Positions 1-40,037 of a stretch of DNA of 40,037 nucleotides are shown here, piece after piece. Positions within the stretch are counted from its first letter, which is position 1. Every line of letters begins with the position of its first letter. The DNA comes from an uncultured Coriobacteriaceae bacterium (GTDB taxonomy: Bacteria > Actinomycetota > Coriobacteriia > Coriobacteriales > Atopobiaceae). The position numbers and the translations under genes were made by a program. The stretch is taken from the NCBI GenBank assembly GCA_902795065.1, contig CADBJR010000032.1, positions 1-40,037 of the forward strand. Reading direction: 5' to 3'. The notes beneath the pieces are model-generated. The model was given only the letters and a program-made list of their open reading frames with translations, was not told the origin of the DNA and did no database searches.

Positions 1-19
1 CAAAAGGAAGGAAATCACC

Positions 20-1279
20 ATGAACACCAAGCTCACCCGTCGTTCGTTCCTCGGCGCCGGCCTCACCGGTGCCGCCCTCGCGCTCGCCGCTTGCGGCGGC
101 AATGGCGGCAACGAGGGCGGCGACGCTCCCGCTCCCGAGGGCGGCGAGGCTGCTCCCGCCGAGGCCGGTATGAAGGTCGGTCTCATCTGCCTGCACGATG
201 AGAACTCCACCTACGACCTCAACTTCATCAACGGCTTCAAGGAGGCCATGGCCAACCTCGGCATCGCCGACGGCGACTACATGATCAAGACCAACATCCC
301 CGAGGGCCAGGAGTGCTACGACGCCGCCGCCGACCTCGCCGATGCCGGCTGCGCCGTCATCTTCGCCGACTCCTTCGGCCATGAGGACTACATGATCCAG
401 GCTGCCAAGGAGTTCCCCGAGGTCCAGTTCTGCCACGCCACCGGCACCAAGGCCCACACCGAGGGCCTGGCCAACTACCACAACGCCTTCGCCTCCATCT
501 ACGAGGGCCGCTTCCTCGCCGGCGTCGCCGCTGGCCTGAAGCTCCAGGAGATCGCCGAGGCCGGCAAGCTCAAGGGCGAGACCCCCAAGATGGGCTACGT
601 GGGTGCCTTCACCTACGCCGAGGTCGTCTCCGGCTACACCTCGTTCTTCCTGGGCGCCAAGTCCATCGTCCCCGAAGTCACCATGGACGTCACCTTCACC
701 GGCTCCTGGTATGACGAGACCGCCGAGAAGGAGGGTGCCACCAAGCTCATCTCCGGCGGCGCCGACCTCATCTCCCAGCACGCCGACTCCATGGGCGCCC
801 CCACCGCCTGCGAGAACGCCGGCATCCCCGACGTCTCCTACAACGGCTCCACCAAGGACGCCTGCCCCAACACCTTCATCGTGTCCTCCCGCATCGACTG
901 GGCTCCCTATTACGAGTTCGTCGTGAACGCCACCAAGAACGGCGAGGCCGTCCCCGCCGACTGGACCGGCACCCTTGCCACCGGCTCCGTCAAGCTGACC
1001 GAGGTCAACGAGGCCGTCGCCGCCGCCGGTACCGCCGACAAGATCGCCGAGGTCCAGGCCGGCCTCGAGAACGGCACCATCCACGTCTTCGACACCGCCA
1101 ACTTCACCGTCGGCGGCGAGACCCTCACCAGCTATCTCGCCGACGTCGACACCGACGCCGCCTACGAGGGCGACACCGAGGTCATCGCCGACGGCTACTT
1201 CCACGAGTCCGAGTACCGTTCCGCTCCGTACTTCGACCTCAAGATCGACGGCATCAACCTGCTCGACACCGCGTTCTAG
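20..1279 (+). CDS. BMP/PnrA-family substrate-binding lipoprotein (probable nucleoside ABC uptake)
   Basis: Extracellular binding protein of a basic-membrane-protein (BMP, PnrA-like) ABC importer; characterised relatives bind purine nucleosides. The 419-aa protein begins with a twin-arginine stretch (TRRSFLG, residues 6-12), a hydrophobic segment and the lipobox L-A-A-C with Cys25 as lipid anchor. A Gly/Glu/Pro/Ala-rich linker follows, then the mature domain from about residue 50 (MKVGLICLHDENS). The start is supported by GGAAGGA a few bases upstream. An ATPase and two permeases of the same importer type follow on the same strand, which supports the assignment. A strong terminator lies directly after the gene, as is common where the binding protein is made in excess of the membrane parts. 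The substrate is inferred from the family and not visible in the sequence. Confidence 0.9.
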   Translation: MNTKLTRRSFLGAGLTGAALALAACGGNGGNEGGDAPAPEGGEAAPAEAGMKVGLICLHDENSTYDLNFINGFKEAMANLGIADGDYMIKTNIPEGQECYDAAADLADAGCAVIFADSFGHEDYMIQAAKEFPEVQFCHATGTKAHTEGLANYHNAFASIYEGRFLAGVAAGLKLQEIAEAGKLKGETPKMGYVGAFTYAEVVSGYTSFFLGAKSIVPEVTMDVTFTGSWYDETAEKEGATKLISGGADLISQHADSMGAPTACENAGIPDVSYNGSTKDACPNTFIVSSRIDWAPYYEFVVNATKNGEAVPADWTGTLATGSVKLTEVNEAVAAAGTADKIAEVQAGLENGTIHVFDTANFTVGGETLTSYLADVDTDAAYEGDTEVIADGYFHESEYRSAPYFDLKIDGINLLDTAF

Positions 1280-1294
1280 GAACACTGGTCTTCC

Positions 1295-1326
1295 GGGCGG
1301 CCTTCCCACGGGGAGGTCGCCCTTTT
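1295..1326 (+). terminator. Rho-independent terminator after the BMP lipoprotein gene
   Basis: A 13-pair stem (GGGCGGCCTTCCC with GGGGAGGTCGCCC, including G-T pairs) is followed by TTTT. It would end or attenuate transcription between the binding protein and the ABC genes. Confidence 0.8.
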
Positions 1327-1330
1327 CACC

Positions 1331-1482
1331 GGTGCCATTTCCGGGTTTGAACAGAGTTTGAACAGAGGGACGGAGGATTCGTTCATCCGTCTCTCGGATG
1401 AACGAATCCTCCGTCCCTCTGTTCAAACTCTGTTCAAACGGACGAATCCTCCGTCCCTCTGTTCAACCCCGGAAATGGCACC
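1331..1482. repeat. Composite long-palindrome repeat (GGGACGG family, element 1)
   Basis: Perfect 45-bp inverted arms (1345-1389 and 1395-1439) surround a 5-nt loop. The right half is then partly repeated in direct orientation at 1440-1466. An outer inverted repeat of 15 bp (1331-1345 and 1468-1482, GGTGCCATTTCCGGG) encloses everything. Each arm carries a tandem TTTGAACAGAG and the core GGGACGG at 1367-1373. The element sits between the lipoprotein gene and the ATPase gene of one transport system. No ORF is supported inside it. It resembles a REPIN or MITE; the class is inferred from shape only. Confidence 0.8.
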
Positions 1483-1506
1483 TACGACGTTCGATGATTG
1501 GAAGCT

Positions 1507-3042
1507 ATGGACACGAGAACCCCAGCTGTGCGCATGCGGGGCATCACCAAGGAGTTCGCCGGCAAGGTCGTGGCCAACAAGGACGTTGACCTCGACATCT
1601 ACCGCGGCGAGATCCTCGCGCTCCTCGGTGAGAACGGCTCCGGCAAGACCACGCTCATGAACATGCTGTCGGGCATCTACTTCCCCGACAGCGGCTCGAT
1701 CGAGATCGACGGCGAGCCGGTGGTGATCTCCTCGCCCAAGATCGCCTACGACCACGGCATCGGCATGATCCACCAGCACTTCAAGCTGGTGAACGTCTTC
1801 ACGGCCGCCGAGAACATCGTGCTCGGCCTGGTGGACAACCGCAGGTTCGACCTTGCAGCCGCCGCCGCGAAGATCAACGAGATCTGCGATGCCTACGGCT
1901 TCGACGTGGACCCCTACCAGAAGGTCTACGACATGTCCGTGTCGCAGAAGCAGACGGTCGAGATCGTCAAGCTGCTGTTCCGCGGCGCCGACATCCTCAT
2001 CCTCGACGAGCCCACGGCCGTGCTCACCCCGCAGGAGACCGACAAGCTCTTCGCGGTGCTGCGCAACATGCGCGACGACGGCAAGGCGATCATCATCATC
2101 ACCCACAAGCTCCACGAGGTGCTCGACATCTCCGACCGCGTGGCGATCCTGCGCAAGGGCGAGCATGTGGGCGACATGGTGACGTCCGCGACCACATCGC
2201 AGGAGATGACCAACATGATGGTCGGCCATCAGGTCACCCTGAACATCGACCGTCCCGAGCCCGTGAACACGTTCGAGCGCATCCGCGTCGAGGGCCTCAC
2301 CGTGGTCGACCACGAGGGCGTCGTCAAGCTCGACGACGTGTCGTTCTCGATGAACGCGGGCGAGATCCTCGGCATCGCGGGCATCTCAGGCTGCGGCCAG
2401 AAGGAGCTGCTGGAGGCCATCGCCGGCCTGCAGCCGGTCCAGAAGGGCAGCATCGACTACCTGCACCGCGACGGCAGGGTCGAGAGCCTCATCGGCAAGG
2501 ACCCCCTCGAGATCGCCGCGATCGGCGTCGCCCTCTCCTTCGTGCCCGAGGACCGCTTGGGCATGGGCCTGGTCGCCAACATGGACCTCGCCGACAACAT
2601 GATGCTGCGTTCCTTCAGGAACGGGCACTCGGTCTTCACCGACCGCAAGGCGCCCGCGCATCTTGCGGAGAAGGTCGTCGAGGAGCTCGAGGTCAACACG
2701 CCGAGCATCCACACCGCGGTGCGCAGGCTCTCGGGCGGCAACGTGCAGAAGGTGCTCGTCGGCCGCGAGATCGCGTCGGCACCGAGGGTGCTCCTCTCGG
2801 CCTACGCGGTGCGCGGCCTCGACGTCAACTCGTCGTATCTGATCTACGACCTGCTCAACGAGCAGAAGCGCAAGGGCGTCGCCGTTGTGTACGTGGGCGA
2901 GGACCTCGACGTGCTGCTCGAGCTCTGCGACCGCATCCTCGTCCTGTGCGGCGGCAAGGTGAGCGGCATCGTCGATGGCCGCACCGCCACCAAGAACGAG
3001 GTCGGATTCATGATGACCAAGCTGGGAGGAGGTGAGGCATAA
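1507..3042 (+). CDS. ABC transporter ATPase, two nucleotide-binding domains (nucleoside importer type)
   Basis: Energises the BMP-type importer. Two ABC domains lie in one 511-aa chain. The first has Walker A GENGSGKTT (about residue 41), Q-loop HQHF and Walker B ILILDEPTAV. The second has the degenerate Walker A GISGCGQKE usual for this family, signature LSGGNVQK and a VRGLDV Walker B region. Two deviations are visible: the first signature reads MSVSQKQ where family members usually have LSVGEQQ, and the second Walker B region has AVRGLD for PTRGLD. ATG 1507 is preferred. A TTG at 1498 in frame would add three residues, and GGAAG just upstream gives only a closely spaced ribosome-binding site. 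The permease gene starts immediately after the stop codon, so the genes are co-transcribed. Confidence 0.9.
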   Translation: MDTRTPAVRMRGITKEFAGKVVANKDVDLDIYRGEILALLGENGSGKTTLMNMLSGIYFPDSGSIEIDGEPVVISSPKIAYDHGIGMIHQHFKLVNVFTAAENIVLGLVDNRRFDLAAAAAKINEICDAYGFDVDPYQKVYDMSVSQKQTVEIVKLLFRGADILILDEPTAVLTPQETDKLFAVLRNMRDDGKAIIIITHKLHEVLDISDRVAILRKGEHVGDMVTSATTSQEMTNMMVGHQVTLNIDRPEPVNTFERIRVEGLTVVDHEGVVKLDDVSFSMNAGEILGIAGISGCGQKELLEAIAGLQPVQKGSIDYLHRDGRVESLIGKDPLEIAAIGVALSFVPEDRLGMGLVANMDLADNMMLRSFRNGHSVFTDRKAPAHLAEKVVEELEVNTPSIHTAVRRLSGGNVQKVLVGREIASAPRVLLSAYAVRGLDVNSSYLIYDLLNEQKRKGVAVVYVGEDLDVLLELCDRILVLCGGKVSGIVDGRTATKNEVGFMMTKLGGGEA

Positions 3043-4122
3043 GTGATCCACATCACCAAACGCAAGGAGATGCCGCTGTGGCAGTCGCTGGCCGTCCGTC
3101 TGGGCGCCATCGTCATCGCGCTCGTGGTCTGCGGCTTCATCACGACCATCACGACGGGCCTCAACCCCATCGACGTGTACGCGACCATGATCAAGGGCGC
3201 CTTCGGCACCGCCCGCAAGACCTGGACGCTCCTCCAGGAGCTGGCCATCCTGCTCTGCATCTCCGTGGCGCTCACGCCCGCGTTCCGCATGAGGTTCTGG
3301 AACCTCGGCGGCGAGGGCCAGATCCTCATCGGCTGCTTCGCATCCGCCGCCTGCATGATTCTGCTCGGCGATAAGGTCCCCAATGCCGTGCTCATCCTCA
3401 TCATGTTCGTGACATCGGTGGCGGCGGGCGCCATCTGGGCGCTTATCCCCGCCATCTTCAAGGCGCGCTGGAACACCAACGAGACGCTCTTCACCCTGAT
3501 GATGAACTACGTGGCGACGCAGATTGTCGCATACTTCGTCATCGTGTGGGAGGTCCCCAAGGGCTCCGGCAACATCGGCATCATCAACCAGTCCACCGAG
3601 GCCGGATGGTTCCCGGTGATCGGCGGCCAGAAGTACCTGCTCAACGTGGTGCTGGTCGCGATTGTCACGGTGCTCATGTACATCTACCTCAACTACAGCA
3701 AGCAGGGCTACGAGATCTCCGTCGTCGGCGAGAGCACCAACACGGCCCGCTATGTGGGCATCAAGGTCGACAGGGTCATCCTGCGCACCCTGCTCATCTC
3801 CGGCGCCATCTGCGGCTTCGCCGGCCTGCTGCTGGTCGCGGGCACCAACCACACGCTCACCACCACGCTTGCGGGCGGACGCGGCTTCACGGCCGTCATG
3901 GTGGCGTGGCTCGCCAAGTTCAACCCGCTCGTGATGATCGCATCGAGCTTCCTGCTGGTCTTCATGGACAGCGGCGCCGGCGAGATCTCGATGGCGTTCG
4001 GCCTCAACCACAGCTTCGGCGCCATCCTCACCGGCATCATCCTGTTCTTCATCATCGGATGCGAGTTCTTCATCACCTACAAGGTCAATTTCGCCAAGAA
4101 GGAGGGTGAGACCAATGCTTGA
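3043..4122 (+). CDS. ABC transporter permease 1 (nucleoside/BMP importer type, BPD_transp_2)
   Basis: First integral membrane subunit of the importer, 359 aa, with about eight to nine hydrophobic segments. Family features include the RFWNLGGEGQILIG stretch near residue 85 and a large conserved block VGESTNTARYVGIKVDRVI on the cytoplasmic side. It starts with GTG directly after the ATPase stop, preceded by GGAGGTG. Its 3' end overlaps the start of the second permease by 8 bp, indicating translational coupling. It should pair with the second permease to form the channel. Confidence 0.9.
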   Translation: MIHITKRKEMPLWQSLAVRLGAIVIALVVCGFITTITTGLNPIDVYATMIKGAFGTARKTWTLLQELAILLCISVALTPAFRMRFWNLGGEGQILIGCFASAACMILLGDKVPNAVLILIMFVTSVAAGAIWALIPAIFKARWNTNETLFTLMMNYVATQIVAYFVIVWEVPKGSGNIGIINQSTEAGWFPVIGGQKYLLNVVLVAIVTVLMYIYLNYSKQGYEISVVGESTNTARYVGIKVDRVILRTLLISGAICGFAGLLLVAGTNHTLTTTLAGGRGFTAVMVAWLAKFNPLVMIASSFLLVFMDSGAGEISMAFGLNHSFGAILTGIILFFIIGCEFFITYKVNFAKKEGETNA

Positions 4123-5054
4123 TCTGGTGTCCTTCATCCCCCGTGCCGTGGCGCAGGGCATCCCCCTGCTCTTCGGCAGCACCGGTGAGATCGTTACCGA
4201 GAAGTCCGGCAACCTCAACCTCGGCATTCCCGGCGTCATGTACGTCGGCGGCATCTGCGGCGTTATCGGCTCGTTCCTCTACGAGCGCAGCGTTCCCGAC
4301 CCGTCGATGATCAACCCCGCGCTCGGCGTGGCCATCCCCGTGGGCTGCTGCCTGCTGGGCTCCCTGCTGATGGGCCTGCTCTACTGCTTCCTCACCGTCA
4401 CGCTGCGCGCCAACCAGAACGTGACCGGCCTTGCGATGACCACCTTCGGCGTGGGCTTCGGCAACTTCTTCGGCGGATCGCTCATCAAGCTCACCGGCGC
4501 GACCGTCCCGTCCATCGCCCTGTCGTCCACAAGCAGGCTGTTCCGCACCACGCTCCCGTTCGCGTCCAGCATGGGCTGGTTCGGCAAGATGTTCCTCTCG
4601 TTCGGATTCCTCGCCTACGTGGCCATCGTGATCGCCATCGTCGCGTCGTACATCCTGAACAGGACCAAGATCGGCCTGCAGCTGCGCGCCGTGGGCGAGA
4701 ACCCCGCGACGGCAGACGCCGCCGGCATCAACATCACGCGCTACAAGTACGTCGCCACGTGCCTCGGCTGCATGATCGCAGGCCTCGGCGGCCTCTACTA
4801 CGTGATGGACTATGCGAACGGCGTGTGGTCCAACGACGCCTTCGGCGACCGCGGCTGGCTCGCCATCGCGCTCGTCATCTTCACCATCTGGCGCCCGAAC
4901 GTGAGCATCCCCGCGTCGATCCTGTTCGGCGGCCTGCAAGATGTTCCCGTACGTGGTCACGATCGTGGTGCTCGTGCTCACGAGCCTGCGCAACAAGCGC
5001 GAGAACCAACCGCCGGAAAGCCTCGGCCTGCCATACTTCCGCGAGGAACGTTAA
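4115..5054 (+). pseudogene. ABC transporter permease 2, frameshifted with apparent internal deletion near the 3' end
   Basis: Second membrane subunit of the nucleoside-type importer. ATG 4115 follows GGAGGGTGAGACC. The frame is good up to LFGGL (about codon 274, near 4936), then switches to meaningless Arg/Ala/Pro-rich sequence that would run to 5113. In another frame, from 4938 onward, the expected C-terminus appears: KMFPYVVTIVVLVLTSLRNK and then a SLGLPYFREER ending, stopping with TAA at 5052-5054. In homologues as I recall them, about 15-20 residues lie between these two parts. The simplest reading is a deletion whose length is not a multiple of three. It could be a true mutation that damages the transporter, or an assembly error. 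A conventional caller would report 4115-5113. Confidence 0.8.
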
Positions 5055-5060
5055 CCGAAC

Positions 5061-5089
5061 GCGCGCCCCATACCGGGGCGCGCTTCTTT
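5061..5089 (+). terminator. Rho-independent terminator of the nucleoside ABC operon
   Basis: A perfect 9-bp GC stem (GCGCGCCCC / GGGGCGCGC) with a 5-nt loop is followed by TTCTTT, directly after the true stop of the second permease at 5054. Confidence 0.85.
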
Positions 5090-5096
5090 GATTCGC

Positions 5097-5190
5097 CGAG
5101 GTCGGCATGTTAAAAAGGGACGGGTACAATTTTACGTTTACTCTGCAAAACGTTAAATTGTACCCGTCCCTTTTTAACATGCCGACCTCG
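5097..5190. repeat. Long-palindrome repeat (GGGACGG family, element 2)
   Basis: Two 43-nt inverted arms (5097-5139 and 5148-5190) with one mismatch flank an 8-nt loop. The core GGGACGG lies at 5117-5123 within AAAAAGGGACGGGTACAATT. The right end is 17 bp before the next start codon, so the hairpin lies in the leader of the AAA ATPase gene and just after the previous terminator. No ORF is supported within. Confidence 0.8.
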
Positions 5191-5207
5191 ACCGACACGG
5201 AGCAGAG

Positions 5208-5909
5208 ATGAACGACCTTTTCATCCGCAGCCTGAGCATCGACTGGGACGAGATCCCGGAATCGTCGTACGTGCGCGGCATCACGGCCGTCGCGCGCCTC
5301 GATGGGCTCGTGTTCGAAGGTCCCGTCACGGTCTTCTCGGGCGACAACGGCACGGGCAAGTCCACGCTGCTCGAGGCGATCGCCGTCGCAGCGGGGTTCA
5401 ACGCCGAGGGCGGCACGCGCAACTACCGATTCAGCACCTACGACGACGTGTCGGAGCTCTGCCGCGCCGTGCGACTCGTACGCGGGTTCCGCCGCATCAA
5501 GGTCGGGAGCTTCCTGCGCGCCGAGAGCTTCTTCAACGTGGCGAGCACGGCGATGCGCGAGTACAACGATGACGGCGCCATGGAGGACTGGCATGCCGAG
5601 TCGCATGGCGAGAGCTTCCTGTCGTTTATCACCAAGTACCGCCAGCCCGGCCTCTTCCTCATGGACGAACCCGAGGCGGCCCTCTCCCCGCAGCGCCAGC
5701 TCGTGCTCGCGAAGCATGTCGCCGAGAAGGCGCAGGAGGGTTCCCAGTTCATCATCGCCACGCATTCGCCGATCCTGCTCGCCATCCCCTGCGCGCGGAT
5801 CCTCTCGTTCGACGGCGGGGTCGTCCACGAGTGCGCCTATGATGAGGCAGGCGCCGTCCGGCTCATGCGCTCGTTCCTCGACGATCCCGAGGCGATGCTG
5901 GGAGAGTGA
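5208..5909 (+). CDS. AAA/ABC-like ATPase (COG3910-type predicted ATPase)
   Basis: A soluble stand-alone ATPase of 233 aa. Walker A is GDNGTGKST (residues 45-53), a signature-like SHGES lies at 132-136, Walker B with LMDEPEAALSP lies at about 151-161, and the H-loop is ATHSP (184-188). This layout matches SMC/RecF-like AAA_15/AAA_21 single-domain ATPases and not a transporter ATPase. No permease is adjacent. Family members are often called predicted ATPases of unknown substrate, sometimes near nuclease or defence genes; nothing of that type lies here. ATG 5208 is preceded by GGAGCAGAG. The gene lies alone between the hairpin element and the ACT-domain gene. Confidence 0.8.
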   Translation: MNDLFIRSLSIDWDEIPESSYVRGITAVARLDGLVFEGPVTVFSGDNGTGKSTLLEAIAVAAGFNAEGGTRNYRFSTYDDVSELCRAVRLVRGFRRIKVGSFLRAESFFNVASTAMREYNDDGAMEDWHAESHGESFLSFITKYRQPGLFLMDEPEAALSPQRQLVLAKHVAEKAQEGSQFIIATHSPILLAIPCARILSFDGGVVHECAYDEAGAVRLMRSFLDDPEAMLGE

Positions 5910-5998
5910 GGACTGTAACGCGCCCGTGTCGCCCCGGTATCCCGGGCCTGCACCTGCGCTATCATCGTGTGTGCATCAGCTGAGAGCCAGGAGAACAC

Positions 5999-7411
5999 AT
6001 GCGCAAGACCTACATCACCAACATGCCCGACCAGGCGGGCGCCTTCCTCACCGCAACGCGCGTCATCACCGAGGCGGGAGGCAACATCGTCCGCGTGAAC
6101 TACAACCGTGCGGTCGACACCCACACCCTGCTTATCGAGGTCGACGCGACCGAGGAGCAGCAGGAGGTCATCTCCAAGCGCCTCGAGGAGGTCAAGTACC
6201 TCGTCGACGATCCCGGCATGCGCCAGATCATCCTCATCGAGCTCGTGCTGCCCGACCGTCCCGGCTCGCTCCTGCCCACCCTCGAGATCATCAAGAACCA
6301 CGAGGTCAACATCCCCTATATCAACTCGCAGGAGAACGGCACGCCCTACCAGAACTTCAAGATGGGCCTGCTCGTGGAGAACACCGCCGAGATCAAGGAC
6401 CTGCTCGACGATCTGTCGCAATACTGCGAGGTGCGCGTGCTGGACTACGAGTCCACCGACCGCCTGCTCGACTCCACGATCTTCTACGTGACGTTCGCCA
6501 ACAAGCTGCGCGAGCTGCTCGGTCTCAGCCAAGACGAGACCAACGGCGCCCTCTCGAGCGCCAACAAGGTCATGCAGGTGCTCGACAAGCGCCATGAGTC
6601 GCCGCGCATCGCCTTCGACAACATCCTGCGCTTCGCGAACATGGTGGCCGAGCACCAGGGCGAGCGCTTCCAGCCCACGGTCACCTCGCGCGTGCTCGAT
6701 CCCGAGCTCACGCTGCACATCATCGAGCCTCCGCTCGGCGGCAACACCTACGTGCTCGAGTACTACGAGGCGCTGCTGTTCATCGACTGCGGCCTCGGCT
6801 GCTTCCGCAAGGAGATGATGGGGGTGCTCGACAAGCTCTTCCCGGGCTTCGAGACGCGCCGCAAGAGCATCGTGCTCACCCAGGCCGACGTGGACGCTGC
6901 GGGTCTGGGCAGCATCTTCGACACGGTCTACCTCGTGCGCGACAGCTACGACAGCTTCAAGGCGGAGCAGCGTGGACGCGGAGGCCTGCGCGAGCGCAAG
7001 GCCTCGAATGCGCCCTTCGTCGCGCTTTCCAAGATCGTCTCCGACTACGAGCCCCCGCAGCTGGGCCATTGCGCCGTCATCGGCGAGCGCACGGGCGATG
7101 ACCCGCTGGAGTTCATCGGGTCGATCCGCTTCGGCAACTGGTTCTTCGAGGTGCTCGAGGGAGCCGGCGGCCACGTCGCGGGCGAGACGGTCGTCGCCTG
7201 CCCGGAGCTTAGAATCGTCTTCACGGGCGATCTGGTCGTGAACGAGGAGGGCATGTCGCTTGAGCAGCAGGAGTACGAGGCGCTCCAGCCCTACCTGCTG
7301 ACCAGCTACGATGCCAATCCCGCGCTGGCGGACGCCTGCCGCGCCGAGCTTGCCGAGCGCTATGCCGGCTACACCGTGCTGCCCGGCCGCGGTCCCGTGA
7401 TGTGGGCGTGA
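5999..7411 (+). CDS. ACT-domain plus metallo-beta-lactamase-like protein with altered metal site
   Basis: Unusual fusion of 470 aa. Residues 1-70 and about 75-150 look like two ACT ligand-binding modules (MPDQAGAFLTATRVITEAGG; LPDRPGSLLPTLEIIKNHEV). From about residue 235 a metallo-beta-lactamase fold follows (PPLGGNTYVLEYYEALLFIDCG; GGHVAGETVV; RIVFTGDLVVN). In related clostridial proteins, as I recall them, the metal motif reads THADVDHCG; here it is TQADVDAAG (Q295, D297, D299, A300), so both histidines are missing. The later His in GGHV and Asp in TGD remain. The protein may therefore be a ligand sensor and not a hydrolase. ATG follows AGGAGAACAC. The downstream esterase gene overlaps its end, suggesting coupling. 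Confidence 0.75.
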   Translation: MRKTYITNMPDQAGAFLTATRVITEAGGNIVRVNYNRAVDTHTLLIEVDATEEQQEVISKRLEEVKYLVDDPGMRQIILIELVLPDRPGSLLPTLEIIKNHEVNIPYINSQENGTPYQNFKMGLLVENTAEIKDLLDDLSQYCEVRVLDYESTDRLLDSTIFYVTFANKLRELLGLSQDETNGALSSANKVMQVLDKRHESPRIAFDNILRFANMVAEHQGERFQPTVTSRVLDPELTLHIIEPPLGGNTYVLEYYEALLFIDCGLGCFRKEMMGVLDKLFPGFETRRKSIVLTQADVDAAGLGSIFDTVYLVRDSYDSFKAEQRGRGGLRERKASNAPFVALSKIVSDYEPPQLGHCAVIGERTGDDPLEFIGSIRFGNWFFEVLEGAGGHVAGETVVACPELRIVFTGDLVVNEEGMSLEQQEYEALQPYLLTSYDANPALADACRAELAERYAGYTVLPGRGPVMWA

Positions 7412-8244
7412 CGGAAACGACAACCGAGAAGCGTTCTATAGAGGCGGCGAACCATCCGCTGAAGCTGCTTGCGGTCCGTCCGAAAACCCAATCCGGAAAG
7501 CTGCCGGGCGTGCTGTGGATCCACGGCGGCGGGTACCGCTTGGGTATGGCGGGGATGGTGCACATGTCGCGCATGGCGCCGCTTGTCGCTGCAGGCGAGG
7601 CTGTGGCCGTCTCGCCCGAGTACCGTCTAGCGGATTCCGCACCATATCCCGCAGCCCTCGACGATTGCTATGCCGCGCTCCTGTGGCTGCGCGATCATGC
7701 TGATGAGCTGGGCGTTGCCTCCGACCAGATCTTCGTGGGCGGGGAGAGCGCGGGCGGCGGTCTTGCGGTAGCGACGTGCCTGCTCGCGCGTGACCGCGGC
7801 GAGGTTTCCGTGGCCTACCAGATGCCGCTCTACCCGATGCTCGACTGGCGCGATACCGAAAGCTCGCGCGACAACCATGGCCGCGTGTGGAACACCAAGC
7901 GCAACCACTGGGGTTGGAAGGGCTACCTCGGCGATCTGTGGGGGAGCGACGACGTGCCTGCGTACGCCTCGCCGGCGCTTGCCGAGGACCTCTCGGGCAT
8001 GCCGCCCTGCTACACCTTCGTGAACGACGGCGAACCGTTCTTCTCCGAGACCCTCACGTATGTGCGCAGGCTCCAGGCTGCGGGTGTGCCTGCGGAATGC
8101 AACGTCTACCATGGCGATATGCATGCGTTCGACATGCTCACGCCCTGGACGCGCAATGCCAAGGATGCAACGGCTGCCTTCGAGGCGCACTTCGCCGCTG
8201 CTACCGCGCGTTACCGCGCCGCTCAGCGAGAGGGAGTTTCCTGA
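7402..8244 (+). CDS. Alpha/beta hydrolase, hormone-sensitive-lipase/acetyl-esterase type
   Basis: Predicted carboxylesterase of 280 aa with the HSL-family oxyanion motif HGGG (41-44), nucleophile motif GESAGGG with Ser116, and a His in HGDMHAF near residue 240. The likely acid lies in the NDGEPFF segment near 213. No signal peptide is present, so it is cytoplasmic. The start is uncertain: the GTG at 7402 overlaps the end of the previous gene, and a second GTG at 7408 is possible; neither has a clear ribosome-binding site, so translation may be coupled. Small acyl or acetyl esters are the expected substrates, possibly from sugars given the neighbouring GH3 gene; this is inference. Confidence 0.8.
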   Translation: MGVTETTTEKRSIEAANHPLKLLAVRPKTQSGKLPGVLWIHGGGYRLGMAGMVHMSRMAPLVAAGEAVAVSPEYRLADSAPYPAALDDCYAALLWLRDHADELGVASDQIFVGGESAGGGLAVATCLLARDRGEVSVAYQMPLYPMLDWRDTESSRDNHGRVWNTKRNHWGWKGYLGDLWGSDDVPAYASPALAEDLSGMPPCYTFVNDGEPFFSETLTYVRRLQAAGVPAECNVYHGDMHAFDMLTPWTRNAKDATAAFEAHFAAATARYRAAQREGVS

Positions 8245-8263
8245 GCTTGCCTAAGGAGCAGCC

Positions 8264-8806
8264 CTACTTCTTGCTAATCTGCTCCAAGCCCGAATAGAAG
8301 ATCTCGCGCAGCAGCTTCTGCACCTCGTTGAAGTGCTTGCTCCGCTTCCATCCCATCTGGTTGTTCACGGCGATATTGCCCGAAGCGGCGAAGATGAACA
8401 CGAGGCGGGCGGTCTCCTCATCAAGGCCTGAACGCTCCATGACCTGCGGAATCCCCTCTTTGCCCCCGCGCTCCAGGATATGGCGCGTCACGTGCGGGAG
8501 CGTATCGGAGCCCTCGTAGAGGAGGCGGTAGTCGTCATTGGCGGGAACGCGCTGGCAGAGCGTGTGCTCCCGCTCGCTGAAGGGAGGTTCCTCGTCGAGC
8601 GCCTCGTCTATCACCGCATCGAGCAGGTCGTATTTATCCACATAGTGAAGATAGAAGGTTCCGCGGTTGATCTCGGCAATGCGGCAGATGTCAGCAACCG
8701 ATGTCTTGTCGAAGCCCTTCTCACGCAACAGCTCGAAGAAGGCCTCGCGGATGACCTGCTTGGTGTAACGTGTGCGCCTATCCTCGCGCTTTGCCTGCTC
8801 TTCCAC
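8264..8806 (-). CDS. TetR/AcrR-family transcriptional regulator
   Basis: DNA-binding one-component regulator. The N-terminal helix-turn-helix is clear (TKQVIREAFFELLREKGFDKT then VADICRIAEINRGTFYLHY), followed by a C-terminal ligand domain ending in FYSGLEQISKK. GTG at 8806 is preferred because GGGGTGG lies a few bases upstream; a TTG at 8824 would add six residues. The gene is divergent from the GH3 gene starting at 8973, and the shared spacer has inverted repeats, so it probably controls that gene and itself. It is convergent with the esterase gene, 19 bp away. Confidence 0.88.
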   Translation of the reverse strand: MEEQAKREDRRTRYTKQVIREAFFELLREKGFDKTSVADICRIAEINRGTFYLHYVDKYDLLDAVIDEALDEEPPFSEREHTLCQRVPANDDYRLLYEGSDTLPHVTRHILERGGKEGIPQVMERSGLDEETARLVFIFAASGNIAVNNQMGWKRSKHFNEVQKLLREIFYSGLEQISKK

Positions 8807-8835
8807 TGGAAACCACCCCAACAATATTCGAGTTC

Positions 8836-8925
8836 CGATAGTTTATCGACACTTCGGGACTATCGTTCATTGCCTAGCAAATCAACGCATAGTGTAATTA
8901 TAGACAAGTGTTGATAAATATACAC
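8836..8925. promoter_or_regulatory. Candidate TetR operators in the TetR/GH3 divergent spacer
   Basis: This AT-rich spacer has CGATAGT (8836-8842) facing ACTATCG (8859-8865). It also has TTATCGACACT (8843-8853) facing AGTGTTGATAA (8907-8917, one mismatch), and GTGT-n10-ACAC at 8908-8925. A possible promoter toward the GH3 gene is TTGCCT (8870) with TGTAAT (8893). Binding is inferred from position and symmetry. Confidence 0.45.
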
Positions 8926-8972
8926 GGTGTTTTTTGATAGTGCGGAATAGCAATGCAGGAAAGGGGAAGGAA

Positions 8973-11825
8973 ATGATCTCGTTCGAGATGGAAGACCTCA
9001 TCGGTGTCCTTCAGGGTCTCATGCCCTATCTGGTCACCATCGGCCTCATCATCGTCGCTGCGATCATCATCAGCATCGCGGTGAAGGGCCAGGACAAGGC
9101 GAAGAAATCGTTCACGCGCAAGGCGACGTGGCTCGCGGCGCTCGCGGCTGTTGCCGTCGTGGTGAACCTCATCTGCTTCGGACCCATGTCCACGCTCATC
9201 AGCCTCGTCTCCGGCGGCGGGCAGGTCTCGCAGGAGACCACCGACGAGGCGTCGGCAGTGGCGCTCAACATCGCCGAGGAGGGCTTCGTCCTGCTTGAGA
9301 ACGAGGACTCCATGCTGCCGCTCGCCGAGGGCACCAAACTCAACCTCTTCGGCTGGGCATCGACCAACCCCATCTACGGCGGCGCGGGGTCAGGTGGCAT
9401 CAATGCACTGTTCCCAGTCGTGAGCCTCATCGATGGTCTGAAGAGCGCAGGCTTCGAGGTCAACCAGGATCTCGTCGACTTCTACCTCGGCTATGCCGAG
9501 AGCCGTGCTGCCGTCTCGATCACTGCCCAGAACTGGGACCTTCCCGAGCCGCCCGCCGCGAACTACACCGATGAGCTCATCGCCGGTGCGCGCGACTACT
9601 CCGGAACCGCCGTCATCGTCATCTCCCGTCTCGCGGGCGAGGGCCACTCCGATATCCCGCAGGATATGAGCCAGGCCATCTACCAGAACAATACCGAGGC
9701 ATACAACGACTTCGAGGCCGGTCAGCACTACCTGTCGCTCTCCAAATCCGAGGCCGACATGGTCGATCTCGTGTGCTCCAATTTCGATGACGTCATCGTG
9801 ATCTACAACGGCGCTTACGCCTTCGAGCTGGGTTTCGTCGAGGAGTATCCGCAGATCAAGGCCGTCGTGTGGGCGCCCGGTCCCGGCAACGTGGGCTTCA
9901 CCGCCCTGGGCGAGATCCTCGCCGGCGCCGTGAATCCCTCCGGCAAGACCAACGACACCTTCGTGTACGACATCGATTCCGCCCCGTACTACAACAACGC
10001 CGAGAAGACCGACTACGCCAACATGCTCGACATGACCGTCGAGGGTATGAACGCAGGCGTTCCCACCAACTACTCGCCCGCGTTCATCAACTACGTCGAG
10101 AACATCTACGTGGGCTACAGGTTCTACGAGACCGCCGATACCGAGGGCATCATCGACTACGATGCCACCGTGCAGTATCCGTTCGGCTTCGGTCTGAGCT
10201 ACACCTCCTTCACCCAGACGATGGGCAACATCACCGAGGCCGGCGGCCAGATCAGCGTCGACGTGACCGTCACCAACGCCGGCTCCGTCGCCGGCAAGGA
10301 TGTCGTCGAGGTCTACTTCAACCCGCCCTACACCGATGGCGGCATCGAGAAGGCGTCCGCCAATCTCGTGCGCTACGAGAAGACCAAGCTGCTTGCCCCT
10401 GGCGAGAGCCAGACCATCACCATCGCCTTCGCCGTCGAGGATATGGCCTCCTTCGACGAGAACGGCAACGGCTGCTACGTGCTCGAGGCAGGCGATTACG
10501 AGATCTCCATCAGGTCCGATTCTCACAACGTGCTCGACAGCAAGACATACACCGTCGCCTCCACCGTCGTCTACGACGAGTCCAACCCGCGCGAGTCCGA
10601 CGACGTCGCCGCCGTCAACCGCCTCCAGGATGCCCAGGGCAACGTGGTGTTCCTCTCCCGTGCCGGCCACTTCGCCAACTATGCCGAGGCAACCGCTGCG
10701 CCGAGCGACCTCAACATGCCCGAGGAGTATATCGACGGGTACCACCTGAATGCGAACTACGATCCCATGGCCTACGTCGATCCGTCCGCCGAGATGCCCA
10801 CCACCGGTGCCGCCGGCAACCTCACCATCTACGATGTGCGCGGCCTCGACTACGACGATCCCACGTGGGATGCCCTACTCGACCAGCTGACCGTCGACGA
10901 GATGGCCGCAACGATCGCCCTCTCCGGCTATCAGACGCCTGCCATCGAGTCCATCAAGAAGGTTCAGAACGTCGACTGCGACGGTCCCGCCGCCATCAAC
11001 AACAACTTCACGGGCGCCGGCTCCATCGGCTTCCCCATCGAGGTCGTCATCACCTGCACCTGGAGCCATGACCTTGCCTACAGCTGGGGTGAGATGATGG
11101 GCAAGATGAGCAGGGAGATGAACGCTACCGGTTGGTACGCTCCCGGCCTCAACATGCACCGCTCCGCCTTCACCGCCCGCAACTACGAGTACTTCTCCGA
11201 GGACGGCGTGCTTGCCGGCTGGATGTGCGCCGACGCGGTCCGCGGTGCCCACAGCCAGGGCGTCTACTCCACCATCAAGCACTTCGCCATGTACGATTCC
11301 AACGGCAAGATGGTCTGCGCCTGGGCCACCGAGCAGTCCATGCGCGAGATTTACCTCAAGCCCTTCGAGATCGCCGTCAAGGAGGGTGGCGCCGACGCCG
11401 CCATGGAGTCCTGGGCCTTCCTCGGCAACAAGTGGGTGGGCGAGATCTCCGCACTCAACAACGACATCCTGCGCGGCGAGTGGGGCTTCCGCGGGTTCAT
11501 CGTGTCCGACTTCTTCCGCAACAACGGCCACGGCTTCATGAACGCCGACATGGCGCTGGCCAACGGCGTGGACGCGATGCTCTCCACCTTCGAGGGCGGC
11601 CCCAACCAGGTGACCGACAAGACCGCTGCCTCCAACATCCAGTACATGCGCACCGCCATGCACAACATCCTCTACACCACCGCCAACAGCTGGATCTATG
11701 ACGAGGCCAATCAGGGTGGTATCGAGGGCTGGAAGCTCGGCTTCTACGCTGCCGATGCGCTGATCGCCGCCATCGTGGTCGGCGGCCTCGTGGCAGCCTT
11801 CAAGAAGAGGAACGCCGCCGCATAA
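8973..11825 (+). CDS. Membrane-anchored GH3 glycoside hydrolase with reversed domain order
   Basis: Predicted beta-glycosidase of 950 aa. Two N-terminal membrane helices come first (about 12-35 and 48-75), then the GH3 C-terminal alpha/beta domain (from IAEEGFVLLENEDSMLPL, about 95-395), a fibronectin-III-like domain (about 410-525, VTNAGSVAGKDVVEVYF), then the GH3 catalytic barrel (about 630-900), and a last membrane helix at about 920-943. In ordinary GH3 enzymes the barrel comes first; the reversed order is known from Ruminococcus albus and Butyrivibrio enzymes. The likely nucleophile is Asp846 in GFIVSDFF; KHF lies in the barrel. ATG 8973 follows GGGGAAGGAA; an upstream in-frame start at 8934 lacks support. 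It is probably controlled by the divergent TetR. Confidence 0.88.
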   Translation: MISFEMEDLIGVLQGLMPYLVTIGLIIVAAIIISIAVKGQDKAKKSFTRKATWLAALAAVAVVVNLICFGPMSTLISLVSGGGQVSQETTDEASAVALNIAEEGFVLLENEDSMLPLAEGTKLNLFGWASTNPIYGGAGSGGINALFPVVSLIDGLKSAGFEVNQDLVDFYLGYAESRAAVSITAQNWDLPEPPAANYTDELIAGARDYSGTAVIVISRLAGEGHSDIPQDMSQAIYQNNTEAYNDFEAGQHYLSLSKSEADMVDLVCSNFDDVIVIYNGAYAFELGFVEEYPQIKAVVWAPGPGNVGFTALGEILAGAVNPSGKTNDTFVYDIDSAPYYNNAEKTDYANMLDMTVEGMNAGVPTNYSPAFINYVENIYVGYRFYETADTEGIIDYDATVQYPFGFGLSYTSFTQTMGNITEAGGQISVDVTVTNAGSVAGKDVVEVYFNPPYTDGGIEKASANLVRYEKTKLLAPGESQTITIAFAVEDMASFDENGNGCYVLEAGDYEISIRSDSHNVLDSKTYTVASTVVYDESNPRESDDVAAVNRLQDAQGNVVFLSRAGHFANYAEATAAPSDLNMPEEYIDGYHLNANYDPMAYVDPSAEMPTTGAAGNLTIYDVRGLDYDDPTWDALLDQLTVDEMAATIALSGYQTPAIESIKKVQNVDCDGPAAINNNFTGAGSIGFPIEVVITCTWSHDLAYSWGEMMGKMSREMNATGWYAPGLNMHRSAFTARNYEYFSEDGVLAGWMCADAVRGAHSQGVYSTIKHFAMYDSNGKMVCAWATEQSMREIYLKPFEIAVKEGGADAAMESWAFLGNKWVGEISALNNDILRGEWGFRGFIVSDFFRNNGHGFMNADMALANGVDAMLSTFEGGPNQVTDKTAASNIQYMRTAMHNILYTTANSWIYDEANQGGIEGWKLGFYAADALIAAIVVGGLVAAFKKRNAAA

Positions 11826-11852
11826 ATAATCGGAGACACCCCTTCCCCCTTT

Positions 11853-11885
11853 GGGGCGCTCGGAAACGGGCGCCCCTTATTCTTT
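11853..11885. terminator. Terminator between the GH3 and Nudix genes
   Basis: Stem GGGGCGC(TCG) / (CGG)GCGCCCC with loop GAAA is followed by TTATTCTTT. It ends the GH3 transcript and abuts the 3' end of the convergent Nudix gene. Confidence 0.8.
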
Positions 11886-12466
11886 CAGCCGCGTTTGCCC
11901 AGCACCTCCCGCGTGCGCTCGATGAGCTTGGCGTAGCAGTGCTCGCAGATCCACGGCTCGGTCGAGAGCGGGATCACCTCATCGAGCGGAGCCCAGCGAA
12001 CCGCTGAGTTCTCCTCGGGCTGGACGAACACGGGAACATCGGGGTTCGCGATGAAAAGGTAGGTCACGTTGAGGTGCGCGTGCGAGCTCACCCATTGCCC
12101 GTGGCGCATGTGGCCTGCAACCGGCACCGCCTCGAGCGAGAAGATTCTGTTCATGCCCATGTTCACGAGCCATGCGGCGGTCACCCCGGTTTCCTCTGCG
12201 AGCTCGCGTTTTGCCACCGCGGCGAGGTCCTGCTCGCCGTCGGCATGGCCTCCGACCCAGCTCCACGAGTCGAAGATGTTGTGGTAGACGAGCAGCGTCT
12301 GCTCGCCCTTGGGATCGACCGTCCAGGCGGACGCGGTGAAGTGCAGGGGAGACGTTCGGTCGAACGCAAGCGGATCCGCCTCCAGGCGCTCGAGCATGAG
12401 CAGGCGGTCGGCCTCCTCCTGCGGGCATCCCGGCACGAACGCGCGGATATCGTCGATCAACGCCAT
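11885..12466 (-). CDS. Nudix hydrolase
   Basis: Predicted hydrolase of nucleoside diphosphate-linked compounds, 193 aa. The Nudix box runs from Gly73 to Val95 and contains the metal-binding RELAEE (87-92) followed by TGV. The first conserved Glu of the box is Gln79 here, a mild deviation. ATG 12466 is chosen because GGGAAGGAGCT lies directly upstream; the longer frame to 12496 lacks such a site. The substrate cannot be told from the sequence. It stands alone, convergent with the GH3 gene and divergent from the unknown 210-aa gene. Confidence 0.88.
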   Translation of the reverse strand: MALIDDIRAFVPGCPQEEADRLLMLERLEADPLAFDRTSPLHFTASAWTVDPKGEQTLLVYHNIFDSWSWVGGHADGEQDLAAVAKRELAEETGVTAAWLVNMGMNRIFSLEAVPVAGHMRHGQWVSSHAHLNVTYLFIANPDVPVFVQPEENSAVRWAPLDEVIPLSTEPWICEHCYAKLIERTREVLGKRG

Positions 12467-12601
12467 GGCAGCTCCTTCCCGTGTGCTGCCATCCATCTTA
12501 CAACCGTAGCGCGAGAACTGCCCGCGTGCCTGCGGCTGCGGATTGGATCCACCCGCGTAGCCCCACGTCGGAAGAGATGGAATTCTGGCTGAACAGCAGG
12601 C

Positions 12602-12627
12602 TTACGACTCATACAATCCTTTATAAT
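12602..12627 (+). promoter_or_regulatory. Possible promoter of the 210-aa hypothetical gene
   Basis: A perfect TATAAT (12622-12627) lies about 65 bp before the start codon in an AT-rich stretch. The best -35 (TTACGA at 12602) is poorly spaced at 14 nt, so only the -10 is convincing. Confidence 0.4.
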
Positions 12628-12691
12628 CCTAGTTAATACATAGGAGTATGTGCCTACGTGAGTAGCAGTTGCAGAGGAAAGGAGCGTCATC

Positions 12692-13324
12692 ATGATCCGT
12701 ACCAGCAGCGTCAAACTGACCACCTTGCCTGCAGTGGCATATCGCGAGAAGCTGGCAAAGGGGGGATCGGGCATCGTCATCGTGCGCAGCGATGCGACCC
12801 AGCCCGGCATCGCCTCGATCAGCAAGACCTCCGGAGAGCCCATCCCCTCCGCCAACACCTCTGCCGACCTGTATCCCGTCGAGGCCTTCAAGGAGGCCAT
12901 GGAGCTGACCGCAGGCATGCCGTACCGCAAGCAGGGCAAGCCCAAGCCCGTGCTCATCGAGGTTCCCGAGGAGGAGGTGCCCGAGATCGAGGTGGTCGTC
13001 GATTCCAGCGAGTATCAGGCGGTGGTCGATGCGTACACCGATAAGAGCGGCAAGCTCTCCTACGCCCTGCTCAACAAGGATCTCATCCAGTTCGTGCACC
13101 GCAGCTCCGTCGCACGCAGGATGATAGCTGCTGGCGAGCCGGAAGAGGCCATCCGAGCCTATGCCGTGGGCGCCAAGTTCCGCACCATCACGGGCAACGG
13201 CGACCTCACCGATGGGCAGGCGCTCAAGATGGCGGAGCTGCTCGACGAGGTGAGTCCCAAGGGCGTGTTCAAGGAACTCAACGCCGAGATCCGCGCCAAG
13301 CTGGGGAAGGGCAAGAAGAAGTAG
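12692..13324 (+). CDS. Conserved-looking hypothetical protein, 210 aa
   Basis: I do not recognise a family. The start is well supported (GAAAGGAGCGTCATC then ATG), codon use matches neighbours, and a terminator follows. The protein has no signal peptide or membrane helix. The first third contains GGSGIVIVRSDATQ and a Ser/Thr-rich part. The middle is acidic and Pro-rich (VPEEEVPEIEVVVDSSEY, about 91-108). The second half is helical in appearance (ARRMIAAGEPEEAIRAYAVG; DGQALKMAELLDEVSPKG), ending with a basic tail KLGKGKKK. The basic tail and charged helices could mean nucleic-acid or ribosome contact, but this is a guess. It stands as a single-gene unit. Confidence 0.75.
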   Translation: MIRTSSVKLTTLPAVAYREKLAKGGSGIVIVRSDATQPGIASISKTSGEPIPSANTSADLYPVEAFKEAMELTAGMPYRKQGKPKPVLIEVPEEEVPEIEVVVDSSEYQAVVDAYTDKSGKLSYALLNKDLIQFVHRSSVARRMIAAGEPEEAIRAYAVGAKFRTITGNGDLTDGQALKMAELLDEVSPKGVFKELNAEIRAKLGKGKKK

Positions 13325-13347
13325 GCCCCATCAAGAGCCAACCGAAG

Positions 13348-13373
13348 ACGGGCCCGCCGATCGGCGGGCCCGT
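13348..13373. terminator. Bidirectional terminator hairpin
   Basis: A perfect 26-bp palindrome (ACGGGCCCGCCG, AT, CGGCGGGCCCGT minus the end base) lies between convergent genes ending at 13324 and 13398. It is followed by TGCGTTC, not a clean T-run. Confidence 0.7.
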
Positions 13374-13397
13374 TGCGTTCAGACTGTGTTCGGGCTG

Positions 13398-13796
13398 CTA
13401 GTGGCAGCAGTGATGCTCGCCCTCGCCGTGGTGGCCGCACCCCTCGCCGTGCTCGTGGTCATGATGGTCGCAGTTGGCCTCGGCATTCTGCACGAGCGTG
13501 CCCGCCGCGAAGGCCGCGGCGACGTCGTCCGCGTTTCCGGAGTTGCCCGCATAGACCGTGATGCCCGCCTGGCCGAGGAAGTTCACGGCGCCCGGTCCGA
13601 TGCCTCCGCAGAGGAGCACCTCGATGCCGCAGCTCATGAGCACGCCCGCGAGTGCGCCATGGCCGGCACCCTCGGGGTCGAGATAGCCCTCGGCGACGAT
13701 CTCGCCGTTCTCGACCTGGTACACCTTGAACATGGGCGTGCGCCCGAAATGCTGGAAGATCTCGCCGTTCTCGTCATAGGTTGCCGCGATGAGCAT
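13398..13796 (-). CDS. NifX/NifB-type dinitrogenase iron-molybdenum cofactor-binding domain protein with His/Cys-rich tail
   Basis: Small 132-aa protein of the NifX/NafY-like family (COG1433). It begins MLIAATYDENGEIFQHFGRT, and the fold continues with EGYLDPEGAGHGALAGVL and CGGIGPGAVNFLGQAGI. In the wider family this domain binds Fe-S or Fe-Mo cluster precursors; members outside nitrogen fixers have unknown roles. The C-terminus from about residue 108 is very rich in His and Cys (HHDHEHGEGCGHHG), a probable metal-binding tail. The start at 13796 matches the family N-terminus; a longer frame extends upstream over the neighbouring DUF6485 gene and is rejected. The upstream ribosome-binding site (AGGGAC) is weak. 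Confidence 0.85.
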   Translation of the reverse strand: MLIAATYDENGEIFQHFGRTPMFKVYQVENGEIVAEGYLDPEGAGHGALAGVLMSCGIEVLLCGGIGPGAVNFLGQAGITVYAGNSGNADDVAAAFAAGTLVQNAEANCDHHDHEHGEGCGHHGEGEHHCCH

Positions 13797-13880
13797 GATG
13801 GGTCCCTTCGTAGATACGATCAAGCTTCTATAGGATACCAGCCTTTTGCTACGCTGGTGGCAACGAGAGGGAGGCCGACC

Positions 13881-14111
13881 ATGAAGATGTGCACCTGCAC
13901 CGATACCAGTTGCCCGTACAACCCTGTGAACCACGACAAGGGCTGCACGCCGTGCATCGCCAAGAACCTCAAGATGGGTGAGATTCCCAGCTGCTTCTTC
14001 ACCGCCGTGCAGGGTCATGACGAGTATCCGGCATACACCTACCAGCACTTCGCCCGCGTGGTGGCTGACAATCTGGGCATGATCGAGGTCGAGAAGGACC
14101 GGACAGTCTAG
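13881..14111 (+). CDS. DUF6485-type Cys-rich small protein
   Basis: A 76-aa protein with an early cysteine cluster (MKMCTCTDTSCPYNPVNHDK; then CTPCIAKNLKMGEIPSCFF). The pattern and the short length match DUF6485 proteins of anaerobes. Cysteines at 4, 6 and 11, the CxxC in CTPC and a later Cys could bind zinc or an Fe-S cluster. Its role is unknown. ATG 13881 follows GGGAGGCCGACC. It is divergent from the NifX-type gene and its last 4 bp overlap the 3' end of the APC permease gene. Confidence 0.8.
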   Translation: MKMCTCTDTSCPYNPVNHDKGCTPCIAKNLKMGEIPSCFFTAVQGHDEYPAYTYQHFARVVADNLGMIEVEKDRTV

Positions 14112-15457
14112 GCACGCCTGTTCTGCTCTTGGACGAGGACATACACCGGCAGCCCCGCCAGCGTGATGACGACGCTCGCGACGGACATGACCAGCGCGCC
14201 CGTTCCCGAAAGGAAGAGCTGGCTCACGATGACGTAGAGGCCGCTTGCGATGGCGAGCATGGGCACCACGGGATAACCGGGCGCCTTGTAGGCGCGCTCC
14301 CACTCGGGGTGGATGCGGCGCAGGTGGATCACACTGCAGAAGGTGAGCGTGTAGAAGACCCAGCATGAGAAGACGCCGAGGTCGGTGAGCAGGTCGAACT
14401 GCCCCGTGAACGAGTAGAGGCAGGCGAGCACGCCGATGAGGATGATCGAGTTGGCGGGAACGTCGTTGCCGTTGAGCTTGGCGAGCTCCTTCCCAGCGGG
14501 GAGGGTGCCCTCCTCAGCCAGCTGATAGGCGACGCGCGAGCCCGACATCAGAAAGCCGTTCGCAGCACCGATGACCGAGATGATGATGCCGACCTTGATG
14601 AGGGTGCCGCCCGCCTGACCGAAGAGCGTCGCGGCCACCGCGGCGGCGGGGGACTCGAGGTTCATGAGCTCGTTCGCGGGGATGACCTGCAGATACGCGA
14701 TGTTGATGAGCAGGTAGACCGCCATGATGATGGAGACGCCGCCCACGATGGCGCGGGGCATATCGCGTGCGGGATCCTTCATCTCGCCGGCGATGGTGCC
14801 CACGTTGGTCCATCCCTCGAATGCGAAGAGCACCGCCAGCAGCACCGAGCCGAACACGCCGCCCGCGCTCCTGCCCTCTCCGACGAGCGGCGAGATGATG
14901 TCGTGCCCGCCCTCGCCCCAGAGGAAGCCGAAGATGATGAGCACGACGAGCGGGATGAGCTTGCAGATGGTCGCGACGACCTGCATGCCGCCCGCTTCCT
15001 TCGATCCGAGCGCGTTGATCGCCACAAGCGAGGCGATCACGATGAGCGCGATGGGCAGCCTGAATTGCGCGCCCAGATACTCGGAGAGCTCGCTGCCCAC
15101 CTTCACGCCGTATCCCGCGAGGAAGGCGGGGTAGAAGATGACCGTCTGCATCCAGCCCGCGAGGAAGCCCAGGCGCTTGTCGTAGGCCTCGGAGAGGTAC
15201 ACCACCATGCCGCCCGTACGGGGGATGAGGATGGCGACCTCCGCGAAGGTGAGCGCGCCGAGGATGCTCATGAGGCCGCCCACGATCCAGCCCAAGATGC
15301 CCATGCCGGGAGCGCCGCCCGTTGCCTGGTAGATGGCATAGGGCTTGAAGAACACGCCGGCGCCGATGACGCAGCCCACCACGATGGAGGTTGCGGTGGG
15401 CCAGCCGAGGTTCTTCTTGAGGGTGCGCTGCTTCTCCGGATCAGCCATGCTGCTCAT
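14108..15457 (-). CDS. APC-superfamily amino acid permease
   Basis: Inner-membrane amino acid or polyamine carrier of 449 aa with about twelve hydrophobic helices. The first helix has the APC signature region (TSIVVGCVIGAGVFFKPYAIY), and the FAFEGWTNVGTIAGEMKDP segment is typical of LAT-like exchangers. ATG 15457 overlaps the 3' end of the NhaC gene by 17 bp; an alternative ATG lies at 15448. The two genes form one operon, suggesting coupled amino acid exchange and Na+/H+ exchange. The substrate is not visible. A link with the agmatine genes 16 kb away is possible but unsupported. Confidence 0.87.
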   Translation of the reverse strand: MSSMADPEKQRTLKKNLGWPTATSIVVGCVIGAGVFFKPYAIYQATGGAPGMGILGWIVGGLMSILGALTFAEVAILIPRTGGMVVYLSEAYDKRLGFLAGWMQTVIFYPAFLAGYGVKVGSELSEYLGAQFRLPIALIVIASLVAINALGSKEAGGMQVVATICKLIPLVVLIIFGFLWGEGGHDIISPLVGEGRSAGGVFGSVLLAVLFAFEGWTNVGTIAGEMKDPARDMPRAIVGGVSIIMAVYLLINIAYLQVIPANELMNLESPAAAVAATLFGQAGGTLIKVGIIISVIGAANGFLMSGSRVAYQLAEEGTLPAGKELAKLNGNDVPANSIILIGVLACLYSFTGQFDLLTDLGVFSCWVFYTLTFCSVIHLRRIHPEWERAYKAPGYPVVPMLAIASGLYVIVSQLFLSGTGALVMSVASVVITLAGLPVYVLVQEQNRRA

Positions 15458-16913
15458 CGGTTTCTGCCAAAGCCTGCTCCGCGGCCCTGCGGCGGTTTCG
15501 GTAGTCGTGGAAGATGCCCACGATGATCATGTAGATGGGCGTGATGAGGCTGAACAGCACGAACGGCAGGTAGCGTGCCGCGCCGATACCCAGGATGGAC
15601 GAGCAGTAGATGCCGCAGGTGTTCCACGGGATGAGCGGGCTTGTCACCGCGCCTCCGGCGAGCAACGTGCGTCCGAGGTTGCGGCGCGAGACCCCGCGAC
15701 GCTCGTACTCCTCGCCGAACATCTGACCGGGCACCGAGATGCCGAGGAACTGGTCGGGAAGCACGATGTTCATGCCGATGCACGAACCCACGACGAGCGC
15801 CGTGAGGCCGCCCTCGCTCTTGATACGGCGGACGAAGGGGCTGATGAGGGCATCCATCTGGCCGGTGCTGGTCATGAGGCCGCCGAAGGCCATGGCGATC
15901 ATGACGATGGTGACCGAGCCCGTCATCGCCATCATGCCGCCGGCGGTGAGCAGGCTGTCGAGCAGCTCGTTGCCCGTCTCGCTCACGAAGCCCTGGAATG
16001 CGCAGTCGATGACGAGCGGCATGCTTGCATCCTGGACACCCCACGCCACGAGCATGCCGGAGATGATGCCCAGCAGCATGGAGGGGATGGCGGGGAGCTT
16101 GATCACGATGCACGCCACCATCACGGCCATCGGGGTGAGGCAGAGCGGCGAGATGGTGAAGCTCGTGCTGAGGCCGTCGAGGATGGGCTGGATGTTTGCC
16201 ACGATGGCGCCGGCGTTCTCGGGATGGAAGAAGTGGCCCATCACGAGGTAGCCCACCTCGGCAGTGATGAAGGCGGAAAGCGCCAGGGGAAGGGCCTTCT
16301 TCATGAGCTCGAACACCTCGTTGCCCGAGATGCCCGCCGCGAAGTTCATGGCGTCGGAGAGCGGGGAGATGATCTCGCCGCAGTAGGCGCCCGAGATGAT
16401 GCAGCCCGCGACGGCGGGGGCGGGGAGGCCCAACGCGAGGCCGATGCCCATGAACGCGAGGCCGACGGTGCCCAGCGTGCCCCAGCTGCCGATGGCGAAC
16501 GCGACGAGCAGGCAGATGAGCGCCGTGGTAGCGAGGAAGAAGCGTGCGGAGATGAGCTGCAGGCCGTAGAAGATCATGGAGGGCACGGTGCCCGAGACGA
16601 TCCACACGCCCACGAGCATGCCGATGAGCAGCAGGATGAGGATGGCTTCGAGCGAGGGGATGATGCCCTCCACCATGCCCTCGAGGATCTCGTCCCACGA
16701 GTAGCCGATCCATGCGGCGACGAGGCCCGCAGCGAGCGTGCCGAACACGAGCGGCACCTGCGGCTCGGAGCCGAAGCCCACCACGCAGGTGAAGATGAAC
16801 GCGATCATCGAGGCGATGCTGATGAACGCCTGGCGGAAGCGCGTGCGGCGCGGCTGCTTGGGCGCGCGTGTCTGATGGGCCGCGTTCGCGGCCTTCTCCT
16901 TCTTGTCTGGCAT
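15441..16913 (-). CDS. nhaC: NhaC-family Na+/H+ antiporter
   Basis: Membrane antiporter of 490 aa with about eleven to twelve helices and NhaC family blocks: GSWGTLGTVGLAFMGIGLA, ISGAYCGEIISPLSDAMN and LIPWNTCGIYCSSILGI near the end. The N-terminal 30 residues are basic and cytoplasmic (KKEKAANAAHQTRAPKQPRR). ATG 16913 is chosen because GGAGCTTCG lies directly upstream; the same frame extends to 17075 without support. Some NhaC homologues exchange malate, lactate or amines, so the cargo is not certain. The first gene of a two-gene operon with the APC permease. Confidence 0.87.
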   Translation of the reverse strand: MPDKKEKAANAAHQTRAPKQPRRTRFRQAFISIASMIAFIFTCVVGFGSEPQVPLVFGTLAAGLVAAWIGYSWDEILEGMVEGIIPSLEAILILLLIGMLVGVWIVSGTVPSMIFYGLQLISARFFLATTALICLLVAFAIGSWGTLGTVGLAFMGIGLALGLPAPAVAGCIISGAYCGEIISPLSDAMNFAAGISGNEVFELMKKALPLALSAFITAEVGYLVMGHFFHPENAGAIVANIQPILDGLSTSFTISPLCLTPMAVMVACIVIKLPAIPSMLLGIISGMLVAWGVQDASMPLVIDCAFQGFVSETGNELLDSLLTAGGMMAMTGSVTIVMIAMAFGGLMTSTGQMDALISPFVRRIKSEGGLTALVVGSCIGMNIVLPDQFLGISVPGQMFGEEYERRGVSRRNLGRTLLAGGAVTSPLIPWNTCGIYCSSILGIGAARYLPFVLFSLITPIYMIIVGIFHDYRNRRRAAEQALAETDEQHG

Positions 16914-17024
16914 CGAAGCTCCTCGATCGTATTCACACCAGCGCAAAATCGTATCGTTACCTGCATGTTTGCGCAAGATGGGACGTGGGGGGAGACCACG
17001 TAATCGCCACGATTCGCACGGCGC

Positions 17025-17033
17025 TGCTATACT
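17025..17033 (+). promoter_or_regulatory. Extended -10 promoter element before the acetyltransferase gene
   Basis: TGC-TATACT (TGn extended -10) lies 29 bp before the start codon. No good -35 is visible, which an extended -10 can offset. Confidence 0.5.
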
Positions 17034-17061
17034 GGGCGGGATTGATATGAGGAGGCTTGCC

Positions 17062-17694
17062 ATGGATGGCATCATCTACCGTCCAGTTGCGATGAACGAC
17101 CTCGATGCGCTCGCCGCGCTCTACACGCGCTATTGGTGCCAGTCCGTGTCCGCGCCCGAGGACAGGATGCTCGCGGGACGCGTGTGCCTGCTCATCCAGC
17201 TCGTGCGCTCGCAGCATGCGCTCGTGGCAGAGCAGGATGGAGCGGTGGTGGGCGTGTGCCTCGGCAGCCGTATCGTCGATGGCGTTGTTCCCGAGGTCGG
17301 CATGTGGCGCGATCTCCTCGACCGCACCTGGGCCGAGGCGGTCGAACGCGCGAAGACGGCAGATGAGGAGCTCGAGGATTCGCTGTTCTGCGACTGGCGC
17401 GAACTGCAGAAGGCCGATGCCTTCATCGCGAGCGGAAGCCCCTACGCAGAGGCGCAGGTCACGCTCTTCATGGTGGATCCGAGAGCCAAGGGACAGGGTG
17501 TAGGGGGCGTGCTCTACGCCCATGTCCACGAGCTGCTGCGCGAATCCGGTGCACGGCGCTTCTTTCTCATGACCGATACCCAGAGCGATTTCGCCTACTA
17601 CGAGCACCGCGGCATGAAGCGCCTCGCGAGCTTCCCAACAGACCCGGACGACCTGGATAGCTGGGCGTTCTTCATCTACGGCGGGGAGCTGTAG
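17062..17694 (+). CDS. GNAT-family N-acetyltransferase
   Basis: Acetyl-CoA-dependent acetyltransferase of 210 aa. The acetyl-CoA-binding motif A is seen late in the chain (VDPRAKGQGVGGVLYAHVHE), followed by the RRFFLMTDTQSDFAYYEHRGM segment, where the Tyr of YYEHRGM is the usual GNAT motif B position. A helical insert at about 90-130 (rich in Glu and Lys) separates the first strands from motif A, which makes this longer than minimal GNATs. ATG 17062 follows AGGAGGCTTGCC. Monocistronic; the acceptor substrate is unknown. Confidence 0.85.
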   Translation: MDGIIYRPVAMNDLDALAALYTRYWCQSVSAPEDRMLAGRVCLLIQLVRSQHALVAEQDGAVVGVCLGSRIVDGVVPEVGMWRDLLDRTWAEAVERAKTADEELEDSLFCDWRELQKADAFIASGSPYAEAQVTLFMVDPRAKGQGVGGVLYAHVHELLRESGARRFFLMTDTQSDFAYYEHRGMKRLASFPTDPDDLDSWAFFIYGGEL

Positions 17695-17755
17695 TCTGAT
17701 TGCCGTAATGAACCGATATGCAGGTCGCAAAATGAGCTGATCCAAGACCGATTTG

Positions 17756-17818
17756 GTCGAATTGACACTTTTGGGATAAATGCTCGCGTTCAAATTATCC
17801 CAAAAGTGTCAATTCGAC
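17756..17818. repeat. Long-palindrome repeat (TTTTGGGATAA type, element 3)
   Basis: Perfect 24-bp arms (17756-17779 and 17795-17818, GTCGAATTGACACTTTTGGG with ATAA) flank a 15-nt loop. It differs in sequence from the GGGACRG elements but has the same shape and intergenic position. It lies between the convergent acetyltransferase and metallo-hydrolase genes and could act as a terminator there. Confidence 0.75.
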
Positions 17819-17870
17819 ACCTCGCCTTGGATTCATCCGGTTGATGACGATCGTAGGCGTTGAAACCGAT

Positions 17871-18731
17871 TCATTCTTTCGAATGATTGCCACGGTGTAT
17901 GCAACGTCCTGAATATTGGTCCGAGCAGGTGAGCGCCTGGTCCATGAGAACGATCGACGTGCCTGCAGATACATAGCCGAGGCGGTCGCCCATGAGCTCC
18001 TTCAAGCGGCGGTACTGCTCCGCACCCGTGCAATGGCAGGTGAGGTAGTTTGCGGGGAGGGAGAGGAGCTCCTCCGCCGTCTGCTTGACTCGGTCGCTTT
18101 CCGCGGGCGTGCGCATGAGGTGGAAGCCTCCAATGACATGGGTGATGCGCTCGCCTGCAGTCCAATGCATGATGTTGGCAATGCCGCGATGCGAGCAGCC
18201 TGAGAGCAGCACCCGCAGTGGCCCCTCTTCGACGATGAGGTAGTGCTCGTGGAGGAACTGCTCGGGATGGCGGCCGTCGGAGCGCTCCTCCTCGAGGCCG
18301 TCCGAGTCGATTTCAAATGCCGGCTCGCAGGCGCCGTACGACACGATGGTGAAGCCGTCGCCCAGATCACGGCGGCTGTCTGTGACGATGACCCGCGGGT
18401 TCTCCGCCAGCCCTGCCGGCACTCCGATGTACTTCTCGCCATGCCAGTGGGGGAGGTCGAAGCCTGCATGCACGTAGAGCGGTGCGCGGTCGTTCACCGA
18501 GAAGAACGCGGGGAATCCGCCCGCATGGTCGTAATGACCGTGCGAGAGGACCGCGGTGTCGACGCGTGCGAGATTGACGCCGAGAGCTGCGGCGTTGCCG
18601 AGCAGGGCATCGGTCTGCCCCGCGTCGAAAAGCACGCAGCGTCCGTTCGCCTCGATGAGCAGCGAGAGGCCATGCTCGGCGGCAACGCCGTCGCGGGCTG
18701 CGGTGTTCTCGACGAGTGCGGTGATCCTCAT
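17871..18731 (-). CDS. Metallo-beta-lactamase-fold hydrolase
   Basis: Soluble metallo-hydrolase of 286 aa with an intact metal motif SHGHYDHAGG (His64, His66, Asp68, His69) and later His-containing blocks (SGCSHRGIANIM; HVIGGFHLM). These blocks match the group annotated as 7,8-dihydropterin-6-methyl-4-(beta-D-ribofuranosyl)aminobenzene-5'-phosphate synthase-like (COG1237). The real substrate in bacteria is generally unknown. It is the last gene of a three-gene operon (acetyltransferase, MFS transporter, this gene), 15 bp after the transporter gene. Confidence 0.85.
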   Translation of the reverse strand: MRITALVENTAARDGVAAEHGLSLLIEANGRCVLFDAGQTDALLGNAAALGVNLARVDTAVLSHGHYDHAGGFPAFFSVNDRAPLYVHAGFDLPHWHGEKYIGVPAGLAENPRVIVTDSRRDLGDGFTIVSYGACEPAFEIDSDGLEEERSDGRHPEQFLHEHYLIVEEGPLRVLLSGCSHRGIANIMHWTAGERITHVIGGFHLMRTPAESDRVKQTAEELLSLPANYLTCHCTGAEQYRRLKELMGDRLGYVSAGTSIVLMDQALTCSDQYSGRCIHRGNHSKE

Positions 18732-18746
18732 GGCGGTCTCCAGTCC

Positions 18747-20057
18747 CTAGGCCCGCTCCTCCTTGCGGATGAGCCACGTCACCACGAAGGTGAGCAGCGA
18801 AACCGCGGCGCCCGCGATGAAGATGAGCGAGCTCGGCGTGAAGTCGTCGCCCACCACGCCCACGCCGATAACGCCCGACGAAGCGCTCACGAGCGAACCG
18901 ATCCACGGTCCGATGAGCATGGGCACGAGCACCACGCTGAAGATGCGGATGCCCTGCGTGAGGCCGACGTGCCCGGGCGGGGTGCTGTTGCGGATGGCAG
19001 CAGAGAAGCACGCGACCGAGCCCAGATAGCCCGCGAGCATGAACATGCTGCCGATGAAGACGCCCGGCGCTGCGGTGATGGCGGTGAGCAGCACGCAGCC
19101 TGCGATGAAGAAGACGAGCGGCAGCGTGATGGTCTTCGAGAAGCCTTGGCTGTCCACACGGCGCCCGTAGAGGATGGTGAACACGCTCGCGATGACGATG
19201 CACGGAGCCATCACCAGCACGTAGTTCTCGCCGAGGATGTAGGGAAGGCGCAGGTAGAGCACGTAGTAGGGCATGAAGACCTGCATGGCGCAGGCAAAGA
19301 TGCAGTAGCCTGCGAGCACGAGGTAGAGCATGCGGTTGCCGCGCACCGAGGAGGGCTTGAATCCCCAGAGGAGCTCGTCGAGATAGGCTGCATCGCGCTT
19401 GGGCTCGGGGTGCGACTCGTCCATGCAGAGCGCGGAGACGACGCCCGTGGCGATGACCACGCCGCCGATGATGGTGAAGAAGAGCGGGTAGTTGTAGGTG
19501 ACGCTGCCGTCATCGCCCACGATCATGAGGAACATGGCGCCGCCGAAGACCACGAGCATGCTGAGCAGGGGCATGGCGGAGTTCACACCCTCCACGCGTC
19601 CGCGGTTGGTCTCGTCGGTGATGTCGGTGAGCCAGGCGTTGAAGCAGGCGTCGTTGGCGAGGCTGCCGAAGAAGGTCATGAGGCAGTCGAAGCCGATGGT
19701 GAGCGAGATGCCCAGGGCGGCAGCGGCGGCTGCATCGCGCGCGAGCGCCGCGGAGACCTGCTGCAGCACGGCGAACGCGCAGATCGTGAGGCCCCAGATG
19801 AGGGTGCCCGCTACCACGAACAACTTGCGCTTGCCCACGCGGTCGGACCACGTGCCCACGAGCAGCGTGGTGGCGGTGGCCGTGGCGGCCGATGCGCTCA
19901 CCATGAGGGCGACGTCGGAGAGCGACGCCCCGAAGGCATCCTGGATGAACAGGTTGAAGAAGTTGTTCTCCACCGCCCAGGCGATCTGCCCCACGAGGGC
20001 GAGCAGCACGATGACGAGCCAGGTTCTGCGGTCGAGCGGCTTCTTTGCGGCTTCCAT
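18747..20057 (-). CDS. MFS transporter
   Basis: Major facilitator of 436 aa with twelve predicted helices. The loop 2-3 motif appears as GTWSDRVGKRK (about residues 68-78). The protein has a central charged loop (DESHPEPKRDAAYLDELLWG). This arrangement resembles GPH/SLC45-like and other sugar or drug carriers, and no substrate can be assigned. The start codon is 1 bp after the stop of the sugar O-acetyltransferase gene, so the two are coupled. Pairing with a sugar acetyltransferase hints at sugar export or detoxification, which is inference. Confidence 0.85.
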   Translation of the reverse strand: MEAAKKPLDRRTWLVIVLLALVGQIAWAVENNFFNLFIQDAFGASLSDVALMVSASAATATATTLLVGTWSDRVGKRKLFVVAGTLIWGLTICAFAVLQQVSAALARDAAAAAALGISLTIGFDCLMTFFGSLANDACFNAWLTDITDETNRGRVEGVNSAMPLLSMLVVFGGAMFLMIVGDDGSVTYNYPLFFTIIGGVVIATGVVSALCMDESHPEPKRDAAYLDELLWGFKPSSVRGNRMLYLVLAGYCIFACAMQVFMPYYVLYLRLPYILGENYVLVMAPCIVIASVFTILYGRRVDSQGFSKTITLPLVFFIAGCVLLTAITAAPGVFIGSMFMLAGYLGSVACFSAAIRNSTPPGHVGLTQGIRIFSVVLVPMLIGPWIGSLVSASSGVIGVGVVGDDFTPSSLIFIAGAAVSLLTFVVTWLIRKEERA

Positions 20058-20058
20058 G

Positions 20059-20646
20059 TCAGAGCTCCTCGAAGTTGACGCGGTCGTCTTCGGACAGCGG
20101 GCGGATCACACGGCACGGCACGCCCATGGCGAGGCTGTTCGCGGGGATGTCGCGCGTGACCACGCTGCCCGCGCCGATGACGCAGCCTTCGCCGATGTGC
20201 ACGCCGGGCAGCACCGTCACGTTGCCCCCGAACCAGCAGTTATCGTCGATGGTGATGGGTTTGGCGCATTCCATGCCCGTGTTGCGCTGATTGTGGAGCA
20301 GCGGGTGCAGCGCCGTGTAGGCGCCGAAGCGCGGGCCGATGAAGACATGGCTGCCAATCGAGATGGGCGCGCAGTCCATGAGGTAGCAGTCATGGTTGAT
20401 GAACGATCCCGCTCCGATGCTCACGTTGAAGCCGTAGTCCACCATGAAGGGGGAGAGGATCTCGCAGGGCTCATCCAGCCTGCCGACGATGCGTCGCAGC
20501 AGTCCGAGGCGCTCCTCGAGCGCGGACGGTGCGAGCGCGTTGAACTGCCAGCAGAGGTCCTTCACCGCAAGGCGCAGTTTGGCGAGGCTCGGGTCGAAGT
20601 TGGCGTCGTACCACATGCCTGCCTCCATGCGTTGTCGTTCGGTCAT
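20059..20646 (-). CDS. Sugar O-acetyltransferase (Maa/NodL/LacA type, left-handed beta helix)
   Basis: Transfers acetyl from acetyl-CoA to a sugar hydroxyl. The 195-aa protein has the Maa-type N-terminal helical cap (MEAGMWYDANFDPSLAKLR) and then hexapeptide repeats of a left-handed beta helix (IGAGSFINHDCYLMD; ISIGSHVFIGP; VHIGEGCVIGAGSVVTRDIP). The conserved catalytic His is probably in SFINHDC. ATG 20646 follows GGAGCGCGC; the longer frame to 20682 lacks a ribosome-binding site. First gene of the minus-strand operon, divergent from a TetR gene and sharing a palindromic operator with it. Confidence 0.88.
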   Translation of the reverse strand: MTERQRMEAGMWYDANFDPSLAKLRLAVKDLCWQFNALAPSALEERLGLLRRIVGRLDEPCEILSPFMVDYGFNVSIGAGSFINHDCYLMDCAPISIGSHVFIGPRFGAYTALHPLLHNQRNTGMECAKPITIDDNCWFGGNVTVLPGVHIGEGCVIGAGSVVTRDIPANSLAMGVPCRVIRPLSEDDRVNFEEL

Positions 20647-20692
20647 GCGCGCTCCAATCATTCTGCAGGATGCCCACTCCATGGTAGCCGTT

Positions 20693-20720
20693 CTGTTATA
20701 TAATGCATGTTATAAAACAG
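20693..20720. promoter_or_regulatory. Palindromic TetR operator overlapping a TATAAT box
   Basis: A 28-bp imperfect palindrome (CTGTT-n-TATAA ... TTATA-n-AACAG) is centred between the divergent sugar acetyltransferase and TetR genes. The TATAAT at 20699-20704 lies inside it, so a bound repressor would block the tetR promoter and probably the opposite one. Confidence 0.7.
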
Positions 20721-20744
20721 GTGCCGCCGATGCGGGGAGTGCAT

Positions 20745-21329
20745 ATGCCGCCCAAGCCCAAGGTGACGCGTGATGGCATCATCGCCACTGCGTTCGAGCT
20801 GGTCCGAACGCATGGCCACGAGCAGCTCAACACGCGCAAGCTCGCATCCGAGCTGGGATGCTCCACGCAGCCGCTGCTCTATTGGTTCGACTCGATGGAG
20901 GAGATCCGCCGCGAGACGTATGCCGCTGCTGACGGCTTCCACACGGGCTTCATCTTGGAGGGCATCGGGCACGCTGACGATCCGCTGCTCGCGCTCGGCA
21001 TCAACTACGTGCGCTTCGGGTATGAGGAGCCGCGCCTGTTCCGGTTCCTGTTCCAGACGGACGGCCTCGGCGCGCAGGATATCGGGGCGCTGCTCGACAG
21101 CCCCGACCTTGGGCAGATGATCGGGCTCGTCGCGCAGGAGGTCGGCATCTCCGAGTTCGATGCGCGGACGGTGTTCCTGTCGCTGTTCATCGCGGCGCAC
21201 GGGTATGCGAGCCTGCTCGCCAACAACGCCATCTCGTTCGACGAAGAGATCGTCTCGATGGCTTTGACCAGCGCCTATATGGGCGCGATCGCTCAACTAG
21301 AGGAGAAGGACCATGAAACTGCTCGATAA
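20745..21329 (+). CDS. TetR-family transcriptional regulator
   Basis: One-component repressor of 194 aa. The helix-turn-helix is at about 10-45 (TRDGIIATAFELVRTHGHEQ, then TRKLASELGCSTQPLLYWF), followed by a C-terminal ligand domain with the DGFHTGFILEGI and RLFRFLFQTDG helices. ATG 20745 is preferred because GGGAG lies 6 bp upstream; ATG 20703 lies within the operator palindrome. The end overlaps the CPBP protease gene by 17 bp, so the two are co-transcribed. The palindrome at 20693-20720 is the likely target, giving autoregulation and control of the divergent operon. Confidence 0.88.
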   Translation: MPPKPKVTRDGIIATAFELVRTHGHEQLNTRKLASELGCSTQPLLYWFDSMEEIRRETYAAADGFHTGFILEGIGHADDPLLALGINYVRFGYEEPRLFRFLFQTDGLGAQDIGALLDSPDLGQMIGLVAQEVGISEFDARTVFLSLFIAAHGYASLLANNAISFDEEIVSMALTSAYMGAIAQLEEKDHETAR

Positions 21330-22077
21330 GCTCTACGAGAAGAACCATCTGACGTTCGCCATCGTGTGGATCGTCGCCTACGTGGTGATCGCATCCACGG
21401 CGGACGGCATCTCGCTCGATCTGGGCACTGCGAAACTCGTCACCGTGCCCGTGCTCGCTGCGCTCACGGCGCTCCTGTGGGCATGGATCCGCCATGCGAA
21501 GCTGGAGGGGTTCTTCTTCCTCCGCAAGCCCCTGGTTCCTGCGGCGCGACTGCTCTTCTACCTGCCGCTCGTCGTCATCGCGACCAAGAAGGTCTGGCTC
21601 GGCATGACGCTGGGGGCAACGCCTCTTGAGTGTGCGCTCTGGGTGGTCTCCATGTGCTGCGTGGGCATTATCGAGGAGCTCATCTTCCGCGGCCTCTTGT
21701 TCCGTGCCATCGAGGAGGACAGTCGCATGCAGGCCATCGTCATCACGTCCATCACCTTCGGCATCGGCCATATCGTGAACCTCTTCAATGCCAGCGGCAT
21801 GGGCCTCGTCCTGACCATCGGGCAGATCGTCTTCGCAGTTGCCGTGGGGTTCATGCTGGTGGAGGTCATGCTCAAGAGCGGGAGCATGTGGCCGTGCATC
21901 ATCTTCCACATCGTGAATAACGCGCTCTCGACCTTCGAGGACGAGGCCGCCATGCTCGCGCTGTTCGGGTCCGAGGAGATGGCCGTCGCCGTGGCGGTGG
22001 GCACCGGAGCGCTGATCGCGGTCGCCTATGCGATCTTCCTTGCCAAGACCCTTCCCGATGCGGAGGAGGCAAGGTAG
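21313..22077 (+). CDS. CPBP-family intramembrane metalloprotease (CAAX-protease-like)
   Basis: Membrane protease of the Abi/CPBP group, 254 aa, about eight helices. All three family motifs are present: EELIFR (Glu121, Glu122, Arg126), FGIGH (Phe149, His153) and HIVNN (His199, Asn203). Bacterial members are linked to bacteriocin self-immunity or peptide maturation, though most are uncharacterised. ATG 21313 follows GGAGAAGGACC and overlaps the tetR stop. Its regulation by the co-transcribed TetR is likely. Confidence 0.87.
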   Translation: MKLLDKLYEKNHLTFAIVWIVAYVVIASTADGISLDLGTAKLVTVPVLAALTALLWAWIRHAKLEGFFFLRKPLVPAARLLFYLPLVVIATKKVWLGMTLGATPLECALWVVSMCCVGIIEELIFRGLLFRAIEEDSRMQAIVITSITFGIGHIVNLFNASGMGLVLTIGQIVFAVAVGFMLVEVMLKSGSMWPCIIFHIVNNALSTFEDEAAMLALFGSEEMAVAVAVGTGALIAVAYAIFLAKTLPDAEEAR

Positions 22078-22088
22078 CACCGCGCCTT

Positions 22089-22124
22089 CCTGTTTGGGTA
22101 TTCTTGATACGTGTTCCAAACAGG
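22089..22124 (+). promoter_or_regulatory. Inverted repeat covering the ribosome-binding site of the NdpA-like gene
   Basis: Perfect 9-bp arms CCTGTTTGG (22089-22097) and CCAAACAGG (22116-22124) are 18 nt apart. The right arm includes the start of the CAGGAGGG ribosome-binding site for ATG 22135. It may be a protein operator, or an RNA hairpin masking the site if transcription starts upstream. Confidence 0.5.
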
Positions 22125-22134
22125 AGGGAAGACC

Positions 22135-23151
22135 ATGCTCCGTGTGCTCCACGCCATTCTCCACGCCTTCGACTTCGAGGTGGGCAGCGCCTACCTCTCG
22201 CAGGCGGAGCTGCCGCTCGACGACCGCCAGACCAAGAGCTACGTGCAGCGGCATCTGCGCCGCATCACCGCGAGCCCCGAGAGCCGCGCCGGCCAGCTCG
22301 TGGATTACCTTTCCGGCGGAGACGGCTTCGTGGAGCTCTCCATCTCGATCGCCCAATGGTTTTGGGAGGAGCTCCGCCGCGCCGACGCCGTGGAGCAGGC
22401 GGACCTGCTCGTGGCCGAGTTCGAGGAGACGGCAGATATCAAGGCCTCCTCGGGCGAGGACGAGGTCGCCGCTTCGTTCGACGGCGATGCGCCGCGGTAC
22501 TTCGCCGTCCTCGTGCTGCCGCGCAAGCTCACGTTCTCCCATGAGCTCGACATCGACGCGAACGGCATCTACCGTACGGACGGCACCCTGCCGAGCCCCA
22601 CGCAGAAGATCGTGAGCTACCTGCTCGTGAACGAGCGGACCATGGCCATCGATTTCTCCGACAAGCCCCGCCTCATCGCGGGCCGCGAGGTCAACGTGAT
22701 CGCCGACGACTTCCTCAAGTGCCATGCGCGCCCGTCGGGACGCGATATCTTCGCAGCGGTCTCGTCCATCGTGGAGGAGGTTGCCGAGCAGGCGGGGCTC
22801 AACCCTGCGCTCGAGGTATCGCGCGCCAAGGCGGTGCTCGCCCGCGAGGCGGAGGAGGGCGAGATGGTCTCGCCCCTGCACGTCGGACGCCGCGTGTTCG
22901 CCGACCGCGAGGACCTGGTGGAGCGCTACGAGCGCGAGACCGCCCAACAGCAGCTGCCCGACGAGGTCCCCGTGCGGCGCGGTGCCGCCAACCGCATGGC
23001 CAAGACCCACAGCATCCGCACCGACACCGGCGTCACCATCACCTTCCCGTCCGAGCTCGCCGACCGCAAGGGCTACATCGACTTCACGCGCGAGGACGAC
23101 GGAAGGCTCACCATCACCATCTCGAACGTCTCGCGCATCGACAACCGCTAG
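22135..23151 (+). CDS. Nucleoid-associated protein, NdpA/YejK-like (PF04245)
   Basis: DNA-associated protein of 338 aa resembling the 37-kDa nucleoid-associated family. Similar features are the N-terminal HAILHAFDFEVG start, the middle RYFAVLVLPRKLTFSH strand pair, the NVIADDFLKCHARPSGRD block and a C-terminal beta-rich part (GVTITFPSELADRKGYIDF). The family binds the nucleoid; its exact function is unclear. ATG 22135 follows CAGGAGGGAAGACC. It is first in a tight operon with Hsp33 (9 bp gap), a PF06541 protein and a GyrI-like protein. Confidence 0.75.
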   Translation: MLRVLHAILHAFDFEVGSAYLSQAELPLDDRQTKSYVQRHLRRITASPESRAGQLVDYLSGGDGFVELSISIAQWFWEELRRADAVEQADLLVAEFEETADIKASSGEDEVAASFDGDAPRYFAVLVLPRKLTFSHELDIDANGIYRTDGTLPSPTQKIVSYLLVNERTMAIDFSDKPRLIAGREVNVIADDFLKCHARPSGRDIFAAVSSIVEEVAEQAGLNPALEVSRAKAVLAREAEEGEMVSPLHVGRRVFADREDLVERYERETAQQQLPDEVPVRRGAANRMAKTHSIRTDTGVTITFPSELADRKGYIDFTREDDGRLTITISNVSRIDNR

Positions 23152-23160
23152 GGGGTTCCC

Positions 23161-24099
23161 ATGCCTGAGGGCAACGTCATCGATTTCGAAGCCGAGAAGG
23201 TGCGCCTTGGCGATCATCTGGTACGCGGCACGGCGGCCGACGGCTTCATCCGCGCCGTCGCGGTGACGGCGCGCGGCGTGGTCCAGACCGCGCACGAGAA
23301 CCACGGCACGAGCGCGGTCGCCTCGGCAGCGCTCGGGCGCCTCATGATGGGCGCCCTCATGATGGCGTCCATCTTCAAGAGCGAGGACGAGCTGCTCACC
23401 CTGCAGGTGAAGGGCGACGGCCCGCTCGGCGGCCTCACCGTCACGGCCAATAACAGGGGGCAGGTCAAGGGCTTCGCCAACCATCCGCACGTGTGGGTGG
23501 CGCCCCGTGCGGAGGGCAAGCTCGATGTGGGCGCGGCCGTGGGCAAGGGCACGCTCTCGGTGGTGCGCGACCTGCCGGGCATGGAACCCTACACGAGCCA
23601 GACCGAGCTCGTCTCGGGCGAGATCGGCGATGACCTCGCCGCGTACTTCCTGCTCTCCGACCAGATTCCCACCTCCGTGGGCGTGGGCGTGCTCGTGAAC
23701 GGCGATACGAGCATCCGCCAGGCGGGCGGCTTCATCATCCAGCTCATGCCCGGCTACGACGATGAGCTCGTGGACGAGCTCGAGGCCGCCCTCGCGGGTG
23801 TCTCGTCGGTGACCGACCTGCTCGAGCAGGGCCTGGATCCCGCGGGCATCCTGCGCACGCTCCTCGCGGACTTCGATTTCCAGGAGCTCGAGGTCGCGCC
23901 GGTGGAGTTCCACTGCAGCTGCGACCACGAGCGGGCTTCGCGCGCCGTGCTCGCGCTCGGCCGCGAGGAGATCGAGGACATGATCGCCAAGAACGAGACC
24001 GCCGAGGCGCACTGCCACTTCTGCGGCAGGGTCCACTATCTCACGCCCGACGAGCTGTGCGCATTGCTCGAGCGCACCATCCATTCCGAGGAGGATTGA
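23161..24099 (+). CDS. hslO: Redox-regulated chaperone Hsp33
   Basis: Cytoplasmic holdase chaperone activated by oxidation, 312 aa. The N-terminal substrate-binding domain is recognisable (GFIRAVAVTARGVVQTA; LLTLQVKGDGPLGGL; GFANHP). The C-terminal redox zinc site is complete: C252-S-C254 and C285-H-F-C288. Oxidation of these cysteines releases zinc and activates the protein in characterised homologues. ATG 23161 follows AGGGGGTTCCC, 9 bp after the previous stop, and the next gene begins 1 bp after its end. Confidence 0.95.
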   Translation: MPEGNVIDFEAEKVRLGDHLVRGTAADGFIRAVAVTARGVVQTAHENHGTSAVASAALGRLMMGALMMASIFKSEDELLTLQVKGDGPLGGLTVTANNRGQVKGFANHPHVWVAPRAEGKLDVGAAVGKGTLSVVRDLPGMEPYTSQTELVSGEIGDDLAAYFLLSDQIPTSVGVGVLVNGDTSIRQAGGFIIQLMPGYDDELVDELEAALAGVSSVTDLLEQGLDPAGILRTLLADFDFQELEVAPVEFHCSCDHERASRAVLALGREEIEDMIAKNETAEAHCHFCGRVHYLTPDELCALLERTIHSEED

Positions 24100-24100
24100 C

Positions 24101-25306
24101 GTGGCGAAGACCGTCGTTCCCGAGCATGAGGGTGAGAGGTATCCCTTCCTGATCCGCGTCTTCGGCGTGCTCTCGATCATCGCAGGCGTCGTGCAGATCG
24201 TCGGCATGGTGCTCGCGGTGCTCATCCTCGTCGCGCTCATCCGCAACGGGTTCGACTTCTCGCAGTTCGAGATGACGGGCCATGCGTCGCTCACCACGCT
24301 CATCGTGGGAGCGGTCCTCATCCTGGTCTCCATCGTCCTTGCCGTGCTGTTCCTCATGCTGGGCGTGCGGCTCCTCCGCCGCAAGCATGAGAAGGCGGCG
24401 CTGCTCTGCAGCATCATGATCGCTTTCGAGGCTGTCGACCTCGTATGCCGCTTCATGCTCGGGGGCTTCGGCACCGAACTGATCGTCCCGTTCGCCAACA
24501 TGCTCATCCTGTTCGCGCTCGAGGCGTATTCCGACCCGGCGCTGCGCGAGGAGCGCCTCCTTCAGTTCAGGCTGAGGGAGTACGAGGACAGATCCGCGCA
24601 GATAGACGGCACGCTGGGCCGTGACGCTACGGGCAGGGGCTACATCACCCTGAACTTCTTCAACGTGTTCTGGGTGTTCGTGATCTGCAGCGTCCTCGGC
24701 CTCCTTCTCGAGATCGTCTGGCACGTCGTGGTGGTCGACCCCGGCGTGTACGAGGACCGTGCGGGCCTGCTCTACGGACCGTTCAGCCCCATCTACGGCT
24801 TCGGCGCGGTGCTCATGACCGTCGCGCTCAATCGCCGCTACAAGAGCAACCTCTTGGTGATCTTCCTCGTGGCGGGCTTCATCGGCGCTGCATTCGAATT
24901 CTTCGTGAGCTGGTTCATGGAGACCGCATTCGGCATCGTGGCCTGGGACTACACCGGCACGTTCCTCTCCATCGGGGGACGCACCAACTTCATGTTCTTC
25001 TGCATGTGGGGCGCGCTCGGCCTCGTATGGGTGCGCTTCCTGCTGCCGATCATGCTCAAGTGGGTGAACAAGATCCCGTGGAACTGGCGCTACGGTGCGA
25101 CTGCGGTCGCCACCGCGCTCATGCTCGTCGACGGCGTGCTCACGCTCGCGGCATTCGACTGCTGGTACCAGCGCGTGAACGTCACGATGGACTACGAGCA
25201 CGCGTCGGCCATCGTGGCGTTCTGCAACGAGCACTACGACGACGAGTACATGGAGAAACGCTTCCAGTCGATGACCATCACACCCGAGAGCGCCTCGCGC
25301 GCGTAG
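24101..25306 (+). CDS. PF06541-type (ABC_trans_CmpB) multi-pass membrane protein
   Basis: Membrane protein of 401 aa with about nine helices. The C-terminal half carries the typical block of the putative ABC-transporter-permease family PF06541 (RAGLLYGPFSPIYGFGAVLM; AAFEFFVSWFMETAFGIVAWDY). No ATPase partner is present here, and the family has no established transport activity. The first half has helices in the DUF2127-like style (SIIAGVVQIVGMVLAVLILV; LGVRLLRRKHEKAALLC), so the protein may be a fusion. The GTG start at 24101, after GAGGAGGATT, is 1 bp after the hslO stop. Confidence 0.8.
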   Translation: MAKTVVPEHEGERYPFLIRVFGVLSIIAGVVQIVGMVLAVLILVALIRNGFDFSQFEMTGHASLTTLIVGAVLILVSIVLAVLFLMLGVRLLRRKHEKAALLCSIMIAFEAVDLVCRFMLGGFGTELIVPFANMLILFALEAYSDPALREERLLQFRLREYEDRSAQIDGTLGRDATGRGYITLNFFNVFWVFVICSVLGLLLEIVWHVVVVDPGVYEDRAGLLYGPFSPIYGFGAVLMTVALNRRYKSNLLVIFLVAGFIGAAFEFFVSWFMETAFGIVAWDYTGTFLSIGGRTNFMFFCMWGALGLVWVRFLLPIMLKWVNKIPWNWRYGATAVATALMLVDGVLTLAAFDCWYQRVNVTMDYEHASAIVAFCNEHYDDEYMEKRFQSMTITPESASRA

Positions 25307-25330
25307 GGCGCCGTACGGAGGGAGCCTGCC

Positions 25331-25966
25331 ATGCCGTTCGACTTCAAGAAGGAATACAAGGAGTTCTACCTTCCGCCCGCGAAGCCCACCATCGTGGAGG
25401 TGCCTGCCATGCGTTACGTTGCCGTGCGCGGTGCGGGCGATCCCAACGAGGAGGGCGGCGCATATCAGGCGGCGCTCAACCTGCTCTACGGCATCGCGTT
25501 CACCATCAAGATGTCGCCCAAGGCCGGGCACGCCATAGACGGGTATTTCGAGTACGTGGTCCCGCCGCTCGAGGGGTTCTGGTGGCAGGACGGCGTCGCC
25601 GGCGTCGATTACGCGCACAAGGAGAGCTTCCAGTGGATCAGCTGCATCCACCTGCCCGAGTTCGTCACGCGCGAGGAGTTCGATTGGGCGGTGGCGGAGG
25701 CCACGCGCAAGAAGAAGCTCGACTTCTCCGCGGTGGAGTTCATGGAGCTCGAGGAGGGGCTCTGCGTGCAGTGCATGCATCTGGGCCCGTACGACGACGA
25801 GCCCGCAACGGTGGATGCCATGCACGCCTATGCGGAGAGCAGGGGCTACATGCTGGATATCTCGGATGAGCGCCGCCACCACGAGATCTACCTCTCGGAT
25901 GCCCGCCGTACCGCTCCCGAGAAGCTCAAGACCGTCGTCAGGCACCCGATCCGCAGGGTGGGGTAG
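25331..25966 (+). CDS. GyrI-like small-molecule-binding protein (COG4832)
   Basis: Stand-alone effector-binding domain of 211 aa without a DNA-binding region. The N-terminus reads FDFKKEYKEFYLPPAKPTIV, common to COG4832 proteins, followed by GyrI-like strands (MRYVAVRGAGDPNEEGGAYQ; GLCVQCMHLGPYDDEPATVD) and the RRHHEIYLSDARRTAPEKLK end. Relatives bind or hydrolyse small hydrophobic or cytotoxic compounds. ATG 25331 follows GGAGGGAGCCTGCC. Last gene of the NdpA-Hsp33 operon, 24 bp after the membrane protein gene. Confidence 0.85.
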   Translation: MPFDFKKEYKEFYLPPAKPTIVEVPAMRYVAVRGAGDPNEEGGAYQAALNLLYGIAFTIKMSPKAGHAIDGYFEYVVPPLEGFWWQDGVAGVDYAHKESFQWISCIHLPEFVTREEFDWAVAEATRKKKLDFSAVEFMELEEGLCVQCMHLGPYDDEPATVDAMHAYAESRGYMLDISDERRHHEIYLSDARRTAPEKLKTVVRHPIRRVG

Positions 25967-26005
25967 CGCTCGGGGCTTTCACGATACCCTGCTCGGAACC
26001 GCAGT

Positions 26006-26162
26006 GCACCGAAAACCCGCTGACGTATCAGAAACACCTTCCGATGCTATGTGGGGGACTTCTGCTATGAAAAAACAGGAAAATCGACGCAGCAATATGC
26101 AGAATCACGGTTCATGGAAGGGTGGAATTCGAACCGCTGATACGTCAGCGGGTTTTCAGTGC
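26006..26162. mobile_element. MITE-like element with 26-bp terminal inverted repeats
   Basis: The 364-bp gap between the GyrI-like and GH3 genes holds two 26-bp inverted repeats (26006-26031 and 26137-26162) with one mismatch. Their shared core is AAAACCCGCTGACGTATCAG. They enclose 105 bp that is less GC-rich than its surroundings and has no supported ORF. No clear target-site duplication is seen. It could be a non-autonomous transposable element or a very long operator; no transposase is nearby. Confidence 0.55.
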
Positions 26163-26330
26163 CCGGAAGCGCGATCACAGCAGGCAAATAGCGTCGAAAT
26201 GCCCAACCGAACCTCTTTCGGCAAGGAAAAGCCTGCTCGTCTGCTGAATAGTCAATGGGCTGCCGCAACCGATGCTTGACAATCGATGGTGGAAACCGCG
26301 CTGGCGCGTATCGGTCGGAAGGGGTTCGCC

Positions 26331-28760
26331 ATGGAGCTGCTCGACTACGAGAAGGACCATCTCTCCCGCGTCCGTGAGGGTCTTGCCGAATGCATGGTGC
26401 TGCTGCGCACCGACGGCGCGTTCCCGCTCGAGAAGGCCGGGACCCTCGCCGCTTTCGGCAACGGCGTGCGCTACAGCGTGAAGGGCGGCTCCGGTTCCGG
26501 AGATGTGAACGCCCGCGTCGTCGTGGGCGTCGAGCAGGGTCTCGTCGATGCGGGGTTCCAGCTCACGAGCACCGCATGGCTCGATGCGTATGACGGGCGC
26601 CGCGCGCAGGCGAGGAAGGACTTCTTCAAGCAGATCAAGCGCGAGGCCAAGGCAGCCGGCGAGATGGCGATCGTCTACGCCATGGGCGCCGTGATGCCCG
26701 AGCCCGACTACGACATCCCCCTGGACTTCTCCGCCGATGCGGCCATCTACGTGGTGTCGCGCATGGCGGGCGAGGGCAGCGACCGCAAACCCGTCGCGGG
26801 CGACGTCATGCTCACCGCGACCGAGATCCGCGACATCCGCGCCCTCAACGCGCGCTACGAGCGCTTCATGCTCGTCCTCAACACGGGCGGCCCCGTCGAC
26901 CTGAGCCCCGTGCGCGAGGTGGGCAACATCCTCGTGCTCTCCCAGCTGGGTTCGATGATGGGCAGCGCCCTCGCCGACGTGCTGCTGGGCAGGGCCAACC
27001 CCTCCGGCAAGCTCACCACCACCTGGACGACGTGGTACGAGTACTGCCCCGACATCGAGGTCGGGGCCCTCGACGACACCTACTACCGCGAGGGCGTGTA
27101 TGTGGGGTACCGCTACTTCGACACCGTCGGCAAGCGGGCGCTCTTCCCCTTCGGGTTCGGCCGCTCGTACACCGAGTTCGCGTTGGGGGAGGCGGGAGCC
27201 AAGCTGGAGGGCAGCACGGTCACGCTCTCGGTCGAGGTCCAGAACATAGGCGCGTTCGCCGGCAAGGAGGTCGTCCAGGCGTACGTGACCACCCCCGAGG
27301 GCAGGATCCGCAAGCCCTGGCAGGACCTCGCCGGCTACGCCAAGACGGGCGAGCTCGAGCCGGACGCTGCGCAGATGGTGGAGGTCTCCTTCGATCTCGC
27401 GGATCTGGCGTCCTTCGACGAGGAGGCCTGCGCCTACGTGCTCGAGGAGGGCGACTACGTTCTGCGCCTGGGCACGAGCAGCGTCGACACCGAGCCCGTC
27501 GCCGTCGTCGTGCTCGAAGAGGATGTGACGCTGCGCACGGTGCGGCCCGTGCTCGAACCTTCGGGTTTCGAGGAGGCTGTCTACGAGCGCGCCGTACGGG
27601 ACGAGCAGCTCGAAAGCCTTCCCAGGCTCGTGATCGATGCCTCCGCGTTCGAGACCGTATCGACCGCCTATGATGCCGAACCCGAGATCGAGCCCGAGGT
27701 CGCTGCGCTCTCCGAAGAGGAGCTCGCCTATCTCAACGTGGGCAGCTTCTCCGGCAAGGGCGGACTGCTCTCGGTCATCGGCAACGCGTCGACCAACGTC
27801 GCGGGAGCTGCCGGCGAATCCACCTCCAAGCTCATCGACAAGGGCGTCAGGCCCATCGTGATGGCGGACGGTCCCGCCGGCCTCAGGCTCGCGAAGGACT
27901 TCTACCGCGACGGGAAGGGCGCCCACTCCCTGGGCGGGGGATCCATCCCCGACGGCATCCTCGACGTGCTGAGCGCCCCGCTGCGCGCGCTCGCGAAACT
28001 GGTCCTCGGCGGGAGCAAGCCGCCCAAGGGCGCAGAGCTGCTGCATCAGTACTGCACGGCGCTCCCCGTGGGCACGGCCGTGGCGCAGTCCTGGAACCTC
28101 GACTACGCCGAGGCCTGCGGCGATGTGGTGGGCGAGGAGATGGAGCGCTTCGGCGTGCATCTGTGGCTCGCGCCGGCGCTCAACATCCACCGTTCCATCC
28201 TCTGCGGCCGCAACTTCGAGTACTACAGCGAGGATCCGCTGGTGAGCGGCAAGGTGGCGGCGGCCATCACGCGCGGCGTGCAGGCTCATGCGCATCGCGG
28301 CGCCACGATCAAGCACTTCGCAGCCAACAACCAGGAGACCAACCGCTACTTCAACAGCAGCCGGCTGAGCGAGCGTGCGATGCGCGAGATCTACCTCAAG
28401 GGCTTCCAGATCTGCGTGCGCGAGAGCCAGCCCCTCGCGGTGATGACCTCCTACAATCTGGCCAACGGCACCCACACCTCCGAAAGCCGTGCGCTCACTG
28501 AGGGCTTCCTGCGCTCCGAGTGCGGCTTCGCCGGCATCGTCATGACCGATTGGGTGCTGCCGCTCAAGAACCGCGGTACCCGCTATGCCATCGCCGATGC
28601 GGGCCGCGTGGCTGCAGCGGGCGGCGACCTCTTCATGCCCGGCAGCCAAGGGGACTACGACAGCATCATGGCCGCCCTCAAGGATGGCAGCCTCACGCGC
28701 CATCAGCTCGAGGTCAATGCGAGCCGCGTGCTGCGCATGTCCAGGCGGCTCAACAGCTAG
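26331..28760 (+). CDS. GH3 beta-glycosidase with reversed domain order, cytoplasmic
   Basis: Soluble glycoside hydrolase family 3 enzyme of 809 aa. The GH3 C-terminal alpha/beta domain comes first (from about residue 15, LAECMVLLRTDGAFPLEKAG), then a fibronectin-III-like domain (about 275-400, QNIGAFAGKEVVQAYVTTPE), then the catalytic barrel (about 505-800). Barrel landmarks are DGPAGLRL, GRNFEYYSEDP, the KHFAANNQETNR block and the nucleophile motif GIVMTDW with Asp740. No signal peptide or membrane helix is present, unlike the GH3 at 8973. ATG 26331 is preferred because GGAAGGGG lies upstream; ATG 26286 would add 15 residues. Hydrolysis of imported beta-glucosides or related oligosaccharides is expected. 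Confidence 0.9.
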   Translation: MELLDYEKDHLSRVREGLAECMVLLRTDGAFPLEKAGTLAAFGNGVRYSVKGGSGSGDVNARVVVGVEQGLVDAGFQLTSTAWLDAYDGRRAQARKDFFKQIKREAKAAGEMAIVYAMGAVMPEPDYDIPLDFSADAAIYVVSRMAGEGSDRKPVAGDVMLTATEIRDIRALNARYERFMLVLNTGGPVDLSPVREVGNILVLSQLGSMMGSALADVLLGRANPSGKLTTTWTTWYEYCPDIEVGALDDTYYREGVYVGYRYFDTVGKRALFPFGFGRSYTEFALGEAGAKLEGSTVTLSVEVQNIGAFAGKEVVQAYVTTPEGRIRKPWQDLAGYAKTGELEPDAAQMVEVSFDLADLASFDEEACAYVLEEGDYVLRLGTSSVDTEPVAVVVLEEDVTLRTVRPVLEPSGFEEAVYERAVRDEQLESLPRLVIDASAFETVSTAYDAEPEIEPEVAALSEEELAYLNVGSFSGKGGLLSVIGNASTNVAGAAGESTSKLIDKGVRPIVMADGPAGLRLAKDFYRDGKGAHSLGGGSIPDGILDVLSAPLRALAKLVLGGSKPPKGAELLHQYCTALPVGTAVAQSWNLDYAEACGDVVGEEMERFGVHLWLAPALNIHRSILCGRNFEYYSEDPLVSGKVAAAITRGVQAHAHRGATIKHFAANNQETNRYFNSSRLSERAMREIYLKGFQICVRESQPLAVMTSYNLANGTHTSESRALTEGFLRSECGFAGIVMTDWVLPLKNRGTRYAIADAGRVAAAGGDLFMPGSQGDYDSIMAALKDGSLTRHQLEVNASRVLRMSRRLNS

Positions 28761-29068
28761 GAGACGGAAGATGTCCAGGCTCGGCACGCTCATCTGATGC
28801 TGGGTCTTCGAGAGCGCTGATCGGGGGCCTGATTAGACGAGCGTGCTCGAGGACTGTCGGAATAGCACCGCTGCCGTCATGAGCGGGACGACAACCCGGC
28901 CTGCGATAGGGTAGAATCTGAGCAAGGAACCCGCTGGAGCCCATATGCCAAGCTTCGGCACGAGAAGGGACGGGTGCATGAGGGTCTAGACGATGCAAAC
29001 GTCAACCGCCCGTTTTCGCGGATGGGCCGACGCGGCCTGCGGATCGGGCATGCATCGAGAGGATTGTC
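28761..29068 (+). other. 308-bp non-coding gap before the ABC-F gene
   Basis: No supported gene. An 8-codon reading frame at 28771-28797 has a ribosome-binding-like GGAGACGGAAG, and its first bases repeat the preceding GH3 end (ATGTCCAGGC). A possible -10 TAGAAT lies at 28912-28917. A single copy of AAGGGACGGGT at 28965-28975 matches the core of the palindrome element at 5097, but without an opposing arm. Confidence 0.5.
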
Positions 29069-30556
29069 ATGCAGCTCAATCTATCCAACATCGAATACTG
29101 CTATCCGCTCGCGGAGGATCCCATCCTGCGCGGCATCACCGCTTCGTTCCCGCGGGGCTGGATCGGCATTGTGGGAGACAACGGCTGCGGCAAGACCACG
29201 CTCGCGCGCATCGCCTGCGAGCTCATCACGCCCGACGCCGGTTCCGTGGGGCCTTCGCTTGTGAGCGCCTACTGCGCGCAGGATGCCACGAATCCCCCCG
29301 ACAACCTCGAGGAGTTCGCCGCAGCGTACGATCGCCGAGCCTCCCGACTCAGAACGACGCTCGCGCTGGAGGACGATTGGCCTTGGCGCTACGGAACGCT
29401 CTCGGGAGGGCAGCAGAAGCGCCTGCAGGTCGCCTGCGCCATCTGGGAGGAACCCGATGTGCTCGTGATGGACGAGCCCACCAACCACGTGGACGCCACC
29501 ACGCGCGAGGAGATCTTCCAGGCGCTTGCCGGCTTCGGCGGCATCGGCATCCTCATCTCGCATGACCGAGCCCTGCTCGACGGTCTGTGCACGCAGTGCC
29601 TCTTCATGTCGGACGGTGCCGCGGTCATGCGGCCGGGCGGCTATACGCAGGCGTCGGGGCAGGCTGCGCTCGAACGTGAGAGCAGCATGCGGGCGCGCGA
29701 GGATATGCGCCGCGAGAAGAAGCGCATCGAGCGGGAGGCGCAGCGCAGGCGCGAGACCGCCGCGCAGAAGGAGGGCAAGAAGAGCCTTGCCGGCATCGCC
29801 AAGCACGACAACGATGCCCGCCATAAGAAGCGGCTGGCGATCGTGACGGGCACCGACGGAATCGCCGCCAAGCAGGCCGGCGTCATGGAGGCGCGGGCGG
29901 GGCGCATGTCGGAGCAGCTCGACCAGATGCGCGTGGAGAAGCGCTACGACGCCGACATCTGGCTCGAGGCCACTCCGAGCAGGCGTCCCGTGCTGCTGAG
30001 GCTCGAGGCGGCAGAGCTGCCGATGGGGGAGAGGACCCTCGTTTTCCCGCCGCTGTTCATCGGGCGCAGCGACCATATCGGGCTCGTGGGCGACAACGGC
30101 AGCGGCAAGACCACGCTGGTCAAGCATCTGGTGGAGCGCATGCCCGAAGGCGTGCGCGTGCTCTACATCCCGCAGGAGCCGACGATGCGGCAGCAGGCCG
30201 AGGCGCGCGAACGCCTCGTCGGGCTCGCAAGCGCGGAGCGCGGGCGTGCCCTCTCGATCGTCGCGCAGCTCAATTCGGAGCCCGACCGTATCCTCGAGGG
30301 CGACGCCATCAGCCCCGGCGAGATGCGCAAGCTCATGCTCGCCCTCGGCATTCTGGAGAGCCCCGAGCTCATCGTCATGGACGAGCCCACCAACCATCTT
30401 GACCTCGGGTCGGTGGAGGCGCTCGAGCGGGTGCTCGCAGCGTTTCCGGGAGCGCTGCTGCTGGTCAGCCACGATGCAGCATTGCTCGGCTCTACGACGG
30501 ACATCACCTGGCGTATCGATGCGGGAGACGGTGCGTGCATCGTCTCGATCGGGTGA
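29069..30556 (+). CDS. ABC-F family ATPase
   Basis: Soluble protein of 495 aa with two ABC domains and no membrane part, the ABC-F layout of ribosome-acting translation factors and some resistance proteins. The first domain has Walker A GDNGCGKTT (36-44), LSGGQ (111-115) and DEPTNHVD (135-142). A highly charged Arg/Lys/Glu-rich linker follows (about 205-265). The second domain has GDNGSGKTT (about 343), signature ISPGE in place of LSGGE, and DEPTNHLD. The Pro in the second signature is a visible change that occurs in some resistance-type ABC-Fs. Whether it is housekeeping or antibiotic-protective cannot be told from the sequence. ATG follows GAGAGGATTGTC. Confidence 0.87.
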   Translation: MQLNLSNIEYCYPLAEDPILRGITASFPRGWIGIVGDNGCGKTTLARIACELITPDAGSVGPSLVSAYCAQDATNPPDNLEEFAAAYDRRASRLRTTLALEDDWPWRYGTLSGGQQKRLQVACAIWEEPDVLVMDEPTNHVDATTREEIFQALAGFGGIGILISHDRALLDGLCTQCLFMSDGAAVMRPGGYTQASGQAALERESSMRAREDMRREKKRIEREAQRRRETAAQKEGKKSLAGIAKHDNDARHKKRLAIVTGTDGIAAKQAGVMEARAGRMSEQLDQMRVEKRYDADIWLEATPSRRPVLLRLEAAELPMGERTLVFPPLFIGRSDHIGLVGDNGSGKTTLVKHLVERMPEGVRVLYIPQEPTMRQQAEARERLVGLASAERGRALSIVAQLNSEPDRILEGDAISPGEMRKLMLALGILESPELIVMDEPTNHLDLGSVEALERVLAAFPGALLLVSHDAALLGSTTDITWRIDAGDGACIVSIG

Positions 30557-30621
30557 GCACGGCGGACTCTGCCAGAGCGGCTGCAGGGATGATTTGCCAC
30601 GTTCACCGCCGAAAGGGCGGA

Positions 30622-30680
30622 TTGACGTCGTCAACGGCCTCCTCCAACCGGCGTTTAGCTCTACTAAACCCATTTATACT
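30622..30680 (+). promoter_or_regulatory. Promoter region of arcC with two palindromes
   Basis: TATACT at 30675-30680 is a probable -10. Just upstream is the 17-bp palindrome GTTTAG-CTCTA-CTAAAC (30653-30669), in the -35 position, and further upstream TTGACG-T-CGTCAA (30622-30634). Both are candidate operators; no consensus -35 is properly spaced. Confidence 0.5.
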
Positions 30681-30693
30681 GGTCAACCTCGGA

Positions 30694-30762
30694 GGCAACC
30701 CATACGCTAAGGGTGTAAGGAACGCGGGTACCGTGATGTGCCCGTTGCCACGAAGCCAACGG
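30694..30762 (+). promoter_or_regulatory. Structured 5' leader of arcC with alternative pairings
   Basis: GGCAAC (30694-30699) can pair with GTTGCC (30744-30749), enclosing a hairpin CGGGTAC/GTGCCCG (30725-30744). The same strand segment CCGTTG (30742-30747) can instead pair with CAACGG (30757-30762). Competing pairings upstream of the ribosome-binding site suggest a switch; no known riboswitch class was recognised. Confidence 0.35.
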
Positions 30763-30780
30763 AACAGTGAGGAGAGACCA

Positions 30781-31746
30781 ATGCCCAGAATCGAGAATCC
30801 CGACCGCGTCGTCATCGCCCTCGGCGGAAACGCCCTCGGCGACACCCCCGCCGAGCAGATCGCCAAGGTCCGCGCCGCCGCCCCGACGCTCCTCAAGGTC
30901 ATCGGCATGGGCAACGAGATCATCATCACCCACGGCAACGGCCCGCAGGTCGGCATGATCCAGAACGCCTTCGCCGTCGCCAACGAGGCCAGCGGCGGCA
31001 AGTACCCCAAGATCGACCTGCCCGAGTGCGGCGCCATGAGCCAGGGCTACATCGGCTACCACCTGCAGCAGGCCATCGGCGCAGCCATGCACCGCAACTT
31101 CAAGCGCTGGCACGTCGCCACCGTGGTCACCCAGATCGAGGTCGACCCCGACGATCCCAGCTTCCAGAACCCCACCAAGCCCATCGGCGCCTTCATGACC
31201 AAGGAGCAGGCCGACGCCGAGCTCGCCGAGCACCCCGACTGGACCATCGTCGAGGACTCCGGCCGCGGTTTCCGCCGCGTTGTGGCTTCTCCCGAGCCCA
31301 AGAAGATCGTCGAGGCTCCGTCGATCCTCAACCTCCTCGACGACGAGTTCATCGTCATCGCCTGCGGCGGCGGCGGCGTGCCCGTGGTGCGCGACTACTC
31401 CGACAAGGGCTGCTACAAGGGCGTCGCGGCCGTCATCGACAAGGACATGGCCGGCGAGCTCCTCGCTGAGGACTGCCGCGCCGACATGCTCGTGCTGCTC
31501 ACCGCCGTCGACCACGTGGCCATCAACTTCGGCAAGCCCGACCAGGTCGACCTCGAGGACATCACCACCGAGCAGGCCAAGGAGTATCTGGCCGAGGGCC
31601 AGTTCGGCAAGGGCTCCATGGAGCCGAAGGTCCGCGCCGCCATCAAGTTCGCGGAGAGCCGCCCCGGCCGCACCTGCATCATCGGCTCCCTCGAGAAGGC
31701 CGACAAGGCCATCTCCGGCAAATCCGGCACCCGCATCCACATGTAG
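30781..31746 (+). CDS. arcC: Carbamate kinase
   Basis: Makes ATP from carbamoyl phosphate and ADP, the energy-yielding last step of agmatine or arginine fermentation. The 321-aa protein has the family blocks VVIALGGNALGD at the N-terminus, ITHGNGPQVG (about 49-58), the QAIGAAM segment, CGGGGVPVV (about 198-206) and the ending KSGTRIHM. ATG 30781 follows GTGAGGAGAGACC. It lies in the same direction as ptcA and aguA but is separated from them by a LuxR gene on the other strand. It has its own promoter region and terminator. Confidence 0.95.
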   Translation: MPRIENPDRVVIALGGNALGDTPAEQIAKVRAAAPTLLKVIGMGNEIIITHGNGPQVGMIQNAFAVANEASGGKYPKIDLPECGAMSQGYIGYHLQQAIGAAMHRNFKRWHVATVVTQIEVDPDDPSFQNPTKPIGAFMTKEQADAELAEHPDWTIVEDSGRGFRRVVASPEPKKIVEAPSILNLLDDEFIVIACGGGGVPVVRDYSDKGCYKGVAAVIDKDMAGELLAEDCRADMLVLLTAVDHVAINFGKPDQVDLEDITTEQAKEYLAEGQFGKGSMEPKVRAAIKFAESRPGRTCIIGSLEKADKAISGKSGTRIHM

Positions 31747-31783
31747 CCTCCCCGCCGCCGCGGCGGCGTCCCAACAGGAAGAG

Positions 31784-31809
31784 GGCCCCCGGGGAACCGG
31801 GGGCCTTTT
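31784..31809 (+). terminator. Rho-independent terminator of arcC
   Basis: GGCCCCCGG, loop GGAA, CCGGGGGCC and TTTT, 40 bp after the stop codon. Confidence 0.9.
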
Positions 31810-31828
31810 CATATACCGTCGGAACGAT

Positions 31829-31905
31829 CGTTTCTGTCAAAGGGACAGGTTGTTTGACAGGTAAACCGTTTACCTGTCAAACAACCTGTCCCTTTGACAG
31901 AAACG
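31829..31905. repeat. Perfect 77-bp palindrome (GGGACAG family, element 4)
   Basis: Two perfect 38-bp arms (31829-31866 and 31868-31905) are separated by one base. The core GGGACAG is at 31842-31848. Each arm also contains its own 8-bp inverted repeat CTGTCAAA/TTTGACAG, so each half could fold alone. It lies between the arcC terminator and the last codons of the convergent LuxR gene. Confidence 0.85.
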
Positions 31906-31909
31906 TCTT

Positions 31910-32881
31910 CTATGCGGCCCAGAAGCTCTTCTTCAGCTCCTCGCGCGAACCCGTGCCGGTCTTCTTCATGATGTTGTGCACATGCGACTTGATGGTGCCC
32001 TCCGAGAGGAACAGCTCGCTCGCGATGGCGCGGTTGTCCTTGCCCGCGAGGACCAGGGCCAGCACCTCGGACTCGCGTGCCGAGAGCTTGTTCGCCTTGG
32101 CGAACGAGGGCATGGAGTCCGCGATGTGGTGTGCGAGGTCCCCTTCTTGGCTGATCTCGCTCTGGGGCTGCGAGAAGCGCAGCTTGAGCAGGTTGAGGGC
32201 CTTCCTGATGCAGTGGTAGGCGATGAAGATCATCAGGATGTTCTCGGAGAAGTTGCGCTCGGAGAGGTAGAGGGTGAGGGAGCTCACATTGGGGTCGGGC
32301 ATGGGGGCGAGGATGATGACCCACAGGTCCTCGAAGAAGACGAGCAGGACCAGCAGGCACAGGATGATGAAGTTCACATGGTGCTTCCCGAGCCGCTCGC
32401 GGTACGCACCGTCCTTGGACGCAGCCCATTTCATGAACGCGAAGATGAGGATGAACGCGGCGAAGGCCTGCCTGAGCGTGTAGAAGGCGAACTGGCGCAT
32501 CTGGCCGTGCGGCATCACGGTGAGGACCAGGATGCTTGCGAGGGCATAGATGGCAGGAGGGATGATGGCGGTACTGCGGTCGTGGATGTCGAGCATGCGC
32601 AGCATCATGAGCCAGAGGCTCGCGAGGATGCCCGTCCCGGTGATGACGCGCAGGACGGGGGAGGAGATCTCGTAGTAGAACTCGCCGGAGAACGAGATGT
32701 TCTGGGAGAGCCATTCGTTGCCGAAGATGCCCGCGAGCTCGATGATGTAGAACACGAAGAGGGAGACCTGGGGGAGGAACGACTTGCGCTCGCTCACGAG
32801 GTATGCGGCGAGCGAGAGGATGGCGGCTGCGAAGAACACGAGCATGATGCAGACGCTGTAGATGAAGATGAAGACGTTCAT
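31910..32881 (-). CDS. LuxR-family regulator with membrane N-terminus (possible agmatine sensor)
   Basis: One-component membrane regulator of 323 aa. About seven to eight hydrophobic segments fill residues 1-230 (VFIFIYSVCIMLVFFAAAIL; FIILCLLVLLVFFEDLWVII; NILMIFIAYHCIRKA). The C-terminus is a LuxR helix-turn-helix (LSARESEVLALVLAGKDNRA then IASELFLSEGTIKSHVHNIM). Such proteins are abundant in Coriobacteriia. Here it lies inside the agmatine gene cluster; Enterococcus AguR, the agmatine-sensing activator, is also a membrane LuxR protein, so a similar role is plausible. ATG 32881 follows GGCGGAGGGTCCC. It is divergent from ptcA and convergent with arcC. Confidence 0.88.
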   Translation of the reverse strand: MNVFIFIYSVCIMLVFFAAAILSLAAYLVSERKSFLPQVSLFVFYIIELAGIFGNEWLSQNISFSGEFYYEISSPVLRVITGTGILASLWLMMLRMLDIHDRSTAIIPPAIYALASILVLTVMPHGQMRQFAFYTLRQAFAAFILIFAFMKWAASKDGAYRERLGKHHVNFIILCLLVLLVFFEDLWVIILAPMPDPNVSSLTLYLSERNFSENILMIFIAYHCIRKALNLLKLRFSQPQSEISQEGDLAHHIADSMPSFAKANKLSARESEVLALVLAGKDNRAIASELFLSEGTIKSHVHNIMKKTGTGSREELKKSFWAA

Positions 32882-32905
32882 GGGACCCTCCGCCATATGA
32901 ACCCG

Positions 32906-33060
32906 AGTTTATGGCATAAAACTGCGGAATCTCCGTTCAGGTTTAGCGTGAGTTTATCGCCGTGGGCATGCAATCGCAAGGTCTCAGCGGCTATTGAACC
33001 TTCGTTTGAGGCGGGTTACGCTCGGTGAGCGGTAAGTAAACCTTAATCAGCTCGTAAACT
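32906..33060. promoter_or_regulatory. Repeated AGTTTAT motifs between the LuxR gene and ptcA
   Basis: AGTTTAT occurs at 32906-32912 and 32951-32957, ATAAAACT at 32916-32923 and GTAAACT at 33054-33060. The arcC upstream region also carries GTTTAG/CTAAAC. They may be binding sites for a shared regulator, but the motif is short. Confidence 0.3.
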
Positions 33061-33157
33061 CTCCGGGTTTGTCCCAAGATGAAGCTGTCCCACTTATACC
33101 AGGGCGGCTGCGGATGCCGCACAAGGGGCCGGTGCGCCGGCGGAAAGGAAGGCAACA

Positions 33158-34178
33158 ATGGCATTCCCCAAGGACTTCATCGACACCAATGACCTCACCG
33201 GAGAGCAGATCCTCGCCATCGAGGACCTCGCCATCGCTATGAAGAAGGCCATCAAGGTCGACGGGTACTACCCGCACCTGCTCCGCAACAAGAGCCTCGG
33301 CATGATCTTCCAGCAGGTCTCCACCCGCACCCGCCTCTCCTTCGAGACCGCCATGTGCGACCTCGGCGGCCATGCCCAGTTCTACGGCCCCGGCACCATC
33401 CAGCTCGGCGGGCACGAGTCCCTCGGCGACACCGCCCGCGTCATGGGCGACCTGCTCGACATCATGATGGCCCGCGTCAACCGTCACGCCGACGTCCAGG
33501 GCCTCGCCGCCGGCTCCGCCGCCCCCGTCCTCAACGGCATGTCCGAGTACAACCACCCCACCCAGGAGATCGGCGACCTCCTGACCATGATCGAGAACCT
33601 CCCCGAGGGCAAGAAGATCCAGGACTGCACCCTCGCCTTCATCGGCGACGCCACCCAGGTCTGCGTCTCCCTCATGTTCGTCGCCTCCAAGGTCGGCATG
33701 AAGTTCGTCCAGTTCGGACCCAAGGGTCATCAGATCCCCGACGGCGGCCTGCATGTCGGCACCAAGGAGGAGCGCGCCGAGTTCGGCAAGCAGCTCATGG
33801 CTGTTGGCGAGGCTAACTGCGCAGTCTCCGGCGGCTCCATCGTCATCTCCGACGACATCGAGTGCATCAAGGGCGCCGACTTCATCTACACCGACGTGTG
33901 GTACGGCCTCTACGACGACGAGGTCGAGGGCGAGAACTACATGGACGTCTTCTATCCCAAGTACCAGGTCACCATGGACCTCATGAACTACGCCGGCCCC
34001 AACTCCAAGTTCATGCACTGCCTGCCCGCCACCCGCGGCGAGGAGGTCGTGGACGAGGTCATGGACGATCCCGAGCGCTCCCACCTTCGGCCGCCGCACG
34101 CCGCTCAACGACGAGGGCGTCGAGTACTCCGCCAAGGAGGAGCTGCACGCCGCGCTCGCCAAGATCGAGTCCCTCTAA
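33158..34178 (+). pseudogene. ptcA: Putrescine carbamoyltransferase, frameshifted with missing C-terminal segment
   Basis: Would cleave carbamoylputrescine to putrescine and carbamoyl phosphate. Visible: carbamoyl-phosphate motif STRTR (55-59), HPTQ (133-136), HCLP (287-290), and VFYPKYQV (264-271), which favours the putrescine over the ornithine enzyme. The adjacent aguA supports this. After DDPERS (about codon 308, 34080) the frame breaks. In another frame the sequence continues [20 protein letters not shown] and [11 protein letters not shown], stopping at 34178, which aligns with the extreme C-terminus of family members. The block expected between, including the conserved AENR arginine, is absent. 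So a deletion of roughly 20-25 codons, not a multiple of three, is inferred. A plain caller would report 33158-34189. Start after GGAAAGGAAGGCAACA. Confidence 0.82.
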
Positions 34179-34189
34179 GCTTTCACTGA

Positions 34190-34213
34190 GAGCCGGCGCC
34201 TCTGCGCCGGCTC
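34190..34213 (+). terminator. Hairpin terminator after ptcA
   Basis: Perfect 10-bp stem GAGCCGGCGC / GCGCCGGCTC with loop CTCT, followed by the T-poor ACTCGCTTCTCTT, so it may be leaky and allow read-through into aguA. Confidence 0.65.
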
Positions 34214-34292
34214 ACTCGCTTCTCTTGGCTTCACCCCGTCGGCCTTGGGCGCGGAATCGTACTGAGGCCGGCAGGCATGTTTTTTTGGTAAT

Positions 34293-34370
34293 GCCTTCGT
34301 TTTTCTCCGCCGCAGTTCCGCAGCGCGCTTTTTGCGCGAGGACTGTCTGAGGACGGAGTAAAACGAAGGC
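34293..34370 (+). promoter_or_regulatory. Long stem in the aguA leader
   Basis: A 17-bp outer stem (34293-34309 with 34354-34370, one mismatch) encloses an inner CAGTTCC/GGACTG pairing and a hairpin CGCGC-TTTTT-GCGCG. It ends 21 bp before ATG 34392, just ahead of the ribosome-binding site. It may be a regulatory RNA structure, an attenuator, or another palindromic repeat. Confidence 0.5.
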
Positions 34371-34391
34371 GCAGCAGAGAGAGGAAGCATC

Positions 34392-35597
34392 ATGCGTACC
34401 ATCTATGAGTCCGATTCCACGCCCAAGGCCGACGGCTTCTATATGCCGGCAGAGTGGGCTCCCCAGAAGCGCGTGTGGATGGGCTGGCCCCACCGCACCG
34501 ACACCTGGGCCCACGGCGCCAAGCCTGCCCAGAAGCAGTACGAGCACGTTGCCCGCACCATTGCCGAGTTCACCCCGGTCTACATGTGCGCCAACCAGGT
34601 CGACTACGCCAACTGCAAGGCCGTCTTCGAGGACTGCGAGAACGTGCATGTCATCGAGATGACCACCGACGACGCTTGGTTCCGTGACACCGGCGCCACC
34701 TTCGTCATCGACGGCAAGGGCGGCAAGCGTGCCGTGCACTGGCACTTCAACGCCTACGGCGGCCTGATCGACGGCCTGTACTTCCCCTGGGACAAGGACG
34801 AGCAGATCGCTCTCAAGATGGCCGAGATCGCCGAGGTCGAGCGCTATCGCCCCGACTACATGATCCTCGAGGGCGGCGCCATCACCGTTGACGGCGAGGG
34901 CACCGTCGTCGTGACCGACCAGAGCGTGCTCTGCCCCGGCCGCACCTGCTCCGCCGTTCTTGTTGACGAGGACGAGGACAACATCTGGCCCAACTACGGC
35001 CGCAAGTACGAGCCCTGGAGCGAGGAGCTTCGCGCCTACATCGAGAACGAGCTCAAGGAGTACCTCGGCGCCGAGAAGGTCATCTTCGTGCACGAGGGCA
35101 TCGATCCTTCCGAGACCAACGGCCACATCGACGACGTTGCGACCTTCATCGCCCCCGGCGTCATGGCCTGCATCTGGTCCGACGATCCCGAGTACCCGTT
35201 CTACGAGCAGTGCCACGCGGCGTATGAGACCCTCTCCAACGCTACCGACGCCAAGGGCCGCAAGCTCAAGGTCTACAAGCTCCCCATGCCCGTGAACCCC
35301 GTCTACATGGACCAGGCTTCCTGCGACTCCATCGACATCGACGAGAACGCCGAGCCGCGCGTTCCCGATGAGCCGCTGATCGCCTCCTACATGAACTACC
35401 TCGTGACCAACGGCGGCATCATCACCCCGCAGTACGGCGATGAGAACGACGATCTGGCCGTCGAGACCCTCCAGAAGATCTACGACGAGACCTGGGGCGA
35501 GGGCGCCTTCAAGGTCGTCGGCGTCAAGACCACCGAGCAGGTCGTCTTCGGCGGTGGCAACATCCACTGCATCACGCAGCAGGAGCCCGAGGCCTAA
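34392..35597 (+). CDS. aguA: Agmatine deiminase
   Basis: Hydrolyses agmatine to carbamoylputrescine and ammonia. The 401-aa protein shows the N-terminal MPAEWAPQKRVWMGWPHRTDTW block, DDAWFRDTGATFV, LEGGAITVDGEGTVVVTDQ, the catalytic His in NGHIDD (His245) and the catalytic Cys in GGGNIHCITQQ (Cys393). All belong to the guanidino-group-modifying AguA family. It is somewhat longer than the usual 360-380 aa because of an acidic insert around 195-215 (VDEDEDNIWPNYGRKYEPW), and the family LNPNR motif reads LCPGR. ATG follows GAGAGAGGAAGCATC. Last gene of the agmatine cluster; no agmatine/putrescine antiporter gene is next to it. Confidence 0.95.
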   Translation: MRTIYESDSTPKADGFYMPAEWAPQKRVWMGWPHRTDTWAHGAKPAQKQYEHVARTIAEFTPVYMCANQVDYANCKAVFEDCENVHVIEMTTDDAWFRDTGATFVIDGKGGKRAVHWHFNAYGGLIDGLYFPWDKDEQIALKMAEIAEVERYRPDYMILEGGAITVDGEGTVVVTDQSVLCPGRTCSAVLVDEDEDNIWPNYGRKYEPWSEELRAYIENELKEYLGAEKVIFVHEGIDPSETNGHIDDVATFIAPGVMACIWSDDPEYPFYEQCHAAYETLSNATDAKGRKLKVYKLPMPVNPVYMDQASCDSIDIDENAEPRVPDEPLIASYMNYLVTNGGIITPQYGDENDDLAVETLQKIYDETWGEGAFKVVGVKTTEQVVFGGGNIHCITQQEPEA

Positions 35598-35621
35598 GCA
35601 CGCAGGCTGATACGCTGACTG

Positions 35622-35655
35622 AGAGCCCCGCACTTCGGTGCGGGGCTCTTTCTTT
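35622..35655 (+). terminator. Rho-independent terminator of aguA
   Basis: 12-bp perfect stem AGAGCCCCGCAC / GTGCGGGGCTCT with a TTCG tetraloop and a TTCTTT tail. Confidence 0.92.
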
Positions 35656-35657
35656 GT

Positions 35658-35718
35658 GAGGCAGTTGGGGACGGTTCTATTTGTCTCAGAGACAAAAAGA
35701 ACCGTCCCCAACTGCCTC
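35658..35718. repeat. Long-palindrome repeat (GGGACGG family, element 5)
   Basis: Arms beginning GAGGCAGTTGGGGACGGTTC (35658) and its complement ending at 35718 form a hairpin of about 28 bp with a small internal mismatch and a short loop. The core GGGACGG is at 35668-35674. It abuts the aguA terminator. A partial copy of similar bases (GAGACAGCTGTCCC) follows near 35738-35752. Confidence 0.8.
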
Positions 35719-35808
35719 ATCTGGCCCTATCGTCCCGCGAGACAGCTGTCCCAAAACCTGCGGTTCAAGCCTGTCGATTGTGTAACTCCCGTGCATTTCA
35801 GCATATTA

Positions 35809-35869
35809 TTTCTACCCGGTAGAAAAATCTGGGCATAATCATCGCGTATCTTTTTATACCCGGTAGAAA
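35809..35869 (+). promoter_or_regulatory. Twin palindromic operators in the exporter-operon promoter
   Basis: TTTCTACC-C-GGTAGAAA (35809-35825, perfect 8-bp arms) and TTTATACC-C-GGTAGAAA (35853-35869, one mismatch) are centred 44 bp apart. CATAAT (35834) lies between them and TTGTGT/CATATT (35778/35802) just before. The TetR gene at 39457 is a candidate binder. Confidence 0.7.
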
Positions 35870-35917
35870 AATGAAACCGGGCGGCTATGCGGACACGCGA
35901 CCAAGGAGGTCCTAACA

Positions 35918-36637
35918 ATGCAGGTACAGTCCATAGGCGCCGATCAGCACCTCGTGGTGGCGCAGGGACTCGGTATGCGAGGTGTGCGGGGGACGGCCTA
36001 CCAGGGCGTCGACCTCGACCTGGCTGCCGGCCAGGCGCATGCCATCTGCGCCGAGAACAAGGGCGGAAAGACCGAGCTCCTGCTCACGCTGGCAGGGCGC
36101 ATGCTCGCCAGCGAGGGAAGCCTCACCATTGCCGATATCGATGCGCGCCACCTGCGCGGGCTCGACAAGATCCGTCCCCTGACGGGTCTCGGCTTCTTCG
36201 AGCGCGTCAACGATGTTGAGCGCTTCCTGCGCGTGCGCACGGTCGTCTCAGCAGAGCTGAGCCTTGCCGGCAAGCCGTCCAACCGTGCGGCAACCGAGGA
36301 GTACCTCTCGCGCTGGGGTCTCGCCGACTGCGCCACCGCGGTCGTCGACGACCTCGAGCGCAGCGACTTCGATCAGCTCGGTATCGCCCTGGGCATGGCT
36401 GGCGACCCGGTGATCCTGGTTGTGGGCGATATCGAGCGCGACCTCACCGAGCACCAGTCGAACATCCTGGCGGATCGTCTCCGCGACCTCGCGCATAGCG
36501 AGGGGGTCTGCGTTATTTGCGGCGTCAACGACTACGATCTCGCAGCACGCTTCGATACCGCCTACTGCCTGACCGAAGATGCCCGCGCCCAGCGTGCCGC
36601 CTGGGAGCGCAAGAACCTCGAAGTGGAGGTGGCCTAG
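35918..36637 (+). CDS. Degenerate ABC-type ATP-binding protein, partner of a YhgE/Pip protein
   Basis: A 239-aa ABC-fold protein with altered nucleotide motifs. Walker A reads AENKGGKTE (45-53), with Ala for the first Gly. The LSGGQ signature is not present; its position reads LERSDFDQ (146-153). The Walker B strand VILVVGD (165-171) is followed by IE173. An H-loop His is absent (CGVNDYD). ATP hydrolysis is thus uncertain. A near-consensus ribosome-binding site AAGGAGGT precedes ATG 35918. The YhgE/Pip gene begins 1 bp after its stop, so it likely acts with that membrane protein as an exporter. The two palindromes upstream should control this operon. Confidence 0.78.
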   Translation: MQVQSIGADQHLVVAQGLGMRGVRGTAYQGVDLDLAAGQAHAICAENKGGKTELLLTLAGRMLASEGSLTIADIDARHLRGLDKIRPLTGLGFFERVNDVERFLRVRTVVSAELSLAGKPSNRAATEEYLSRWGLADCATAVVDDLERSDFDQLGIALGMAGDPVILVVGDIERDLTEHQSNILADRLRDLAHSEGVCVICGVNDYDLAARFDTAYCLTEDARAQRAAWERKNLEVEVA

Positions 36638-36638
36638 C

Positions 36639-39363
36639 ATGAAGAACCCGCTGCGCGGGCTGCGTTTCTCGTTGCTCGACTTCCACTCCGTCCGTGCCAA
36701 CTTGGGCATGAAGGTCGCGATGCTCGGCATCGCGCTCATTCCGCTTATCTACGGTGCGCTCTACCTCATGGCCTTCTACGATCCCTATGGCCGCCTCGAC
36801 ACGCTGCCCGTGGCCGTAGTCAACGAGGATGTTCCCGTGACCACCGATAATGGCGTCGAGGTCCATGCGGGAGACGATCTGGTCAAAGCGCTCGAAGATT
36901 CGGGGTCGCTCGAATACCACTTCGTCGACACCGCCGAGGAGGCCCAGGCCGGTCTCGAGGCCGGTACCTACTACAACACCATCTTGATTCCCGAGGACTT
37001 CTCGGAGAAGGTCGCCTCGGCACAGGGGGATAACCCCGAACAGGCGCGCCTGGTGCTGGTGTGCAACGATGCGAACAACTACCTCTCGTCGATCCTCGGC
37101 GCATCGGTCATGCGCCAGGTGACCGCCGAGGCCAACTACGCGATCGGCGAGAACTACTTCGTCGAGATCTTCGACACCATCGACGAGACGGGCGACTCGC
37201 TGGGCGAGGCCGCCGACGGCTCGCGCGAGCTCGCCGATGGTCTCGCCGATGCCCACGACGGCTCCGCGCAGATAACGGACGGGCTCGCCACAGCCCGAAA
37301 CGGCGCCGGCGACTTGACGAGCGGTCTGGGCGATGCCCGCGACGGCTCCGCCCAGATCACCTCCGGCCTCTCGACGGCGCGCGACGGTTCGTCCACCTTG
37401 GAGAACGGTCTGGACAACGCCAAATCCGGCGCCGACCAGCTCGTGGACGGAACACGCCAGCTCTTTGACGGTGCGAATGCCGCTCGGGAGGGCTCCTCGA
37501 GCCTGATGGGCGGCCTGGGCGAGCTCGAGGCCGGTTCCGGCCAGCTTACAAGCGGTCTTTCCGCAGCCCGCGACGGTGCCAACGCTCTCGACAGCGGCCT
37601 GGGCGAGCTCGAGGCGGGTTCCAGCCAGCTCAACGATGGACTCAGCCAGGTCTCGCAGGGCGCCTCATCGCTCAACGACGGCCTCGGCCAGCTCGATGCC
37701 GGTGCCTCGAGCCTCGCAGCGGGCGCATCGCAGGTCTCCGATGGGGCTAGCCAACTCGTCGGTGCCATCGAGGCGAAGTCGGGTGACGTCGCGACCCTGA
37801 AGCGCGGTGCCCAGCAGGTTGCCGGCGGGCTCTCCGCGCTCTCCGACAGCCTGGGCGCCCTTGCATCGGGTGCCGGCACGGCGCGTGACTGCGCCGACGG
37901 CGTAAGCGGCATCCTCGCCTCGATCCCCATCGACGAGAACGGCAACTACGTGATCGACGCCGGCACCATGAGCCAGCTCCAGCAGCTCGCGGGCGGAGCG
38001 TCCCAGGCAGCCTCCGGTGTCGCGAGCGGCGCCTCCCAGGCAGCGGATTCGGCCGGGCAGCTTGCCGCCGGGGCCGCGCAGGTCTCTGGGGGCGTGGACG
38101 CGGTGGCCTCGGGCCTCTCGCAGCTCCACGACGCGGCCTCGCAGCTGGCGGACGGTGCCTCCCGCGTGGCCGTCGGTGCCCAGGGCGTGGCCGCGGGCGT
38201 GTCCTCCGCCAAGGATGGCGCGGCCAGCCTCAGCGCGGGCATGGGCCAGGTCCAGTCCGGCGCACAGGCCCTCGGCGCGGGAATCTCGTCCGCCAGGGAT
38301 GGCGCGGGAAGCCTCGCCTCGGGCGTCTCGGATGCCTATGACGGGTCCTCTGCCATCACGTCCAACCTGGGCACCGCCAGGGCGGGCGCCCAGCAGCTCG
38401 ACGCCGGCATCGGCCAGCTGGCCGACGGCCTCTCCGCGGGCGTCGCGGGCTCCCAGCAGCTCGCGGGTGGCCTGGGGCAGCTCTCGGACGGCGCGGGGTT
38501 CCGACACCCTCACGGGTGGGCTGCGCACCGCGCTCGACGGTTCCAACCAGCTGCTGGGTGGCCTCGGTGAGCTGCATGACGGCTCTGCCGAGCTCACGGA
38601 CGGCCTTGCCGATGCGCACGACGGATCGGAGGAGCTGGCGAACGGCCTTGCTGGCGGCGTCGAGAAGATCGATGACGCAACAACGGGATCCGGCGCGCGC
38701 TCTGCCATGATGAGCGAGCCCGTGGAGCTGGTGCAGGAGCACATCACCACGGTCGACAACTACGGTTCCGGCTTCGCACCGTACTTCATCGCGCTTGGCC
38801 TGTGGGTTGGCGCGTTGGTCATGACCTTCCTGCTGAAGCCGTTCAACAACCGTCTGGTCACCGCCGGTGCCAGCCCCATCACGGTGGGCCTCTCGGGCAT
38901 CGTGCCCTGGCTCATCGTGGGAGCCGTGCAGGCGCTGCTGCTGGCCCTCACCATCCAGTTCCCCTGCGGCATCGCCGTGGCGCACCCCGTGGCCTACTAC
39001 TGCCTGACCATCCTCTCGAGCTTCGTATTCTGCGCGATCATCCAGATGATCACGGCCGCTTTCGGGTTCCCCGGCAAGTTCCTTGCCGTGGTCCTGCTCA
39101 TGCTGCAGCTCACCACGGCTGCCGGCACCTTCCCCATCGAGACCGAGTTCACCATCTTCCAGAACATGAGCCCGTGGCTGCCTATGACCTACATCGTCCA
39201 CGCCCTGCGCCAGGCCATGGCGGGAGCCGACCTCTCGCTTGTCGGCGGCGATGTGGCGCGTCTGGTCGCATTCTTCGCCGTCGCTTTCGCCGTGACGTGC
39301 TTGGTGGCATGGCGCAAGAGGCTGGTCACCATGAGCGATCTGCACCCCCTGGTCGATCTGTAA
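36639..39363 (+). pseudogene. YhgE/Pip-type membrane protein with a one-base frameshift
   Basis: Large membrane protein of the YhgE/Pip group (phage-infection-protein, type VII-associated or exporter-like). It has one N-terminal helix (LGMKVAMLGIALIPLIYGALY), an external head, a long stalk of repeating short helices (motifs such as DGLADAHDGSAQITDGL, about residues 195-690) and about five to six C-terminal helices (FIALGLWVGALVMTFLLKPF onward). The frame breaks at the GGGG tract 38495-38498: reading one G fewer restores DGAGSDTLTGGLRTALDG and continues to the stop at 39361-39363 (907 aa in total). As written, the first frame ends at 38570. This may be a true indel, a phase-variable tract or a sequencing error. 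Confidence 0.85.
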
Positions 39364-39392
39364 GCCCGCGGGCTTGATGGAAGCGTTCCAAG

Positions 39393-39428
39393 CAGACCTG
39401 CCAAAGGAATCGTCCTTTGGCAGGTCTG
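39393..39428. terminator. Perfect 16-bp hairpin between the exporter and TetR genes
   Basis: CAGACCTGCCAAAGGA, loop ATCG, TCCTTTGGCAGGTCTG. No T-run follows. It stops 3 bp before CATAAT (39432-39437), a possible -10 for the TetR gene, so it could be a terminator, an operator or both. Confidence 0.6.
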
Positions 39429-39456
39429 TGCCATAATGGGGTGAGAGGGGGGAGTC

Positions 39457-40037
39457 ATGGGCCTGCAGGAGAAGATTGCCGAACGCGTCGAAACCAAGAC
39501 GCGCAAGAGCGAGCGCACGCGCGAGCGGATCGTCGAGGCGGCTTGGGAGCTCGTTCTCGAGCGACGCAGCGCGGATTTCCAAATGGCCGAGGTTGCCGCT
39601 GCCTGTGGAATGACCAAGGGCGCCCCTTACTACTACTTTCCCGATCGCACCGCGCTTGTCGAGGAGGTCTTCGATCGGGCGGCGGGAGAGTTCCTCGAGC
39701 GCATCGAAGAGCTCGCAGCCCAAAACCTTCCCTCCCAAGAGATCCTCGAGGCTCTGTGCAAGGCTTTCGCAGAGGAGGTGCTCCAGGGCGGTGTCGTCAT
39801 CGTGGCGCTCGCGACCGAGCTGGCAGGCACCACGGGAGCGCTGTCGCGCCTCGAGTCGCGCGTCGACCGCATCTCGGGAATCGTCGAGGAGCAGCTTGTG
39901 CGCGCACGTGAGCAGGGCGAGATTCGCGATGGCGTCGACTTGGGGCTCGTTTCGTCTGCGATCTGCGGAGCGTTTCTCTTCGCGGCGTTCCGACGCGTTC
40001 GCGAGCAGGGCAGCGCCTTCGATGCGCCGGCTTTCTC
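39457..40037 (+). CDS. TetR-family regulator, truncated by the window end
   Basis: The frame from ATG 39457 is open to the last base (193 codons), so the gene continues past the window. The N-terminus is a TetR DNA-binding domain (RERIVEAAWELVLERRSADF, then MAEVAAACGMTKGAPYYYFP) followed by a helical ligand domain (VALATELAGTTGALSRLESR). GGGGGGAGTC precedes the start. It follows the YhgE/Pip exporter gene on the same strand; in Bacillus, yhgE is likewise next to a TetR gene. It is the best candidate to bind the palindromes at 35809-35869, by inference. Confidence 0.88.
   Translation, partial: MGLQEKIAERVETKTRKSERTRERIVEAAWELVLERRSADFQMAEVAAACGMTKGAPYYYFPDRTALVEEVFDRAAGEFLERIEELAAQNLPSQEILEALCKAFAEEVLQGGVVIVALATELAGTTGALSRLESRVDRISGIVEEQLVRAREQGEIRDGVDLGLVSSAICGAFLFAAFRRVREQGSAFDAPAF

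Follow-up and report, generated by a model that had tools for sequence, protein, structure and literature searches.

Long palindromes recur between the genes of a 40,037-nucleotide stretch of DNA (the window, meaning the whole stretch analysed) from an uncultured Coriobacteriaceae bacterium, and the question they raise is whether they are mobile repeats served by a RAYT transposase, terminators or protein binding sites. A preliminary description had singled out four such palindromes with a GGGACRG core, a fifth said to have the same build and a lone half-site, all of them placed between genes. An inverted-repeat scan of the window recovered each of the four, whose arms measure 31-45 nt and are 97-100% complementary, as well as the fifth palindrome. 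On the ORF list, the palindromes fall in the spaces between the larger ORFs, and the products of ten flanking ORFs were checked. The features are listed by position, with the percentage of complementary positions in the arms as given by the scan.

1331..1482, unstranded: B-type array of three units, with GGGACGGAGG cores at 1367 (+), 1411 (-) and 1451 (-) and outer arms GGTGCCATTTCCGGG; contains a palindrome at 1345-1439 (arms 45 nt, 100%)
5061..5083, + strand: terminator-like hairpin from the terminator scan, separate and just before the C-type dimer
5097..5190, unstranded: C-type dimer with GGGACGGGTAC cores at 5117 (+) and 5164 (-) (arms 43 nt, 98%)
17756..17818, unstranded: fifth palindrome, belonging to a separate dispersed family whose arms contain TTGACACTTTTGGGATAA; no RAYT partner found for it
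28967..28977, + strand: lone half-site GGGACGGGTGC, a possible relic or a chance match
31829..31905, unstranded: D-type dimer with GGGACAGGTTG cores at 31842 (+) and 31886 (-), each arm folding as CTGTCAAA-loop-TTTGACAG (arms 38 nt, 100%)
35621..35650, + strand: terminator-like hairpin from the terminator scan, separate and just before the A-type dimer
35657..35719, unstranded: A-type dimer with GGGACGGTTCT cores at 35668 (+) and 35702 (-) (arms 31 nt, 97%)

Repeat families in the window and the genome

As single strands, the four GGGACRG palindromes have fold energies 14.9 to 20.1 standard deviations below those of dinucleotide shuffles, with 1345-1439 standing in for 1331-1482. Several palindromes lie directly 3' of stop codons. 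The B array has a Bmp-type binding-protein gene on one side and an ABC ATPase gene on the other, and the D dimer and the fifth palindrome each sit between convergent genes. A search of the whole window against Rfam at gathering thresholds gave no match.

The genome holding the window (G000, 2.24 Mb, 97% complete) contains many dispersed copies. Inward pairs of the form GGGACRG, 15 to 45 nt, CYGTCCC occur 52 times per strand, compared to 2 for a control pattern. The families are set by the bases that follow the core, and read GGGACGGTTC in A, GGGACGGAGG in B, GGGACGGGTAC in C and GGGACAGGTTR in D, and family E is a longer composite that begins with GGGACAGGTTGTTCG. A units no more than 120 bp apart were inward in 19 cases, outward in none and tandem in 18, and only one outward case was found among 15 pairs of D units.

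Many of the arms are stem-loops, often with GGGAC in the loop, as in the units CTGTCAAA-GGGACAGGTTG-TTTGACAG (D), CGTGAACAAA-GGGACGGAGGA-TTTGTTCACG (B) and ACCTGCAA-TTGGGGACGGTTCCTTT-TTGCAGGT (A), and on isolated folding the expected stem-loop was returned for D only among the four window units. Within stretches of G000 chosen for their elements, 76 of 211 GGGACRG contexts have a perfect stem of at least 6 bp, compared to ~20 when the right sides were exchanged. The preliminary description had found it puzzling that the arms differ outside the core. This divergence resolves into separate families that differ in the bases following GGGAC, and into stems whose sequence changes while the pairing persists.

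The outer arms of the B array (~15 bp) and the C dimer (~10 bp) are palindromic or nearly so and are absent from the other copies seen. In the C dimer, ~5109-5178 is common to other copies and the outer arms at 5097-5106 and 5181-5190 are specific to this locus. Such arms could come either from insertion into a hairpin that was already there or from a single unit being copied locally, in inverted form, together with its flank; each would suffice. At the C site of a sister genome (G004), a single unit stands ahead of the same gene start, which favours local inverted copying without proving it.

Other orthologous gaps also differ in content. G001 and G003 lack the B palindrome in the matching gap, hold unrelated long palindromes at the D site and have other repeats at the C site. 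The elements are therefore missing or different in relatives, as the preliminary description had suggested checking, but the sister gaps have diverged and gave no clean empty site for B, C, D, A, the fifth element or two more elements on contig C4, so that neither the ends nor the target site can be read from them and movement of the elements is something we infer. A 6-kb stretch that is 95.5% identical between G000 and G004 had no element among its indels.

RAYT genes and the repeats that flank them

G000 encodes six RAYT-like Y1 transposases, all matching Pfam Y1_Tnp. The proteins are 246-252 aa long, the other five are 35-43% identical to the one on contig C16, and H59, H61 and Y118 are invariant in the RAYT alignment (A1). 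Their NHVH-type HuH motif, YIHxNP tyrosine motif, FQ, length of ~250 aa and predicted C-terminal helical extension are shared with TnpA-Y1 subclass 2.1 as set out by Quentin et al. 2018 (PMC6006769), and by these sequence features the lineage appears to resemble that subclass (Bertels group 1). A C-terminal HTH was suggested only by weak hits under the cut-off in one of the six proteins, and structure-model matches leave most residues past 190 uncovered. Every one of the six genes has its own matching repeats at both sides.

C4a RAYT: flanks are the A sequence, with the same core as 35657-35719
C8 RAYT: flanks are the C sequence, as in 5097-5190
C6 RAYT: flanks are the hairpin TGACAATTCTCCTCGTAGGACTTTTGTCA
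C44 RAYT: flanks are GGGGGTACCCCC units
C16 RAYT: flanks are AGACAGTTACCCGGTCATTTGTCT, with an E-like unit upstream
C4b RAYT: flanks are the near-palindromic hairpin GAGACA-GTGCTCCCGGGGAGGGG-TGTCTC, in the same orientation on both sides

Three of the six flank types (A, C and C6) recur as dispersed inverted pairs. C6-type copies were found in two further stretches of G000, one of them as an inverted pair, and within about a tenth of G000 the C16, C44 and C4b repeats turned up nowhere but at their own genes. The inward arrangement of A units looks like the geometry of a RAYT locus minus its gene. B- and D-type flanks belong to none of the six genes; they bracket RAYT genes of sister species, L031 in G001 (B) and L023 in G004 (D), and a search for B- and D-type RAYT genes in the 97% complete G000 found none. 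Because such flanks occur only at sister-species RAYTs, the B and D RAYTs of G000 have been lost, were missed or were never there. The preliminary description had proposed looking for a RAYT gene between the same palindromes, and such genes are present in G000 for A and C and through sister species for B and D.

To a larger sample of 105 RAYT loci, of which 17 were not kept, we applied a flank test that called for at least 250 bp on both sides (a short flank excluded 8 of 89 proteins) and an inverted-repeat score of at least 16. Flanking inverted repeats were found at 71 of 81 loci, compared to 1 of 81 when flanks were exchanged between loci, and the remaining 10 fell below the score threshold. 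GGGAC is present in 50 of the 71 arms (13.7 in shuffles), reading into the gene in 39, only away from it in 1 and both ways in 10. A perfect stem of at least 6 bp occurs in 48 of 64 non-redundant arms (6.6 in shuffles), with stem sequences that differ and pairing that is kept, and 26 of the 39 arms having both GGGAC and such a stem place the core in the loop (within 3 nt). In the aligned arms, the first position after GGGAC is A or G and the second mostly G or T, and most positions farther from the core carry less than 0.6 bit.

Repeat numbers were then set against RAYT presence in five congeneric genomes, of which G002 and G004 each have a completeness of 68%. Counts of the A loop are 71 in G000, 40 in G002 and 5-7 in the other three (control pattern 0-3), and an A-type RAYT was found in G000 (C4a) and G002 (L028) only; these two proteins are 65.6% identical and their genes have a similar upstream sequence and the same loop. 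The C core was counted 13 times in G000, 10 times in G004 and not at all in three congeners, and D units number 36 in G000, 7 in G004 and 0 in three congeners. Across 61 genomes of the family, the median number of palindromes is 12 in those with a full-length RAYT frame (n=23) and 2 in those without (n=38). With a full-length RAYT, 14 of 23 genomes had a clear palindrome excess, and without one 2 of 38 did. The control pattern did not differ between the groups, and the p-value of this association (4.7e-7) is only indicative because the genomes are related. Palindrome excess thus follows RAYT genes. The exceptions are G012 and G065, which have an excess without a full-length RAYT, and 9 of the 23 RAYT genomes, which have none. 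These nine include G009, where the arm of RAYT L016 is GCGTGTC-AGGGGGACGGTTCTCTC-GACACGC and dispersed dimers read GGGACGGTTCTCTTGACACGC.

Taken together, the dispersed copies, the RAYT genes and the flanks shared between them support the REPIN/RAYT kind of mobile repeat that had been proposed for these palindromes, in a form lacking the GTAG foot. The four GGGACRG palindromes are very probably dispersed copies of repeats that flank RAYT genes in this genome or its sisters, likely non-autonomous and moved in trans as single-stranded DNA. In the mechanism we propose, a unit exposed as single-stranded DNA would fold one of its strands into a stem-loop. The cognate RAYT would recognise the stem by shape, accepting almost any stem, and take GGGAC and the few bases after it as a family tag. 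It would then cut the units or dimers and transfer them to other intergenic gaps. The copy numbers suggest that each RAYT maintains its own family, and a dimer may be what is left of a RAYT locus when only the two ends remain. A more tentative extension, for which we would give rather less than even chances, is that several REPIN-like systems run in parallel, each RAYT paralogue having its own tag after an invariant loop GGGAC, with nearly any stem sequence tolerated, so that the families are orthogonal in one cell, and that some dimers, such as 5097-5190, arose locally when a single unit was copied in inverted form along with neighbouring DNA. Such local copying would explain outer arms found at a single locus.

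Terminators, binding sites and captured genes as unlikely readings

The alternative that survives best, and an unlikely one, is that the palindromes act as intrinsic terminators, or as hairpins at mRNA ends, and are conserved along with their genes. Their intergenic placement, several just past stop codons, would suit this role, and a short hairpin within the D palindrome does score as terminator-like. The A, B and C palindromes themselves score negative, and A and C each follow their own scanned terminator, so that termination does not explain these two; hairpins with a T-run, judged by eye, precede B and D as well. Terminators kept with their genes also would not account for RAYT genes bracketed by the same sequences in fixed orientation, or for palindromes that are missing or different at orthologous gaps. 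The terminator option of the preliminary description consequently lacks support for A and C and retains the hairpin in D, and termination is unlikely to be the reason these sequences exist.

Slightly less probable again is that the palindromes are binding sites of a host DNA-binding protein reading GGGACRG. A short fixed core inside a palindrome is typical of protein sites, and palindromes are possible without a full-length RAYT, as in G012. Set against this are the length of the units, stems that change yet remain complementary, the tandem and inward arrays, and the way units track RAYT genes between genomes. The least plausible reading makes the palindromes MITEs of an ordinary double-strand (DDE) transposase with RAYT genes merely captured between them, which their non-coding inverted ends and a fifth family so far without a RAYT partner would allow, but which sits poorly with repeats bracketing most RAYT loci, with GGGAC reading nearly always into the gene and with the same loop being retained by the diverged A-type RAYT of another species.

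Relation to described systems

The closest described kind is the TIRtron with its TIRYT transposase (Di Nocera et al. 2013, PMC3733652), for which that account gives a Y1 gene, long inverted repeats, a GGGGWSAS motif and families of TIR dimers. As in TIRtrons, the Y1 gene here lies between long inverted repeats with no relation to GTAG REPs, and the dispersed families are moderately abundant and often dimeric. The GGGGWSAS motif itself is present in 21 of the 71 RAYT arms. Unlike in the TIRtrons of that account, GGGACRG occurs here (40 of 71 arms), often in the loop of a variable stem, several sets coexist in one genome, and copy numbers were related to the presence of RAYT genes.

REPINs and RAYTs (Bertels and Rainey 2011; Nunvar et al. 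2010, PMC2817692; PMC8049555) share with the present elements paired inverted units, a short spacer, intergenic placement and a RAYT flanked by the same unit, which holds for A, C and C6 in G000 and for B and D only via sister species. They differ, on the features given in these sources, in their foot and loops: of the 55 RAYT arms whose stem is at least 6 bp long, 1 carries GTAG or GTGG 0-2 nt 5' of that stem, and the loops here are much longer (11-17 nt in clear units). By analogy, then, the system would work like a REPIN/RAYT pair while departing from canonical REPs in the GTAG foot. TnpA-REP proteins of groups 2 and 3, not group 1, are described as binding folded hairpins in a strand-specific manner, with dependence on loop bases in one of the two groups studied (PMC8266576).

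Quentin et al. 2018 placed 20 of 26 TIRYTs in subclass 2.1, paired this subclass with Bertels group 1 and reported no REP-like sequences beside its genes (PMC6006769). In contrast to that published picture, repeats flank 71 of 81 loci here and many of them are stem-loops. If the palindromes are substrates, the gap left by the missing REP-like partner of subclass 2.1 closes, and some 70 natural pairs of RAYT and flank become available for learning how a HuH transposase reads a hairpin. CGTC-tagged REPs, described as having the tag at the end and no known transposase (PMC3733652), are likewise short intergenic palindromes, and arms here hold CGTCCC; unlike in those REPs, the core lies inside the arm and RAYT partners exist. 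An IS200/IS605 insertion sequence was rejected as a candidate, since the six proteins here are divergent, measure 246-252 aa and are encoded between long repeats, whereas such an element has a short TnpA in many near-identical copies and lacks long inverted repeats.

By titles and abstracts, searches of open-access literature listed no description of such repeats in Coriobacteriia, and the accessible text of PMC8040213 mentions palindromic RNA candidates, not these repeats. New here are a GGGACRG core that many units carry inside a stem whose sequence varies and whose pairing is kept, the inward reading of that core, the presence of more than one RAYT-repeat set within a single genome, and repeat numbers that track RAYT presence across congeners. 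Six RAYT genes alongside several repeat families, some with no RAYT found in the same genome, would offer a testbed for the persistence or decay of repeats.

Two smaller elements of the window stand apart from the four palindromes. The half-site that had been placed near 28965 is present at 28967, but it may be a chance occurrence, as the window has 20 occurrences of GGGACRG, 9 of which fall inside the four palindromes, and the contexts whose stem is at least 6 bp long do not include this copy. The fifth element had been given the same build as the four, an assignment we dropped because its arms contain no GGGAC and no internal stem. It is nonetheless a real palindrome, with arms of 24 nt that are 100% complementary and a fold energy 11.5 standard deviations below dinucleotide shuffles. 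The corresponding gap in G004 is 16 bp, and the family to which the element belongs, with arms of the type TCGARTTGACAC-TTTTGGGATAA, occurs at 8 places in G000.

Palindromes at orthologous sites in the sister genomes

At the site orthologous to the D-type palindrome dimer (window 31829-31905), each of two sister genomes carries a long palindrome, located at ~2440-2680 of the extracted stretch L090 in G001 and within L094 in G003. These palindromes share the core GGCAC-K-TATTCCGC, and their outer arms are species-specific in sequence, yet complementary inside each palindrome. This site seems to be a gathering place for palindromes. The gap in G003 (L057) orthologous to the C-type dimer at window 5097-5190 also holds multiple palindromes with the centre GACTGTACAGTC, one of which reads GTCCCTGCCGACTGTACAGTCGGCAGGGAC.

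Repeat units elsewhere in the own genome

Three stretches of the own genome (L221, L225 and L228) contain D units in tandem, separated by short spacers that look like pieces of flanking sequence repeated along with the unit. On contig C44 (L040), a gene for a Y1-type transposase (RAYT) is bracketed by four units that carry GGGGGTACCCCC instead of the GGGAC core.

Other palindromes and inverted repeats in the window

The palindrome at window 17756-17818 has TTGACACTTTTGGGATAA arms and belongs to a separate family found at 8 places in the own genome, for which no RAYT partner was found. The inverted-repeat scan returned two further features, both apparently intergenic:

26006-26162, inverted repeat of 26 nt, 96% complementary, arms 105 nt apart
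34236-34435, inverted repeat of 28 nt, 93% complementary, arms 144 nt apart
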